Assembly (NCBI GenBank): GCA_021234155.1
Contig: JAJEKV010000057.1
Coordinates: forward strand, 5,611,821 to 5,675,820
DNA from: Isoetes taiwanensis
Taxonomy: Eukaryota > Streptophyta > Lycopodiopsida > Isoetales > Isoetaceae
Reading direction: 5' to 3'
Length of the DNA stretch: 64,000 nt
In this document: positions 1-64,000 of the stretch, piece after piece
How the letters are laid out: the number at the start of each line of letters is the position of its first letter
Position numbering within the stretch: the first letter of the stretch is position 1
Notes under the pieces: generated by a model
What the model was told of the DNA's origin: nothing
The model's database searches: none
The model's input: only the letters and a program-made list of their open reading frames with translations
Position numbers and translations under genes: made by a program

Positions 1-100
1 ACGTGGAGTTGGCCTTGGAAGTGCGACTATGGCTTGGGAATGCTCCAAGGTCAGTTACCGCTTAGGGGCGGTGTTGGGTTATTTTTAATTGGCATTTTGT

Positions 101-520
101 TTTTTGGAAGGCAAGAATCTGTATTATATTCGAATGATAAAACATTTATGTACATACAGTTGAGTATGGAACTACTACCACTTCTCTGATCCATGAATAG
201 TAGTCCAGACTCTTAGCCTTGTGGCTCTTAGAACCCCTCTCAATATCTTCTCTATAGGATACTACAGGAGAGGAAGACTAAGTTTCTAGACCCTAATGAT
301 GCAAATAGGGCCAGCTACGGGATAAGAACTACCCGACCTCTTCTCTAAACAGATACTATGGGAGCACATATCTTGTCTTTCCCCATGCCCCAACTGCATC
401 ATAGCTTCAAAAAGGTTGGCTCTAAGATAAACAGAAGAAACTAGACTTGAGTTAGAGAGCTATAGAAGAACGGAGCAGCCAAGTGCACTGATCTGCCACC
501 ACTATGTTAATATGACATTT
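101..520 (-). mobile_element. Probable 5'-truncated LINE 3' end
   Basis: On the minus strand the segment reads into a short A-rich tail at about 107-116, preceded by a run resembling cagattcttgccttcc. This is the layout of a non-LTR retrotransposon 3' terminus with poly(A). In unit 2 the matching tail (8713-8722) is a longer pure homopolymer. No coding sequence is visible. The class is inferred from tail geometry alone, and no target site duplication was found. Confidence 0.4.
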
Positions 521-689
521 TTAATATGAATATTAATGGGACTGTTTTAAAAGGCTTAACCATTGAATGTTGGGGATCCACATGGCGAAACCCCATTGGC
601 TGTAGCCATTTAAAGGGGATTCATTCCCCCTCATACGAACAACAAACAAAGGTCACGGGATCTGTTAATAGGTTCTGGATTCTAGAAGG

Positions 690-1119
690 AGGACCGATTT
701 GGAGGCCAGTTGATGTTGAGACGGGTGCATACACAGATGTTGGTCAGTTTGCCATTGAAATATTTATCCCCATCCTTATCTGTAAAAGCAAATTGTTTTA
801 GCTTCGAGCCTTCCTTTTTCTAGTCTGCCCATGCCCTGTCGATTCTTGAAGAAGATGAATATATTGTGATAAAAAGCACCAACATGGCTACAAATGCTAG
901 TGCTCCTGCCCTTGCTATTACTACCCTCCCTACATTTCTGCCCTTGCCTCCTTCGTATGTTTTTGGCATATACCATTGCACAAAAATAACATCAAGACAA
1001 AGGAAACCTAAAAAAATGAAGGAAATAAAAACCCAATATTACTGCTCTTTATCTCCCACAAATCCTGCACTTAAGTCCACCAATCCCATCCAAAACACAT
1101 CGTGCACTATAATTCCCAT
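690..1119 (-). pseudogene. Dead copy of the two-TM membrane-protein gene (unit 1)
   Basis: On the minus strand, exon 1 (1043-1119) encodes a start followed by VDLSAGFVGDKEQ and ends at a GT donor in the same phase as the intact gene at 44950-46426. Exon 2 (about 690-973) carries the KTYEGGKGRNVGRV start, the first hydrophobic segment, and the motif ICVCTRLNINWP. The relic is broken. The exon 2 acceptor AG is not visible, a TAG stop falls just after the membrane segment where the intact gene has lysine, a second stop follows the NWP motif, and the C-terminal half is missing. The same stops occur in unit 2, so the copy was dead before the duplication. Confidence 0.8.
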
Positions 1120-1626
1120 ATGCGATCTTCTTCTTCGTCTCTGCTTTCATTTCAATCCATACATATTGCACCTTCAGAACTCATCCGTGTCCATTCTGTC
1201 ACTTTCGTGAAAGCTTCCATTGTTTAAAGTCAATTTATATGACTTCTGTTTACATAACCCAATTGCAGTGGTTTTGGAGTATTGTATGACATTTAGACTC
1301 AGTCTTTGTCCGCATGTTACTTGTTGTTGATTTACATTTTAGTTTCCAGTTGTAAAGAGCAATCCTTTATTTGTGTTCTAATGTAACTTTCTCTACATTC
1401 AAAACCCTTTATTCCTTTAAAACACGAACATTTAAGCATATAAAGGAATATTTGAACATATTTTAATCAAAAGTTATTGTTGATTATTGTTTGATTTCAG
1501 GCATTTAGATCATATATGAAGCCTTTACAAAAGTCTGTAGGTGTACGTAGTGGATGTACACAATATTTTCCATTTGACTAAAGAATATTTGCAAACACAA
1601 AACATGGTGGTTTTGGCAATAATTCC
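1120..1626. other. AT-rich spacer, no gene seen
   Basis: No supported coding sequence. It holds the 5' flank of the dead membrane-protein gene. At 1436/1437 it also holds the A/T site that is interrupted in unit 2 by the 2.36 kb Helitron. Confidence 0.6.
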
Positions 1627-1917
1627 TCATCTTTGTTGAACAATAAAGAAACTATAATCACAAACCATTTGAAGGGGTAGAAATCCGGTCTCTTGCAGAA
1701 GAATTTGATATGGAACTGTGGACTTGACTCCAAGTGCTCGGGCTAGAAAGGCTTTCTGTACCCGTTTCAAGTCATCCCACATAGCAAATGATGTCACTAG
1801 TCCCCATACTTCTGCTCCGTACAGGTGCGTCGGCTCCACCAACACCCTGAACAAGTACGACTGGTGTGTATAAAACTCTGCTCTATGGCAATTGTCCTGC
1901 TTTGCATAGAATTGCAA
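1627..1917 (-). pseudogene. LINE-B reverse transcriptase C-terminal fragment (unit 1)
   Basis: An open 96-codon minus-strand frame contains LVEPTHLYGAEVWG, followed by a DLKRVQKAFLARALGVKSTV-like stretch and an LLQETGFLPLQ segment. The same order of motifs lies downstream of the YADD region in the LINE-B copies at 39295-41282 and 49150-49600. It is the post-RT thumb/connection part of a non-LTR polymerase. Upstream catalytic motifs are absent, so this is an isolated fragment. An identical copy lies at 12604-12894. Confidence 0.75.
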
Positions 1918-2844
1918 TGTTTCCAGATAAATCTTTTACATTTAAGAGTACTTTCTCACAACCTAGACCTCATGGACCTACTCCATCTGCTGCAATGCCA
2001 CTTCAGGATTCTTGTATTGCAACTTCGATCAATGCTTTTTGATCTAGAGTTGAACGTTCTATGACTCCCTCATCTAGGGTTGAGTGTCCTATCATTTATT
2101 CTCCTGTGACTGTTCCTAGTATTAAATTGTCCACTATTACCTCCTCAATTATTATACCTCTTGCTATAGTTTCATTTTCCACTGCATTATCTACTCTTCC
2201 ATCTCAAGAGCTCTCTCTTGATATTGTGCCATTTAGTATATCTAACAAGGTCTCAAGTGATATGGATGTGATAGAATCATCACAAATTTCTAAGACTATA
2301 ACAGAGCGTGGTGATGGTTGGAGAATTGCTCTAGAAAGAAGCAATCTTCCACAATTATGGGTGAGTTAGAGGATAGGCATACTGAATAAAATTATGAGAT
2401 GTACATGTAGTCTTGTACAGAGGGGCGTTTTCTTCCTTCGAGTTTTAAACTTGTCTTCCAGCTTATTGTGGTTTTTCTCTGATTGTTGGTAATGATATTT
2501 ACTTGTCGTCAATGTTATGAGCCTTGTTTCCATGATCATAAGTTATCCAAGAAGCGTCTATATGGAAAGTTAAATAGTACCAAACCAAGATTATTCAATA
2601 TGCTACTTCATTGTCATTTACAAGTAACAATTAAAATGATTTTCTTCTTGCGAATTTTGTGGGGTACATAATTACATTATTTAAAGTAGATGTTCCAGTT
2701 TTTTTATGTAATCCCATAGCTTTGGTTTCAAGTTGTCCTATTATCACTCTTATATAATGCATTTTCATTTTCTGTCCTCCATATTTTGTTTGCTGCATTT
2801 TCTTTGAAATTGACTCTCTTGCTGACACGTGTCGTGTTTCAGCC
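1918..2844. other. AT-rich region with unassigned Ser/Thr-rich open frame
   Basis: A plus-strand frame of 102 codons (2061-2369) is rich in Ser, Thr, Ile and Pro and resembles no family I recognise. The frame upstream of it (about 1930-2060) continues the same composition but is cut by a stop. It may be a piece of a retroelement polyprotein linker. It is present unchanged in unit 2 (13038-13346). The remainder is AT-rich flank of the LINE-A insertion. Confidence 0.35.
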
Positions 2845-2884
2845 TTTTTTTTTTTTATTATTATTATTATTTTTTTTTTTTTTT
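2845..2884 (-). repeat. LINE-A poly(A) tail with (AAT)n interruption
   Basis: The plus strand shows T-runs flanking a (TTA)n stretch; on the minus strand this is the A-rich tail of LINE-A, just after the terminal sequence CACCTTGCCCTC. The tail at 13822-13862 in unit 2 has the same layout with a few base changes. Confidence 0.8.
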
Positions 2885-2975
2885 GAGGGCAAGGTGTTTT
2901 TTATATTGCATTTATATGAAATACATAAGTACCTTTGCTTATAAAAGCAAAGAAAAAGGAAAATTCAGTAGTATA

Positions 2976-3005
2976 GAATAGAATAGAATAGAATAGGTTT
3001 TTAGC
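2976..3005 (-). mobile_element. 30-bp unit-1-specific insertion ending in (TATTC)n
   Basis: Unit 1 has 30 extra bases here, flanked by direct repeats GTATA (2971-2975 and 3006-3010), where unit 2 has a single GTATA. On the minus strand the insert reads GCTAAAAACC followed by four to five TATTC units. This is the same pentamer tail found at the 3' end of LINE-C (61401-61464). It could be an extremely truncated retroinsertion with a 5-bp TSD, or a local microsatellite gain. Confidence 0.5.
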
Positions 3006-3168
3006 GTATAGGAACTGCTATAGTAGCTAGGTCCTTACAATCTAATAACAAAACTTAGATATGAGAAGGAAAAATAAAACCAAGATGAAGTTATCAAGTA
3101 TGAAAACTGTCGATATCCTAGATATTATCCCTGTAAATATTGTTCTGCCAGACTTCACAGCCGAAAAA

Positions 3169-3520
3169 CTAAGCCACATCAAGCACATCCTGTAATGTGA
3201 AGTCTGGTATGTCTCTCTTGCCAAACATCCTCAGCATTGTGTCCAAGTTTTCTGGTGTATAATTCGTGAAGTCAAGTAGAAGCAGGACATGGGCCTGTCT
3301 CTTCTGCTGCCATTTGTGGAACAGGTTCTCAAAGTACGGTTTGAGATTATTAAACCTCCATACCTCTCTGTTATTGAGCACCCTCTTTATAGCTTTCGCA
3401 TGTACCATTTCCCTTCTTAGTTGCTTGAATGTACTTTCTTGCTCAAACTTGGAGAGTTGAGAGAATTCTTCATCTTCATATTCAGCAACTCCCATCATTC
3501 TCTCTCCACTTCCTGTACTA
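3169..3520 (-). pseudogene. LINE-A extra C-terminal coding segment
   Basis: A minus-strand frame continues past the ORF2 stop at 3518 in a different phase and stays open to 3169 (153 codons counting the overlap upstream). Its composition is protein-like: an acidic EYEDEEFSQLSKFEQES part, then REVWRFNNLKPYFENLFHKW and a hydrophobic LLLLDFTNYTPENLDTMLRM part. The simplest reading is that ORF2 once ran about 110 residues further and a frameshift separated this tail. I do not recognise the domain. In unit 2 the tail is split by the CACTA-like insertion. Confidence 0.5.
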
Positions 3521-4492
3521 TTCAGTCTCTTCATTTCTCCTGTGCAATACATCATCAAATACATTAAGACTAGTAAGGTAGAAATCAAAATATCCCTGAA
3601 ATGTACCAAATTTCTCCCATGATCTATCATAACTTTTTCCTTTTGCCAATTTGTGTGCCACAGCTGTCTCTGTCATAAGATAAATGAACTCCTTTTTAAT
3701 CCAGAATAAGGAAGGATTCTTGTTTCCCATTTGAACCCTATTTCTATGTTTCCAGAGGATCCAAGAACTTAAAATTCTAGTAGTATTCAGGATTTGAGTA
3801 TTGGCATTCATAAATGAAAGGAAATTATTAGCTGTTATAGATCCCTGATTTATCTGTGCTGCCCAGCTCCAAAAATCTGCAATTTTGTGACATGTGAAGA
3901 CATGATTTGAACTTTCTGTTTGACCACAACCCAGGGGACACGTAGGTGAAACTGAGCTATCATATTTGGCCCTTTTGTCATTTGTTGGTAAGCTCTGATG
4001 TAGCAGTAACCATCTAAAGGTTTTAATTTTATTAGCTGTATACATTTTCCAACTTTTTGCAATAATCTTGGCCAATGCCTTCTCATCACAATTCCATATA
4101 CTGTTTGCCTTAGAATCTTTGTAACCTATGATTAACCTGTAGATATCCTTAACTGAGTAGATCTCTTTTCCATTTAAGGTCCATTGATTAGAGTTTGCAC
4201 TGAAATCATCTATTGAAGCTACCTTTAGCATGATTCTTTTATAAATTTCCTTATCCACCTGAGATCCCTTTGTAATCACTGCCACCTCTTCCCAAATTTT
4301 CCATCTGTTTCCCTCTCTTAAGTCTTCAAACTTTCTGATACCAGCATTATGCCATTGCATGTATTTCTGTGGATGTTTGAAGGCTAAGCATCCTTCTTCT
4401 TCTGTAGTAAAATCTGGATGCCAAAACATATGGACTTCCTGACAATTTGCATCTATAAGGGGAGGTTTGTAACAAAGACTTGCCTCATTCAA
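3518..4492 (-). CDS. LINE-A ORF2 C-terminal part with zf-RVT domain
   Basis: This 324-codon minus-strand frame follows the RT frame with a 4-bp overlap and a change of phase, so it is the C-terminal part of one ORF2 separated by a frameshift. About residues 150-215 form a zf-RVT segment: an RWLLLHQSLPTNDKR lead, then CPLGCGQTE and HVFTCHKIADFW, giving the Cys and His positions of the zinc-binding motif. The N-terminal 140 residues are the linker that follows the RT thumb in plant LINEs. It acts with the reverse transcriptase during target-primed reverse transcription. Unit 2 holds a more damaged version (24781-25710). Confidence 0.8.
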   Translation of the reverse strand: MNEASLCYKPPLIDANCQEVHMFWHPDFTTEEEGCLAFKHPQKYMQWHNAGIRKFEDLREGNRWKIWEEVAVITKGSQVDKEIYKRIMLKVASIDDFSANSNQWTLNGKEIYSVKDIYRLIIGYKDSKANSIWNCDEKALAKIIAKSWKMYTANKIKTFRWLLLHQSLPTNDKRAKYDSSVSPTCPLGCGQTESSNHVFTCHKIADFWSWAAQINQGSITANNFLSFMNANTQILNTTRILSSWILWKHRNRVQMGNKNPSLFWIKKEFIYLMTETAVAHKLAKGKSYDRSWEKFGTFQGYFDFYLTSLNVFDDVLHRRNEETE

Positions 4493-6129
4493 GCTTCCAA
4501 TATCCTTCTCATAGTTTTAGATGTACCTGTAGTTGGTTTAATCTTGAAAAAAGCTGAATCCGGAAGTTGATGTTTGATAGTAGGACTCCCAACAATTTGA
4601 GATTTTTCAATCCAAAATTTGATTAACTTCAGAGCAGGAGATGGTTTTGTACAATAAATAGCCCTCCACACTAATTTAGCAGCCAAAGCCTGTGCTTGAA
4701 GAAAAAGATCCTTGCATCCTAATCCACCATTCTTTTTGTCCTTAATTAGATCTGACCATGCCACCTTGTGATTACCCTGCCAGATGAATTTCCTAATAGC
4801 AGACTCAATTTTGTTGTATGAACATTTATCCCCAATAATAGCAGAAGAGAAATAAATATGTGTACTACTGATGACTGCATTTGCAATTTCAACTCTGCCA
4901 GCTAAAGATAAGGTAGCAGGATATTTGTTAAGTTTCTGCTTGATTCTTGAAACAATTGGCTCCCATACTCCAGGAAGGTTTTTGTTTAATGCTAAAGGAA
5001 TACCTAAAATGGAAATGGAAGTATTCTTATCCAGAATCTTAATATCCTGTAAAAACTGATCTGTAGTCTCCATAATAATTGCACTTTTTTTCCTGTTTAG
5101 CCTGACTCCTGAAACCTTACCAAACTCCTCGATTGCATTCAGAAAATTTTCCAAGCTCTCATCTTCATGTTTAAGAAAAACAAAAGTATCATCAGCATAC
5201 TGCATAATGGTGAAAGGTTCTTGATCCTCAGGCATCTCCAATGTTTTTATTTTACCCTGTTGTTGAAGATTTATAGCCATTCTGGTGACAATTTCAGCAA
5301 CAATTAAGAACAGATAAGGGGCTAAAGGACACCCTTGCCTTACCCCCCTCCTACATTGGAATTGCTTAGTTGGACTTCCATTAATTATTAAGGCTGATGA
5401 AGCTGTAGAGTTAAAACTCCAGATTTTTTGGTACACTTCATCTTGAAAACCTAAATGTTTCATAGCTCTTTCCAAAAATTGCCAATTAATTGTATCATAA
5501 GCTCTTTGAAAATCCAACTTGAGTAACATACATTTATGGCCAGATATCTCATTCCAGTGTAATCCCTCTGATGCACCAATGTAATTCTCCAAAATATTCC
5601 TCTGTTGCAAGAATGCTGTTTGACAAGGGCTAATAAGCTTATGTAAGGTAGGTTTCAGCCTGTTTGCAAGAATTTTGGCTAAGATTTTGTAAGTTGCATT
5701 GGTTAGGGAGATTGGTCTCCAGTCCCCAATCTGCAATGGGTTACCTACCTTTGGAATTAGAGTAATATGTCCAGCATTAATAGCAGGGTTCAATCTCTTT
5801 GCCTTCCAAGCTCCTTGCATGAAATTTATTAGATCATCCTTGAAAATATCCCAAAACTCCTCATAGAATTCTGGTTGAAAACCATCTGGACCCGGGCTTT
5901 TACCTTTTGCCATTGACTGAGTTCTATCTTGTAATATCTGTGGAAAATGATCAGAAATTGAATTGCTAATGTCCCCAGATATCATGACATCATCCCATGT
6001 GTTAAGATTCCTGTTGCATATGTAGAACCTATCCAGAAGGCAGAAAACCCTTTCCTCATTTTTCCTTTTATTGCTCCAAGAATAATAATTTGAGGTAGAT
6101 GGAGGAATGTATGAGAAATTTTCCATCAA
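4489..6129 (-). CDS. LINE-A reverse transcriptase (546 codons)
   Basis: Non-LTR reverse transcriptase, which would copy the element RNA at a nicked chromosomal target. Conserved blocks appear in order: KSPGPDGFQPEFYEEFW, ITLIPKVGNP, DWRPISLTNATYKILAKILA, CQTAFLQQRNILEN, KLDFQRAYDTINW, GVRQGCPLAPYLF, and the catalytic QYADDTFVF (YADD near 5189-5200). These are followed by GVRLNRKKS and SILGIPL. The first codon shown is not the true start. The homologous protein continues from the endonuclease in another phase, through a one-base shift near 6150 that both units share. The frame is open, but the element as a whole is broken. Confidence 0.9.
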   Translation of the reverse strand: MMENFSYIPPSTSNYYSWSNKRKNEERVFCLLDRFYICNRNLNTWDDVMISGDISNSISDHFPQILQDRTQSMAKGKSPGPDGFQPEFYEEFWDIFKDDLINFMQGAWKAKRLNPAINAGHITLIPKVGNPLQIGDWRPISLTNATYKILAKILANRLKPTLHKLISPCQTAFLQQRNILENYIGASEGLHWNEISGHKCMLLKLDFQRAYDTINWQFLERAMKHLGFQDEVYQKIWSFNSTASSALIINGSPTKQFQCRRGVRQGCPLAPYLFLIVAEIVTRMAINLQQQGKIKTLEMPEDQEPFTIMQYADDTFVFLKHEDESLENFLNAIEEFGKVSGVRLNRKKSAIIMETTDQFLQDIKILDKNTSISILGIPLALNKNLPGVWEPIVSRIKQKLNKYPATLSLAGRVEIANAVISSTHIYFSSAIIGDKCSYNKIESAIRKFIWQGNHKVAWSDLIKDKKNGGLGCKDLFLQAQALAAKLVWRAIYCTKPSPALKLIKFWIEKSQIVGSPTIKHQLPDSAFFKIKPTTGTSKTMRRILEA

Positions 6130-6625
6130 AGCATCCCAAGCTTCCTTTCCTTTCTAGCCATATTTATTTTCTTTCCTAGCTTCTGGTCCCACACTGGTGT
6201 ATTGTTAAAATCTCCTGCCATCATCCAATTGTCTATATTTTCAGTCTGAATCCATTGTAGAATGTCTTTCCATTGTTCTTGTCTTTCATTTGTTTCAGTG
6301 GATGCATACACATTTATAATAGCTATTATCTCCATTCCTCTTTGTAGGACTGCTACATTCCATCTTCCTGATTGATGTGCAAACTTTTTAAGACATTTAA
6401 AGCCCCACCATACGATGCAAATGCCACCTTTGGTACTATCAGCAGCAGACCAAACTGAGTCTCCTCCAGGTTTAATCCAATCATGTAATTTTGAGGTCTA
6501 AAATTCTGGAAGTCTATGTTCCTGCATCAAAATAATATCCGCTCTCATTTCTTTAAGGGCAATAAGTGCCCTTTTCCTTTTGAGAGAACCCTTAATTCCT
6601 CTCATATTCCATGTGATGATCTTCA
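6126..6625 (-). pseudogene. LINE-A endonuclease domain, copy 1 (broken)
   Basis: Apurinic/apyrimidinic-type endonuclease that nicks the target for priming. Compared with the intact frame in unit 2 (27383-27883), the N-terminal motif WNMRGIKG and the MQEHRLPEF segment are present. A GAG to TAG change then stops the frame near 6500, leaving an open frame only from 6335 with INVYAST and MMAGDFNN. The last codons run out of phase with the RT at 6126-6129. Confidence 0.85.
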
Positions 6626-8503
6626 TGCTGGATATTTTTTCCTTTCCTGTACTCTCAGGTTCAAAGCTGGACTGTTAGGGGGAAATTTCACATTCTTTAT
6701 TTTCTTCTTGGTGGTGTGGGGAGTATAGAATATCTCCTTTTCATTTTCTTCCATACAAGGACTTATAGGACTGACATCCTGGCCATTTGGACTTATTGGC
6801 CTATTGTTATCAATTCCCAGGCCATTTGGACTTATTGGTCTATTGGTTCCAATTCCCAGGCCATTTGGACTTATTGGTCTATTGGTCCCAATTCCCAGGC
6901 CATTTGGACTTATTGGTCTATTGATCCCAATTTCCAGACCATTTGGGCTTATAGGATCTTGCAAACCCTGAATCTCCATAGGAGATCTTGTGAAAAACTT
7001 GAATTCTGACTTATATTTTATGGTATCTTCAATACATTCCTCTTGTGTTTCTGGTACCACATCAGGATAATCATCAGTTTGAGACTGCTTCTTAACATTT
7101 ATCTTCTCATTTCCAAGGTCTTCATACTTATCCAAGTGATTTTCTTGTGTTTCTGGTACCCCCTCAATTATTTGTTCCATTTGATTCTCTCTGCCTTCAT
7201 TATTTCTATCATTTGCCAAAGTTTCAGCTTTCTCCATCAATTCCAACAAGATATCATACATGTTTTACCGGATTTGTCCTCCCCAAATACTTAGAGCTTG
7301 AAGCTTCTCCTTTATGAATAACCTTCCCATTATTCATCCCAAAGATTAGAATCTGAGAGTTGACCATCATGTTTAGTGTTTATTGAAGAAATTGAAGGAC
7401 TATGAGGACTCGAGTTCTGATCAGTAATATTTACCCTTTGCATTCTTGGGACTTATAGGGACAATGGATAATTCCAACACCTGGCCATTTGGTCTTATAG
7501 GTTCCTTGAAATTCTCCATTCCCTGGCCACTAGCATTGACTAGCACTTTGATCTGTCCATTCATTTTATTGTGTTCTTCTTTTTTCTTCCATTCCTTTCT
7601 CAAAGTATTCAAACTTTTGGAGCCTTCTTCCTTATTTTCAGTTTTATCTTTGTCTTTCTGTTTTCTAGCCTTTCTGTTAGCACTTCCATTCCTGTTCTTG
7701 TTACTTGATCCACCCATGGATTTGCTTTGGAGACCTCATGTTCATAATAATGAGTTTCTTTATTTTTAGTAACAGCTTGGTCAACATTGTGCTTCATCCA
7801 CTTACCCTGACATACTCCTCCACCATGCAACCTTAGACCACAGATATTACATGGTGCAGGAAGACCCTGCCAATTGAGGGATAAGCTCTTGTATTCTCCA
7901 AAGAAATCTTGGTACTGAACTTGGCTTGGTATTTCTTTTAGTATATCAATTTGGATCCAAATTTTTGGAGCTCTTTCTGGAACTCCTTCCCATCCTATGT
8001 ATTCACCTATTCCCGAGAACAATTCTTTGAAGATATCCTCATGTCAATACATTGGATTTAGCCCTGCTACAGTGCAAGCTGCTGGATGGTACAGTTGTTT
8101 TAAATCCTTAGGATCGAATTTTGGGTTCCATTTCTGGAAATAGAATTGAGTGTTGGCTCTGTAAATGGTACCCTGCTTAAGTAAATATTGAACTGTATTT
8201 GGATTTCCACATTCTATCACAAAGAAAGGGAATTGCAGCCAATACATTCCAGAAATTTCTACCTTTCTATCCATCTTCATAATTTCAGTTTTAAGGTAGC
8301 TTAGTTTCACTCCCTCATGTCGAATACACCCAATAACTGCACCTCCTTTGACTTGAATAGGGATTATTGTTTTTTGTTCCTCTGCCCCATTCCGGCGAGC
8401 AGCGAGCACAGGGACAAGGCTGTGGACTTGTTATCCGAAAAGCAAAATGACGGACAAGGATTCCATCTAAAGATGGTGCATAGGTCATCGCCGGAATCGC
8501 CAC
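6623..8503 (-). pseudogene. LINE-A ORF1 (gag-like), copy 1, fragmented
   Basis: ORF1 encodes the RNA-binding chaperone of the element. Minus-strand pieces lie in successive frames: 8044-8503 (N-terminal part with CIRHEGVKLSYLKTEI and MYWLQFPFFVIE, resembling the DUF4283 domain of plant LINE gag proteins), 7609-8022 (containing a zinc knuckle CNICGLRLHGGGVC, spacing C-x2-C-x4-H-x4-C), 7421-7717 (Lys/Glu-rich) and 6623-7261 (coiled/acidic segment and a 13-residue repeat). Several frameshifts divide them. In unit 2, 473 codons of the same protein are continuous (27918-29339). Confidence 0.85.
6780..6945 (-). repeat. 39-bp tandem repeat within LINE-A ORF1
   Basis: Four to five copies of a 39-bp unit encode GLGIGTNRPISPN (13 residues) in frame, with single-codon variants. 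The core ISPNG also appears elsewhere in ORF1. Unit 2 holds the same array at about 28066-28235, next to a 30-bp segment (DLQVGDMQGQ) missing from unit 1. Confidence 0.85.
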
Positions 8504-8712
8504 ATTATAAGAGCCATTATGCCAACAAGACAGAGCTTCTAGCCGAGCTGATGGTTATTGAAGATGAAAGCCATATTGTTACGGTCCAAGGGCGAGTCAC
8601 GCTTGCAAACCTTGGGACGTGGAGTTGGCCTTGGAAGTGCGACTATGGCTTGGGAATGCTCCAAGGTCAGTTACCGCTTAGGGGCGGTGTTGGGTTATTT
8701 TTAATTGGCATT

Positions 8713-9135
8713 TTTTTTTTTTGGAAGGCAAGAATCTGTATTATATTCGAATGATAAAACATTTATGTACATACAGTTGAGTATGGAACTACTACCACTT
8801 CTCTGATCCATGAATAGTAGTCCAGACTCTTAGCCTTGTGGCTCTTAGAACCCCTCTCAATATCTTCTCTATAGGATACTACAGGAGAGGAAGACTAAGT
8901 TTCTAGACCCTAATGATGCAAATAGGGCCAGCTACGGGATAAGAACTACCCGACCTCTTCTCTAAACAGATACTATGGGAGCACATATCTTGTCTTTCCC
9001 CATGCCCCAACTGCATCATAGCTTCAAAAAGGTTGGCCCTAAGATAAACAGAAGAAACTAGACTTGAGTTAGAGAGCCATAGAAGAACGGAGCAGCCAAG
9101 TGCACTGATCTGCCACCACTATGTTAATATGACAT
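8713..9135 (-). mobile_element. Probable LINE 3' end (unit 2 copy)
   Basis: This is the counterpart of 101-520. The homopolymer on the plus strand (about 8713-8722) is followed by the same ggaaggcaagaatctg boundary, and no coding sequence is visible. It differs from the unit 1 copy by only a few bases. Confidence 0.4.
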
Positions 9136-9304
9136 TTTTAATATGAATATTAATGGGACTGTTTTAAAAGGCTTAACCATTGAATGTTGGGGATCCACAT
9201 GGCGAAACCCCATTGGCTGTAGCCATTTAAAGGGGATTCATTCCCCTCTGCGCGAACAACAGCAAGGCTGCCGGATCTGTTAATAGGTTCTGGATTCTAG
9301 AAGG

Positions 9305-9734
9305 AGGACCGATTTGGAGGCCAGTTGATGTTGAGACGGGTGCATACACAGATGTTGGTCAGTTTGCCATTGAAATATTTATCCCCATCCTTATCTGTAA
9401 AAGCAAATTGTTTTAGCTTCGAGCCTTCCTTTTTCTAGTCTGCCCATGCCCTGTCGATTCTTGAAGAAGATGAATATATTGTGATAAAAAGCACCAACAT
9501 GGCTACAAATGCTAGTGCTCCTGCCCTTGCTATTACTACCCTCCCTACATTTCTGCCCTTGCCTCCTTCGTATGTTTTTGGCATATACCATTGCACAAAA
9601 ATAACATCAAGACAAAGGAAACCTAAAAAAATGAAGGAAATAAAAACCCAATATTACTGCTCTTTATCTCCCACAAATCCTGCACTTAAGTCCACCAATC
9701 CCATCCAAAACACATCGTGCACTATAATTCCCAT
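9305..9734 (-). pseudogene. Dead copy of the two-TM membrane-protein gene (unit 2)
   Basis: It carries the same two exons as 690-1119, at an offset of 8615. Exon 1 (9658-9734) encodes VDLSAGFVGDKEQ before a GT donor. Exon 2 carries the first membrane segment and ICVCTRLNINWP. The in-frame TAG after the membrane segment and the stop after NWP are shared with unit 1. Just beyond the 3' end of the relic, near 9245-9275, the units differ by a cluster of changes. Confidence 0.8.
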
Positions 9735-10067
9735 ATGCGATCTTCTTCTTCGTCTCTGCTTTCATTTCAATCCATACATATTGCACCTTCAGAACTCATC
9801 CGTGTCCATTCTGTCACTTTCGTGAAAGCTTCCATTGTTTAAAGTCAATTTATATGACTTCTGTTTACATAACCCAATTGCAGTGGTTTTGGAGTATTGT
9901 ATGACATTTAGACTCAGTCTTTGTCCGCATGTTACTTGTTGTTGATTTACATTTTAGTTTCCAGTTGTAAAGAGCAATCCTTTATTTGTGTTCTAATGTA
10001 ACTTTCTCTACATTCAAAACCCTTTATTCCTTTAAAACACGAACATTTAAGCATACAAGAAATTTAT

Positions 10068-10089
10068 CGCGGCGGCCAAGGCCGCCGCG
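10068..10089 (-). other. Helitron 3' terminal hairpin
   Basis: This is a perfect 22-bp GC-only-stem palindrome (arms CGCGGCGGCC and GGCCGCCGCG around a 2-base centre), ending 12 bases from the element terminus at 10056. That position is where Helitron 3' hairpins lie. Confidence 0.85.
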
Positions 10090-10305
10090 AACATTTCTTT
10101 GGTTCCAAAGTTGCATAGTTCGACTTGCTATTTATATCAAACATTTAGTAATATATTGCTATTAATATCAAACTCTTAGTAATACACTGTGGGCTTTCAA
10201 TTCTCGATTTTTGTCTGTCTAGTGCTACTCTGGACTTGATTTTTGACCTATTTTATGAACATGAGGCATGACAAACAAATAATGTTTTAGTTGCCTCATA
10301 GGGTA

Positions 10306-10415
10306 GACTGCATTATACAGCCCCCTCTCCTTGTGTCGCTGATATCTGGCCCTCCAGGCTTGGATTGGAGGGCTGGGATTGTGCCATGTCGGAGGCGGGA
10401 CTGTATAATGCAGTC
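10306..10415. repeat. Small inverted repeat inside the Helitron
   Basis: GACTGCATTATACAG at 10306-10320 is repeated as its exact reverse complement at 10401-10415, around an 80-bp interior. Flanking bases extend the pairing imperfectly. It is foldback-like and may be a small MITE remnant. No target duplication is clear. Confidence 0.6.
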
Positions 10416-10764
10416 GTCCTGCCTCATATTTGCTATAGGGCATTGTGCGGATTAACACCATTGCAGGTTAAGAAAAAAGAAGTAAAACAAATTTGGGGCA
10501 ACAATCATTAGAGTTCTGCAATCATTTTTAGGCTCGGGGTTAAATTGTTTTTGGTGGAAAATATAATAGCCATTGGATTGGCTTTTTTTTTTACTTCAAT
10601 GGTTTTGTGTGCGGCTGAAGATCGTGTTTCTATTTGTGCCATCTGTAGCGTGCTTAAGAGAAACCTGCAGATCTAGAAACAGGATTGTTTGCCTGAATTG
10701 ACCAATTTGCAAGCAAGCATGGCCGATTGTGCGAGACATGGTGGTTTCCCTTGCAGGGCAGCGA

Positions 10765-12275
10765 TGATATTAGGCAGCCATGGATTTATAGACATGGATG
10801 GGCATATAGAGCAGGGCGGGCTAGATCAGGGAAGAGAGCAAGCCATGGATTTATAGACATGGACGGGCATAGAGAGCAGGGCATCCTCGCTTTGAATCCG
10901 AAGCTTTGAATGTGAAGCTTTGTTGCTTCCATACTGTTTCTATTTTGGGTTGTGCAGCATAAAAACCATCAGGGGATCAAATAGAACTGGGTTTGCAGTT
11001 GAACGATTCTTTCTTCTCCTTGTAGCAGGATTCAAAGCTTGTATTCTGAAGCAGGGCAGCTAGAATAAATCCGTTGAAAGTTTAATTCGGCGCCAAGCTT
11101 GGCTCCACCGTGCTTAGATGCCATGGCTTTCTTGCTTCAACGCCATAGCCGGATCAAGGGAGGAGTTCGCCACACCGCCATTCTCTCCATGGGACTGCCA
11201 CGTTGGTGAGAGGCAATGATTAGATTAGAATTATCATTCTTGTATTGTATTCAAAATTCTTGTATTTGAGGCAATTTGAGCAGCCTTTTTATTTTTAGTG
11301 TTGTGAGTGGTTTCTATTCCAACGGTACAAAGAAACGAATCTATATTTGTGATATTTCAGGGCGTGGATAAGATCACATGTTTATTTCTTCACTTGGATA
11401 TCGAAAATTAGGGATGGGCTTCATCTGCTTATCTGCTTTGCTTATCTATCATGTACGGTAGCCATAGAACCCGTGTGATTGACTTGGTGGAGCGCTTTTA
11501 TGAAGGCCGGTTGAGGATATTTGAGCAGATCTGGGGAATCATAGGTTAAAAAGGGGGTGTGGCAAAAGGGAATGCAAGAGAAGCCCTAATCTGCAATGAA
11601 CGGTGATCTGAGGATCGCCGGGCGCTTGTGGTAAGCGGGTTTGTGTTGGAGCGGGCAAGGCACCGGATTGTTCGTGGTAAAGCGCCGGTGCTAAATGGAG
11701 GTTCGATTCCTCCGGCTTCGGACTTCAGTCGCTATGGCGGATGCTTGGCGTTATCGGATCTACGGCTTCGTCCCCCATGACGTCAAACAACTTCGAAATT
11801 GCGGGGCCGATTTTGCGGAAGCCTTTCGGAAAGAACCTTTCAAGGCCTGATTTTTCGATGTGTCGACTGTCCAATCTAAACTCACAGTTCAGAAAACCCC
11901 GGTTTTCTTTGCTAAAAAACGCTCCAATTGGCTATTCGCTTATTCCCGACCATCGATACCCTAGATAGCCTATCAAATTTGGCGACCCAAGAAGAAAAGG
12001 GCAGAATCTGCTCTGAATCCTGGCGACCCAAGAAGAACAGGGCAGAATCTGCTTTGAATCCAACCAAATCCGTGTGCACAAGCACAGATTCCTCCACCGA
12101 ATTCGACGATGCAGGAATAGGGCGCAATATTTTTCTTTTCTGTCGCAGAAGCAAAGGAATACGTAGGCCATTCAATATCGGCAAAGAAGCTATGGCAGCA
12201 GAAAAACGTGCTGAAGGCGATGTCTTCCACTTCATGCCAACGGGAAGGCGATGTCTTCCACTTCATGCCAAACGG
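10765..12275. repeat. Short tandem duplications in the Helitron interior
   Basis: Three local duplications are visible. AGCCATGGATTTATAGACAT plus its flank occurs twice at about 10778-10880. A ~45-bp unit containing GGCGACCCAAGAAGAA occurs twice at about 11979-12062. A unit containing GGCGATGTCTTCCACTTCAT occurs twice at about 12218-12270. No coding potential is supported. Confidence 0.75.
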
Positions 12276-12603
12276 GAGAGCTAAAACTTCCACCGGAGAA
12301 TCACATCTAAAAACCCCTGTACCCAGGAAAAAGAACCGGAAAATATGCATACGTGTCATTTATATAAAAAAGGATAAAAGAATCGAATCTTTGGAGAATG
12401 AGTTATATATGTGTAGATAAAGGAATATTTGAACATATTTTAATCAAAAGTTATTGTTGATTATTGTTTGATTTCAGGCATTTAGATCATATATGAAGCC
12501 TTTACAAAAGTCTGTAGGTGTACGTAGTGGATGTACACAATATTTTCCATTTGACTAAAGAATATTTGCAAACACAAAACATGGTGGTTTTGGCAATAAT
12601 TCC

Positions 12604-12894
12604 TCATCTTTGTTGAACAATAAAGAAACTATAATCACAAACCATTTGAAGGGGTAGAAATCCGGTCTCTTGCAGAAGAATTTGATATGGAACTGTGGAC
12701 TTGACTCCAAGTGCTCGGGCTAGAAAGGCTTTCTGTACCCGTTTCAAGTCATCCCACATAGCAAATGATGTCACTAGTCCCCATACTTCTGCTCCGTACA
12801 GGTGCGTCGGCTCCACCAACACCCTGAACAAGTACGACTGGTGTGTATAAAACTCTGCTCTATGGCAATTGTCCTGCTTTGCATAGAATTGCAA
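12604..12894 (-). pseudogene. LINE-B reverse transcriptase C-terminal fragment (unit 2)
   Basis: It is identical in translation to the fragment at 1627-1917, with the YGAEVWG and ALGVKSTV motifs. It is part of the duplicated segment rather than an independent insertion. Confidence 0.75.
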
Positions 12895-13821
12895 TGTTTC
12901 CAGATAAATCTTTTACATTTAAGAGTACTTTCTCACAACCTAGACCTCATGGACCTACTCCATCTGCTGCAATGCCACTTCAGGATTCTTGTATTGCAAC
13001 TTCGATCAATGCTTTTTGATCTAGAGTTGAACGTTCTATGACTCCCTCATCTAGGGTTGAGTGTCCTATCATTTATTCTCCTGTGACTGTTCCTAGTATT
13101 AAATTGTCCACTATTACCTCCTCAATTATTATACCTCTTGCTATAGTTTCATTTTCCACTGCATTATCTACTCTTCCATCTCAAGAGCTCTCTCTTGATA
13201 TTGTGCCATTTAGTATATCTAACAAGGTCTCAAGTGATATGGATGTGATAGAATCATCACAAATTTCTAAGACTATAACTGAGCGTGGTGATGGTTGGAG
13301 AATTGCTCTAGAAAGAAGCAATCTTCCACAATTATGGGTGAGTTAGAGGATAGGCATACTGAATAAAATTATGAGATGTACATGTAGTCTTGTACAGAGG
13401 GGCGTTTTCTTCCTTCGAGTTTTAAACTTGTCTTCCAGCTTATTGTGGTTTTTCTCTGATTGTTGGTAATGATATTTACTTGTCGTCAATGTTATGAGCC
13501 TTGTTTCCATGATCATAAGTTATCCAAGAAGCGTCTATATGGAAAGTTAAATAGTACCAAACCAAGATTATTCAATATGCTACTTCATTGTCATTTACAA
13601 GTAACAATTAAAATGATTTTCTTCTTGCGAATTTTGTGGGGTACATAATTACATTATTTAAAGTAGATGTTCCAGTTTTTTTATGTAATCCCATAGCTTT
13701 GGTTTCAAGTTGTCCTATTATCACTCTTATATAATGCATTTTCATTTTCTGTCCTCCATATTTTGTTTGCTGCATTTTCTTTGAAATTGACTCTCTTGCT
13801 GACACGTGTCGTGTTTCAGCC
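12895..13821. other. AT-rich region, unit 2 copy, no assigned gene
   Basis: Duplicate of 1918-2844. It includes the same 102-codon Ser/Thr-rich frame (13038-13346) of unknown origin. Confidence 0.4.
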
Positions 13822-14353
13822 TTTTATTTGTTTATTATTATTATTATTATTTTTTTTTTTTTGAGGGCAAGGTGTTTTTTATATTGCATTTATATGAAAT
13901 ACATAAGTACCTTTGCTTATAAAAGCAAAGAAAAAGGAAAATTCAGTAGTATAGGAACTGCTATAGTAGCTAGGTCCTTACAATCTAATAACAAAACTTA
14001 GATATGAGAAGGAAAAATAAAACCAAGATGAAGTTATCAAGTATGAAAACTGTCGATATCCTAGATATTATCCCTGTAAATATTGTTCTGCCAGACTTCA
14101 CAGCCGAAAAACTAAGCCACATCAAGCACATCCTGTAATGTGAAGTCTGGTATGTCTCTCTTGCCAAACATCCTCAGCATTGTGTCCAAGTTTTCTGGTG
14201 TATAATTCGTGAAGTCAAGTAGAAGCAGGACATGGGCCTGTCTCTTCTGCTGCCATTTGTGGAACAGGTTCTCAAAGTACGGTTTGAGATTATTAAACCT
14301 CCATACCTCTCTGTTATTGAGCACCCTCTTTATAGCTTTCGCATGTACCATTT

Positions 14354-14384
14354 CACACTGACCCCAATTTTTGGTCCACAGTTG
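14354..14384 (+). repeat. CACTA-like terminal inverted repeat, left
   Basis: Reads CACACTGACCCC, then AATTTTTGGTCCACAGTTG. The reverse complement of the right end matches except at about four positions. Confidence 0.85.
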
Positions 14385-14639
14385 TTTTTTAGTTGTACGG
14401 AAGTGTTGTTTCATGCCAAAAACAACACCAAAATGGCCCCAAAAGTCCACGTGGCCCGTTTATCCGGATTTGCACAAAGAGACAGTGGTTTTTTGCCAGA
14501 AATTTCCCACGGTGGTCTTTTGGCAGAAAAATGCACGCGTAGAAAAAATTGACATAGTTTTTGTAAATTTTTGTCAACGTGTACTTTTTTTCTTCACTGT
14601 TGTTTTTTATGGAACCATGCATTGTTTATCTTTAAAATA

Positions 14640-15360
14640 GCACACGTACGTTTTAATTTTACTACACCTGAAAAACTAAATTACAACACTAGAAATAAAG
14701 GACTACAAAGAAAAGAACACGTAGGAAATAGAAAATTGATATTTCAAATGTTCTTTTTCTCAATATCGACACGTCATTTCAAGTGTTGTTTTTGCAAAAT
14801 TAAAAAAAATCACGCATAGCCTTTTTTTAATTTACGAAACGCTACATGTATTATTGAAATCTAGCTATTGTTTTGCTAAAATAAGGACATGTAAAAAATA
14901 ATATTATAACACGTAGAAAAAACGTAAGTTTCTAATATGGTTGTTTAACTAATGAGATATTGACACGTGGCATACTATTTAAATAAAAAAATATTATTCT
15001 AGCTAATCAAATATGGACACGTGGCATACTTTTGAAATAAAAAAACATTATTATTACACATAGGAAATAAGGTATTGTTTCTAATATGTCTTCTAACAAA
15101 TCAAACTTTGACACGTGCCACATGTTTATAAGATTTCTATCTGGTTTTAAAATGCTACATGTCTTATTGAAATCTAGCTATTGTTATTCTAAAATAAGGA
15201 CATGTGAAAAGCACTATTATAACACGTATCAAGATGAGTTTCTAATACGTTTTTTTAACTAATAAAATGCTGCCACATGGCATTAGCATTAGCATCAAGA
15301 TGAGTTTCTAATACGTTTTTTTAACTAATAAAATGCTGCCACATGGCATTAGCATTGAAA
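14640..15360. repeat. Left subterminal repeat zone
   Basis: Many short repeats contain ACACGT or GACACGTGGCATAC (for example near 14961, 15015 and 15109) and AAAATAAGGACATGT (near 14880 and 15190). A ~65-bp unit with AAGATGAGTTTCTAATACGT is duplicated head to tail (15231-15295 and 15297-15360). In CACTA elements such subterminal repeats bind the transposase partner protein; here that role is inferred. Several copies contain CACGTG. Confidence 0.65.
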
Positions 15361-15639
15361 GCATCGCATATTATAACAAAAATCCAACATTCTATTCTGC
15401 TTCCACTTAAACCACTTCTTATTCTGCTATTGAAAATTAAATTTACATTTATAATAGCTCATTGTTGAGTTATTGAAATAAAGAGTGAGAAAAAGCAAGA
15501 CTGTTCACGAATCTTAGTTTCAAATTCATCTTTGAATAAAGAATACAAGAAGACGCATTTTTTTATTAATAGTGTGAGAAACAAATTGACAAGTAAATTA
15601 AATGAGAGCACAACATTCCTCCAAAGCTCGTTTTTATCT

Positions 15640-17660
15640 GATATTTTCAGTGTTTAACCTGGTCTACAAAATAAGGCGGGAAGCTTCCTTGAACAAAAAT
15701 TAAAGGATCTGCATTTGCATCGAAAGATCCATGTCCCAAATACAGAGGAAGCCCTGTTTGTGGCGGGGTTTTGTACCAAAAGAAACTGCCTAGAAAAATA
15801 TCAGATGGGATTGGATTGAAGAAACAAAAGGTAGTGCGGAGCTTGTGATATGTATAAACAGATTCATGTATGCTGATTGCATGAATCAGAACAAAAGGAA
15901 TGGCCGGTGTCTGCGGTATGCACAAATCAATAAAAGCATTGACTATGCAAGTCCTATTACCTCACATCTATCCAGGAAATAGGTATGGAAAGCAAATGGC
16001 TTGCTATTAGTATTCCTAACACAAGCGGTCGAGTCAAGTTCCCACCACACCTTGCCGATTAACTTCGTGAGACCCTTGACTCAAAGCTACGGCATCAACA
16101 AAATAAGAAGACGATTTGTAGAGGATAATCAAAGTGCAAATGTTAAAGGTAACCAAAAGGCACTGTGGAGGCCATCTTGTAAGGTCATCCTCCTTTGGCA
16201 AAAACCTTAGTATTCCCGGTGGAAGAGGTAGAGGATTCTTGTCTCTGACCCACCTCTGTTCCTTGCAAATCCATGAGGCTCCAGGGATCCAAAGTTTGAG
16301 CACTATCATCACATGAAGACGTCAATGGACTAGACAGAATGACTAAATTGTAATCTTCAAGGCCTGACCTGTGGAAAGAAAATTGGGATTCCTCAATCCT
16401 CCAGCGAAACCATAATTTCCTTAATTCTGTAAGCCCTGCATGCGCCATAAACAACATCAAAATACTTGCATTGAATCTCTGAATTAACATCAAATTTTAA
16501 AAAACCTCAAGCTTACCTTTGCTTTTTAATTTTCTTCAAGATGAAGACTGTCATCTGTAAGCACATTATTGATGCAAAGGGCAAGAAGAATGATGAATCC
16601 CCCGAGCTTCAGCAAGGCATTGATCTGCAGGTTCGATGTCTTCGGAGCCATAGCTGCCCGAAGGAAGTAGAGGTCGTGGGTTCAGAGGCCATGGAAGCAG
16701 AGGTCGTGACAGAGGCCGTGGAAGCAGGCGCCAAGGAAACAGAGGGCATGCATGGCAGGAGCACCATAGCCACCGGAGCTAAGAAATGGGAGATACCTGA
16801 GCACTGAGCACCAAGGCAGAATAGTCGGCCATAGTTGAGCGCCAAGGCAGAGTAGTCAAAATGAAAGCCATCAATGGAAAGGCGGGAAACATCGACCAAT
16901 AGGATGAGATGACCTGGATCGAAATCCAGGCCGTCCATCTTGGCCCATCTCAGCCGTTGATGAGATGCACGTTCATAAAAATATAATATGGTTGTGGTTT
17001 TTTTTCTCACAAATCAAAGTTCCACTTGAGGAATTCCACTAGGAAATTTCCTGAGGTGGTGCCCAAACGGCGAAGCCCCAGCGCAGGCAAGGGAATATTC
17101 CTAATATTTCAAGACAAGGAACTTTCCTTTGCATAATATATAGTTGCTGAAATTACGAACAGAAGGAGCAGGAGCGGCTATGGCTATGGATATGGCTCGT
17201 CAGTTCTTTTCTTTCAGAGAAGGAGGCGATGCAGCAGCCGGTGGAGCCATGCCTTCTCATGCACTTGGAGGAAGTAGGGCACAACAGAAAAACAATCGTC
17301 CCTTTTGTCATCTCGATCCATACGTGCACATATTTAGAAAATAGAGCTCGGGTATGGCAGGGTAGTACTTCCCTGGTCAATTATTCAAGCAAGCTATCGA
17401 ATGAACTGCTCTGCCTGTGAGCCATAGCTATGGCCCAATAATCCATTTTGGATTTGCCTTTGCAAGCAAAAAAGAAACTGACAAAGGGGAAAAACAGAGG
17501 ACTACTTCTTTCTTCCCAACCGATGGTTTGAAGCGGGCATCTAAATGCAGGGCTCAGCGACTTCATGGCATTTGAATGATGGACTTGGCGACAGCATGGC
17601 TCTTCTAAACGCTTCATCAGAGCCGCCCCCATCTCTGATCAGTCAGCCATGTCAAAAGAA
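15640..17660. other. CACTA-like interior, possible captured gene pieces, none identified
   Basis: No gene is certain. A minus-strand frame at 15647-15925 and another at 16185-16493 are open but unrecognised. A plus-strand frame around 16660-16790 encodes an Arg-Gly-rich stretch (GSRGRGFRGHGSRGRDRGRG) ending in a stop, like the tail of an RGG-type RNA-binding protein. Near 16930-16990 the motif TTGGCCCATCTCAGCCGTTGATG followed by an AT-rich TATA-like stretch resembles plant housekeeping promoters with site II (GGCCCA) elements. All of these may be transduplicated fragments. Confidence 0.35.
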
Positions 17661-18059
17661 ACTGCATGGCGCACTGTTATAGATAGCAGAGGGCATATTA
17701 GTTATTGTAACATGCACATAAATATATAGTAATTACACATGATACCAAACCATACCTATACATTAGAGCTAGCTACTATAGGCACCACATTAGGTTGGCT
17801 ATATACATGGTTCACATCGACCCCTGTGATGATTGCAATTTTTGGAAAAGACTGTTCTTCTATGCGAAGAGACTGTTAGCGATGTACGATTGAGTAGACA
17901 TGCCGATTTTGGATTGTCTTATACTCTAATAGGATTTTTGGATTGCCCCCAAGGCAAACTCTAGGCACAGTGAGGGAGATCTAGGGAATATCTTTGGGAA
18001 TATCCTTAATGGACTGGCTAAGATTTCTCGAGAGGCAGGAATATTCCCCGAACAAACGA

Positions 18060-18445
18060 ATACTTGTAAGATAGTTGCGGGAACATGTTGGATGCACGTA
18101 GCATTATTCCAAAGAATGCATAGTCATGACATTATTTCATGGAATACAATAATTGGACGATGTGCTCAACATGCATAAGGAGGCATTGGACCTTTTTAAC
18201 GAAATCATATGGGAAATCCCATCGCCAAACCATATAGCATTTCTCAACATTGCATGTGCTAGTCTGCAATCCTACATGTGCCAGTCTGCGATCCTGAGGA
18301 TATGGGAAATGGATACATACTCATATCATACAAAATGGAGGTCAGTTCAATATCTGCATTGGAAATGCACTTGTGGACATGTATAGTCAATGCGATAGCC
18401 TCAAAAAACGACTACCATGTATTTGACATGATGGCCCTCGGGGAA
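18060..18445 (+). pseudogene. PPR-protein gene fragment inside the CACTA-like element
   Basis: Broken frames together show PLS-type pentatricopeptide repeats: HDIISWNTIIGRCAQHA, then KEALDLFNEI with PNHIAFLNIACAS in a second frame, then GKWIHTHIIQNGG and IGNALVDMYSQCDSL in a third. These are the standard L1/S motifs of plant organellar RNA-editing and splicing factors. At least two frameshifts and stops separate them, and no start, N-terminus or E/DYW tail is present. It is about three repeats long, against ten or more in real family members, and is probably a transduplicated fragment. Confidence 0.85.
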
Positions 18446-18474
18446 TCTGCGCCTCTTAGCTTTCCACAATCAAG

Positions 18475-19085
18475 CGCCAAGGTGGCTCAAACTTGCCACA
18501 CGGCTCGAACATGCCAAGATGGCTCAAACATGCCACGTGGGCTTCCAACATGCCAGCTAGGCTCCCACATGCCAAGGTGGCTCAAACATGCCACTCGGCT
18601 CAAACATGACAAGGTGGCTTAAACATGCCACGCGGGCTCCAACATGCCATCTAGGCTCCAACATGCCAAGGTGGCTCAAACATGCCAAGGTGGCTCAAAC
18701 ATGCCACGCGGGCTCCAACATGCCACCTAGGAGCCTAGGTGGCATGTTGGAGCCTGGCATGTTCGATGGCATGTTGGAACCCGCGTGGCATATTGGAGCC
18801 ATCTTGGCATGTTTGAGAAACCTTGGCATGTTGGAGCCTAGGTGGCATGTTGGAGCCCACGTGGCATGTTTGAGCCACCTTGGAATGTTTAAGGCTAGAT
18901 GGCATATTGGAGGCTATGTGGCATGTTGGAGACTAGGTGGCATGTGTGAGCCTAGGTGGCATGTTTGAGCCTAGGTGGCATGTTTGAGCCTAGGTGGCAT
19001 GTTTGAGCCTAGGTGGCATGTTGGAGCCGCTGACATGTTTGAGCCACGTTGGCATGTTAGGTGGCATGTTGAAGCCCATGTGGCA
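18475..19085. repeat. Inverted minisatellite of ~20-24-bp units
   Basis: From 18475 to ~18735 the plus strand carries repeated units around GGCTCAAACATGCCA. From ~18736 to 19085 the same units appear as reverse complements (TGGCATGTTTGAGCC). The switch lies in a palindrome centred near 18735 (CCACCTAGGAGCCTAGGTGG). Units vary (AAGGTGG, ACGCGGG, CTAGGCT linkers). The array could fold into a long imperfect hairpin. A further block of the second orientation lies at 23230-23430. Confidence 0.85.
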
Positions 19086-19089
19086 CTCC

Positions 19090-19300
19090 AAGTGGTGACA
19101 TGGCATGCCAAGAAAGCAAGGCCAAGTTTTGACTAGACCAAAAATGAAAAGATGTCCATCTCTGGTCTTTTCATTGGGTGATGTTGGCAAATTTTGGATG
19201 ACATGGCTAGATGGTGGTGACATGGACATGATGACTAGGACTCTATGCAAGAAATATGATAACCTTTGAAATTTTTGGTAGAGGAGTTTGGCAAGGAATA
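19090..19300. other. Spacer between minisatellite and modular array
   Basis: No gene seen. It is AT-balanced sequence bridging the two repeat arrays. Confidence 0.5.
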
Positions 19301-22300
19301 GAATAAAGGGATCTGAAGAACTTAAAGCGCTGACACACTTCCCCAACTCGAACCAGGCCAAGACTTTGCGCAGCTTTCTCACCAGAGGGGAGAGGCCAGA
19401 CCCCAGGAGATGGACCTCAGAAAGGTTGTCAAGGCAGCCTTTCCTATCAGCGCTCCTCTGGGAGGGCAAATGCCAATTCCCCCCATCCCCCCTCCGGGAG
19501 CTCAATTTTCCTATCCGACCGTTGAATCCGTCATTCAAGTAACCTGCTTCGAGCAGGCTCAAAAAAATCCAAGATCCGTCCGGGAGAACTTATCACACCA
19601 CAAAGCGTTCTGCGGGTTGACCGCATAGAAAACCAAGTGTTTTGTTGTTCGGGCAGTACAAAGGCTCTGGAATGGAGATTTGACTTCCCCATGTCGTCCG
19701 GAATGGCGAAATTACCCCAGGGACCAAATACATGGTCATTTTTTGCAACGAAAGAAACATGAACCCTCTACATAGCGGTATTCCGCAGCCACCTCCAAGG
19801 CCAATTGACTACGAACGTGTCGATCCAAAACGTAAACCCTGTGCCTTGCCAGGTTATTGTAGGGTTTACGTTATGGAGGTCGAGTTTTATTCAATTGCAC
19901 TTGAAACATGGTCGAGAAGCTGCAGTTGAAAACAAGAAGCAATAGAAACTGACGAAATGGGGTTTGGATTTACCGAGGCAGGCTTTCCTACCAGTGCTCC
20001 TCCGGGAGGGCAAATGCCAATGCCTCCCTCCCCGGAACCCGGTTTCCCTATCCGACCGTTGAATTCTCCATTCAAGTAACTTGCTTCGAGCAGGTTCAAA
20101 AAAATTCAAGATCTGTCCGGGAGAACATATCAAACCGCAAAGTGTCTTGCAGTCGACCATGTAGAAACCCAAGTGTTTTGTCGTTCGGGCAATACAAAGG
20201 CTCCGGAATGGAGATTTGACTTCGCCATGTCGTCCAAAACAGCGAAATTACCCTAGGGACCAAGTTACACGGTCATTTTTTGCAGCAAAAGAAACACAAA
20301 CCCTATACATGGCAGTATTCTGCACCCTCCGATAAGGCCAATTCACTACGAACGTATTGGACATGAGCTACTTTGGCGCTTCCTGGAGCAGGGGTGGTCT
20401 TCTGCCCACGAAGCTTGGTCTCCAAGGTAATGTCGATGTTTCGAGTCCGTTGGCAGAGTCAGATCACAGTTCCGGGGTGGGAGAGTTGCCCGTCCGTGGC
20501 CAGGGACCTTCCAGAGAGGACCTTTGGGTCGAACTGCTTCTATAAGGTTTTAGGGCTCCGTCTTCTGGCTTCAATGCCCTCCCACTACCTCATGACATTG
20601 TGCAAGATCCTGGTCCAATCTGGCTAGGGTATGGCCTCCAAAACGCAAACCCTGTGCCTTGCCAGGTTATTGTAGGGTTTACGTTGTGGAGGCCAAAACG
20701 TGGTCAGTTGCAATTGTCTTTCGAACGTGCATGTGGAGCCATAGCAACTGAAATAATAGACTTTGGATCTATTGGCGATCCCGAATCATTCCAAAAAAAT
20801 TTGCTACTACAAAATGTGTTCTTGACTTCTAATTGCGACACTGGGAGGAGGATAAATCCAAACCCCATTTCGTCAGTTTCTATTGCTTCTTGTTTTCAAC
20901 TGCGACTTCTCGACCATGTCTCAAGTGCAATGAATAAAACTTCGACCTCCATAACGTAAACCCTACAATAACCTAGCAACGCGGGGTTTTACGTTTTTGG
21001 AGGCCAAAACGTCGGTCGACTTCTTTGATAACTAGGTGGACCGTTTCTAAACATGCATGGGGAGCCATGAGAACTGAAATAACAGAGTTTGATATTTTAA
21101 CCCCAGGTGATCCCAAACAATTTTGCTCTTGCATAAGGCGCTCTAGACTTTTAATTGCAAAACTAGGAGGAGATTAAATCCAAACCCCATTACTCGCGGT
21201 TTCTACCCGTGTTTTCAAACGTAGCTGCTCGACCATGTCCCAAGTGCAACGGACCAAAGCCCGACCTCCATAACGTAAACCCTACAATAATCTGGCAAGG
21301 CGCAGGGTTTACGTTTTGGAGGCCATACCCTAGTTAGATTGGACCAGGATCTTGCACAATATCATGAGGTATTGGGAGGGCGTTGACGCCAGAAGACGGA
21401 GCCCTAAAACCTTCCAGAAGCAGTTCGACCCAAAGGTCCTCTCTGGAAGGTCCCTGGCCACGAACGGGCAACTCTCCCACCCCGGAACTGTGATCTGACT
21501 CTGCCAACGGACTCGAAACATCGACATTACCCTGGAGACCAAGTTGCGTGGGCAGAAGACCACCGCTGCTCCAGGAAGCGCCAAAGTAGCTCATGTCCAA
21601 CACGTTCGTAGTGAATTGGCCTTAGCGGAGGGTGCAGAATACTGCCATGTAGAGGGTTCGTGTTTCTTTTGCTGCAAAAAATGACCGTGTAACTTGGTCC
21701 CTAGGGTAATTTCATTGTTTTGGCAAATCTCCATTCTGGAGCCTTTGTACTGCCCGAACGACAAAATACTTGGTTTTTCTACGGTCATTGCGCGGGACTT
21801 TGGCGGTTTGATATGTTCTCGGACGGATCTTGAATTTTTGAACCTGCTCAAAGCAAGTTACTTGAAGCGTGGATTCAGCGGCCGGATAGGAAAACGGGTT
21901 AGGAAGGGAGGCATTGGCATTTGCCCTCCGGAGGAGCACCGGTAGGAAAGCCCGCCTCGGTAAATCCAAACCCCATTTTGTCAGTTTCTTTGCTTCTTGT
22001 TTTCAATTGCAGCTTCTCGACCATGTCTCAAGTGCAACTGAATAAAACTTGACCTCCATAACGTAAACCCTACAATAACCGGCAAGGCCGCGGGGTTTAC
22101 GTTTTGGAGGCCATACCCTAGTCGATTGGACCAGGATCTTGCACAATGTCATGAGGTAGTGGGAGGGCATTGGCCTTGGAAAGGCGGAGCCCTAAAACCT
22201 TCGAGGCGGTTCGACCCAAAGGTCCTCTCTAGAAGCCCCGGCCCGCAGGCGTGCAACTCTCCCACCCCGGGCGTGATCGACTACGCCAGCGCCTTTTCGA

Positions 22301-23230
22301 AACATCGACATTACCCTGGAGACCAAGTTTCGTGGGCAAAAGACCACCCCTGCTCCAGGAAGTGCCAAAGTAGCTCATGTCCAACACGTTCGTAGTGAAT
22401 TGGCCTTAGCGGAGGGGCGATCATCGCCATGTATCGTGTTTCTTTTTTTTGCAAAAATGACCGTGTAACTTGGTCCCTAGGGTAATTTCGTTGTTTCGGA
22501 CGACATGGCAAAGTCAAATCTCCATTCCGGAGCCTTTGTACTGCCCGAACGACAAAACACTTGGGTTTCTACACCGTCGACTGCAGGACACTTTGCGGTT
22601 TGATATGTTCTCCCGGACAGATCTTGAATTTTTTTGAACCTGCTCGAAGCAAGTCACTTGTATGGAGAATTCAACGGTCGGATAGGGAAACCGGGTTCCG
22701 GGAAGGGAGGTATTGGCATTTGCCCTCCCGGAGGAGCACTGGTAGGAAAGCCTGCCTCGGTAAATCCAAACCCCATTTCGTCAGTTTCTATTGCTTCTTG
22801 TTTTCAACTGCAGCTTCTCGACCATGTTTCAAGTGCAACTGAATAAAACTCGACCTCCATAACGTAAACCCTACAATAACCTAGCAACGCACAGGGTTTA
22901 CGTTTTGGAGGCCAAAACGTGGTCGACTTCTTTGATAACTAGGTGGACCATTTCTAAACATGCATGGGGAGCCATGAGAACTGAAATAACAGAGTTTCGA
23001 TCTAGTCGCCAATCCGAGTGACCCCAAGCAATTTTGCTACTGCACAAGGCGCTCTACACTTTTAATTGCAAAACTAGGAGGAGAATAAATCCAAACCCCA
23101 TTCTTCCAATTTCTATTGCCTCGTGTTTTCAAAAGCAGCTGCTCGACCATGTCCCAAGTGCAACGGACCAAAGCCCGACCTCCATAACGTAAACCCTACA
23201 ATAACCTGGCAAGGCATAGGGTTTACGTGC
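19300..23230. repeat. Modular inverted array of long repeats
   Basis: A ~650-bp module containing GGGAGGGCAAATGCC, TCAAGATCTGTCCGGGAGAA, TGTTTTGTCGTTCGGGCA and CTACGAACGT occurs in forward orientation at about 19390-19930 (partial) and 19960-20690, and in reverse at about 21290-21970 and 22090-22790. A second ~270-bp module (ATGGGGAGCCATGAGAACTG to CCATGTCCCAAGTGCAACGG) occurs in forward orientation at about 20695-20940, 21005-21265 and 22915-23180. Each module is bounded by a short hairpin. Open frames here are by-products of the repeats, and no known protein is encoded. Confidence 0.8.
19824..23228. repeat. Seven telobox-bearing stem-loops
   Basis: A ~60-base foldback with arms CCTCCAaAACGTAAACCCT and AGGGTTTACGTTxTGGAGG around a ~22-base loop (CAATAACCTGGCAAGG type) occurs at 19824-19878, 20634-20693, 20944-21004, 21264-21323, 22052-22112, 22852-22912 and, truncated, at 23178-23228. 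Several carry the plant telobox AAACCCTA. They mark the module boundaries of the surrounding array. Confidence 0.85.
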
Positions 23231-23440
23231 CATATCCCCACTCGGAGTGCCTAGATGGCATGCTTGAGCCTAGGTGCCATGCCTGACCCACATTGGCATG
23301 TTGGAGAACTTGGCATGTTGGAGCGTATTTGGCATGTTGGAGCTGATGTGGCATGCTTGACCCTAGGTGGCATGTAGAGCCTAGGTGGCATGGTGGAGCC
23401 ACGTTGGCGTATTAGAGCCTACGTGGCATGTTGTTGCATA
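23230..23440. repeat. Second block of the GGCATGTTGGAGCC minisatellite
   Basis: About eight degenerate units (GCCTAGGTGGCATG, ACGTTGGCATGTTGGAG) match the 18736-19085 half of the first array, in the same orientation. The modular hairpin array therefore sits between two minisatellite blocks. Confidence 0.75.
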
Positions 23441-23569
23441 GGTGTAATTTAGAATGGTAGGCGAATCTTAGGTATTCGAGATTAGTTATGTTGGCGAATT
23501 TATTCCGACTTCAATTTCTAGTTATAGAAAGCTAAGCGAGTCTTGATCATTGTTATTTATTAGTACCAA

Positions 23570-24065
23570 CTAGATGTAGGCATGGTTTAATGGTGTTCCA
23601 CTAATGATATCCAAAATGGGGGGATAATGTTAGGATATTGCGTAGTCTTGCCATTTTATAATGCTTGGGGATTTGTTGCAATGGTCCTATTCCCCATAAA
23701 CAATTACATCTCAAATTCTTAATGGTCTAAATTATACCAAGATGTAGGAACGGTTTAATGGTGTTCCACTAACGATATCCAAAATGGGGGAATAATGTTG
23801 GGATATTGCATGGTCTTGCCATTTTAATGCTTGGGGATTTGTTGCAATGGTCCTTTCCTCCATAAAGAAATACATCTCACAATTCTTAATGGTTTGTTAT
23901 GCAAAAATGTAGGCGTGGTTTAATGGTCTTTCTCTAACAATATCCAAAATGTTAGGATATTGTTAGGATTTTTATGATGGTCCTATGACATTAATGCTTA
24001 GGGATTTGTTGCAGTGGTCCCCTGCACCCCTCAAGGAATACAAATCAAATTCTTGATGGCTTTGT
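23570..24065. repeat. ~167-bp tandem repeat, three copies
   Basis: Units begin near 23575, 23743 and 23908 with TGTAGGxxxGGTTTAATGGT and end with CAAATTCTTAATGG. The third is the most diverged. No coding potential. Confidence 0.8.
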
Positions 24066-24079
24066 TATGCAAAAATAGG

Positions 24080-24640
24080 TGTTAAGTAATTGTAGTTGAA
24101 GTAACTTGTCTTACATGGAATACTAGTATAAGGACATGTGATCGTGCACATGCATCACATGTAGCAAATCAAGTACTGGTCCTACCACTATAAAGACCCG
24201 TGATATGGAAGGATAGGACATGTAGAGAATCAAGTATTCTTTCCTACTTCTATAAAGACATGTGACAATAGAAGTATTACACATGTCGTAATTCATGTAT
24301 TCTTTCCTACAATGCCTTAGCAAATAAAGTACTCTGTCCTACTACTATAAAGACATGTGAATGGAAGTATAGGACATGTAGAGAATCAAATATTCTTTCC
24401 TACATCTATAAAGACATGTGACAATAGAATTATTAGACATGTAGAAATTCAAGTATTCTTTCCTATAGTGGATTGTATTATAAAATGACATGTCACAATA
24501 GAAGAAACTACAAAACAACAGTGGATGTTTTAGTCTACTGAAAAAAGAACACCATTATCGAACAAAACCATACCTCCACAAATCCACATGTAGGATTCTT
24601 TGAAAACAGGACATGTAGACCTACCAAAAGTGATGTTTTC
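24080..24640. repeat. Right subterminal repeat zone
   Basis: At least eight repeats combine ACTATAAAGACATGTGA or GGACATGTAGAGAATCAA with TATTCTTTCCTAC. The ACATGT core parallels the ACACGT/ACATGT repeats at the left end, as expected for CACTA subterminal regions. Confidence 0.7.
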
Positions 24641-24670
24641 AACAGTGGACCAAAAACCGGGGTGAGTGTG
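24640..24670 (-). repeat. CACTA-like terminal inverted repeat, right
   Basis: The minus strand reads CACACTCACCCC, then GGTTTTTGGTCCACTGTTG, pairing with 14354-14384. Confidence 0.85.
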
Positions 24671-24780
24671 TTTCCCTTCTTAGTTGCTTGAATGTACTTT
24701 CTTGCTCAAACTTGGAGAGTTGAGAGAATTCTTCATCTTCATATTCAGCAACTCCCATCATTCTCTCTCCACTTCCTGTA

Positions 24781-25710
24781 CTATTCAGTCTCTTCATTTC
24801 TCCTGTGCAATACATCATCAAATACATTAAGACTAGTAAGGTAGAAATCAAAATATCCCTGAAATGTACCAAATTTCTCCCATGATCTATCATAACTTTT
24901 TCCTTTTGCCAATTTGTGTGTCACAGCTGTCTCTGTCATAAGATAAATGAACTCCTTTTTAATCCAGAATAAGGAAGGATTCTTGTTTCCCATTTGAACC
25001 CTATTTCTATGTTTCCAGAGGATCCAAGAACTTAAAATTCTAGTAGTATTCAGGATTTGAGTATTGGCATTCATAAATGAAAGGAAATTATTAGCTGTTA
25101 TAGATCCCTGATTTATCTGTCTTTGACTCCAAAAATCTGCAATTTTGTGACATGTGAAGACATGATTTGAACTTCTGTTTGACCACAACCCAGGGGACAC
25201 GTAGGTGAAACCTGAGCTATCATATTTGGCCCTTTTGTCATTTTTGTTGGTAATCTCGATGTAGCAGTAACCATCTAAAGGTTTTAATTTTATTAGTCTG
25301 TATACATTTTCCAACTTTTTGCAATAATCTTGGCCAATGTCTTCTCATCACAATTCCATATCTTCATGCGCCTTAGAATCTTTGTAACCTATGATTAACC
25401 TTTGTAGATAATCCTTAACTGAGTAGATCTCTTTTCCATTTAAGGTCCATTGATTAGAGTTTGCACTGAAATCATCTATTGAAGCTACCTTTAGCATGAT
25501 TCTTTTATAAATTTCCTTATCCACCTGAGATCCCTTTGTAATCACTGCCACCTTTTCCCAAGTTTTCCATCTGTTTCCCTCTCTTAAGTCTTCAAACTTT
25601 CTGATACCAGCATTATGCCATTGCATGTATTTCTGTGGATGTTTGAAGGCTAAGCATCCTTCTTCTTCTGTAGTAATGCCAAAACATATGGACTTCCTGA
25701 CAATTTGCAT
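24781..25710 (-). pseudogene. LINE-A ORF2 C-terminal part, copy 2 (damaged)
   Basis: Counterpart of 3518-4492. Frames 25348-25710 and 24781-25314 cover the linker and zf-RVT segments. Clustered indels between 25120 and 25420 break the frame and alter the first zinc-ligand region, which reads YVSPGLWSNRSSNHVFTCHK, so the leading Cys ligands are lost. The rest matches copy 1 nearly perfectly. Confidence 0.8.
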
Positions 25711-25746
25711 CTATAAGGGGAGGTTTGTAACAAAGACTTGCCTCAT

Positions 25747-27386
25747 TCAAGCTTCCAATATCCTTCTCATAGTTTTAGATGTACCTGTAGTTGGTTTAAT
25801 CTTGAAAAAAGCTGAATCCGGAAGTTGATGTTTGATAGTAGGACTCCCAACAATTTGAGATTTTTCAATCCAAAATTTGATTAACTTCAGAGCAGGAGAT
25901 GGTTTTGTACAATAAATAGCCCTCCACACTAATTTAGCAGCCAAAGCCTGTGCTTGAAGAAAAAGATCCTTGCATCCTAACCCACCATTCTTTTTGTCCT
26001 TAATTAGATCTGACCACGCCACCTTGTGATTACCCTGCCAAATGAATTTCCTAATAGCAGACTCAATTTTGTTGTATGAACATTTATCCCCAATAATAGC
26101 AGAAGAGAAATAAATATGTGTACTACTGATGACTGCATTTGCAATTTCAACTCTGCCAGCTAAAGATAAGGTAGCAGGATATTTGTTAAGTTTCTGCTTG
26201 ATTCTTGAAACAATTGGCTCCCATACTCCAGGAAGGTTTTTGTTTAATGCTAAAGGAATACCTAAAATGGAAATGGAAGTATTCTTATCCAGAATCTTAA
26301 TATCCTGTAAAAACTGATCTGTAGTGTCCATAATAATTGCACTTTTTTTCCTGTTTAGCCTGACTCCTGAAACCTTACCAAACTCCTCGATTGCATTCAG
26401 AAAATTTTCCAAGCTCTCATCTCCATGTTTAAGAAAAACAAAAGTATCATCAGCATACTGCATAATGGTGAAAGGTTCTTGATCCTCCTGCATCTCCAAT
26501 GTTTTTATTTTACCCTGTTGTTGAAGATTTATAGCCATTCTGGTGACAATTTCAGCAACAATTAAGAACAGATAAGGGGCTAAAGGACACCCTTGCCTTA
26601 CCCCCCTCCTACATTGGAATTGCTTAGTTGGACTTCCATTAATTATTAAGGCTGATGAAGCTGTAGAGTTAAAACTCCAGATTTTTTGGTACACTTCATC
26701 TTGAAAACCTAAATGTTTATAGCTCTTTCCAAAAATTGCCAATTAATTGTATCATAAGCTCTTTGAAAATCCAACTTGAGTAACATACATTTATGGCCAG
26801 ATATCTCATTCCAGTGTAATCCCTCTGATGCACCAATGTAATTCTCCAAAATATTCCTCTGTTGCAAGAATGCTGTTTGACAAGGGCTAATAAGCTTATG
26901 TAAGGTAGGTTTCAGCCTGTTTGCAAGAATTTTGGCTAAGATTTTGTAAGTTGCATTGGTTAGGGAGATTGGTCTCCAGTCCCCAATCTGCAATGGGTTA
27001 CCTACCTTTGGAATTAGAGTAATATGTCCAGCATTAATAGCAGGGTTCAATCTCTTTGCCTTCCAAGCTCCTTGCATGAAATTTATTAGATCATCCTTGA
27101 AAATATCCCAAAACTCCTCATAGAATTCTGGTTGAAAACCATCTGGACCCGGGCTTTTACCTTTTGCCATTGACTGAGTTCTATCTTGTAATATCTGTGG
27201 AAAATGATCAGAAATTGAATTGCTAATGTCCCCAGATATCATGACATCATCCCATGTGTTAAGATTCATGTTACATATGTAGAACCTATCCAGAAGGCAG
27301 AAAACCCTTTCCTCATTTTTCCTTTTATTGCTCCAAGAATAATAATTTGAGGTAGATGGAGGAATGTATGAGAAATTTTCCATCAA
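25747..27386 (-). pseudogene. LINE-A reverse transcriptase, copy 2 (one frameshift)
   Basis: Same polymerase as 4489-6129 with all motifs present, including KSPGPDGFQPEF, GVRQGCPLAPYLF and QYADDTFVF. A small deletion near 26720 (the AMKHLGF region of copy 1 reads AINI/YKHLGF here) splits it into 26709-27386 and 25747-26742. Substitutions relative to copy 1 are few. Confidence 0.85.
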
Positions 27387-27883
27387 AGCATCCCAAGCTT
27401 CCTTTCCTTTCTAGCCATATTTATTTTCTTTTCTAGCTTCTGGTCCCACACTGGTGTATTGTTAAAATCTCCTGCCATCATCCAATTGTCTATATTTTCA
27501 GTCTGAATCCATTGTAGAATGTCTTTCCATTGTTCTTGTCTTTCATTTGTTTCAGTGGATGCATACACATTTATAATAGCTATTATCTCCATTCCTCTTT
27601 GTAGGACTGCTACATTCCATCTTCCTGATTGATGTGCAAACTTTTTAAGACATTTAAAGCCCCACCATACGATGCAAATGCCACCTTTGGTACTATCAGC
27701 AGCAGACCAAACTGAGTCTCCTCCAGGTTTAATCCAATCATGTAATTTTGAGGTCTCAAATTCTGGAAGTCTATGTTCCTGCATCAAAATAATATCCGCT
27801 CTCATTTCTTTAAGGGCAATAAGTGCCCTTTTCCTTTTGAGAGAACCCTTAATTCCTCTCATATTCCATGTGATGATCTTCAT
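27383..27883 (-). CDS. LINE-A endonuclease domain, copy 2 (open frame)
   Basis: 166 codons starting MKIITWNMRGIKG at the expected N-terminus of a LINE ORF2. Motifs of the APE-type endonuclease follow: ILMQEHR, the SVWSAADSTKGGICIVW segment, INVYAST and MMAGDFNN. It would nick the genomic target before reverse transcription. The C-terminus runs 4 bases into the RT frame in a different phase. Restoring phase with KEAWDALMENF aligns the two parts, so this is an old frameshift rather than a true stop. C-terminal endonuclease motifs are therefore missing. Confidence 0.85.
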   Translation of the reverse strand: MKIITWNMRGIKGSLKRKRALIALKEMRADIILMQEHRLPEFETSKLHDWIKPGGDSVWSAADSTKGGICIVWWGFKCLKKFAHQSGRWNVAVLQRGMEIIAIINVYASTETNERQEQWKDILQWIQTENIDNWMMAGDFNNTPVWDQKLEKKINMARKERKLGML

Positions 27884-27917
27884 GCTGGATATTTTTTCCT
27901 TTCCTGTACTCTCAGGT

Positions 27918-29339
27918 TCAAATTTGGGTATTAGGGGAAAATTTCACATTCTTTATTTTCTTCTTGGTGGTGTGGGGAGTATAGAATATCTCCTTTTCAT
28001 TTTCTTCCATACAAGGACTTATAGGACTGACATCCTGGCCCTGCATATCCCCTACCTGCAAATCCTGGCCATTTGGACTTATTGGCCTATTGTTATCAAT
28101 TCCCAGGCCATTTGGACTTATTGGTCTATTGGTTCCAATTCCCAGGCCATTTGGACTTATTGGTCTATTGGTCCCAATTCCCAGGCCATTTGGACTTATT
28201 GGTCTATTGATCCCAATTTCCAGACCATTTGGGCTTATAGGATCTTGCAAACCCTGAATCTCCATAGGAGATCTTGTGAAAAACTTGAATTCTGACTTAT
28301 ATTTTATGGTATCTTCAATACATTCCTCTTGTGTTTCTGGTACCACATTAGGATAATCATCAGTTTGAGACTGCTTCTTAACATTTATCTTCTCATTTCC
28401 AAGGTCTTCATACTTATCCAAGTGATTTTCTTGTGTTTCTGGTACCCCCTCAATTATTTGTTCCATTTGATTCTCTCTGCCTTCATTATTTCTATCATTT
28501 GCCAAAGTTTCAGCTTTCTCCATCAATTCCAACAAGATATCATACATCTGTTTACCTGGACTGTCCTCCCCCAAATACTTAGAGCTTGAAGCTTCTCCTT
28601 TATGAATAACCTTCCCATTATTCATCCCAGCATTAGAATCTGAGAGTTGACCATCATGTTTAGTGTTTATTGAAGAAATTGAAGGACTATGAGGACTCGA
28701 GTTCTGATCAGTAATATCTTTACCCTTTGCATTCTTGGGACTTATAGGGACAATGGATAATTCCAACACCTGGCCATTTGGTCTTATAGGTTCCTTGAAA
28801 TTCTCCATTCCCTGGCCACTAGCATTGACTAGCACTTTGATCTGTCCATTCATTTTATTGTGTTCTTCTTTTTTCTTCCATTCCTTTCTCAAAGTATTCA
28901 AACTTTTGGAGCCTTCTTCCTTATTTTCAGTTTTATCTTTGTCTTTCTGTTTTCTAGCCTTTCTGTTAGCACTTCCATTCATGTTCTTGTTAACAGTCAC
29001 CCATGGATTTGCTTTGGAGACCTCATGTTCATAATAATGAGTTTCTTTATTTTTAGTAACAGCTTGGTCAACATTGTGCTTCATCCACTTACCCTGACAT
29101 ACTCCTCCACCATGCAACCTTAGACCACAGATATTACATGGTGCAAGAAGACCCTGCCAGTTGAGGGATAAGCTCTTGTATTCTCCAAAGAAATCTTGGT
29201 ACTGAACTTGGCTTGGTATTTCTTTTAGTATATCAATTTGGATCCAAATTTTTGGAGCTCTTTCTGGAACTCCTTCCCATCCTATGTATTCACCTATTCC
29301 CGAGAACAATTCTTTGAAGATATCCTCATGCCAATACAT
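27918..29339 (-). CDS. LINE-A ORF1, copy 2 (473 codons open)
   Basis: Gag-like nucleic-acid-binding protein of the LINE. From its first Met (residue 1 is probably internal) it has a basic/aromatic region ending in SLSLNWQGLLAPCNICG, with zinc knuckle C-x2-C-x4-H-x4-C at about residues 63-76. A Lys/Glu-rich segment at about 120-155 follows, then an acidic coiled region. The 13-residue ISPNG repeat runs at about 390-435, and the tail is MEENEKEIFYTPHTTKKK. The N-terminal DUF4283-like part lies at 29345-29704 in another frame. A ~50-base patch near 29345-29400 differs from copy 1 and accounts for the break. Confidence 0.85.
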   Translation of the reverse strand: MYWHEDIFKELFSGIGEYIGWEGVPERAPKIWIQIDILKEIPSQVQYQDFFGEYKSLSLNWQGLLAPCNICGLRLHGGGVCQGKWMKHNVDQAVTKNKETHYYEHEVSKANPWVTVNKNMNGSANRKARKQKDKDKTENKEEGSKSLNTLRKEWKKKEEHNKMNGQIKVLVNASGQGMENFKEPIRPNGQVLELSIVPISPKNAKGKDITDQNSSPHSPSISSINTKHDGQLSDSNAGMNNGKVIHKGEASSSKYLGEDSPGKQMYDILLELMEKAETLANDRNNEGRENQMEQIIEGVPETQENHLDKYEDLGNEKINVKKQSQTDDYPNVVPETQEECIEDTIKYKSEFKFFTRSPMEIQGLQDPISPNGLEIGINRPISPNGLGIGTNRPISPNGLGIGTNRPISPNGLGIDNNRPISPNGQDLQVGDMQGQDVSPISPCMEENEKEIFYTPHTTKKKIKNVKFSPNTQI

Positions 29340-29344
29340 TGGAT

Positions 29345-29798
29345 TTAGCCTGCCTTTCTGATTGCAAAGCTGCCGGATGGATAGTCTGATTGTTTTAAAT
29401 CCTTAGGATCGAATTTTGGGTTCGATTTCTGGAAATAGAATTGAGTGTTGGCTCTGTAAATGGTACCCTGCTTAAGTAAATATTGGACTGTATTTGGATT
29501 TCCACATTCTATCATAAAGAAAGGGAATTGCAGCCAATACATTCCAGAAATTTCTACCTTTCTATCCATCTTCATAATTTCAGTTTTAAGGTAGCTTAGT
29601 TTCACTCCCTCATGTCGAATACACCCAATAACTGCACCTCCTTTGACTTGAATAGGGATTATTGTTTTTTGTTCCTCTGCCCCATTCCGGCGAGCAGCGA
29701 GCACAGGGACAAGGCTGTGGACTTGTTATCCGAAAAGCAAAATGACGGACAAGGATTCCATCTAAAGATGGTGCATAGGTCATCGCCGGAATCGCCAC
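29345..29798 (-). pseudogene. LINE-A ORF1 N-terminal part, copy 2
   Basis: Frames 29610-29798 (MAIPAMTYAPSLDGILVRHF) and 29345-29704 (CIRHEGVKLSYLKTEI, MYWLQFPFFMIE, YFQKSNPKFDP) together make the N-terminal domain. The same two-frame arrangement occurs in unit 1 (8044-8503), so the frameshift between them predates the duplication. Confidence 0.75.
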
Positions 29799-29846
29799 AT
29801 TATAAGAGCCATTATGCCAACAAGACAGAGCTTCTAGCCGAGCTGA

Positions 29847-30459
29847 TGGCTATGGATAATGTGAGGCAAGGACAAATTCACAAGGTACTAATTTTTGGGC
29901 AGGGCAAAAAAATAAAAAAATCAGGTAAGAATGCATCTGCTATCTTAGAACAAGCGCATTTCCTATTCTAGAGTCCCCAGGTTCAAACAGTTTAAGAGCA
30001 CCACTTATCTCCAAATCCACGCTAGGATCAGGGCAATATTTCGTAGATTTTCGAATCGGCACGCCGGAGCAGAGAATTTCTTTAGTAGCAGACACAGGGA
30101 GCAATTTGATCTGGTTATAGTGCAGCCCATGTCAGAAATGCTTCAAACAGAGCAGTCCTCTGTTTTCCCCTTCCAAATCCTCATCGTATTTCGCCATCCG
30201 TTGCAATGACAGAGAATGCTTCATGGTTCCGGCACCTCCTGGAGACGTATGCAATATCAAGGCACCGCTCTGCAACTACATGCATGGTTGTAGCGTGAGA
30301 ATTCCGCCACCATAGCCCATAGAGGTAATGCAAGAAAGAAAATTTTTGGAGGAAAGAAGAATGCGGATTTCTATGTTTCGATCATCTCACAGACAAGTTT
30401 GAGGAGTTTACAGTGGATTTCGACATGAGTTTTGCAAGGGTTTTTCTAAAACAAATTAA
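29847..30459. other. Unique flank right of the duplication, no clear gene
   Basis: The first sequence to the right of the duplication boundary. A minus-strand frame at about 30050-30330 is partly open and lies directly downstream of the F-box relic, so it may be its decayed C-terminal part. I cannot assign kelch or LRR motifs to it. Confidence 0.4.
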
Positions 30460-30730
30460 CTAGATGACTTCCTGTATTAACGAGTAAATCCTTGAACGAG
30501 CCGGGAACGTGGTCGTGTACTGCTGACGACACCTGGAGAGGTAGTCCAAAATGCTAGAAAATACGCTTTGAAATACCAAAGTAATGTCTTCTAGAGAATC
30601 TGATGAACAGATTAGGCATTGCAAGCTTTTTCTTACGCTGCAAATTTTGAGAAGGCTTGGCAATGGAAGACGGAGAAGAACCTTCTCTAACAATTGGTCG
30701 GGAATATTGCTCCAGATTTCTAAATCCAGA
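30460..30730 (-). pseudogene. F-box protein gene remnant
   Basis: On the minus strand, EIWSNIPDQLLEKVLLRLPL is followed by PSLLKICSVRKSLQCLICS, the F-box that binds SKP1 in SCF ubiquitin ligases (consensus: LP-x2-LLE-x-VL-x-RLPLPSLL-x8-K-W-x2-LI). The usual Trp after Lys is replaced by Leu. A stop precedes the F-box, and the frame ends after about 80 codons with no recognisable kelch or LRR substrate domain. Upstream sequence to ~31000 is open in another frame only. It is probably a decayed member of the large plant F-box family. Confidence 0.75.
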
Positions 30731-31476
30731 AATTATTCCGGTATTCAGCAGAGAGTCTGCTCTTCGTTCTATATGCTGCAAGGCACTGGGGAGACTTCTA
30801 GTTTGCGGCCTCCCCCCGTCCCAGTGAACACGACAGCCTGCAGCAGGTGAATACGACAGAGTAGCCGAAAGAAGACAAAAAAAATTGTTCTTGATTCTCA
30901 CGGAAAGCACACCTTCGTTATTTTTAAACAACAAAACCACCATTACAACCATCGGGTTCCAGAACCCGAGTGACAAAACAGTTCTTGATGGATTCATGTC
31001 GCAACAAAGAAGACTGCCTGTTATCCGTTATGTTCACCGGGACGGGGGGAGAGGGGGCCGCAAACTAGAAACTAGCCGGATCAAAATCCAGCAGGCACAG
31101 AGACTTCAGGCACAAATATGTAGCATAATAACAGGGGGTTTCTTTTGTATTTTTATACACTTTTTAATATGGTTTTCATATGATTTTGAGAGCGTATTCC
31201 ACGAGATGTACTGATCAGTATATCTAGAGTGCGCGCGGTATTTTTATATTTTAGTTCCACATTCTTAATGGTTTTTGCTCCCCTTACCCATCTTAATGGC
31301 CAAGATTGACCCTAGGAGTCTTTAATCCAAGGGTTTACAATGGAAGCCCTTTTCCAATGCACCATTTTTAGACGAATTTTCAAACTTGGCATGCAGATGT
31401 CGAGCTCTTCTTTTCTAGGGTTATCATAATAGTCTGCCCCTCAAGCTTCCCAATCCAAACACCCTCCGCGTATCGA

Positions 31477-31965
31477 ATGTCTTTGGAAAGCAGCAGTCAA
31501 CTCTATCCCTCATCAAGGAACCTCCTTTCCTTAAGAAGGCCGAGCAAGCCCTTTCCGGTATTCTTCTTCACAAAATCTTGTTTTTCTCCTGTTTTTCTAG
31601 AGTTTGTCACACATTTTCACTTCTTTTGTTATGCAGAACGATGTATGCTTCTCAAGGGCGAAGAGGCATATGATTGCGAGGCTTTGGCGGATCAGGACGA
31701 CTTGGTAGCCCGAGAATCCGAATCTTTATTCTATCACAATCAAACCCAAGAAGGGAAGAAAGAAATGGAAGATTTCTTCAAGAATCTGGATGCAAATGGC
31801 GATGGCAAGGTGAGCGTCAAGGAGCTGAGAAAACGCAAGAAATGTAAAGCCACAAGCGAGCTCTTCAAAATGGCAGACAGAGATGGAAATGGCTATTTGG
31901 ACATGGAATAGTGCTATTTGGACATGGAATAGTGCCTAGAATTTGTCAACAAGGACGCATTCTCT
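31477..31965 (+). pseudogene. Two-EF-hand calcium-binding protein gene remnant
   Basis: EF-hand 1 is DANGDGKVSVKE, with canonical ligands at loop positions 1, 3, 5, 9 and 12. EF-hand 2 is DRDGNGYLDME followed by TAG where the twelfth-position Glu codon is expected. A 21-bp direct duplication (TGCTATTTGGACATGGAATAG) repeats the broken end. Beyond it CLEFVNKDAFS runs into a consensus donor GTAAGT at 31966. Upstream, a GT...TTATGCAG segment (31560-31636) reads as an intron; removing it joins PPFLKKAEQALS to ERCMLLKGEEAYDC in frame. No in-frame start is visible, so this is an internal gene part that is now disabled. Confidence 0.75.
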
Positions 31966-33590
31966 GTAAGTAGGACGTAAGAGTTCGGTTTCGATTCTAA
32001 TTCTTGATTTTATTTTGTTTTCTTTGAATAATAAGTTATTAGTGGTTCATTATAGCGGTGAACTTGTTGTAAACATTGGCCCAAAAAGCTGCAGAGACCG
32101 GTGAAATCCAAAAGTGCTGGCGGATCTTCTTTTATCCGGCTAAGCAAAGAATGGGTTAGGAATTTTTAAATCTTTGCGGGTATTATTTTTATTCAGATTC
32201 TTGCACCCTTCGGGTTATATTACCTAGCGAGAACTTGTGGAAGAGCACCGTGTTTCCACAGGGGAAGCAAACGTATTGCAATTAAGGTCTTGGTAGAACT
32301 TAACAATTGCCCGTATATTTGTTTTCTTTTTAATGTTCATGGGTTTCCTAACATGATTCTTATTCAGCTGGGTTTGCAATCCATCTGCTGCTCTTTGTTG
32401 TGGATGGATTTCCATTCTTTTGCATCGCTTGTGGATTGGCAGTAAATCTTATTTATTACAGACTTCTGAAGACCTTTCCATATGTCCGCCTTAGGTGCTC
32501 TTTAATGTTATCTTATTTAATATTTTCAGATATGTTTACGAATACTTTTATCCATGCGATATTACCAAACTAGAATGCTTTGATCTTATGATGTTCTTCT
32601 TGGTTGCTCCTTTGGCAAGTTAAAGATGTAGATGGGTGAGTTTGCTCGAGAAAGCCATCTTAGGTAAAAAAAGAAGGATACGTGGTCTTTGGATGCAAAA
32701 GAGCTGCACAGTTTCTTAGCTTCTAGAGGCTGCTCTTTAACCAAGCATTTAGCAGAGGATTGCAGATATCACGTATTCTAGCACGGGAAACAGAAAAGCA
32801 GAATGAATGTAAATCATCATGCTACGGTACCTTATCGCTCAGGCAATGGAGCCAGCAAATTTGGCTTCGAGAGATAGATGGGAGCGAGGAGCTGCTTGGA
32901 TAGATTTGTGTTTGAATGTAGTGTTCAAGAACAAGCACGATTTTATTTAATCCAACATGTGATACCATTCCATCTGCCATGATGCTCTGCCGTGAATCTA
33001 TGGTACGGTGCCATATATAATTATTTTCTTGCTTTATCAAAGGTGTTGTTGCAATGTAAAGAAATTTCATGCTTGAAGTTGAAATGCTTTTACTTTACTG
33101 ACCTGAATCGTACCGCTCTTGCTCCATAATGTAGCCATACTGTCTTGCGAGAATGTTTGATGCAAACATTATCCTTTGGCATGTTTGATGTCTGCTTCAT
33201 GCACTTATGCTAGATATACAGTTGTCGAGTTGTACTTTTGCAGAAAATTAACTATGAAATAGGTTCGTTAAGCCTATGTCTTCAGAAATGCACCTCCTTT
33301 ATATCTACTTTATATCTACTGCCCATTCTATAAGGTTAAAACTTAAAAATCTCATCCTTCCTTTGAATGTCTACCATTATGGACATGTCTCATTAAAGAA
33401 TCAAATGCTACAAACATTATGCTATAATATTATAGTTTCTTAGGCTTCATATTATTTTTTTTTTTTTTTTTTTGTTATATTGCTACTTATTAGATATTGC
33501 TACATGTTTTACATCCGACATATTATTATTTACAAAATATAACATCAACTCATCCAAGTGTGAAGTCACGTTGTTTGTTCTTTGCCCCGA
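31966..33590. other. AT-rich region, no gene recognised
   Basis: Starts with the GTAAGT donor of the EF-hand relic and could be its intron and 3' region. I find no further EF-hand exon. A T19 homopolymer lies at 33455-33473. A short GC hairpin (TTGCCCC GA AGGGGCAA) lies at about 33580-33597. Confidence 0.5.
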
Positions 33591-33600
33591 AGGGGCAAAA

Positions 33601-33750
33601 AATTTTTTTAACCTATAACAAAAACCATTATATTAAATTAAATTAAACCATTACATTAAACCATTACATTACCTTTAAATTAAATCCCCCTTCAAACCCC
33701 CTTTGGTTTGGGTGCATATTCACACGGGGGGTGACGTAGGGCAGCGAGAG
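33601..33750 (+). repeat. Long inverted repeat, left arm
   Basis: The ~150 bases from AAATTTTTTTAACCTATAAC to GTAGGGCAGCGAGAGC recur as reverse complement at 38071-38223 with few mismatches. Landmarks are the AAACCATTACATT repeats and GGGTGCATATTCACACGGGGGG. The pair encloses ~4.3 kb holding a Helitron end and a dynamin relic. It could be the TIRs of a large element or two copies of a short repeat in opposite orientation. No flanking target duplication was found. Confidence 0.75.
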
Positions 33751-33791
33751 CCCCTATAATTATGTTTTGCACGTACAAAATTAACACCATA

Positions 33792-33821
33792 CTAGTAAAC
33801 GTGTGCCCGGCGTTGCCGGGC
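33792..33821 (-). mobile_element. Helitron 3' terminus (minus strand)
   Basis: On the minus strand the 17-base hairpin GCCCGGCAACGCCGGGC (33805-33821) is followed by ACACGTTTA and CTAG, then T. This is the Helitron 3' hairpin plus CTRR terminus with the invariant T target base. The element body extends to the right. Its 5' TC end could not be located. Confidence 0.65.
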
Positions 33822-36700
33822 TAATGTCCTGGGCGTGTGTTTTTACTCGGCCTTTAACGCCCCTATGCACGTTGATATAGGCAAGATTAGACAATATGGC
33901 GCACATCTCCAAGGGCCTAATGCTATACTTTGTTAGATGTTCCGGTGATATATAGGGTGTGTGTTTATATGGGCCTCTATATAAGACTATACTACAGAGA
34001 TGGGTACTGGATTTTGCCATACAAATTTTGGTCCTCTCTCCAATTTATATGTCTATATTCTTTTTGCTTTTGTTAGAACTTACCAATTTGAATGTGCTAT
34101 TGATGTGGTGATGTGTGCCTGACGTTGTCGCGCATAAATTGGGCGCATTTATATACACGCTCAATGTAAGAATGACTTTATGCCCCTTTTGGGAATCGTG
34201 CCAAAGAAGTCTTAATCTTGTCTTTGCATGTAACCTCTACTTACGCGTCATCTAACAAATCACATATGTTTACGTAATGTTTATCCAAATATTTTATTCT
34301 CCCCCCCCCTTCAAAACCGTTTTTGCCACATAGGCGCATAAGTAGGGCATGTGGTTATATGGAGTTTCATGCATTAGGGTTGATATTTTTTTCACTCATG
34401 CTAACCCTTAAATTCAAATCCTTTAAACTCTAAATGGGCGACAGGTCACTTAATAGAGCGAGTGTGCAAAGATGTTGGTAGGATAGACTGATGCCAAGCA
34501 ATACAAAATATGCAGGAGTTAGAATTGTTCTCTAAGATGGTGAAAACAATGTCAAGAACGAATGTTAAGACGGGAGGATAGGATGCCCTCATTCTAATAG
34601 GATGTGGTTGTACAAACATGTCTTAAACATTTAAGTAAGAGGAGAGAGGGGATGGAGTCCTAATCATAGATTTACACAGTTGAGAAATTATTCTCAATCA
34701 TTATTGGCATGCATAAATTCTACCTCTAAGGATAAACTCTAGCATAGACATTTAATCTTGCCTCCTGTGTGTGCATGCTTGTTTGCGATGTAGTCTTACA
34801 TGTGGCTTTCACAAAGGTACAAATGTGGCTTAACAGCCATGAAATGGACATTCATGATACCAAAATCTGTAAAAACAACAATTCTTAAACAACCTAAATA
34901 CTCTTTCAACCTGTTTAAATGGATGTTTAGTAAAGAGTAGTTCAACAAGTGGCCAATATATAAAGGGCTCGAGAACTTGCACATAAATGATGGAATCCCT
35001 TTGGACCACATTACTTATAGAACACCCATCAACGTAAAAACCGGTTAGGAGCCACTCTGCCCCATCGTCCACTTATATCGTGCCATGTGGCACTTTTTGG
35101 CCCTGTTTCAAAACCAGAAAGCTTAAGAGACTCTGCGTTCCGGCGATGCACTTCTGTAACCAAAATTTACCACAAATTTTATGATGCTTTCTACTTGCAT
35201 TCCGGGCCATTCGACCTGCAGAGTGTCTCCTAACCGATTTTACGTTATAGGAAGCCCATTTAGTCAATCATGGCCGGGCCGCTGCGTCGGTAAGAAAGCC
35301 CACTAAATGGGCTTTCCTATATACATAATGGTAAAGTACCATGGATATTTGTATCCTACTTATGTAGGGTACATATTTTGGTGACTTTAATTGCCTAATT
35401 CTCTTACATCTTTTTCATCATTCTAGAGCTTCCTTTTCCTCATATTTATCGCCATGTTTTCTCATCATTTGTCATTGTGCTTGTTTTGACCATATGTTCT
35501 AGCTCTCTTCATCCACAAATGCCTTAAGACTTCCATTACCAACGTTGATCCCCATTACCAACGTTGATGATGTTAGCTTGTTTTTTTAGGCATCAAAGCC
35601 TATGCTTGAATATTCTCAATTTGGTATGTATTAACGTTTCAATTGCATCCCACAAATCTTAATGATTTTTGCCGACAATAACCTACTGCAAATTCCCCAT
35701 GCTTTATCAAAGATGAATGTTGATGAAGCCATTAAAATTGAAATCAGGATCCATAAGCTTTTACGCAGGTTTTATATTTCTCTTGTGCTTTTACAGGATC
35801 CATAAGCTTTTACGCAGGTTTTATATCCCAACTTTCGTAATGAAATCTGCAATGGTCCTTATTGTCCTTCATAGTCTAGAAAGGCTTGGCAAAGGAAACA
35901 CCCGCATATGAAGAAAAATTGGAGCATTGTGGATGGACCAGCTCCTTAAATCTGCATCCCTTTTGAAGAAATGCCTTCAATAAGCCAACATGTTGGAACC
36001 ACATTTTGTCAACTTGCATTGAGATATTGCCATTATCGTTCATTGCTGAAGCATAATCAAGTCATAGTGCACCTACAGAAGTATAAAAAGGCTCAGATAC
36101 CTCATCTTGAAATGTGAAGCAAGAAAATGGAAACATAATTCCAAGCTTGCAAAAAAATGGCAATGCAATTCCAAGCTTGCAGATACAGATAGCAGATCAA
36201 GATCTTGGATTTAAGTCAAGATCGTGGCTTTTAAAGTGCAATATCCAAATTAGAACTTAAGATTGTTAAGTACTTTCAAGTAATCAAGTTTGAAACCGCA
36301 AATAAAAATGAATGTGTAGTTGTCAAATGTAACAACATATCTTGTTTTTCGCCTAGCATATTAGTCGACAAATAATGCAAAAGCTTAAAGCGCACCACTT
36401 TTTAATGTATGCATTGGGGCAGATTTTTTCTAATTCTACAGTTGCATGAAGCCCATCGGCTTTGCCAATTAAGGATATAGGAGCTCAGGACTTTCATCAA
36501 CCTAAAGCATGGAGCTGAACAGTGCCCACCAAATAAATTGTATTCCCCGTTGTATAAAATTTCAACTACACATTCGTATGGGAAGCATGAGACATATATC
36601 TACATATATCGGAACTTGATTCAGCCATTGAGTATTTTTCAGAAAGAAGACAAACAACGATACTCACTCACTCGCTATTACACCTCTATAAATTTCGAGA
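33822..36700. other. AT-rich region, no gene recognised
   Basis: Likely includes Helitron body sequence. Visible structure is limited to local tandem duplications: CCCATTACCAACGTTGAT twice at ~35535-35567; a ~49-bp unit with GGATCCATAAGCTTTTACGC twice at ~35748-35828; and AATTCCAAGCTTGCA twice at ~36139-36181. Confidence 0.5.
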
Positions 36701-36805
36701 CGGACTATTTTCTTGCAAAGCAAAGACACTTGGAACGCTTGAGAAGTTTAATCGTTTGGGTGTCCACAATAACGAAAAAAGAGAACAAAAAGATTATAGT
36801 CTGTT

Positions 36806-37115
36806 TTGGCAAAATCTAGCTTTGTACGATTACGATTTTTGCATGTTGAGGAAGCTGGGTATAGTCGCCATAGCAGGAGCAAGGGCCACAAAGTCTGTTT
36901 TCACTTATCGACAATGGTGGATCTTCCCGGTATTACCAGAGTTCCTGTAGGCGGGCAGCCATATAACATGTATGAGCAGATTTCTGAAATTATAATGGAG
37001 TATATTAAACCGAATGAGAATATTATTCTGAATGCCTTTATCTGCTAATGTTGATTTTCCAACATGCAAAAGCATTAGAATATCTCGGATGGTAGACAAA
37101 AGGGAGAAACGACTT
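36806..37115 (+). pseudogene. Dynamin-related protein 4C-like GTPase fragment
   Basis: The frame encodes TMVDLPGITRVPVGGQP (the dynamin G3 motif DLPG and its context), then NMYEQISEIIMEYIKPNEN, then IILN. After a one-base shift the next frame gives LSANVDFPTCKSIRISRMVD. This order and wording match the plant DRP4-type dynamin GTPase domain. The P-loop exon, the TKxD motif and the rest of the ~650-residue protein are absent. Stops follow at ~37110. DRPs act in membrane fission, but this copy cannot. It lies inside the 33601/38223 inverted repeat pair. Confidence 0.85.
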
Positions 37116-38070
37116 TAACTGCTTTGTGGACAGATATGGAAAATAGAAACCCCAAACATTCTTCTTATCTCGTAAAGTGATTTCTAGTCGCAGAAATAGA
37201 TATCGAATCTTCATAGCTTGCTACTCGAGTCCGAATAGCTTTTTGCCTAAAGCATCTGAGAGATGCATCCGAGAAAAAAACTTACCGGGACGATTTTTCA
37301 TAGCCTAATACTCATTTGCCAAACTCGGTTACTGCGAAAGAACTCTTCAACCCAAAAAAAAAAAAAGAAAGGGAGAAAATAAAATCATAGGCTTCAAGCT
37401 CCACGGAAGAAAGAGAACAAAATAAAGTTGAAATCCAACCGGTGATCCTTTAAACAATCGCCTAAACTTGGTTTAGGCAAAGACAAAACTCCCTCAATTT
37501 ACAATGAAATGGAAAAAATGAAAGAACAGGAAAGCCTTAGGAGATCTGCTCCTGCCTGTTGCAGGATGAAGCTGGGAATGCCTGGGCCTTCCAGGGGTTC
37601 GTTTCGGCTTCTCGCCATTTTACCCTTGGCAAGAAATCATGGAAGCAAGAGGCGATGAGGAGAGATCTCTGAACGGTGGGCTCTGGCGTTACCCACCGCC
37701 CCCCACCGTGAAATATTGTAAAGGAAGAGGACGGATGCGGAAATTCTGCTCCAAAACTCACGCCAAACCCTAAACCGAGCCAAACCTGCCGGATTACACG
37801 TTCACTTCAAAAATTTCATCCTCCCAAAAATAATTCCGGTGCCAAAATCACGCTTTTGGCCGGAAAACGGAGTGTTACCGGCGGCCGGAAAAAGGGAGAC
37901 ACCCCACCCCAAAAACATTTTAAATAAGTAGATAGTATATTACCTCAAATCTTATAGTATTTTGCAAATCTTGTTATACAGTATAGCAAATTCCATACTT
38001 CCATACCCCACAAACGAGGAACTTTGCGTACGGTGTAGATTAAAGAATAAAGGGTGAATATGCCTATCCA
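37116..38070. other. No gene recognised
   Basis: A minus-strand frame (37537-37761) starting MSFGAEFPHPSSSF is open for 74 codons but unassigned. The 37780-37910 part is Pro/Gly-codon rich and may be promoter or UTR sequence. Confidence 0.4.
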
Positions 38071-38223
38071 ACAGCTCTCGTTGCCCGGAGTCACCCCCCG
38101 TGTGAATATGCACCCAAACCAAAGGGGGTTTGAAGGGGGATTTAATTTAAAGGTAATGTAATGGTTTAATGTAATGGTTTAATTGAATTTAATATAATGG
38201 TTTTTGTTATAGGTTAAAAAATT
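38071..38223 (-). repeat. Long inverted repeat, right arm
   Basis: Reverse complement of 33601-33750, with shared inner edge GCCCGG/GAGAGCTG-like and outer edge GGTTAAAAAATTT. Confidence 0.75.
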
Positions 38224-39290
38224 TCTGTGAATATCTGTGATTCTAATGTTTTTGTGATTCTAAATGTATAATATGCATCAAAAGCCCTCTAAAAGATCAG
38301 AAAATTACACGGAACAGCGGTTAGAAGCAAATGGCGGCAACCTATGTCAACCATAGCCAGCGGGAGAAAGGGCTCCCTTGTTTTTCGAACCTTTCTCTTC
38401 CTATTTTTGCTAATATAATGGTTTAGACAATGCTCCAATGTAAATGCGGTTAGATTTTGTATTTCCGCCTTCTACGTATTTAGGTAATTATTTTTTGTAT
38501 TTTCTACCACATACAACTTACTTTATATATTGGCACTACTTTACATGTTGGCACTATTTAAGACTTTTACCTTTTAGCCGTTTATCCTGCTTTATTAATT
38601 TTTACCCCAAAGATAGTAGGCAACTAGGCACATAAGATGATATGATGGATTCTCACATTGTTGATCAACAACATAAGAATAAGATGAAAATAACAATCAT
38701 ATTGTTCGTTGTTCCATATATTCATATTGTGCAACATTGGGTTGTATCCTCAAACTGAAATTAGGCGAGTCTTAGATCTTCGAAACCAACTTCGCATTCA
38801 GTGGCATCACACAATAGCTAACAATGGACAATGATGGGATGGAGGTGTTAGGATGTTATATAGGATATATCGTGAAGCAATGGTGTTTAAATAAGGTGCA
38901 AGATTTTTTGTGAGGAAACAGTATTCCTCACCCCACGTACTATCGTGTGAGAGAACAACTTACAATTCCCATCTCGAACAGGCACACATTTGACATTAGC
39001 ATCGGATGCATTGTCATTCTCTCTGGATGATAGTTTCTAACAAGAAGAAGCCGGTCAGTTTGGATTCACAAAAGCGCAAAAATTGAATTATGAAGGAGAT
39101 AATATGGAGGAATTTCAAACTTTAGTGGCTAGGGATCCTCAACATCAAGTATAAGGTTGTAGGTTGACTCTGTAGCTACCCCCTCTTTGAACTTGTGCAG
39201 GAGGATGTCTATTTGCTGTGTAGTCATGTAACCTTTATTCAATATAGTATAATTCTTTATCCTTCAAAGGAAAGGGGGAGGGGGTGGGGT
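38224..39290. other. AT-rich spacer, no gene seen
   Basis: No supported coding sequence, and no repeat that I can define. Confidence 0.5.
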
Positions 39291-39294
39291 GAGA

Positions 39295-41282
39295 AGGACA
39301 TTCTGGAGAAGGGTCTGGAGCAAGCCTGCACAGCCTACAGGGAACATCACCTCGGAGCAATGGGTACAGTACTTGCAACAGCTGTACGACCCGCTCGGGG
39401 GCCGGGCACCAGTCCCTCCACAGATAGGCATGGCTCTGGTTATCACAGAGGGGGATGTCATCATGGGCCTACAGTGTCTAGCTAAGGGAAGGCAGCAGAT
39501 TTAGATGGCATGCAGGTAGAACTTCTGAAATGGGCTGGGCCTCCACTGGTGCCTGTCCTCACGGCATTGTTCAATAAAGCATTGCGAGAAGGCTTCCTTA
39601 CGCAATGGACCACTAGTAGAGTAGTGCCCATATACAAAGCAGGGGACCCTCAATGCCCGGCCAACTACCGTACTATTATGATCAGCTCTCTCTTTGCAAA
39701 ACTGTTGGCTGGCATCCTTGAGCAGCGGTTGACAATATGGGCAGAGGAAACGCAAGTGTGAGCTCTTACACAGGCAGGTTTCCGGCCCAGACATTCCACC
39801 ATTGATCATATCTTCACTCTGCGCACATTGATTGAAGATAGCAGGAATCGCCGGCAGAACCTGTACTGTTGTTTCGTGGATTTTGCAAAAGCGTTCAACA
39901 CAGTACCCTGCAACAAGCTATGGGATAGACTGCGATAGCTGGGGACCCCCCTGGACTTGCATAATGCAGTATATAGGCTGTACGAGGCATGCTCAAACCG
40001 TATCACATCGGCAGCACAACCAGTGATCAGTAGCATTGGAGTGCGTCAGGGTTGTCCCCTCTCCCCCACACTCTTTGGCCTATATATTGATCAGTTGGAA
40101 GATTGGCTATCTGAACATGGAGGTGCAGGCGCACATCTCATGCATCACACAATCCGGCAACTTATATATGCTGACGATGTCAACCTCATGGCCTATACTC
40201 CAGAGGACATGCAACGTCACCTGGATGCTCTTGACACTTTTTGCCAACTCACTGGCATGCGAGTTAACTTGGCCAAAACTAGGATGCTGCTAGTTGCATC
40301 ATCCCGTCAGCCAAGGCTTCCCACATTCACTTACCAGGGGCAGGAGGTAGAGGTGGCTCCGACCTACAAGTACTTGGGGATTGAGTTCTCAACTACCACT
40401 CATTGGGATCAGCTATCAGGTTGCGGGTCACGGCGGGTTGGAAAGCACTATATGCCATGCGTAACAACCATGACCACAAAGGCAGAGTTGTATGCACGGG
40501 GCCACCGATCACATTTGTTTGGGCCTTGGTTGAGCCGGTCCTTTTGTATGGGGCAGAAGTGTGGGGTCCGGTGATATCCCTCAATACACAGGAATGACCT
40601 CGGCGGTGCGAAGGCCTTCTTGGCGCGGGCCCCACGGGGTGAAGTCCACAGCCCGCGTGCGGATCCTACTCCGTGAGACGGGCTTTCTACCCTTTCAACG
40701 AGCCGCATTGGGCGCCATATCGTTTATTCCAAAAGGTGGTCGCTATGGTCGATACACGCTTGCCCCACCTTGCTTTGGCCCGCGGCGATGGGTCCTCAAC
40801 CGAATCTGCTGAAAGAAAGACAAGCAAGCTCTGGTTCTCACGGGGTGTGCAGCAAACAGATGCGCCCGTGTCGACAAAGAAAGATCGCGAGGCACTTAAA
40901 CTATACCTAGATGCTACTTTCCTTCGCAAGCCGGGATCGGTGAGAGGCTCGACGCACGTTAAGGCGGGCACACCATCGCCAGCAAGTCAATCCTAGGCTC
41001 ACAAGAGGCCCACACCAGTACTTGTACACCCAGCTGCCCATGAAGAAGCGCAGACTTATAGCTTCCATTCGCACGGGTGCACATCGCCTCTGCATTGAAA
41101 CAGGGCGTTGGGCTCGGGAACCACGAGAGCAAAGGCTTTGCCAGTGTTGCCAACAGGGCGCGATTGAGGATGAATGTCATGCCCTCCAGATCTGCCCAGC
41201 ATTTGCCCATATCCGAGAGCGATATGTTCGATTACTAGTGCCTGGCCAGCCGTTGCATCAGTTATTGCAAGGGCCGAAATAG
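39295..41282 (+). pseudogene. LINE-B copy 1, non-LTR reverse transcriptase (degenerate)
   Basis: Successive plus-strand frames reconstruct a LINE ORF2 from just before the RT to the zinc-binding tail: WVQYLQQLYDPL, then DGMQVELLKWAGPPLVPVLT, ANYRTIMISSLFAKLLAGIL, QAGFRPRHSTIDHIFTLRTL, CCFVDFAKAFNTV, GVRQGCPLSPTLFGLYIDQL, and catalytic LIYADDVNLMAYTPEDMQ (near 40160-40210). After these come MRVNLAKTRML, PTYKYLGIEF, LVEPVLLYGAEVWGP and a final CQCCQQGAIEDECHALQICP zinc motif. The longest open piece is 205 codons (39957-40574). At least five frameshifts or stops make it inactive. No endonuclease or ORF1 is visible upstream. Confidence 0.9.
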
Positions 41283-42266
41283 CATTATAGAACAATTGTC
41301 AATTCTAACAATGAAGTTATAGAATTCTTCATTAGGTTGTCATTAATCCTTTGATGTCTTGATAACATCGAACTTGAGAAGAAGCATCTCACTTTAGTTG
41401 ATATTTATGTTCCCTAACTTTTTCTTATGCCCAATTCATAGCAATTTAGATAACTTGTTTTTGAAGCAGGTTATAGATCTCTTTGGGAATTGAACAATAC
41501 TTTCTCTACTTCCAACTCTTAAAACTCCAAACCTCCTGAAGTCATTGCCTTGTGACTAAAAGATACAAATGGTCCTGCATTTGTGAGGGAAAATAACTTC
41601 TAAAAAAACATCATTACTAATACGATTCCTCTTTGTGAGGCACAATGAGTGGTCAAAATTCCTCTTGTAATTGGGCAGAGAAGACCACAAAATAAGAAGT
41701 CGTGCCGAGTCGGGTCAGGGAAGGCTGGAGACAGTCTACAAAAAACTCACTTGTCTTTTCTGAATTACTGGTTGCTTTCTTTTAAAACTTCTATCTGATT
41801 GCTTATTTTCAAACTACTCTTAATCCTGATTTGAAGTATTATTTTGATCCCTCCAGTGGAGGTGATATGGTTGTGATACCCACTCCTTCCAATTTTGTAT
41901 ATCATGTAACTTTTTGTAACTTTTACATGTAATCTAATACATAACTGTGTGTAGACGTTTGATCTTATATGCCACTCCAGCGCATATGTGTGCATATGTT
42001 GACAAAATCTTGATGCCCTGATTTCATGACCACCTGTTAAGCAATATATATAACCATGTGATATTGATTATAGTATGAAATCGTTTAGAAATATACCTTT
42101 ACGCCCTATCCATGGCTAATGCCTGGTATTCCTAAACCCTAAACCCTTTATCCTAAACCCTTCACATTTGACACTCCATTACCTCATAGCATGATTACAT
42201 ATACCATCTTTTTATTCCACTTGCAGACTCCATTACAACTACCCATTCCAGTCGTCCATAATTAAT
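41283..42266 (+). other. AT-rich region, probably body of a Helitron ending at 42295
   Basis: No gene. Telomere-like CCTAAACCCTAAACCC runs occur at ~42130-42160. The segment from there to the 42267 hairpin is homologous, in reverse complement, to 50680-50790 (shared GGAGTGTCAA-TGTGAAGG and TTTAGG). Confidence 0.5.
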
Positions 42267-42295
42267 GCCCGGCATCGCCGGGCACACGTTTCTAG
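42267..42295 (+). mobile_element. Helitron 3' terminus (plus strand)
   Basis: Hairpin GCCCGGCATCGCCGGGC (42267-42283), then ACACGTTT and CTAG ending at 42295, followed by T. It fits the Helitron 3' rule and belongs to the same family as the end at 50650-50678. Confidence 0.7.
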
Positions 42296-42940
42296 TTTCT
42301 TGTATTCTAACTTCTATTAGTCTTTGTCTTTCTCCTTTTGATTTTCAATTGTAAATCCCATGTGGCCTATAGTCTCTATCCATCTATCTATTCTCCCTAT
42401 TCCCTTAGAATTTAAAAATTGTACGAAATCCTAAAATGTATTATTCAAAAATCCTTGTTGACTCTTATTTTGGCATCATGCAACGAGGTTATACTTACAA
42501 ACCCACCTTTAGAGCAACATGCTACATCTTCTATGCTTAATCATGTGCTATAAGTGTTTACCTCTAGAGGAGGATACACCACATATGTTGACTTATGCAT
42601 GAATGCCGTTGCTGTCATAAAGATCAAAATGTGCATGCATCTAGTTGACTGACACTTTTAGGCATGTATTGGGCTATTTATTTCTCACTTCATACCAAGC
42701 CGACCAATATGTACATGTATCTAGTTGATTGAGACAACCCATGCTTAATACAACGCGGTAAAAAAGTGTGTTTTCAAAGAGCATGGCATATTTGATGAGA
42801 TATGGCGTACGGTATGCCATTCGGGGATTCAGGATAACTAAAAACAGGTCTTCAAAAAATGGAAACTAGGTATATATTCAAGCATGCAATTTTAGTTAAA
42901 AAAAACTCAATCTATTCGAATTTTACATGTTTTTGCATTG
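42296..42940. other. AT-rich spacer, no gene seen
   Basis: No coding or repeat structure supported. Confidence 0.5.
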
Positions 42941-42944
42941 CATC

Positions 42945-44525
42945 CACCCTACGACCCCGCCACTCAACGATTGACCATATCTTTACGCTGCGGGCACTGA
43001 TTGAAGACAGCCGGAATCACCGGCTGGACTTGTATTGCTGCTTTGTGGACTTCGCAAGGCTTTGATATCTGGCCCCCCGGGGAAAAGTTGTGGGCTAGGA
43101 TCAAGCGTCAATCTGGGGCTCCCGGCCGCCGTCGCGAGAATGCCATATCAAAGTTGTATGAGAGTTGTTTTGGCGGGGATGCGGTCGGACAGACCAAGCA
43201 TTTACCGAAGAGTATCGGGTCCGGCGGGGTTGCCCCCCTCGCCGACACTTTTTGGCCTCTACATTGATCGGTTAGAGCCCCGGCTTATCGAAAGCATGGG
43301 GGATGGCATACATCTTTTGCACCGGGTCATCCGCCGGCTCATCTATGCGGGGACGATGTTGGCTTTCTTTGGCCCACCCGAAGATATGCGATCTCACACC
43401 GGATGCCCTAGACACATTTTGTCGCTACGACATCTTGGCGTCACACCGCCAAGACCGGTGGTTCTCATATCCTCTTCCGTCACCCCATGCCTCTGACTCA
43501 CATATCGGCTGTGGGCGTCCGCCCACCTACAAGTACCTAGGGGTGGAGTTCCCCTCCTCGCTTTCTGGGGGAGGCGTCTATATCCGCTTATTGGTGTGCC
43601 AGGCCGGAAAGCGCTTTATGCAATGCGAGAACAACTTGATCACCGGTGAGCTATATGATTGGGGCCATCGGTCACATATTAGGGCACCGGTCGAGGCTTT
43701 GTCCTTCATGCGGGGTCGAGGTTTGGGGCGATGCGTCTCTTTGACGACTGAATGACTTGGAGCAGTGAAGGCATTTTGGCACTCCGCACTTGGGTGAAAC
43801 CTTCGAGTCCCCTATCGATTCCTCGCTGCGCAGAAATCGGATTCTTGCCGCCACCGGCAGCCCTTGATAGACACATCGCCTATTTTCGAGAAAGTGGTTA
43901 CTATGGGTGATGCTCGGCTCCCCGCGACCGGGCTTACACCGTGGCCATGAGTCCCAAATGCTTAGGCCTGTTGGAGGGGTAAGAGAGATCGTGGTTCGCC
44001 GGATGGAACGTCTGAGAATGTGATGCGCATACCGGGGGCAGCCGACCCATCGTGGCGGCCGCGGGAGTACCTAGATGCTTGTTTCCTTGGCAAGCTCACG
44101 GGACCCCATTGCTCTAGAGCAGTCAAAATGGCCCATTACAAGGAGCACATCAACCAGGTGTTAGCCCGGGCCCACACTCTACCGCGTTCCCTACCGAAAA
44201 AAGCTTGCAGCTCATTGCCTCCATTCGCGACAGTGCCCACCATCTTCGAGGCAGGCGGGTGGATTGGGGAGCCCCGCCGGAGACGGGGCTCAATCAGTCT
44301 TTGTCAAACGGGTGCCGTTGAGGATGAGTCTCACACTTTCCGAGTTGCCCGGCGTTGGTCGGTCGGGCAGATCACGCTCCCCTTAGTGCTATTTGGGCGT
44401 GCCCTTGCATTTCTTGATGAACACACCGTCGATGACGTGCCCAGGGGTCATACATCCCAGAGGTACTTGGACCTGCGAGGTCACCTTTGCCCCTTTGGTT
44501 TGTCCGTGACTAGGCACTACTGAGG
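42945..44525 (+). pseudogene. LINE-B copy 2 (degenerate, GC-rich)
   Basis: Same order of motifs as 39295-41282, in many short frames: RHSTIDHIFTLRALIEDSRN, CCFVDFA, a broken QGCP/LFGLYID block, LIYAGTM in place of LIYADD, PTYKYLGVEF, RGHRS-type and LGVKxxRVPYR segments, and finally CQTGAVEDESH in place of the zinc motif. The catalytic aspartates and several Cys ligands are lost. The copy is visibly richer in G and C than the flanking sequence and LINE-B copies 3 and 4. Confidence 0.8.
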
Positions 44526-44724
44526 GGGTGGTGCATGATCAGTATATATTGGGATGTTTCGCATTTTATATGATTAGCACGGGCTTTGTCGGTGATTCAC
44601 GCCCGCGGTTTTTCCCTCGAAAACCCTTCGGGGCGGGGGTTTTTTAATCCGGGCAGTAATCCGCTTGCTGCGTTTTTGTATTGGGTCCCATAGACCGATT
44701 GGTCTCCGTGGACGATAAAAGTAA

Positions 44725-44746
44725 CTTCCTTCCTTCCTTCCTTCCT
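44725..44746. repeat. (CTTC)n microsatellite
   Basis: About five uninterrupted CTTC units, 200 bases after the end of LINE-B copy 2. Confidence 0.9.
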
Positions 44747-44949
44747 ACAAAATTTTGTTTGACATTATGGTTCATCTCAGAAGTTCCAAGTTATGAAACA
44801 GGGTTTCAAGTAAGTAGTAGATCACGGACCCATGTATTGATATATACAAACGGCCATTATTTAAATACACATATTGAATACATGTAAATAAAGGCCTGAT
44901 CACAAACCAATGTAGTGAAATATACAAAAGGCCCTTAATTTAATACATG

Positions 44950-46426
44950 TTATGAATATGAGTGGACCTTGCTTCCATGATCAACTTCCCAACCACTTAG
45001 TTTTCTAAGAGAGGGCCATATGAAGAACCGGACAGCACCAACTAAGATTGTGTAAAATCCACCCACTTGAACTATTGCTATAAATGCACGATATAATGTA
45101 GAACTTTGTTTGACTATATCACAGTATGATGGAGCACACTCATTTGCATAAATTGGCCAGGATATGCTCATTCCTAGCGCAGTATTATTACCAATGACAT
45201 TTAAAACATTGTTCTTCTCAGCCGAAGTCCAGTAGTCCTCATCTGTGCTTGTGTGGTTATCTTGAAATTGAGAAATCATGGCACGCCATACATTATATAA
45301 TGATTCCATTTTATCGTAAGTTTCGCTAGTTGCGCTGACATTTACAGCTCTTAGAATATCATAGTTCCATAATATCTGATCCAAGTTTCCTGTAGTATGA
45401 AGAAAAGTTCCAAGGTTAGAGTGTGTGGGAAATGGGGCAGTCAACATGTATGTGGTCAGGCAAGGGTATGGCGAGCCAAAAGGGACAACTAAATCTAAAG
45501 GTCTAAGCATGGTGAAATTATGAAGAATAGAATAGAATAGAAGAAGAATGAAGATAAGCAAATGTTAAGGTGTATGCAAATTGAGAGAATCCAAGTTGGA
45601 CATTCCACTAGAAAAAATCAAGGGGAAATGTTATTATGTGAGAGTTCTTTCCTTAGCTAATGGTAGAGGGAAAAAATGGTTTTTTATCGTCCAATGAGAC
45701 CAATCAGCATATAAAGCAACAAATGAATAGTCTTACCAAGCAACAAATGAATAGTCTTACCAAGAACTCGACTGGCAATGGTGTCGTTGAGCTGTTGGGG
45801 ACCCATAAGGCTAGAATCAGCCAAGCAAGTCTGAGATATATTGTTGAGAACAACCGAATTGACCATAAGCTTGCATCCTCCAAGCTCTTTATAAAGCGGC
45901 AGATGGCTACAAAAGTCCTCCCCGTTCGTAATATTCTGCATTCTGCGGATCTGGCCGGAAATCTTCTCAAGCGGAAAAAAGGCCACATAATCCGGCCAGT
46001 TGATGTTGAGACGCGTGCACACGCAGATGCTCGTGATTTTGTCCCGGAAATATTTCTCCCCGTCCTCGTCTGTAAAGTGGAAGGTTTTTTTGTTTGATCC
46101 AGCCTGGGCTTTGTCTGCATAATTTCGATCTGTTCTTGAAGACGAGGAATATATTGTAACAAAGAGCACCAACATGGTTAGAAATGCTAGCGCCCCAAAA
46201 GCTGCTACAATTACTCTGCCCACATTTCTGCCCTTGCCTCCTTCATATGATTTCAGCCTGCTCAAATTTAAACAACGTATCAGTAACAATTTGAAGAAAT
46301 TTGGAAAAAGAAATTTGGAAACACCATACAAAGAATAACTTAAATAAACATACACACTTACTGCTCTTTGTCTCCCACAAAGCCCGCGCTCAGATCTACG
46401 ACTCCCTTCCAAAACAGCTGCAACAT
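44950..46426 (-). CDS. Intact three-exon gene for an unrecognised two-TM membrane protein
   Basis: Minus-strand exons 46362-46426, 45761-46257 and 44950-45494 have GT-AG borders (donors GTAAGT and GTAAGA; acceptors GAGCAG and TTTAG). They sum to 1107 nt: 368 codons from ATG at 46426 to the stop at 44950. The start encodes MLQLFWKG and VDLSAGFVGDKEQ. A hydrophobic segment (about residues 35-60, containing VAAFGALAFLTMLVLFVTI) is followed by a ~260-residue region with Cys pairs (ICVC, CSHL, GGCK) and several N-x-S/T sites (NIT, NIS, NDT, NVS, NHT, NNT). A second hydrophobic segment (about 320-345) precedes a short tail. The middle region is probably lumenal or extracellular. I do not know the family. 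Exon 3 could start 6 bases later in frame. Two dead copies lie at 690-1119 and 9305-9734. Confidence 0.8.
45717..45764 (-). repeat. 24-bp tandem duplication carrying a duplicated splice donor
   Basis: CAACAAATGAATAGTCTTAC with its flank occurs twice, 24 bases apart. It places GTAAGA donors at 45755-45760 and 45731-45736 on the minus strand. Use of the distal donor would keep phase and add eight residues (GKTIHLLL-type) to the protein. Confidence 0.85.
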
Positions 46427-47451
46427 CTTCTCAGTTTAATTGAATTTCTAGCAGATTATTCAACTCGCTTCACAATACTAGACTCTGTCAAATTTGCCAA
46501 TGCCGTATTAAAGTACTTATACAATAGTATTGTATCTTTGCTTTCGCTCTTCATTGAACTGAAAAGTCCAGATTAGCCCACGTGGCACAATATCAACAGT
46601 CAATCTGGTCCGAAGCTACCGACATTTTTCCGACACATTATTTAATGGAACTCTCTATCTTATCCTAGCCTGGCTTAGTCTTCCATTCCAATTTACAAGA
46701 AGCTTCACTCATGACTTTATCCAAATTAGGGCGAGATTCCACTTGCAGAGACGGAAGTTTTAGAGTTTTGATGAACTGCCTTCAATTGAACGGAACAAAG
46801 CTTCCGCCAAGGTATTCCAATATGGTGGAGGCAATTAAACCACAAAAGAATCTGAAGCATTGATCCGATGCGTGGCAGCATCTTAGAGCTTGGCAGTTCC
46901 TTCCGCTGTAAATGACGGAGGGCATCCCCTGTCAGTTAGCGCTCCACGTCTGCTTCCAAACCTCTTCCGAAGCAAAATCCTGGGCTTAACTTCCACCGCT
47001 AGTGGAATCGCAGAAACTGAAGTAATTTCTAAATCCTGCCTCTTGATTGGTTGTCCGTAACTTCCAGGAAACAAAATGACGATAGTGGAATCTGGCCCTT
47101 ACCAAGAAATTGCCTCTCTGCTATTTTCGCGTTTTCAGCAGACAAGAAACTCTCGTCGATGTGTTGTCAATTTTTTGTCATTAAGATACACCTGAAGTTT
47201 TTTTGGAACACCGAAAAATTAGCAGGGAGGCCCATTTCTAGCATCTATATATCACATTATAAAGGCACCGTTCTAGTACTAATTTCATTGTAGCTCGTAC
47301 TTCTGGTTGGCTTAATTTCTAACCCTTCACGCGAGAGCAATTGGTTGAATGATTAAGACATTTACCAACTTCTAGAATGTCGAGCATTATATAGGAACTC
47401 ACATACTAGGAAAATAAGCACAACAATGGTGTATCTTCTAAATTCTACTAC
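46427..47451. other. 5' flank of the intact gene; no further gene
   Basis: Upstream of the ATG at 46426, on the minus strand, a TATAAGTA-like element lies near 46512-46520, a plausible but unproven core promoter about 90 bases from the start codon. The remainder shows short unassigned frames only. Confidence 0.4.
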
Positions 47452-47454
47452 TTA

Positions 47455-47640
47455 GGGTGCTTTCCCATCGGGAGAAAAACTCCAGATGTCCTGAAGGTCT
47501 GGTCTGCTGTTTTGATGTTCCCATGAGCTAAGAACCTGAGTGGCTGAGGTTAAGAACCTCATTTGGAAAGTAATCCAAACAATTACTTTTGTACCTGGGT
47601 CTGACCTCATCCAGGTCTGTCCGTCCATGGGAAAGCACCC
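47455..47640. mobile_element. Tourist-like MITE, 186 bp
   Basis: Terminal inverted repeats GGGTGCTTTCCCAT and ATGGGAAAGCACCC are perfect over 14 bases and flanked by the trinucleotide TTA on both sides (47452-47454 and 47641-47643). TTA duplications and G-rich ends fit the PIF/Harbinger superfamily. No coding capacity. Confidence 0.85.
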
Positions 47641-47762
47641 TTACAGGTGTGACCATTAATATTGAGCTTTTAACCTCCCTGTTCTACGGACCAATGGGAA
47701 AACACCCTTACAGGTGTGACCATTAATATTGAGCTTTTAACCTCCTTGTTCTATGGACCAGC
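47641..47762. repeat. 67-bp tandem duplication next to the MITE
   Basis: TTACAGGTGTGACCATTAAT and its following ~45 bases occur twice in succession. The first copy ends in ATGGGAAAACACCC, close to the MITE 3' end, suggesting that the MITE border plus flank was duplicated. Confidence 0.8.
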
Positions 47763-48374
47763 AGACAACAAAAAACCTCCCCATCTTATGTACGGTAAGG
47801 TCCTTATTAATGCATGGCCCAACTATTGCGCAACATCGGACCAGTTTCTAGTTGACATATCCGGTAAATATTAGGGTTCTGATTTTGGGTAGGAGCTCAT
47901 TTAAGCAACTCATCATTTATATTTAGTTGTGTGCACATGAGTTGTTTGACTTATACTCGACCTAAAGTGAAGTTAAAGGAACTAAGTAGCTAAATTGTAA
48001 AACACTTAGCAAATCCATAACACAATTATTAGAGTAAAGGACGTGCAAGTCAACTGCAATAAAAGTCGTCTAAACAAGGGCGACGTGCACCATACAAAAC
48101 AAGATAAGACATGTTTGATAAGATGTCCATTTCGTACACTCCTGTCCTTGGCATATTTGTTAGTATGTCCATTTTGTGAACTGTTGTCCTTGACAAACTA
48201 GGAGCTATTCAACTAGACTTTTTGAGATTAATAAAGTATGTGGTCCTACCATGACCCTTGTTCACTTGTATTTTATTTATTTGTGTCACTTTATCTTCTA
48301 TGTATTTCTGTACTAGTTTTGTCGTCAAGACCAATAGGAAGATGTTGCAGTCATATCGTATGATCATCAAATCT
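47763..48374. other. AT-rich spacer, no gene seen
   Basis: No supported features. Confidence 0.5.
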
Positions 48375-48639
48375 TTTGCATTTGCAGCATCCCTGCCACT
48401 ATGAAAACAAGGTGCTACACACTACGAATTGCCCTATTACCACATTCGCTTGTTTCATATGTTCTGAATTCTCTGCCTATTCTTTTCTTCTTTATACACT
48501 TCCTATTCTATCTCGATTCTCTTCTCTCTTTATATTCTCTATACTTTTATCTCTATGTTCTTTCTCTATCAAATCTCTCTCTATACATTGTATTATGGGT
48601 AGGGGAATCAGTTAGGAGTACACGCACTCGCACAAGTAG

Positions 48640-49740
48640 GCTTTAGGTGCAAACATTCAACTATGGACCATATATTCACATTGGGCACCTTGATAGAAGA
48701 CAACAAAAACAAATGACAGTATCTATATTGCTGCTTTATGGACTTCGCTAAAGCTTTCGACATGGTCCCCAAGAGAGAAACCATATGAAAGATTGATACG
48801 GTTGGAAGCACCTCCAAGAGTTACATAATGCCATGTACATGCTCTATGAAACATGCTTTGCACGACCCCCCCAGAAGAGTTATCAACGATAATATTATAG
48901 TTCGTCAAGGGTGCCCAATCTCTCCTACGTTGTTTGGGTTAACCATTGATTAACTTGAGAATTAGCTTTCACATCATACAGGTTGAGAGGCCAGACTTGC
49001 TCATCATATCATCCAACAACTAATATACGTAGATCTCTTAGACTATGCCCTAGCGAGTATGCAGCAATGCCTTGAGTACTTTTTGTCAAACCATTGGAAT
49101 GCATGTCAATTTGGCCAAAACCAAGGTTCTCTTGGTGTCATCCGTGAGGCAATAGATGAAGCCTTGTTTTACTTACCAAGGTCAAGATGTGGAAGTGATG
49201 CAGCCGTACAAGTACTTGGGAATGGAGTTTACTACTACCACATATTGGGATACTTGTATCAAGCAACTGGTAACAACAGGCTGGAAGGCTTTCTATATGA
49301 TGCAAAACAACTGTCATAGAGCAAAGCTTTACGACTACTCACATCAGCCACACTTGTTCAAAGTGCAATACTTCTGTATGGAGTGGAAGTATAGGGTTAG
49401 TGATATCATTTGCCACTTGGGAGGATCTGGAACGGGTACAGAAGGCCTTTCTGACTCGATCATTTGGAGTCATGTCTACAGTCCTACATCAAATTCTTAT
49501 GCAAAGAGCTGCTCTGGAACATTGCATCATCTATTGTCAGAAAGTGGTCAGCATGGGAGACTCCCACCTTCCAAACCTCGCCTATACATGATCATGGGTC
49601 CACAATATCTTAAAGCCTGTTGGAAGAAAATATGAGCCATCTGGTTCTCCAGATGGAATGTAACACAGATGTGTACAAGTGCGGAACAATAAGGACCAAA
49701 AACACCTCAAACAATATTTGGATGCATATTTCTAAGTAAG
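48640..49740 (+). pseudogene. LINE-B copy 3 (degenerate)
   Basis: Fragments in order: TMDHIFTLGTLIEDN, CCFMDFAKAFDMVP, RQGCPISPTLFGLTID, then a run with no intact YADD (reads YVDLLD), MHVNLAKTKVLLVSS, TYQGQDVEVMQPYKYLGMEF, and WKAFYMMQNNCHRA. The VSDIICHLGGSG segment matches the YGAEVWG-VISLxT part in another frame. Stops and shifts throughout. Confidence 0.8.
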
Positions 49741-49969
49741 CTTTGGAATAACAGTGCTTTGGAGTGAGTAAAAACTTTCCACTATAAAAGCCAGATTAAT
49801 TCTATCCTTGTAAAGGGGCCGCAATGGTACTTGGGAATACATTTGCCAAATCATAATTTGCATTTACCTAACAGATTTATAGTCGTGTCACTCGAAGTTA
49901 TTCTAGATGAAGAACTTTGGTTGCCATATCCTGAACTTAAGGTACTTCACGTAAGTTTTTTTAAAAAAG

Positions 49970-50321
49970 TATATGTCGGTCCAGATGAGATACTTGAATC
50001 ACCAATATTGTTGAAGATACTCGGTCCAGATGAGATACTTGAATCACCAATATTGTTGAAGATAACAACTGGAAATACTTCCTGAGACTCTTCTGACGGC
50101 TTATAAGTGTTTCTCCCTAAGTCAGAAATGATGGAACGTATTTGGATTCTATCTTCAAATTGATTCTTATCGTTAGTCTCATATTCTGGAGTAAGTACAT
50201 TGTGCTTCAGCTCGTGCTCCTGTAGCATCTTTTTGTGCTTACACAGTTAGATGAGACATGTAAATTTTATACTTTTTATATCTGATTAATAAACTTTTCG
50301 GCTTTCGTCCTTCAAAAAAAA
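49970..50321 (+). mobile_element. Insertion with poly(A), possible short retroelement
   Basis: Absent from the homologous right repeat. It ends with AATAAACTTTTCGGCTTTCG, then CC/TTC and a run of nine A. A 43-bp unit (GGTCCAGATGAGATACTTGA...) is duplicated at its left end. In the minus direction a 93-codon frame is open but unrecognised. It could be a SINE-like element or a truncated LINE end. Confidence 0.45.
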
Positions 50322-50649
50322 AGGGGAAGACTCAAATACTGCAATATTTGGTTAAGTGTAATATACACCATCAGAGGCAACACTGTTGCGTATTAAACGG
50401 GAGCAAATTATCTAAATAGGAGCAAAAGTCATATTCCTTAAAGATTCCCTTTTTTTCAAAAAGGGGGCTAAATTGAGGTATATAAAAAAAAAAGACATAA
50501 AATAGTATTTTGACCCCTCCCCCCCCCCCAAAAAATAGCCCCTTTTTTTGTGCGAAGAGAGAATTGACTGTCTCAAAATGACACTTTTTCAACCAATTAG
50601 AAATTTCCCTAAGTATATTTTCTGAAAGAACTCTTGTTTTAAGAGAACA

Positions 50650-50678
50650 CTAGAAACGTGTGCCCGGCGATGCCGGGC
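50650..50678 (-). mobile_element. Helitron 3' terminus (minus strand)
   Basis: On the minus strand hairpin GCCCGGCATCGCCGGGC (50662-50678) is followed by ACACGTTT and CTAG, then T. The body, to the right, shares ~110 bases with the Helitron ending at 42295, including GGAGTGTCAAGTGTGAAGG and TTTAGG-rich sequence. Confidence 0.7.
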
Positions 50679-51970
50679 ATTAATCGTGGACATGTGGAAG
50701 TGGAAATTTAAGGGCTGAAAATGTAGTTGTGTCTGTAAATGTAAAGGAGTGTCAAGTGTGAAGGCTTTAGGATTTAGGGTCTCTGAGGAATTTGATAAGT
50801 AGCCGTTTGAAATTATGTAAATGTACTTGATACATATTCATATAATATCATATCCACACAAAGAAATCCTGAACCTAAAAGCCTAAATGTGTAGTATGAT
50901 GGATGACTGATAGCATTGTATGCTCCATCTCTAAGTTGCATTTTCTGTGTTGATTATAATAAATCATCTAACCCCAAAGTCATAATCCCCTAAACCCTAA
51001 ACTTGTAGACCTTAACCTCTTTAACCCTAAATGTGTGATTTGTCGAATATGTTTGACATGCATATGGTTAGTTATTTAATTTAGTTATTTAAGTACTGCT
51101 ACCTTTTGCAAAATTGTTATGGAACCTTTTATTGAACAACTAAGGTAATTCGCGTTGCCACTTGCAATTAGTAGCTTGTTCACATATATAACCATGTCAT
51201 TTGCCTGTGCATTAATTTCTTAAACATTCTCATACCTAAAGCCTTTTGGGTAATTTACTAAACATTCAATCCATTGGGCATTGATAAACAAAATATGTGA
51301 CATGTTGGTTATCATTTTGTCGAGGAAATGGAGAGTTTGATATCATGTTTTTTTCACTCCTCTGCGCTTGCATTATTTACTACTACACTGCTGACTTTTG
51401 CACATATTGAGCAAATAAGTTGCCTTAGGAAATTTTGCATTTTTCTGTAGTAAAACATTAATGTAGGAAGAAAACAAAAGATACAAAGAACAATTAAGCA
51501 AAAAATTCAAGAGAAGAAAACAGTTCCACAAAGGCAATGGGAAATAGAATAGCACTGATCAAATCCTTAAGCAAAAACAGCCTTAAGAAATTAGGCCAAA
51601 AACCCTGTATATTCTTCTATACAAAGGTAAAAAACAAATCCAACAACCAAACTTTTGATGCTGTATCAATTGCCTGATTGACAAAATCCTCTTTTTGACA
51701 TGCTACATTTCCATAGCTTGGAGAATATCTTACTTCAGTGTAAGAGTGGAGATCCTATAAAGTACTCATAAAATTACAGGAAATACCTACATATGATAAA
51801 AGTACACTATAGGATATCATAATCATTATGACAAAAGCACTTGGAAACGTTTCTCCCCAAACTTTCATTTCTACCTAAACTTACATATGCCTTATCTTCG
51901 CGATTCCCAATCATAGTCTGTTTTTCATTGCCGTTGGAATCTATAAGAACCTAATGTCCCAGTTTTTGTT
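50679..51970. other. Probable Helitron body and spacer, no gene
   Basis: AT-rich. Telomere-like CCCTAAACCCTAAAC lies at ~50985-51000. No coding sequence supported. Confidence 0.45.
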
Positions 51971-51974
51971 CATG

Positions 51975-52312
51975 AAAGCGGTAACATACCATCGTTTTTT
52001 AAGAGCACAACCCCTTGTACAGCAGCTTCAAGTGCAAGATGTTGATTTTCTTTTGTGCAAGTTGCCATACTGTTGACTTGCCAGGTTGCCATTAAATAAT
52101 CCAAGGTGCATTCTGATAGTAAATAAATTAGTCATAGCTTGATTCAAGTCCAATTCAGACATTTTTCCTCCCTGATTCAAGTCCAATTCAGACATTTTTC
52201 CTCCTTGCAATTCCTCTGCTGCATGTGTGATTTGACTCTCAAGAAAATAAAACAGAAATGGCAATTGCCCATCCAGACCCCAGGCATTCCTCATGGTATC
52301 TCTGAGCAAATG
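51975..52312 (-). pseudogene. GH3 beta-D-xylosidase gene fragment
   Basis: On the minus strand ANHHLLRDTMRNAWGLDG matches the segment of plant GH3 xylosidases just before the catalytic-nucleophile motif VSDCD. That motif is missing: the next ~45 codons are replaced by unrelated sequence. Then GGKMSELDLNQ (duplicated by a 33-bp tandem repeat), AMTNLFTIRMHLGLFNG and QQYGNL follow the family pattern. After a frameshift, ENQHLALEAAVQGVVLLKND follows in the next phase. Such enzymes remodel cell-wall xylan. This copy lacks its nucleophile region and both ends. Confidence 0.8.
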
Positions 52313-53047
52313 ATGATTAGCACGTCATATTAACGTGATTGTAAAAACACATAACAAAGCCTCCACACAACTTTTGAATGACACATTGCATGTATCATCC
52401 AGATCTCAAAATACCAAAATAGACATGGCATGAGTCAAATCTATGACACTATGATTTTCACAAACTTCTAAGTTAATGTATTTTACAATTCAATATTTAT
52501 TTGTTTTTGGAGGGTCCACAAAGGAATTCAACACAAAAATCTAGCATCATATGATAAAGCAATGCATAACTTAAGAAGAAGAGGTTGAAATCATATGCCA
52601 AGCGTGCATGAAAAACGTTAAAAAACACTCACCAAATATACCTTCGCATCGAGATGGTCATGGTCTGCGCCCAGCCAGCTATCCACATCATAAGCTGTCA
52701 TATGATTATGTAAAGCTGGCAGAAACCTAGACCTTCCTTGCCCTCTTCCGCATCCCCATGTTTCCTGCCCTCTTCTCCATCTTGGATCCTTGATAATAGT
52801 TATACTTGTGCTCCAGAATGTGAGACCAGCATGCCCAAGATTATGCGTTGCTCTTGCTTCTACGGAAACACCATATATTTTTGTAGCAAGTTTAAATCAT
52901 CACTTGAAACATCAAAAAGGAGAAAGAAGAACAGAGTACCTGGCCAATTTTGTAAAACAGAGAGGTGGTGAAAGATTTTGTAATCTTGTATTTTTGTGAA
53001 CAGTTTTTGGAACCACTTTTTTGTACCAGTCCTAACATCAATATTAT

Positions 53048-53413
53048 TCAGCCAAGATATGACAAACACACTCCACTCCGATTGCAAATTTGAATAGGGT
53101 GGCATCCTGACTTTGCTCTCAAAGACGTGATTGGTGCTAGTTCAATACCTACAATGATTGGTGAATAATATCTCTTAATGCGACCCTGCCAAAAGTAAAA
53201 AAAGGCCAACACTAAGTAAATTGGCAAAGCAAAAGTTGAGTCCAAATAAAAGCGTTCTATTAAAGACCTTACCTTGCTTGCACAGGGGTGAGAGCTCCAC
53301 CAACACTTATAAACATCATCAAACCAAAGTAGACCTTGCAAACTACCTCCATAACAGTTCAGATGACAGCCATCTGCATATGAATGTCCAGATGCTTCTG
53401 AATACACATCCAA
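53048..53413 (-). pseudogene. Unassigned spliced-gene remnant
   Basis: The minus strand shows a good donor (AAG|GTAAGG near 53272) and acceptor (TTTGGCAG|GG near 53190) around an 82-base intron-like segment. In one phase the left exon reads KVYFGLMMFISVGGALTPVQ, a hydrophobic stretch that joins VALRDI across the splice before a stop. The family is not recognised. Relation to the GH3 fragment downstream is unproven. Confidence 0.35.
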
Positions 53414-55685
53414 GATAATGGTTATATATAATTAGAGCATGCAAAAATAAATTTTAAAAAGAATCCTTATGTCTTTAAACTTGTGATAGCAGGCAAATAT
53501 TTGGGTAAAGAGCTTCAACAAAAGCAAACAGACTTAAGCTAGCACAATGTTCCAGATGCTAGAAGTTGTTAGAGTAGAGCTGAGCTGGATAACGAAGAGT
53601 AATCTTGCACTTTACTCCAATCCATCGTATTGCTAAAATACCAGTAAGACATGCCCTAGAAAATCATTTGATGCGCATCGATTCTTACATGATTCAAATC
53701 ACGGTTGTTGAAATGCATATGCACAAAAAGAAACAACAAAATTATTCTACATACCTTCTACCTTAACGCATTTCTGGTTCCAAGGAAAGATGAAAAATAT
53801 AGCTTATCCTCAGCAAATACCTGCACTGGCTTCAATATACCCGGGCTGCTGGGTTTCCATTTTAATTACATTCTTTGATTGCAAGGCTATGTGTTATGGC
53901 AACGCAAGAATCATGCAGACCATGTGATTGAACATTTGGTTTTTGCTCTGCAGAAAAGCACGCAAGACAACAGAACAGATATTAAAATGTGCACAATACA
54001 CAAAGAGAAGGTACGAACATGCATACGGACCCAATCTTCCCGATCTTCATAGAACCGAGCAAAAAAACGTCTGAGGCAGAGATTCCTTGCTACTGCAAGT
54101 TGCAGATATCGGAATCCAGAGGGCTTCACTATTACCTGTAATGGGCCAGGCCCATCGTCGCCATGTGCCTCTTTCTTTCTGCTTGAGGTAGAACAGATAG
54201 GAAGGCGAGGAAGACCAAACGCAGAATCTGCCGAGAGCTCTACAAAACCATTCAAGCTTTAATCCGGAAGGCCGAGGAAGAACGACGCAGAAGGAAGCAA
54301 AAAATCGAGATGTAGAAGCCGTAGAAGCCATAGAAGTCTAGCGGTGATGTTTCTTGAAAAAAAAGAAGGTAGACCGCCAATGCGACCAAATATTCCCCCA
54401 TGCGGGAAAGGGAACGCCGCATGCGGCGTTCCAGGCACGATTACCAACACCTTCCCATTTTAAAAAAGAAGATAACTTTTAACCGAAAATAGAAGTGAAG
54501 TAGTAACTGAAATTGTAGTATATTAAAAAATTGAAGCTAAAATCTTGATATTCACATGCAAAAATTACAGTGTTTTTAAAATATTCAGTTATGCGCAAAT
54601 GTGTGAAGAGTGTAGAGAAGGATCGAGCACGAAAAACAACGATGAGAGCTCTTTGATCCAAAAGGGTCAACAAATATCTTGTTTTCCCTGTGTCTTAGAA
54701 ATTAGCAAAATTCTCTTGTTTAACTAGCGGAGTTAGTAGCGAAAGAGGCATACTATGTTCTGGAATAGACTTGCTATTTTGAAATAGCAAAACAGAAAAT
54801 AATATCAAACCCTTTTTGTATTCTGGAATACACATCCTATTTTGGAATAGTGAAAGGAAGAAACAAAGCAACATTAACTAGGTTTTTTGGCATTTTCTAT
54901 TTATTTTAATGACCTTGCGATTTATTTTTATTTTTTGTTTTATGGGGATACAGGATCATGGTTCTAAATAATAAGAGGATTTATTTTATTTTTTTTGTTG
55001 TGGGGACTAGGGATACTGGATTATGGTCCCAAATAATAGAGGAAAATATATTCTGGAATACACTTTGTATTCCGGAATACGTTTCTATCTCTCTTTCTTT
55101 TTCTGATTTTGCTAAGGCGGTCTTTTTGTGGAGACTACGCGCTACAATTTTACTATGGTGATGGCTTTGGCATTGGTGCTAGCTACAGTTTAAGGCATGG
55201 CGCTGGCAATTTTGTCTTTAAAGTATATTTGTCCATTTAGGGTTGGTAGAAATGCTCGTTGAACTCATTTAGGATGGGAATTGGTCGTTGAACTGCTCAG
55301 ATGCAAACTGCTCGTTGGTAGAAATGCTTAAGATGAAATGAGATGGATAAAATGAGATGTTTAAGAAACTGCTCGGATGCTGGATCTGCTTGGATGCTTA
55401 GATGTTGGATGCTCGAATGCTGGATCTGCTTGGCTAAGCAAGCAAGTCCCGGTTTAGAAAACTTGAAAAAGGTTGGCTTTTTATTTCTCTATTTTGCCTT
55501 GTTGTCGGATCTATACAATTCAACTGTGTCATAGAGCTTAGATTTGGAGCAGTTGTTAGCCTAAAGTTTCATCAGATGCATAACCTGCAATTTCTGTCAT
55601 ATTTTGACTCAGTGTTGCAGCTAAGGTAAATATAGAAGCCTCGATGATGCTGATGCAGTTTTCAGATCTTGCTGCATATGCACAA
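53414..55685. other. Region with unassigned short frames
   Basis: Minus-strand frames at 53911-54255 and 54047-54450 are open but show no known motif. 54740-55100 contains scattered GTATTCCGGAATAC-like palindromes (54767, 54822, 55050, 55068). 55350-55440 holds a duplicated GATGCTGGATCTGCTTGG unit. Confidence 0.45.
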
Positions 55686-55689
55686 CAAA

Positions 55690-56790
55690 GATTGAGTCAT
55701 GAGGCTCCTTCAGAAAATGCATGATGATGCATTGAACCCAAACAAGGCCACTAAGCGATCGTGAGTGTTCTACATGCCTGTATTTTTAGCAGTGAACATG
55801 AATCAAATATTTTTCTACACAACAAACTGATTGACATGTATTTGAAATGTGGGAGCATAGAAGATGCTTTGAAAGTATGGGCATGAAGGACATGATATTC
55901 TGGAATGCAATGACTCTCAGAATACTCCCATCACAATTATGGTATAGAGGCACTTCATCTGTTTGACCAGGTATATAATAAAAGTATAACTCCAGATGGA
56001 TTCATCCATAGCTCTGTACTCAATGCATGTAGCAAATTGGCAGCTCTTGAAAAGGGCAAACAAATTCATGCTTCCGCTATGACAGCTCACTGTGCATCAG
56101 ATTACTTTGTGTCAAATATGTTGATCATATGTATGCTAAGCGTGGAAATATGAAAGCTTCAGAAGTAATGTTCAATGGCATATTTACACATGATGAAATT
56201 TCTTGGAACAGTCTAACTGGGATATGGGTTGTCTCGGGATCATAAGACAAAAGCAGCCACCTTCGTTGCCATTCTTAATGCATGCACATGCACCTTAGCT
56301 AGAGAACTTCATCTGTTTGACCAGGTATATAATAAAAGTATAAATCCAGATGGATTCATCCATAGCTCTGTACTCAATGCATGTAGCAAATTGGCAGCCC
56401 TTGAATAGGGCAAACAAATTCATGCTTCTGCTATGACAGCTCGTTGTGCATCAGATTACTTTGTGTCAAATATGTTGATCATATGTATGCCAAGTGTGTG
56501 AAATTTCTTGGAACAGTCTGACTGGGATTTGGGTTGTCTCGGGATCACAAGACAAAAGCAGCCACCTTCGTTGCCATTCTTAATGCATGCACACGCACCT
56601 TGGCTAGAGAATGTGGTAAATGGGTGCGATAAAGATGTGATGGAGGCTTTGTATTTAATATGATGTCTTGTCGGGATACCATATTATGGAATACAATGCT
56701 TGGAGGATACACACATGATGTTGGAGGCAAAGAGATGTTGGCATGCTTTTATTAACAGGTCACGTTTTGAAATGAATGAACTCAGGATCA
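55690..56790 (+). pseudogene. PPR-protein gene relic with internal duplication
   Basis: Broken frames show PLS-type repeats: LLQKMHDDALNPNKAT, NKLIDMYLKCGSIEDAL, EALHLFDQV, PDGFIHSSVLNACSKLAALE, KGKQIHASAMTAH, MYAKRGNMKASEVMF, HDEISWNSL, and finally SCRDTILWNTMLGGYTHD. A ~354-bp block (55953-56306) is repeated immediately (56307-~56612) with a ~48-bp loss and an extra stop (LE*GKQIH). Functional members bind organellar transcripts. This copy has many stops and no start or E/DYW terminus. Confidence 0.85.
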
Positions 56791-57784
56791 TGCAAGTGTT
56801 TGACAATGGAAGATCCAAGACTACTATGAATGTAATCAAGTTATTGCAGAATCTGTTTAACTGCAAAATCCTTACCTTATCCTCCCCTTCTTTTGTGTAA
56901 CTAGCAAATACACCAAAGCAGATTGATCATATGCAAGCCTCTATTCTATTATCTATTACAGATTTTAAACCCCACAATAAGATCCTTTCGAGATAGTTTA
57001 AGAAATGTTCACTTGAATTCCAAAAGTGGGTACTAAAAGAAACCCACAGTGATATATCAGGAAAAGGAACCTCCAAATTTGTTTTTTGGCAGCATCATAT
57101 TCTTTTTTTTTTTGCAGCATCACGATCGTTTTCGTCCTCCCCCCTTTCCCAGCAATGGGAGGATTAGGATTTGTGGATTGACACGGGAATGGACCAAGGG
57201 AATGAGGAAGGATATCTTATGTAAAAGCTTTGGGCGGGAGACCACAGTTTTTCATTGCTGCTAGAGCATTAGGTAGTTGTGGCCTCTGTTGATGAATGAA
57301 CAGGCCCATGGAGAGCAAACAGACCGCCCTCTAATGGGTAGGCTTGTTACAGAAAGAAATGCAAAAACATTTTGATAACATGACCGCCCTCTAATGCGTA
57401 GGCTTGTTACAGAAAGAAATGCAGAAACATTTTAATAACATGATGTATTAAGAATATTTTGTCTGCATAAACATTTTAATGACATGGTGTATTAAGAATA
57501 TATTGTCTGGGTACAGATCAACATAAGATCATCTTTATTATAAATGCATACATCATATGGTAGTCCAGTTTTAACAAATAGGCTGTACAAATAGGCTTTT
57601 GAATAAGACTTACCCATGTTTAGCAACACTGTCATGTGCAAAGATAGTGTTCAGATAACTAGACATATGACATATTTTTTTTGATTGAGCCTAAGCTTAA
57701 GAGGCATCCCAATTGGCAACATACAAGCCTTTACGATATGTTTCAGATAATGAGTACAACCATTAACAAGATAAGAATGAATGC
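56791..57784. other. No gene; one 65-bp tandem duplication
   Basis: ACCGCCCTCTAATGxGTAGG with its following ~45 bases is duplicated (57324-57440), and a related AACATTTTAATxACATGxTGT unit repeats once more to ~57500. No coding sequence recognised. Confidence 0.55.
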
Positions 57785-58030
57785 AAGGGATTTGTATTCT
57801 GGAATACATGAAGAGTGTGCATTTGTATTCAAGAATACAATAAGAGTGCATGTTTGTATTTCGGAATACAATAAGAGTGCACGTTTGTATTCCGGAATAC
57901 ATTAAGAGTGCGTGTTTATATTCCAAAATACAATAAGTGTGCACGTTTGTATTCCGAAATACACTAAGTGTGCAAGGTTCTATTTCGTAATTGCATAATA
58001 GTGCACAAGGTTCTATTCTGGAATCTGTTC
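57785..58030. repeat. Palindromic minisatellite, ~31-bp units
   Basis: Seven to eight units of the form AAGAGTGCACGTTTGTATTCCGGAATACAAT run head to tail. Each contains the self-complementary core GTATTCCGGAATAC (with variants such as GTATTTCGGAATAC). A minus-strand frame spans it by chance. Confidence 0.85.
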
Positions 58031-58254
58031 TGCACCTCTTGTCTTGTGGGAAAAGGGGGATAGAGACTTGAAAGCAAGTAGAAGAACGAAAGTTCCAACT
58101 AGAATCCCTATAAATCCCAATGAATGCGGCCGCCTTGTTAAGCATGGCAACTGTGGCCCTATAGTCCTGGCTTATGGATTTTGGGGGGTTTAAGTCAGGT
58201 ATGGACGTGTGCCGCCATGATCCGCTAGCTATCCACAGAACCATTGTGCTCCCA

Positions 58255-60360
58255 AAAGGGACTTATCCCATTCTTGCCTCATCCGATTGCCCTAGTAGCA
58301 TATGCGCTTGTTTCATATATTATAAATTCTCTGCCTATTCTTTTCTTCCTTTTTAGACTTCCTATTCCTATTCTTTCTCTCTTTATATTCTATATACTTT
58401 TATCTCTATGTTCTTTCTCTATCAAATCTCTCTCTTCACATTGTATTATGCGCAGAGGAATCAATCAGAAGTACACGCACTCGCACAAGCACGCTTAAGG
58501 TGCAAACACTCAACTATGGACCATATATTCACATTGGGCACCTTGATAAAAGACAACAGAAACAGATGACAGTATCTATATTGCTGCTTTATGGACTTTG
58601 CTAAAGCTTTTGACATGGTCTCCAGGAGAGAAACTATAGGAAAGATTGATACGGTTGGGAGCCCCGCCCAGGAGTTACATAATGCTATATACAGGCCTAT
58701 TATGCCCCCTCTTAGGAATAGTTATCAACGATAGTATTATAGTCTATCGAGGGTGCCCAGTCTCTCCTACGTTGTTTGGGTTAAACATTGACTAGCTTGA
58801 GGGTTGGCTTGCACATCATACAGGTTGAGAGGCCATACTTTCTCATCATATCATCCGGCAGCTAATATACGTGGATCTCTTAGCCTACATCCTAGCGAGT
58901 ATGCAGCAACATCTGGATGCCTTGAGCAGTTTTTGATAGACTACTAGAATGCGCGTCAATTTGGCCAAAACCAAGGTTCTCTTGGTGTCATCCTTGAGGC
59001 AATAGATGGAGCCTTGTTTCACTTACCAAGGTCAAGATGTAGAAGTGATGCAAACATACAAGTACTTGGGAGTGGAGTCTACTACTACCACCACATATTG
59101 GGATACTTGCATCAGGTAACAATAGGCTGGAAGGCTTTTTATATGATGCAGAACAACTGTCACATAGCAGAGCTTTGCAACTGGTCACATAAGCCACACT
59201 TGGTCAAAGTGTAAGGGACCCAATACTTCTGCATGGAGTGGAAGTATAGGGTTACTGATATCATTTGCCACTTGGAAGAATTTGGAATGGGTACAGGCCT
59301 TTCTGCCCCAAGCACTTGGAGTCATGTCCACGGTCCTATATCAAATTTTTTTTTTTGCAAGAGACTGACTTTCTCCAAACCTCGCCTACACATGACCATG
59401 GGTCCACAACATCTTAAAGCCTATTGGAATAAGAAACAAACCATCTAGTTCTCCAGATGGAATGTGCAGGAACAAGATGCATAGAAGTACAGAATAATGA
59501 GGATTTAAAATCCCTCACACAGTATCTGGATGCATATTCTAAGTAAGCTTTGGGATAACAGTGCTTTGGAGTTAGTAAAAACTGTCCACTACAAAAGCCA
59601 AATTAATCCTACCCTTGTAAGGGGGCCTGCTCAAGGTGTAGGGGAGCCAATACTTCTGTATGGAGTGGAAGGTTAGTGATATCGTTTGCCATTTGCGAGG
59701 ATTTGGAATGGGTACATTCTGACTCGAGCACTTGAAGTCATGTCCACGGTCCTATATCAAATTCTTTTGCAAGAGGCTGACTTTTTGCTTATGTAAAAAG
59801 CTGCTCTGGAACGTCGCACCATCTACTGTCAAAAAGTGGTCAGCATGGGAGATTCCCACTTTCCAAACCTCGCCTAGACATGACCATGGGTCCACAACAT
59901 CCTGAAGCCTGTTGGAATAAAAAAAACGAGCCATCTGGTTCTCCAGATGGAATGTGCAAGAACACAAGTGCATAAAAGTGCAGAACAAGAGAACCATTCT
60001 TTTAATATATTGATGACATAGTTCTTTAAAAATAAAAATATCTCAGTATATTTCTAAATAAGCTTTAATGCTTTGGAGTTAGTAAAAACTTTCTACTACA
60101 GAAGCCAGATTAATCCTACCCTTGTAAGGGGGCCGCAATGATAATTCAAAACACATTTACCCAATCATAATTTGCCTTAACCTAATGGATTTACGGTCAT
60201 ATCACGCAAAATTATTTTAGATGAAGAACCTCAGTTGCCATATCCTGAACTTAAGGTACTTCACATAAGTTTTTTGAAAAAGCATACACTTTTGAGGACT
60301 CAAATATTGCAATTTTGGTTAAGTGGAAATATACATCACCAGAGGCGCAACTTGGGTTCT
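58255..60360 (+). repeat. Diverged direct repeat, right copy (LINE-B carrier)
   Basis: Partner of 48375-50390. Internally, a block around ATGGAGTGGAAGxTTAGTGAT to GTTCTCCAGATGGAATGTGC occurs twice (about 59233-59480 and 59660-59965), and the CCAxATTAATCCTACCCTTG segment occurs twice (59605 and 60108). Confidence 0.75.
58495..59560 (+). pseudogene. LINE-B copy 4 (degenerate)
   Basis: Contains TMDHIFTLGTL, CCFMDFAKAFDMV, GCPVSPTLFGLNID, MRVNLAKTKVLLVSS, TYQGQDVEVMQTYKYLGVES and GWKAFYMMQNNCHIAE remnants in several frames. It resembles copy 3 more than copies 1 and 2. No open polymerase frame. Confidence 0.8.
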
Positions 60361-60374
60361 CAAGATGGATCTTG

Positions 60375-60620
60375 ATAAGACTACCCAGACTTTATGGAGC
60401 AACACCAAGCGCTCACCAACAATAATGCAATCAACGCCAACTCTGAAGGTGAGAATGTTCTCTGCGGACTGGTAGATCTAGGAGGGATCATAAAAGGGGC
60501 TATTTATATTATGCATCATAGAAAATGGGGGAGCATGCAGGCATGGTAGAACGCGTTCATCTACGGCTACTATAGAAGTTATGCCATTCCTTACTCCAAG
60601 ACGAAGAGCCAGCCCTAGGC
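60375..60620 (+). other. Coding-like fragment, unrecognised
   Basis: A plus-strand frame reads DYPDFMEQHQALTNNNAI, then LCGLVDLGGIIKGAIYIMHH, one stop, then NAFIYGYYRSYAIPYSK. The composition looks like a decayed exon, but I cannot assign a family and no splice sites are clear. Confidence 0.3.
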
Positions 60621-61400
60621 ATGCTAGGATGTTTGACATTACCTAGTTTGCTTCACGCTTAGGCTATGATATATTTGTGAACTGTTATGGCCTGCAAGTT
60701 GCAATTAATTCCATTTAAAATCACTAACCCTCATTAGGCACTTGAATCCTTTTTAGTTTGCACACTTTCCTAAGTCACAGCATGCATTACTTTCAGAGTT
60801 TTGAAACGATCAGCTTGGTTGTGCATGAAGAAAAATATACCTGCCATAAAGTTGAAGAACCATAGAATCAAAGGAATCAACAGCAAGTAGAACCTTTATT
60901 CTGCAAGCTCTAGCTGAATGAAGAAAAGGGAAAGAACCCATTTAGTCGGCACAATTTTTTGTTATATATACCAAAAGGCAAAGAGGAAGAGAATATACAA
61001 AGAGCACAGAGACTAGATCTAAGCATTTTCAATCCAGCATTGCCATGTTGGGCATATGCAACAATCATTACAGTCAAGAAAACAAGGCCTGATTCGCTAA
61101 TTTGTCAAAACATGCATTGTTATTTTGAATTTTCCATCACAAATCAATATCTGATTCACCAACTTCATTGTGGATACACTTTCCGAACTCAATAGTTCTA
61201 TGCTGTGACAAACATTCCAAGTAGCTAAGAATGTCATTTTATCTTAACCTGCTTTTTGCATCCCCATAAAATAAATTAAGAGCCAAAAAATCTTCTTTCG
61301 GTACATTTTATGTATATATCCTCCACAAAGGTGTTCCCCAAGACAAGGTTCAAATGAAGTAGGAACCAAATATTCCAATTGTGAAGAACCATCATTCTTG
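60621..61400. other. AT-rich spacer, no gene seen
   Basis: No supported feature. Confidence 0.5.
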
Positions 61401-61464
61401 AGAATAGAATAGAATAGAATAGAATAGAATAGAATAGAATAGAATAGAATAGAATATAGAATAG
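61401..61464 (-). repeat. (TATTC)n / (GAATA)n array at the LINE-C 3' end
   Basis: Eleven or so GAATA units on the plus strand, one interrupted by ATA. A short run of the same pentamer occurs at 45526-45541, in the second intron of the intact gene, and at 2976-2996. Confidence 0.9.
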
Positions 61465-61703
61465 ACATTATTGTCCCTTGTGCCCTGAGGCCACTGGACT
61501 TATATAGCATGGGCGAGCTCCCTAATGGGTGCTACTAGCACATCACGCTGGTTTTATTATAGCCTTTTCTGAAGGCTTCCTTTTTTCTATTAATACCGGC
61601 ATCCCGCTTTGAATCGGCATCATGGCCATGCAGTGATGCGTCGTTATCAATCAGCTTTAAGCTGAGCATTTCTTGGGCAGCTATGACTCGCCTCTTGGGC
61701 GGC

Positions 61704-61991
61704 TCATATCACAAGCCCTTTTTCTTTGTGTACTTCCCGGTGTCTGATCGTCATCTCATGTATTGCATCTGCCAGATCTCTCATTGTTTCTGCCCTTATC
61801 ATCATGGTGTGTACTGCCTGACCCCATCTTATGTTTCTGTATTTGTTTCTGATGTCTCTGTATACTGGGCACTCATTGAGCAGGTGATTCTCATCCTCCA
61901 CTCTCCCAATGTCACAAATTCTGCATACCTGGTCATCTTTCTCTACTCTCCCCCATCTGTCCTTTTCAATTCTTAGATCATGGCTTCCCAT
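61704..61991 (-). pseudogene. LINE-C C-terminal zinc-binding segment
   Basis: 95-codon frame with CRICDIGRVEDENHLLNECP, the C-x2-C ... H-x4-C pattern found after the RT in many LINEs, followed by VYRDIRNKYRNI and a basic tail. Confidence 0.75.
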
Positions 61992-62596
61992 CCTGAATCT
62001 CGCTAGGACATCTCTCCTTGTTTTTCCTAACAGATTATCTCAATACATCTGTTGTCCTATCTGCTGTTCTGGATTGAAGACTGTCGTAAGCCAAAGTGTC
62101 TTGGGTCCTGTGTGTTTTTGCAGCCATGCTCGCGTAGCCTTGTCTGTCCAGTCCTCATTCCATTTGCTTTCATTTACCAGGTCGCTCAGGTTCATCCCCA
62201 TTTCTCTGGTCCACACTGCCAAGTCCTTAAACCATCTACTGCTCGTGATGATGTGTGATTTTGCTGATTTGCTGATTGCAATGCTCGATAATTTCTTTAG
62301 TTTCCCACCTGCATTGTCTCTTATTAGATATCTAATAGTCTTCTCCCATGCCCTCACCTCCATTGGTTTTACGCCTGTCTCGTGATATACTATGGTACAT
62401 TAGTGGTGTGTTTGTTCTCGACTTAAATTCTGTTTATGCCCAATCGTCAAGATCCCTTCCTGTTTTTTCCATTTCTTGTCTGTTAAACCCGATCCCCAAG
62501 CTTCAGCCCCATATAGCTGCGTCGTCACGACCACTGCACTGAACAAATAGCATTTGATCTCCCAGTCTATTATTCTACTTTTATTACATAAAATTT

Positions 62597-63121
62597 TCAT
62601 ATTAAAGTAACTCCCAATGGCTGATTGGAATCTGGCATCTGCACCTTTAGCCCATTTCCCTGTGCCGTGTGCGTCATACCCCAGATATCTATATACTCTG
62701 TTGATTCTTCTAGTTCTGTTCCCAAATACCTAAATGGTCTGTGTCTGTTCCTATTACCGAAGATGACTATTTTGGTCTTTGTAAGGTTTACTGTTAACCC
62801 TGTCCTTTCGCAGAAGATTTCTAGTAACTTCAGTAATCTGTGCATTCCTTTGTTTTTTGTGGCCATCATGCTCAGGTCATCAGCATATAACATGATGGGT
62901 ACCTTGGTGTCCCCTAGTGTAGGGGCATCCATGTCCCCTTGTTGCTCTGCTATGAAGTCTTGTAATGCATCTATGTATATTTCGAACAATGTTGGGAATA
63001 ATGGGCACCCCTGTTTGACTCTCGTGTCGCAGTTTATTGCCTGTCCCTCCTCTTCCATTTTCGCATATACCTTGTGATACATTCTTGCAATTGCTCCTAC
63101 CATGTCTCTTGGTGCGTGCAT
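62597..63121 (-). pseudogene. LINE-C reverse transcriptase core
   Basis: 174-codon open frame with RVKQGCPLFPTLFEIYIDAL, catalytic LYADDLSMM (near 62865-62890) and GLTVNLTKTKIVIFGN. The palm domain is intact here. Upstream (63127-63378) and downstream (62400-62600 and 62040-62363) parts are in other phases, so the polymerase is broken as a whole. Confidence 0.85.
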
Positions 63122-64000
63122 ATCTATCAGTCTCTGTAGGAGCTTCTCCCTCGGGACTGTGTCGAAAGCCTTCTAAAGTCTACAAAGCAGCATACTACTT
63201 TCTTCCCCTGAGTTCTATTCTGCTCTATTAATATCCGAAGGGTTACTAGATGATCAGTGGTTGAGTGTTCTGGCCTGAAGCCTGCCTGTCCCTGTGCCCT
63301 CATGTTTCCTGTTTTTGCCCATTGCTTCAATTTGTTATCCAGTACCTTTCCAAACCATTTTGCAAAGATGGAGCTCACGATTATTGTCCTGTAATTTCCA
63401 GGTTCCTGTCTGCTCCCCCCTTTGTGTAGAGGTATGACCCTGTTGTAAGCCCATCTGTCTGGGAGCCCCGTCTGTATTATACCATTGAAAATGTCGGTAA
63501 CCTATTTCCCTATTGCAGTATATGTACACTTTAGCAATTCCACAGTCAATCCATATAAGTCTGGAGCTTTGTTGTTAGCCATCCTGTTTAGTGCCATCAT
63601 CACTTCCTGTACACTGAAACACGGTCTATCCATCTCTTGTAGTGCTGGTATTGGCGCTGGGGATGCCCCGGTCTTATATAGTTTCTCAAGGTATTTCTCC
63701 CATCCAGATGCTCCAATGCTGTCCTGTGTGTTCTCATTTTTCCTATTCCCCTGTCCCTTCCTTTTAATTCCTTTCCAGAAATTTTGGGGTTGTTTTTTTA
63801 GCAATTTAGCCAGTCCCCATTGGTGTTGTACCAAATTTTTGTTTCTCTTTTACTTTAGCATTCTTAAGTATACCGCCTTTTCTGTTTGATATGTCTCTCT
63901 GCCTTTATGCGCTCTGACTTTTTTTTTTGTTCCCTGCACTCTTCATCATACCATATTGAGGTCTTAAAGGCATTATTTCCCCTGGGCACTGTCCATTCCT

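Follow-up and report, generated by a model that had tools for sequence, protein, structure and literature searches.

A probable young tandem duplication carrying a dead LINE in Isoetes taiwanensis, with CAG/CTG-linked differences between its copies

The Isoetes taiwanensis assembly holds two direct, adjacent copies of an ~8.6 kb segment, much as the initial annotation proposed for this locus. The duplication presumably exists in the plant itself and is probably real and young, and the biology is that of an ordinary tandem duplication among dead transposons. A 5′-truncated LINE would have inserted next to the beginning of an aspartyl-protease gene copy, where it decayed further. The 8.6 kb segment with the LINE and a truncated membrane-gene copy would then have been duplicated in tandem, through break repair or template switching, with 2 bp in common at the joint, and Helitron-like and CACTA-like elements would have entered the second copy (unit 2) afterwards. 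The duplication would be young, with isolated substitutions at ~0.23%, and most of the larger apparent divergence would be CAG/CTG-linked base-calling error beyond the reach of polishing in duplicated DNA. This course of events, taken as a whole, is fairly likely. The initial annotation's observation is confirmed in part, and its interpretation is likewise supported in part.

Self-comparison of the window, which is the whole 64-kb stretch of DNA analysed, returns three collinear matches with 97.6-98.7% identity (Table 1). The start of the first copy (unit 1) was located after 10 kb of upstream sequence was added to the window. It lies at window position -63, where position 0 is the base directly before the window, and not at base 1 as previously described. 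The middle joint falls between 8552 and 8553 and the right joint between 29847 and 29848, each with a 2-bp ambiguity; the junctions first given as 8550/8551 and 29846/29847 were correct to within 1-2 bp, but not exactly. The only sequence common to the three joints is GG, found at -63/-62, 8553-8554, and 29848-29849.

Other copies of the flanking sequences separate old joints from new. The left joint is crossed by all 39 of the other scored matches (of 1737 candidates), and the right joint by three paralogues at 94, 91, and 83%, the remaining right-joint matches being the locus itself, unit 1, and seven that start further right. Of 39 further scored matches at the middle joint, none continues across it by more than 9 bases. 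The outer joints are therefore old and the middle joint new, because other copies cross the former and not the latter. Two direct and adjacent copies, with a single new joint flanked by ancestral joints on the outside, form the arrangement that defines a tandem duplication.

Table 1. Features of the duplicated segment and its surroundings, in window coordinates
Feature	Position	Strand	Details
Self-match 1	1-1443 with 8617-10058		
Self-match 2	1440-3411 with 12417-14354		
Self-match 3	3408-8561 with 24671-29856		
Unit 1 of the tandem duplication	..8552		First ~63-64 bases upstream of the window, in L001
Unit 2 of the tandem duplication	8553..29847		Two insertions inside
Novel middle joint	8551..8556		Joins protease pseudogene to left-end repeat
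Common repeat	95-501		
Truncated membrane-protein gene copy	704..1801	-	TAG common to both units
5′-truncated dead LINE, unit 1	2850..8340 (about)	-	Poly-T at low end; endonuclease, reverse transcriptase, ORF1
35-bp insertion private to unit 1	2971-3005		Absent from 5/5 LINE copies
1-nt deletion, second frameshift	4488..4493 (near 4491)	-	Common to both units
663-bp deletion point in LINE	5914..5918	-	Common to both units
1-nt deletion, EN/RT frameshift	6145..6152 (near 6149)	-	Common to both units
Aspartyl-protease (TAXi-type) pseudogene start, unit 1 copy	8376..8552	+	Cut by joint
Aspartyl-protease pseudogene, unit 2 copy	29671..30285	+	Continues into right flank
Helitron-like insertion	10056..12417	-	2362 bp; unit 2 only; 5′ TC, 3′ CTTG, between A and T
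CACTA-like insertion	14354..24670		10317 bp; unit 2 only; CACAC inverted ends, 3-bp target duplication TTT

From left to right, the unit contains an old high-copy repeat, a common repeat, the truncated membrane-gene copy, the LINE, and the start of the protease pseudogene. The old repeat at the left end looks by eye like the end of a reverse-transcriptase gene. The membrane gene is assigned to no family by Pfam; closely similar copies lie 4.3 kb upstream of unit 1 (L001) and on C963 (L007). The TAG reported in its relic is present in both units, where both paralogues have CAG. The second stop reported along with it lies past base 704, outside the homology to the gene. The protease is named from the Pfam domains TAXi_N and TAXi_C in the C1056 paralogue, whose reading frame is open for 438 residues, and the copy in the right flank contains several stops. 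The right flank is therefore protease pseudogene and not LINE 5′ sequence. The C1051 protease paralogue (L009) is free of the LINE, and its two flanking matches are 118 bp apart.

The LINE has features of the plant L1 type: Pfam identifies an endonuclease, a reverse transcriptase, and an ORF1 with DUF4283 (the latter in the related copy L004), and the element carries an A-rich tail. A search for its target duplication found nothing convincing. Three deletions common to both units, one of 663 bp and two of 1 nt, are absent from all four LINE copies compared (L003-L006). One of the 1-nt deletions is the EN/RT frameshift, which had been placed at 6129/27386 and is found near 6149. The start of ORF1 is missing in both units through the 5′ truncation; L004 and L006 are longer by 481 and 584 nt in the cut-outs used. 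Against the same four LINE copies, no indel common to both units was found in ORF1, and the N-terminal frameshift described there as shared is not shared. The region instead has a private stop at 8044 in unit 1 and a private complex change in unit 2 opposite 8062-8094. Because lesions are common to both units, the LINE and the gene copy were dead before the duplication; among the lesions initially named for this claim, the TAG and the EN/RT frameshift stand, whereas the second stop and the ORF1 frameshift do not.

Private changes also mark the individual units. An insertion first described as 30 bp at 2976 is indeed private to unit 1 but differs in size and place (Table 1). Unit 1 additionally has a private 30-bp deletion at 6775/6776; these 30 bp are kept in L003 and L006, and 20 of them in L004. 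MAFFT alignment set the direction of the events at 6775 and 7260. Four of these lesions, namely the shared 663-bp deletion, the shared 1-nt deletion at ~4491, the shared 5′ truncation, and the unit 1 deletion at 6775/6776, are additional to those in the initial annotation.

Both large insertions are confined to unit 2, and unit 1 has a precise empty site for each. The empty Helitron site is also present in both of two paralogues, and the empty CACTA site in all five LINE copies, so the absence of the insertions is ancestral. The clean empty sites described for the two transposons are thus found in unit 1 and in paralogues alike. The shared lesions and the ancestral empty sites support the proposed order, in which the LINE and gene copy died, the segment was duplicated, and the two transposons arrived, provided that the duplication is real DNA.

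The Helitron-like element has a 5′ TC and an A/T target without target duplication, as Helitrons do, and shortly before its 3′ end it forms a stable hairpin (z -5.37; equalled by 0 of 200 shuffles). Its ends recur elsewhere. All six fetched 5′ ends start with TC after A; of the three 3′ ends fetched, those of L019 and L020 match closely and read CTTG, and that of L021 is a variant. The Helitron 3′ end is usually CTRR; this element ends in CTTG and is for that reason called only Helitron-like. The CACTA-like element has 3-bp target duplications in three of three insertions (TTT, ACA, and TAT), repeat arrays inside, and many relatives. CACTA inverted ends begin with CACTA or CACTG, and the name CACTA-like is used because those of this element begin with CACAC. 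The listed open reading frames of both insertions are all short.

Alignment of the two units over 8564 bases shows 96 substitutions along with 22 indels. Three of the substitutions lie left of the unit and are set aside, leaving 93 inside it and a raw divergence of 1.1%. The substitutions come in clusters, and as many as 1645 identical columns separate one from the next. Grouping of differences within 10 columns leaves 20 substitutions isolated, beside 25 complex or indel clusters. The isolated substitutions correspond to a divergence of 0.23% (20/8558; 95% 0.14-0.36%). In 500-bp bins, the ratio of variance to mean is 6.6 for all substitutions and 1.19 for the isolated ones, whose distribution is close to random with a lean toward the right half (KS p 0.04). 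Seventeen of the 20 lie in the LINE and are polarised, in balance between the units, with seven changes in unit 1, nine in unit 2, and one ambiguous; six of the 20 also touch CAG/CTG.

The initial annotation regarded the two copies as an internal molecular clock, to be read by aligning them for a substitution rate. The alignment does deliver a raw value, of which only the isolated 0.23% comes from isolated substitutions, and the clock is unusable as proposed: 20 of the 93 substitutions are isolated, and the others lie in clusters or beside indels linked to CAG/CTG. Because most of the raw differences look like sequencing errors, they cannot simply date the duplication. Under assumed mutation rates of 7e-9 and 1.5e-8, neither specific to Isoetes, the isolated value corresponds to ~167 and 78 thousand generations or years and the raw value to 807 and 377 thousand. 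Only the ratio of raw to isolated age, about five-fold, should be used.

A low divergence also suits two alleles, and the corrected 0.23% would fit a false heterotype duplication in which two haplotypes, one with and one without the transposons, were placed one after the other during assembly or scaffolding. Such duplications are frequent according to the parts of PMC9516828 that treat them. The history of this assembly also leaves room for one. The assembly passages of PMC8566536 describe ONT v9.4.1 reads, miniasm, racon, pilon, Bionano scaffolding, LR_Gapcloser, and purge_haplotigs, with haplotig purging only at the end. However, a gap between the copies is a mark of false duplication in the same parts of PMC9516828, and there are no N bases within the 64-kb window. 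The middle joint shows neither filler nor any overlap other than GG, and the units are identical over the 332 columns that precede it and the 158 that follow, which makes it unlike a gap filled with raw reads. Joining of haplotypes is accordingly unlikely, and a real tandem duplication is the preferred reading.

Clustered differences between the units are associated with the trinucleotide pair CAG/CTG. Nineteen of the 25 clusters could be polarised, after four without an outgroup used and two long repeat indels were dropped, and were assigned to the changed unit by position; the cluster at 4288 carries a change in each unit. Of the 19, 14 contain CAG/CTG or have it no more than 2 bases away, compared with 6.9 expected (0 of 2000 shuffles), and this pair ranks first among 32 trinucleotide pairs, the runner-up having a p of about 0.1. 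A looser test of 23 clusters finds CAG/CTG at 13 against 5.8 expected (0 of 1000), together with weak enrichment of AAA/TTT, CAA/TTG, and AAC/GTT (p 0.004, 0.035, and 0.04).

Other repeat pairs give a mixed picture of this link. Fourteen pairs were given and 11 aligned past the cut-offs, producing 13 rows, 12 of them with complex clusters. The link has p <0.05 in three of the 12 rows, and one row is equally enriched in GAC/GTC. Summed by hand over rows that share sequences, 28 of 54 clusters touch CAG/CTG compared with 13.6 expected, and other trinucleotide pairs give 25 against 24.1 (CAA/TTG), 18 against 11.6 (GAC/GTC), and 23 against 18.9 (TCA/TGA).

Plants methylate C in CHG, and short-read polishing poorly repairs duplicated DNA. 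In one bacterium, 5mC in CCWGG accounts for ~70% of Nanopore consensus errors, as stated in the portion of PMC6591954 on those errors, and the corresponding portion of PMC9749173 suspects methylation only in general. A literature search for CHG-linked Nanopore consensus errors in plants returned nothing direct. The CAG/CTG link, the bacterial 5mC errors, plant CHG methylation, and the resistance of duplicates to polishing together favour base-calling error. Base-calling error is most likely the source of the clustered differences, as judged from the CAG/CTG link in the assembled sequence, and methylation may be its cause.

The clusters could instead be real, left by error-prone repair bursts or by conversion with other LINE copies as donors. 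They are private and complex, and they often break a reading frame in dead sequence, a pattern that genuine lesions can also show. The changed forms, however, are unlike the LINE copies compared, which at most of the polarised clusters agree with the other unit, and a CAG/CTG link is unexpected under either process. Real differences are therefore a rather improbable explanation, and base-calling error remains the favoured one. Among the private complex clusters, 10 of 15 in unit 2 lie within 1 kb of the CACTA-like insertion, a distance equal to 20% of the LINE length considered, compared with none of four in unit 1. For this concentration, a binomial P of 1.3e-4 is too optimistic, because the events are not independent. 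It is conceivable, at a low probability, that the consensus errors preserve a fossil trace of CHG methylation that spread from the CACTA-like insertion into the LINE, unit 1 then serving as sister control.

An origin of the duplication by unequal crossing over of end repeats, or by a LINE that took flanking DNA with it on insertion, is highly improbable: the left unit end does lie inside a high-copy repeat, but the ends share only the 2 bp GG, on which crossing over was rejected, the left joint is seamless within the older repeat, on which retroposition was rejected, and the right end falls inside the protease pseudogene ~210 bp beyond the LINE.

CAG/CTG-linked errors may inflate the divergence of near-identical copies about five-fold in a Nanopore-based plant assembly. 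Dates of duplications and transposons taken from such assemblies need checking, because the underlying divergence may be inflated in this way. If the duplication is confirmed, its sister copies with and without transposons are suited to the study of methylation spread.

The locus can be compared with several known systems. Like the false heterotype duplications described in parts of a 2022 study (Genome Biol 2022, PMC9516828), it has adjacent near-identical copies in an unphased assembly, but here the copies have no gap between them. The clustered differences resemble the Nanopore errors at Dcm sites treated in sections of PMC6591954, which likewise concentrate, in native DNA, on a C(A/T)G core; the motif there is bacterial CCWGG, whereas here it would be plant CHG. 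Like Helitron transposons, the Helitron-like element starts with TC, has a 3′ hairpin, and sits in an A|T target; it differs from them in ending with CTTG in place of CTRR. The CACTA-like element has the 3-bp target duplication and inverted ends of CACTA transposons, with CACAC in place of CACTA or CACTG. The duplication itself matches tandem segmental duplications with junction microhomology in its direct adjacent copies, its one new joint, and its 2 bp of shared sequence; it would have arisen by end joining or template switching, and it does not differ from them in kind.

The middle joint of the tandem duplication is spanned by an open frame of 145 aa (8317-8754, + strand), which is composed of LINE and protease sequence followed by the left-end repeat. 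A Pfam search of this frame returned no match.

Two additional copies of the membrane-protein gene, kin of the duplication's relic, lie within the window and upstream of it in L001, where the copy contains two long open stretches. The gene was assigned to no family in a Pfam search. The inverted repeats perhaps represent DNA transposon ends, and the direct repeats adjoin frames that look like reverse transcriptase.

Additional features (window positions unless marked L001)
Feature	Position	Strand	Detail
Open frame with EF-hand domains	31477-31911	+	
Inverted pair (window self-comparison)	33601-33751, 38074-38224		151 bp, 96% alike, spacing ~4.3 kb
Membrane-protein gene copy	44950-46412	-	
Membrane-protein gene copy	L001 4186-5902	-	
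Direct repeat pair (window self-comparison)	48428-49820, 58286-59627		81% alike

L001 and L007, the membrane-gene copy on C963, differ by a CTGT/ACAGA swap that resembles those in the duplication but occurs at a different locus. This hints that the probable base-calling error type is more widespread than the duplication.
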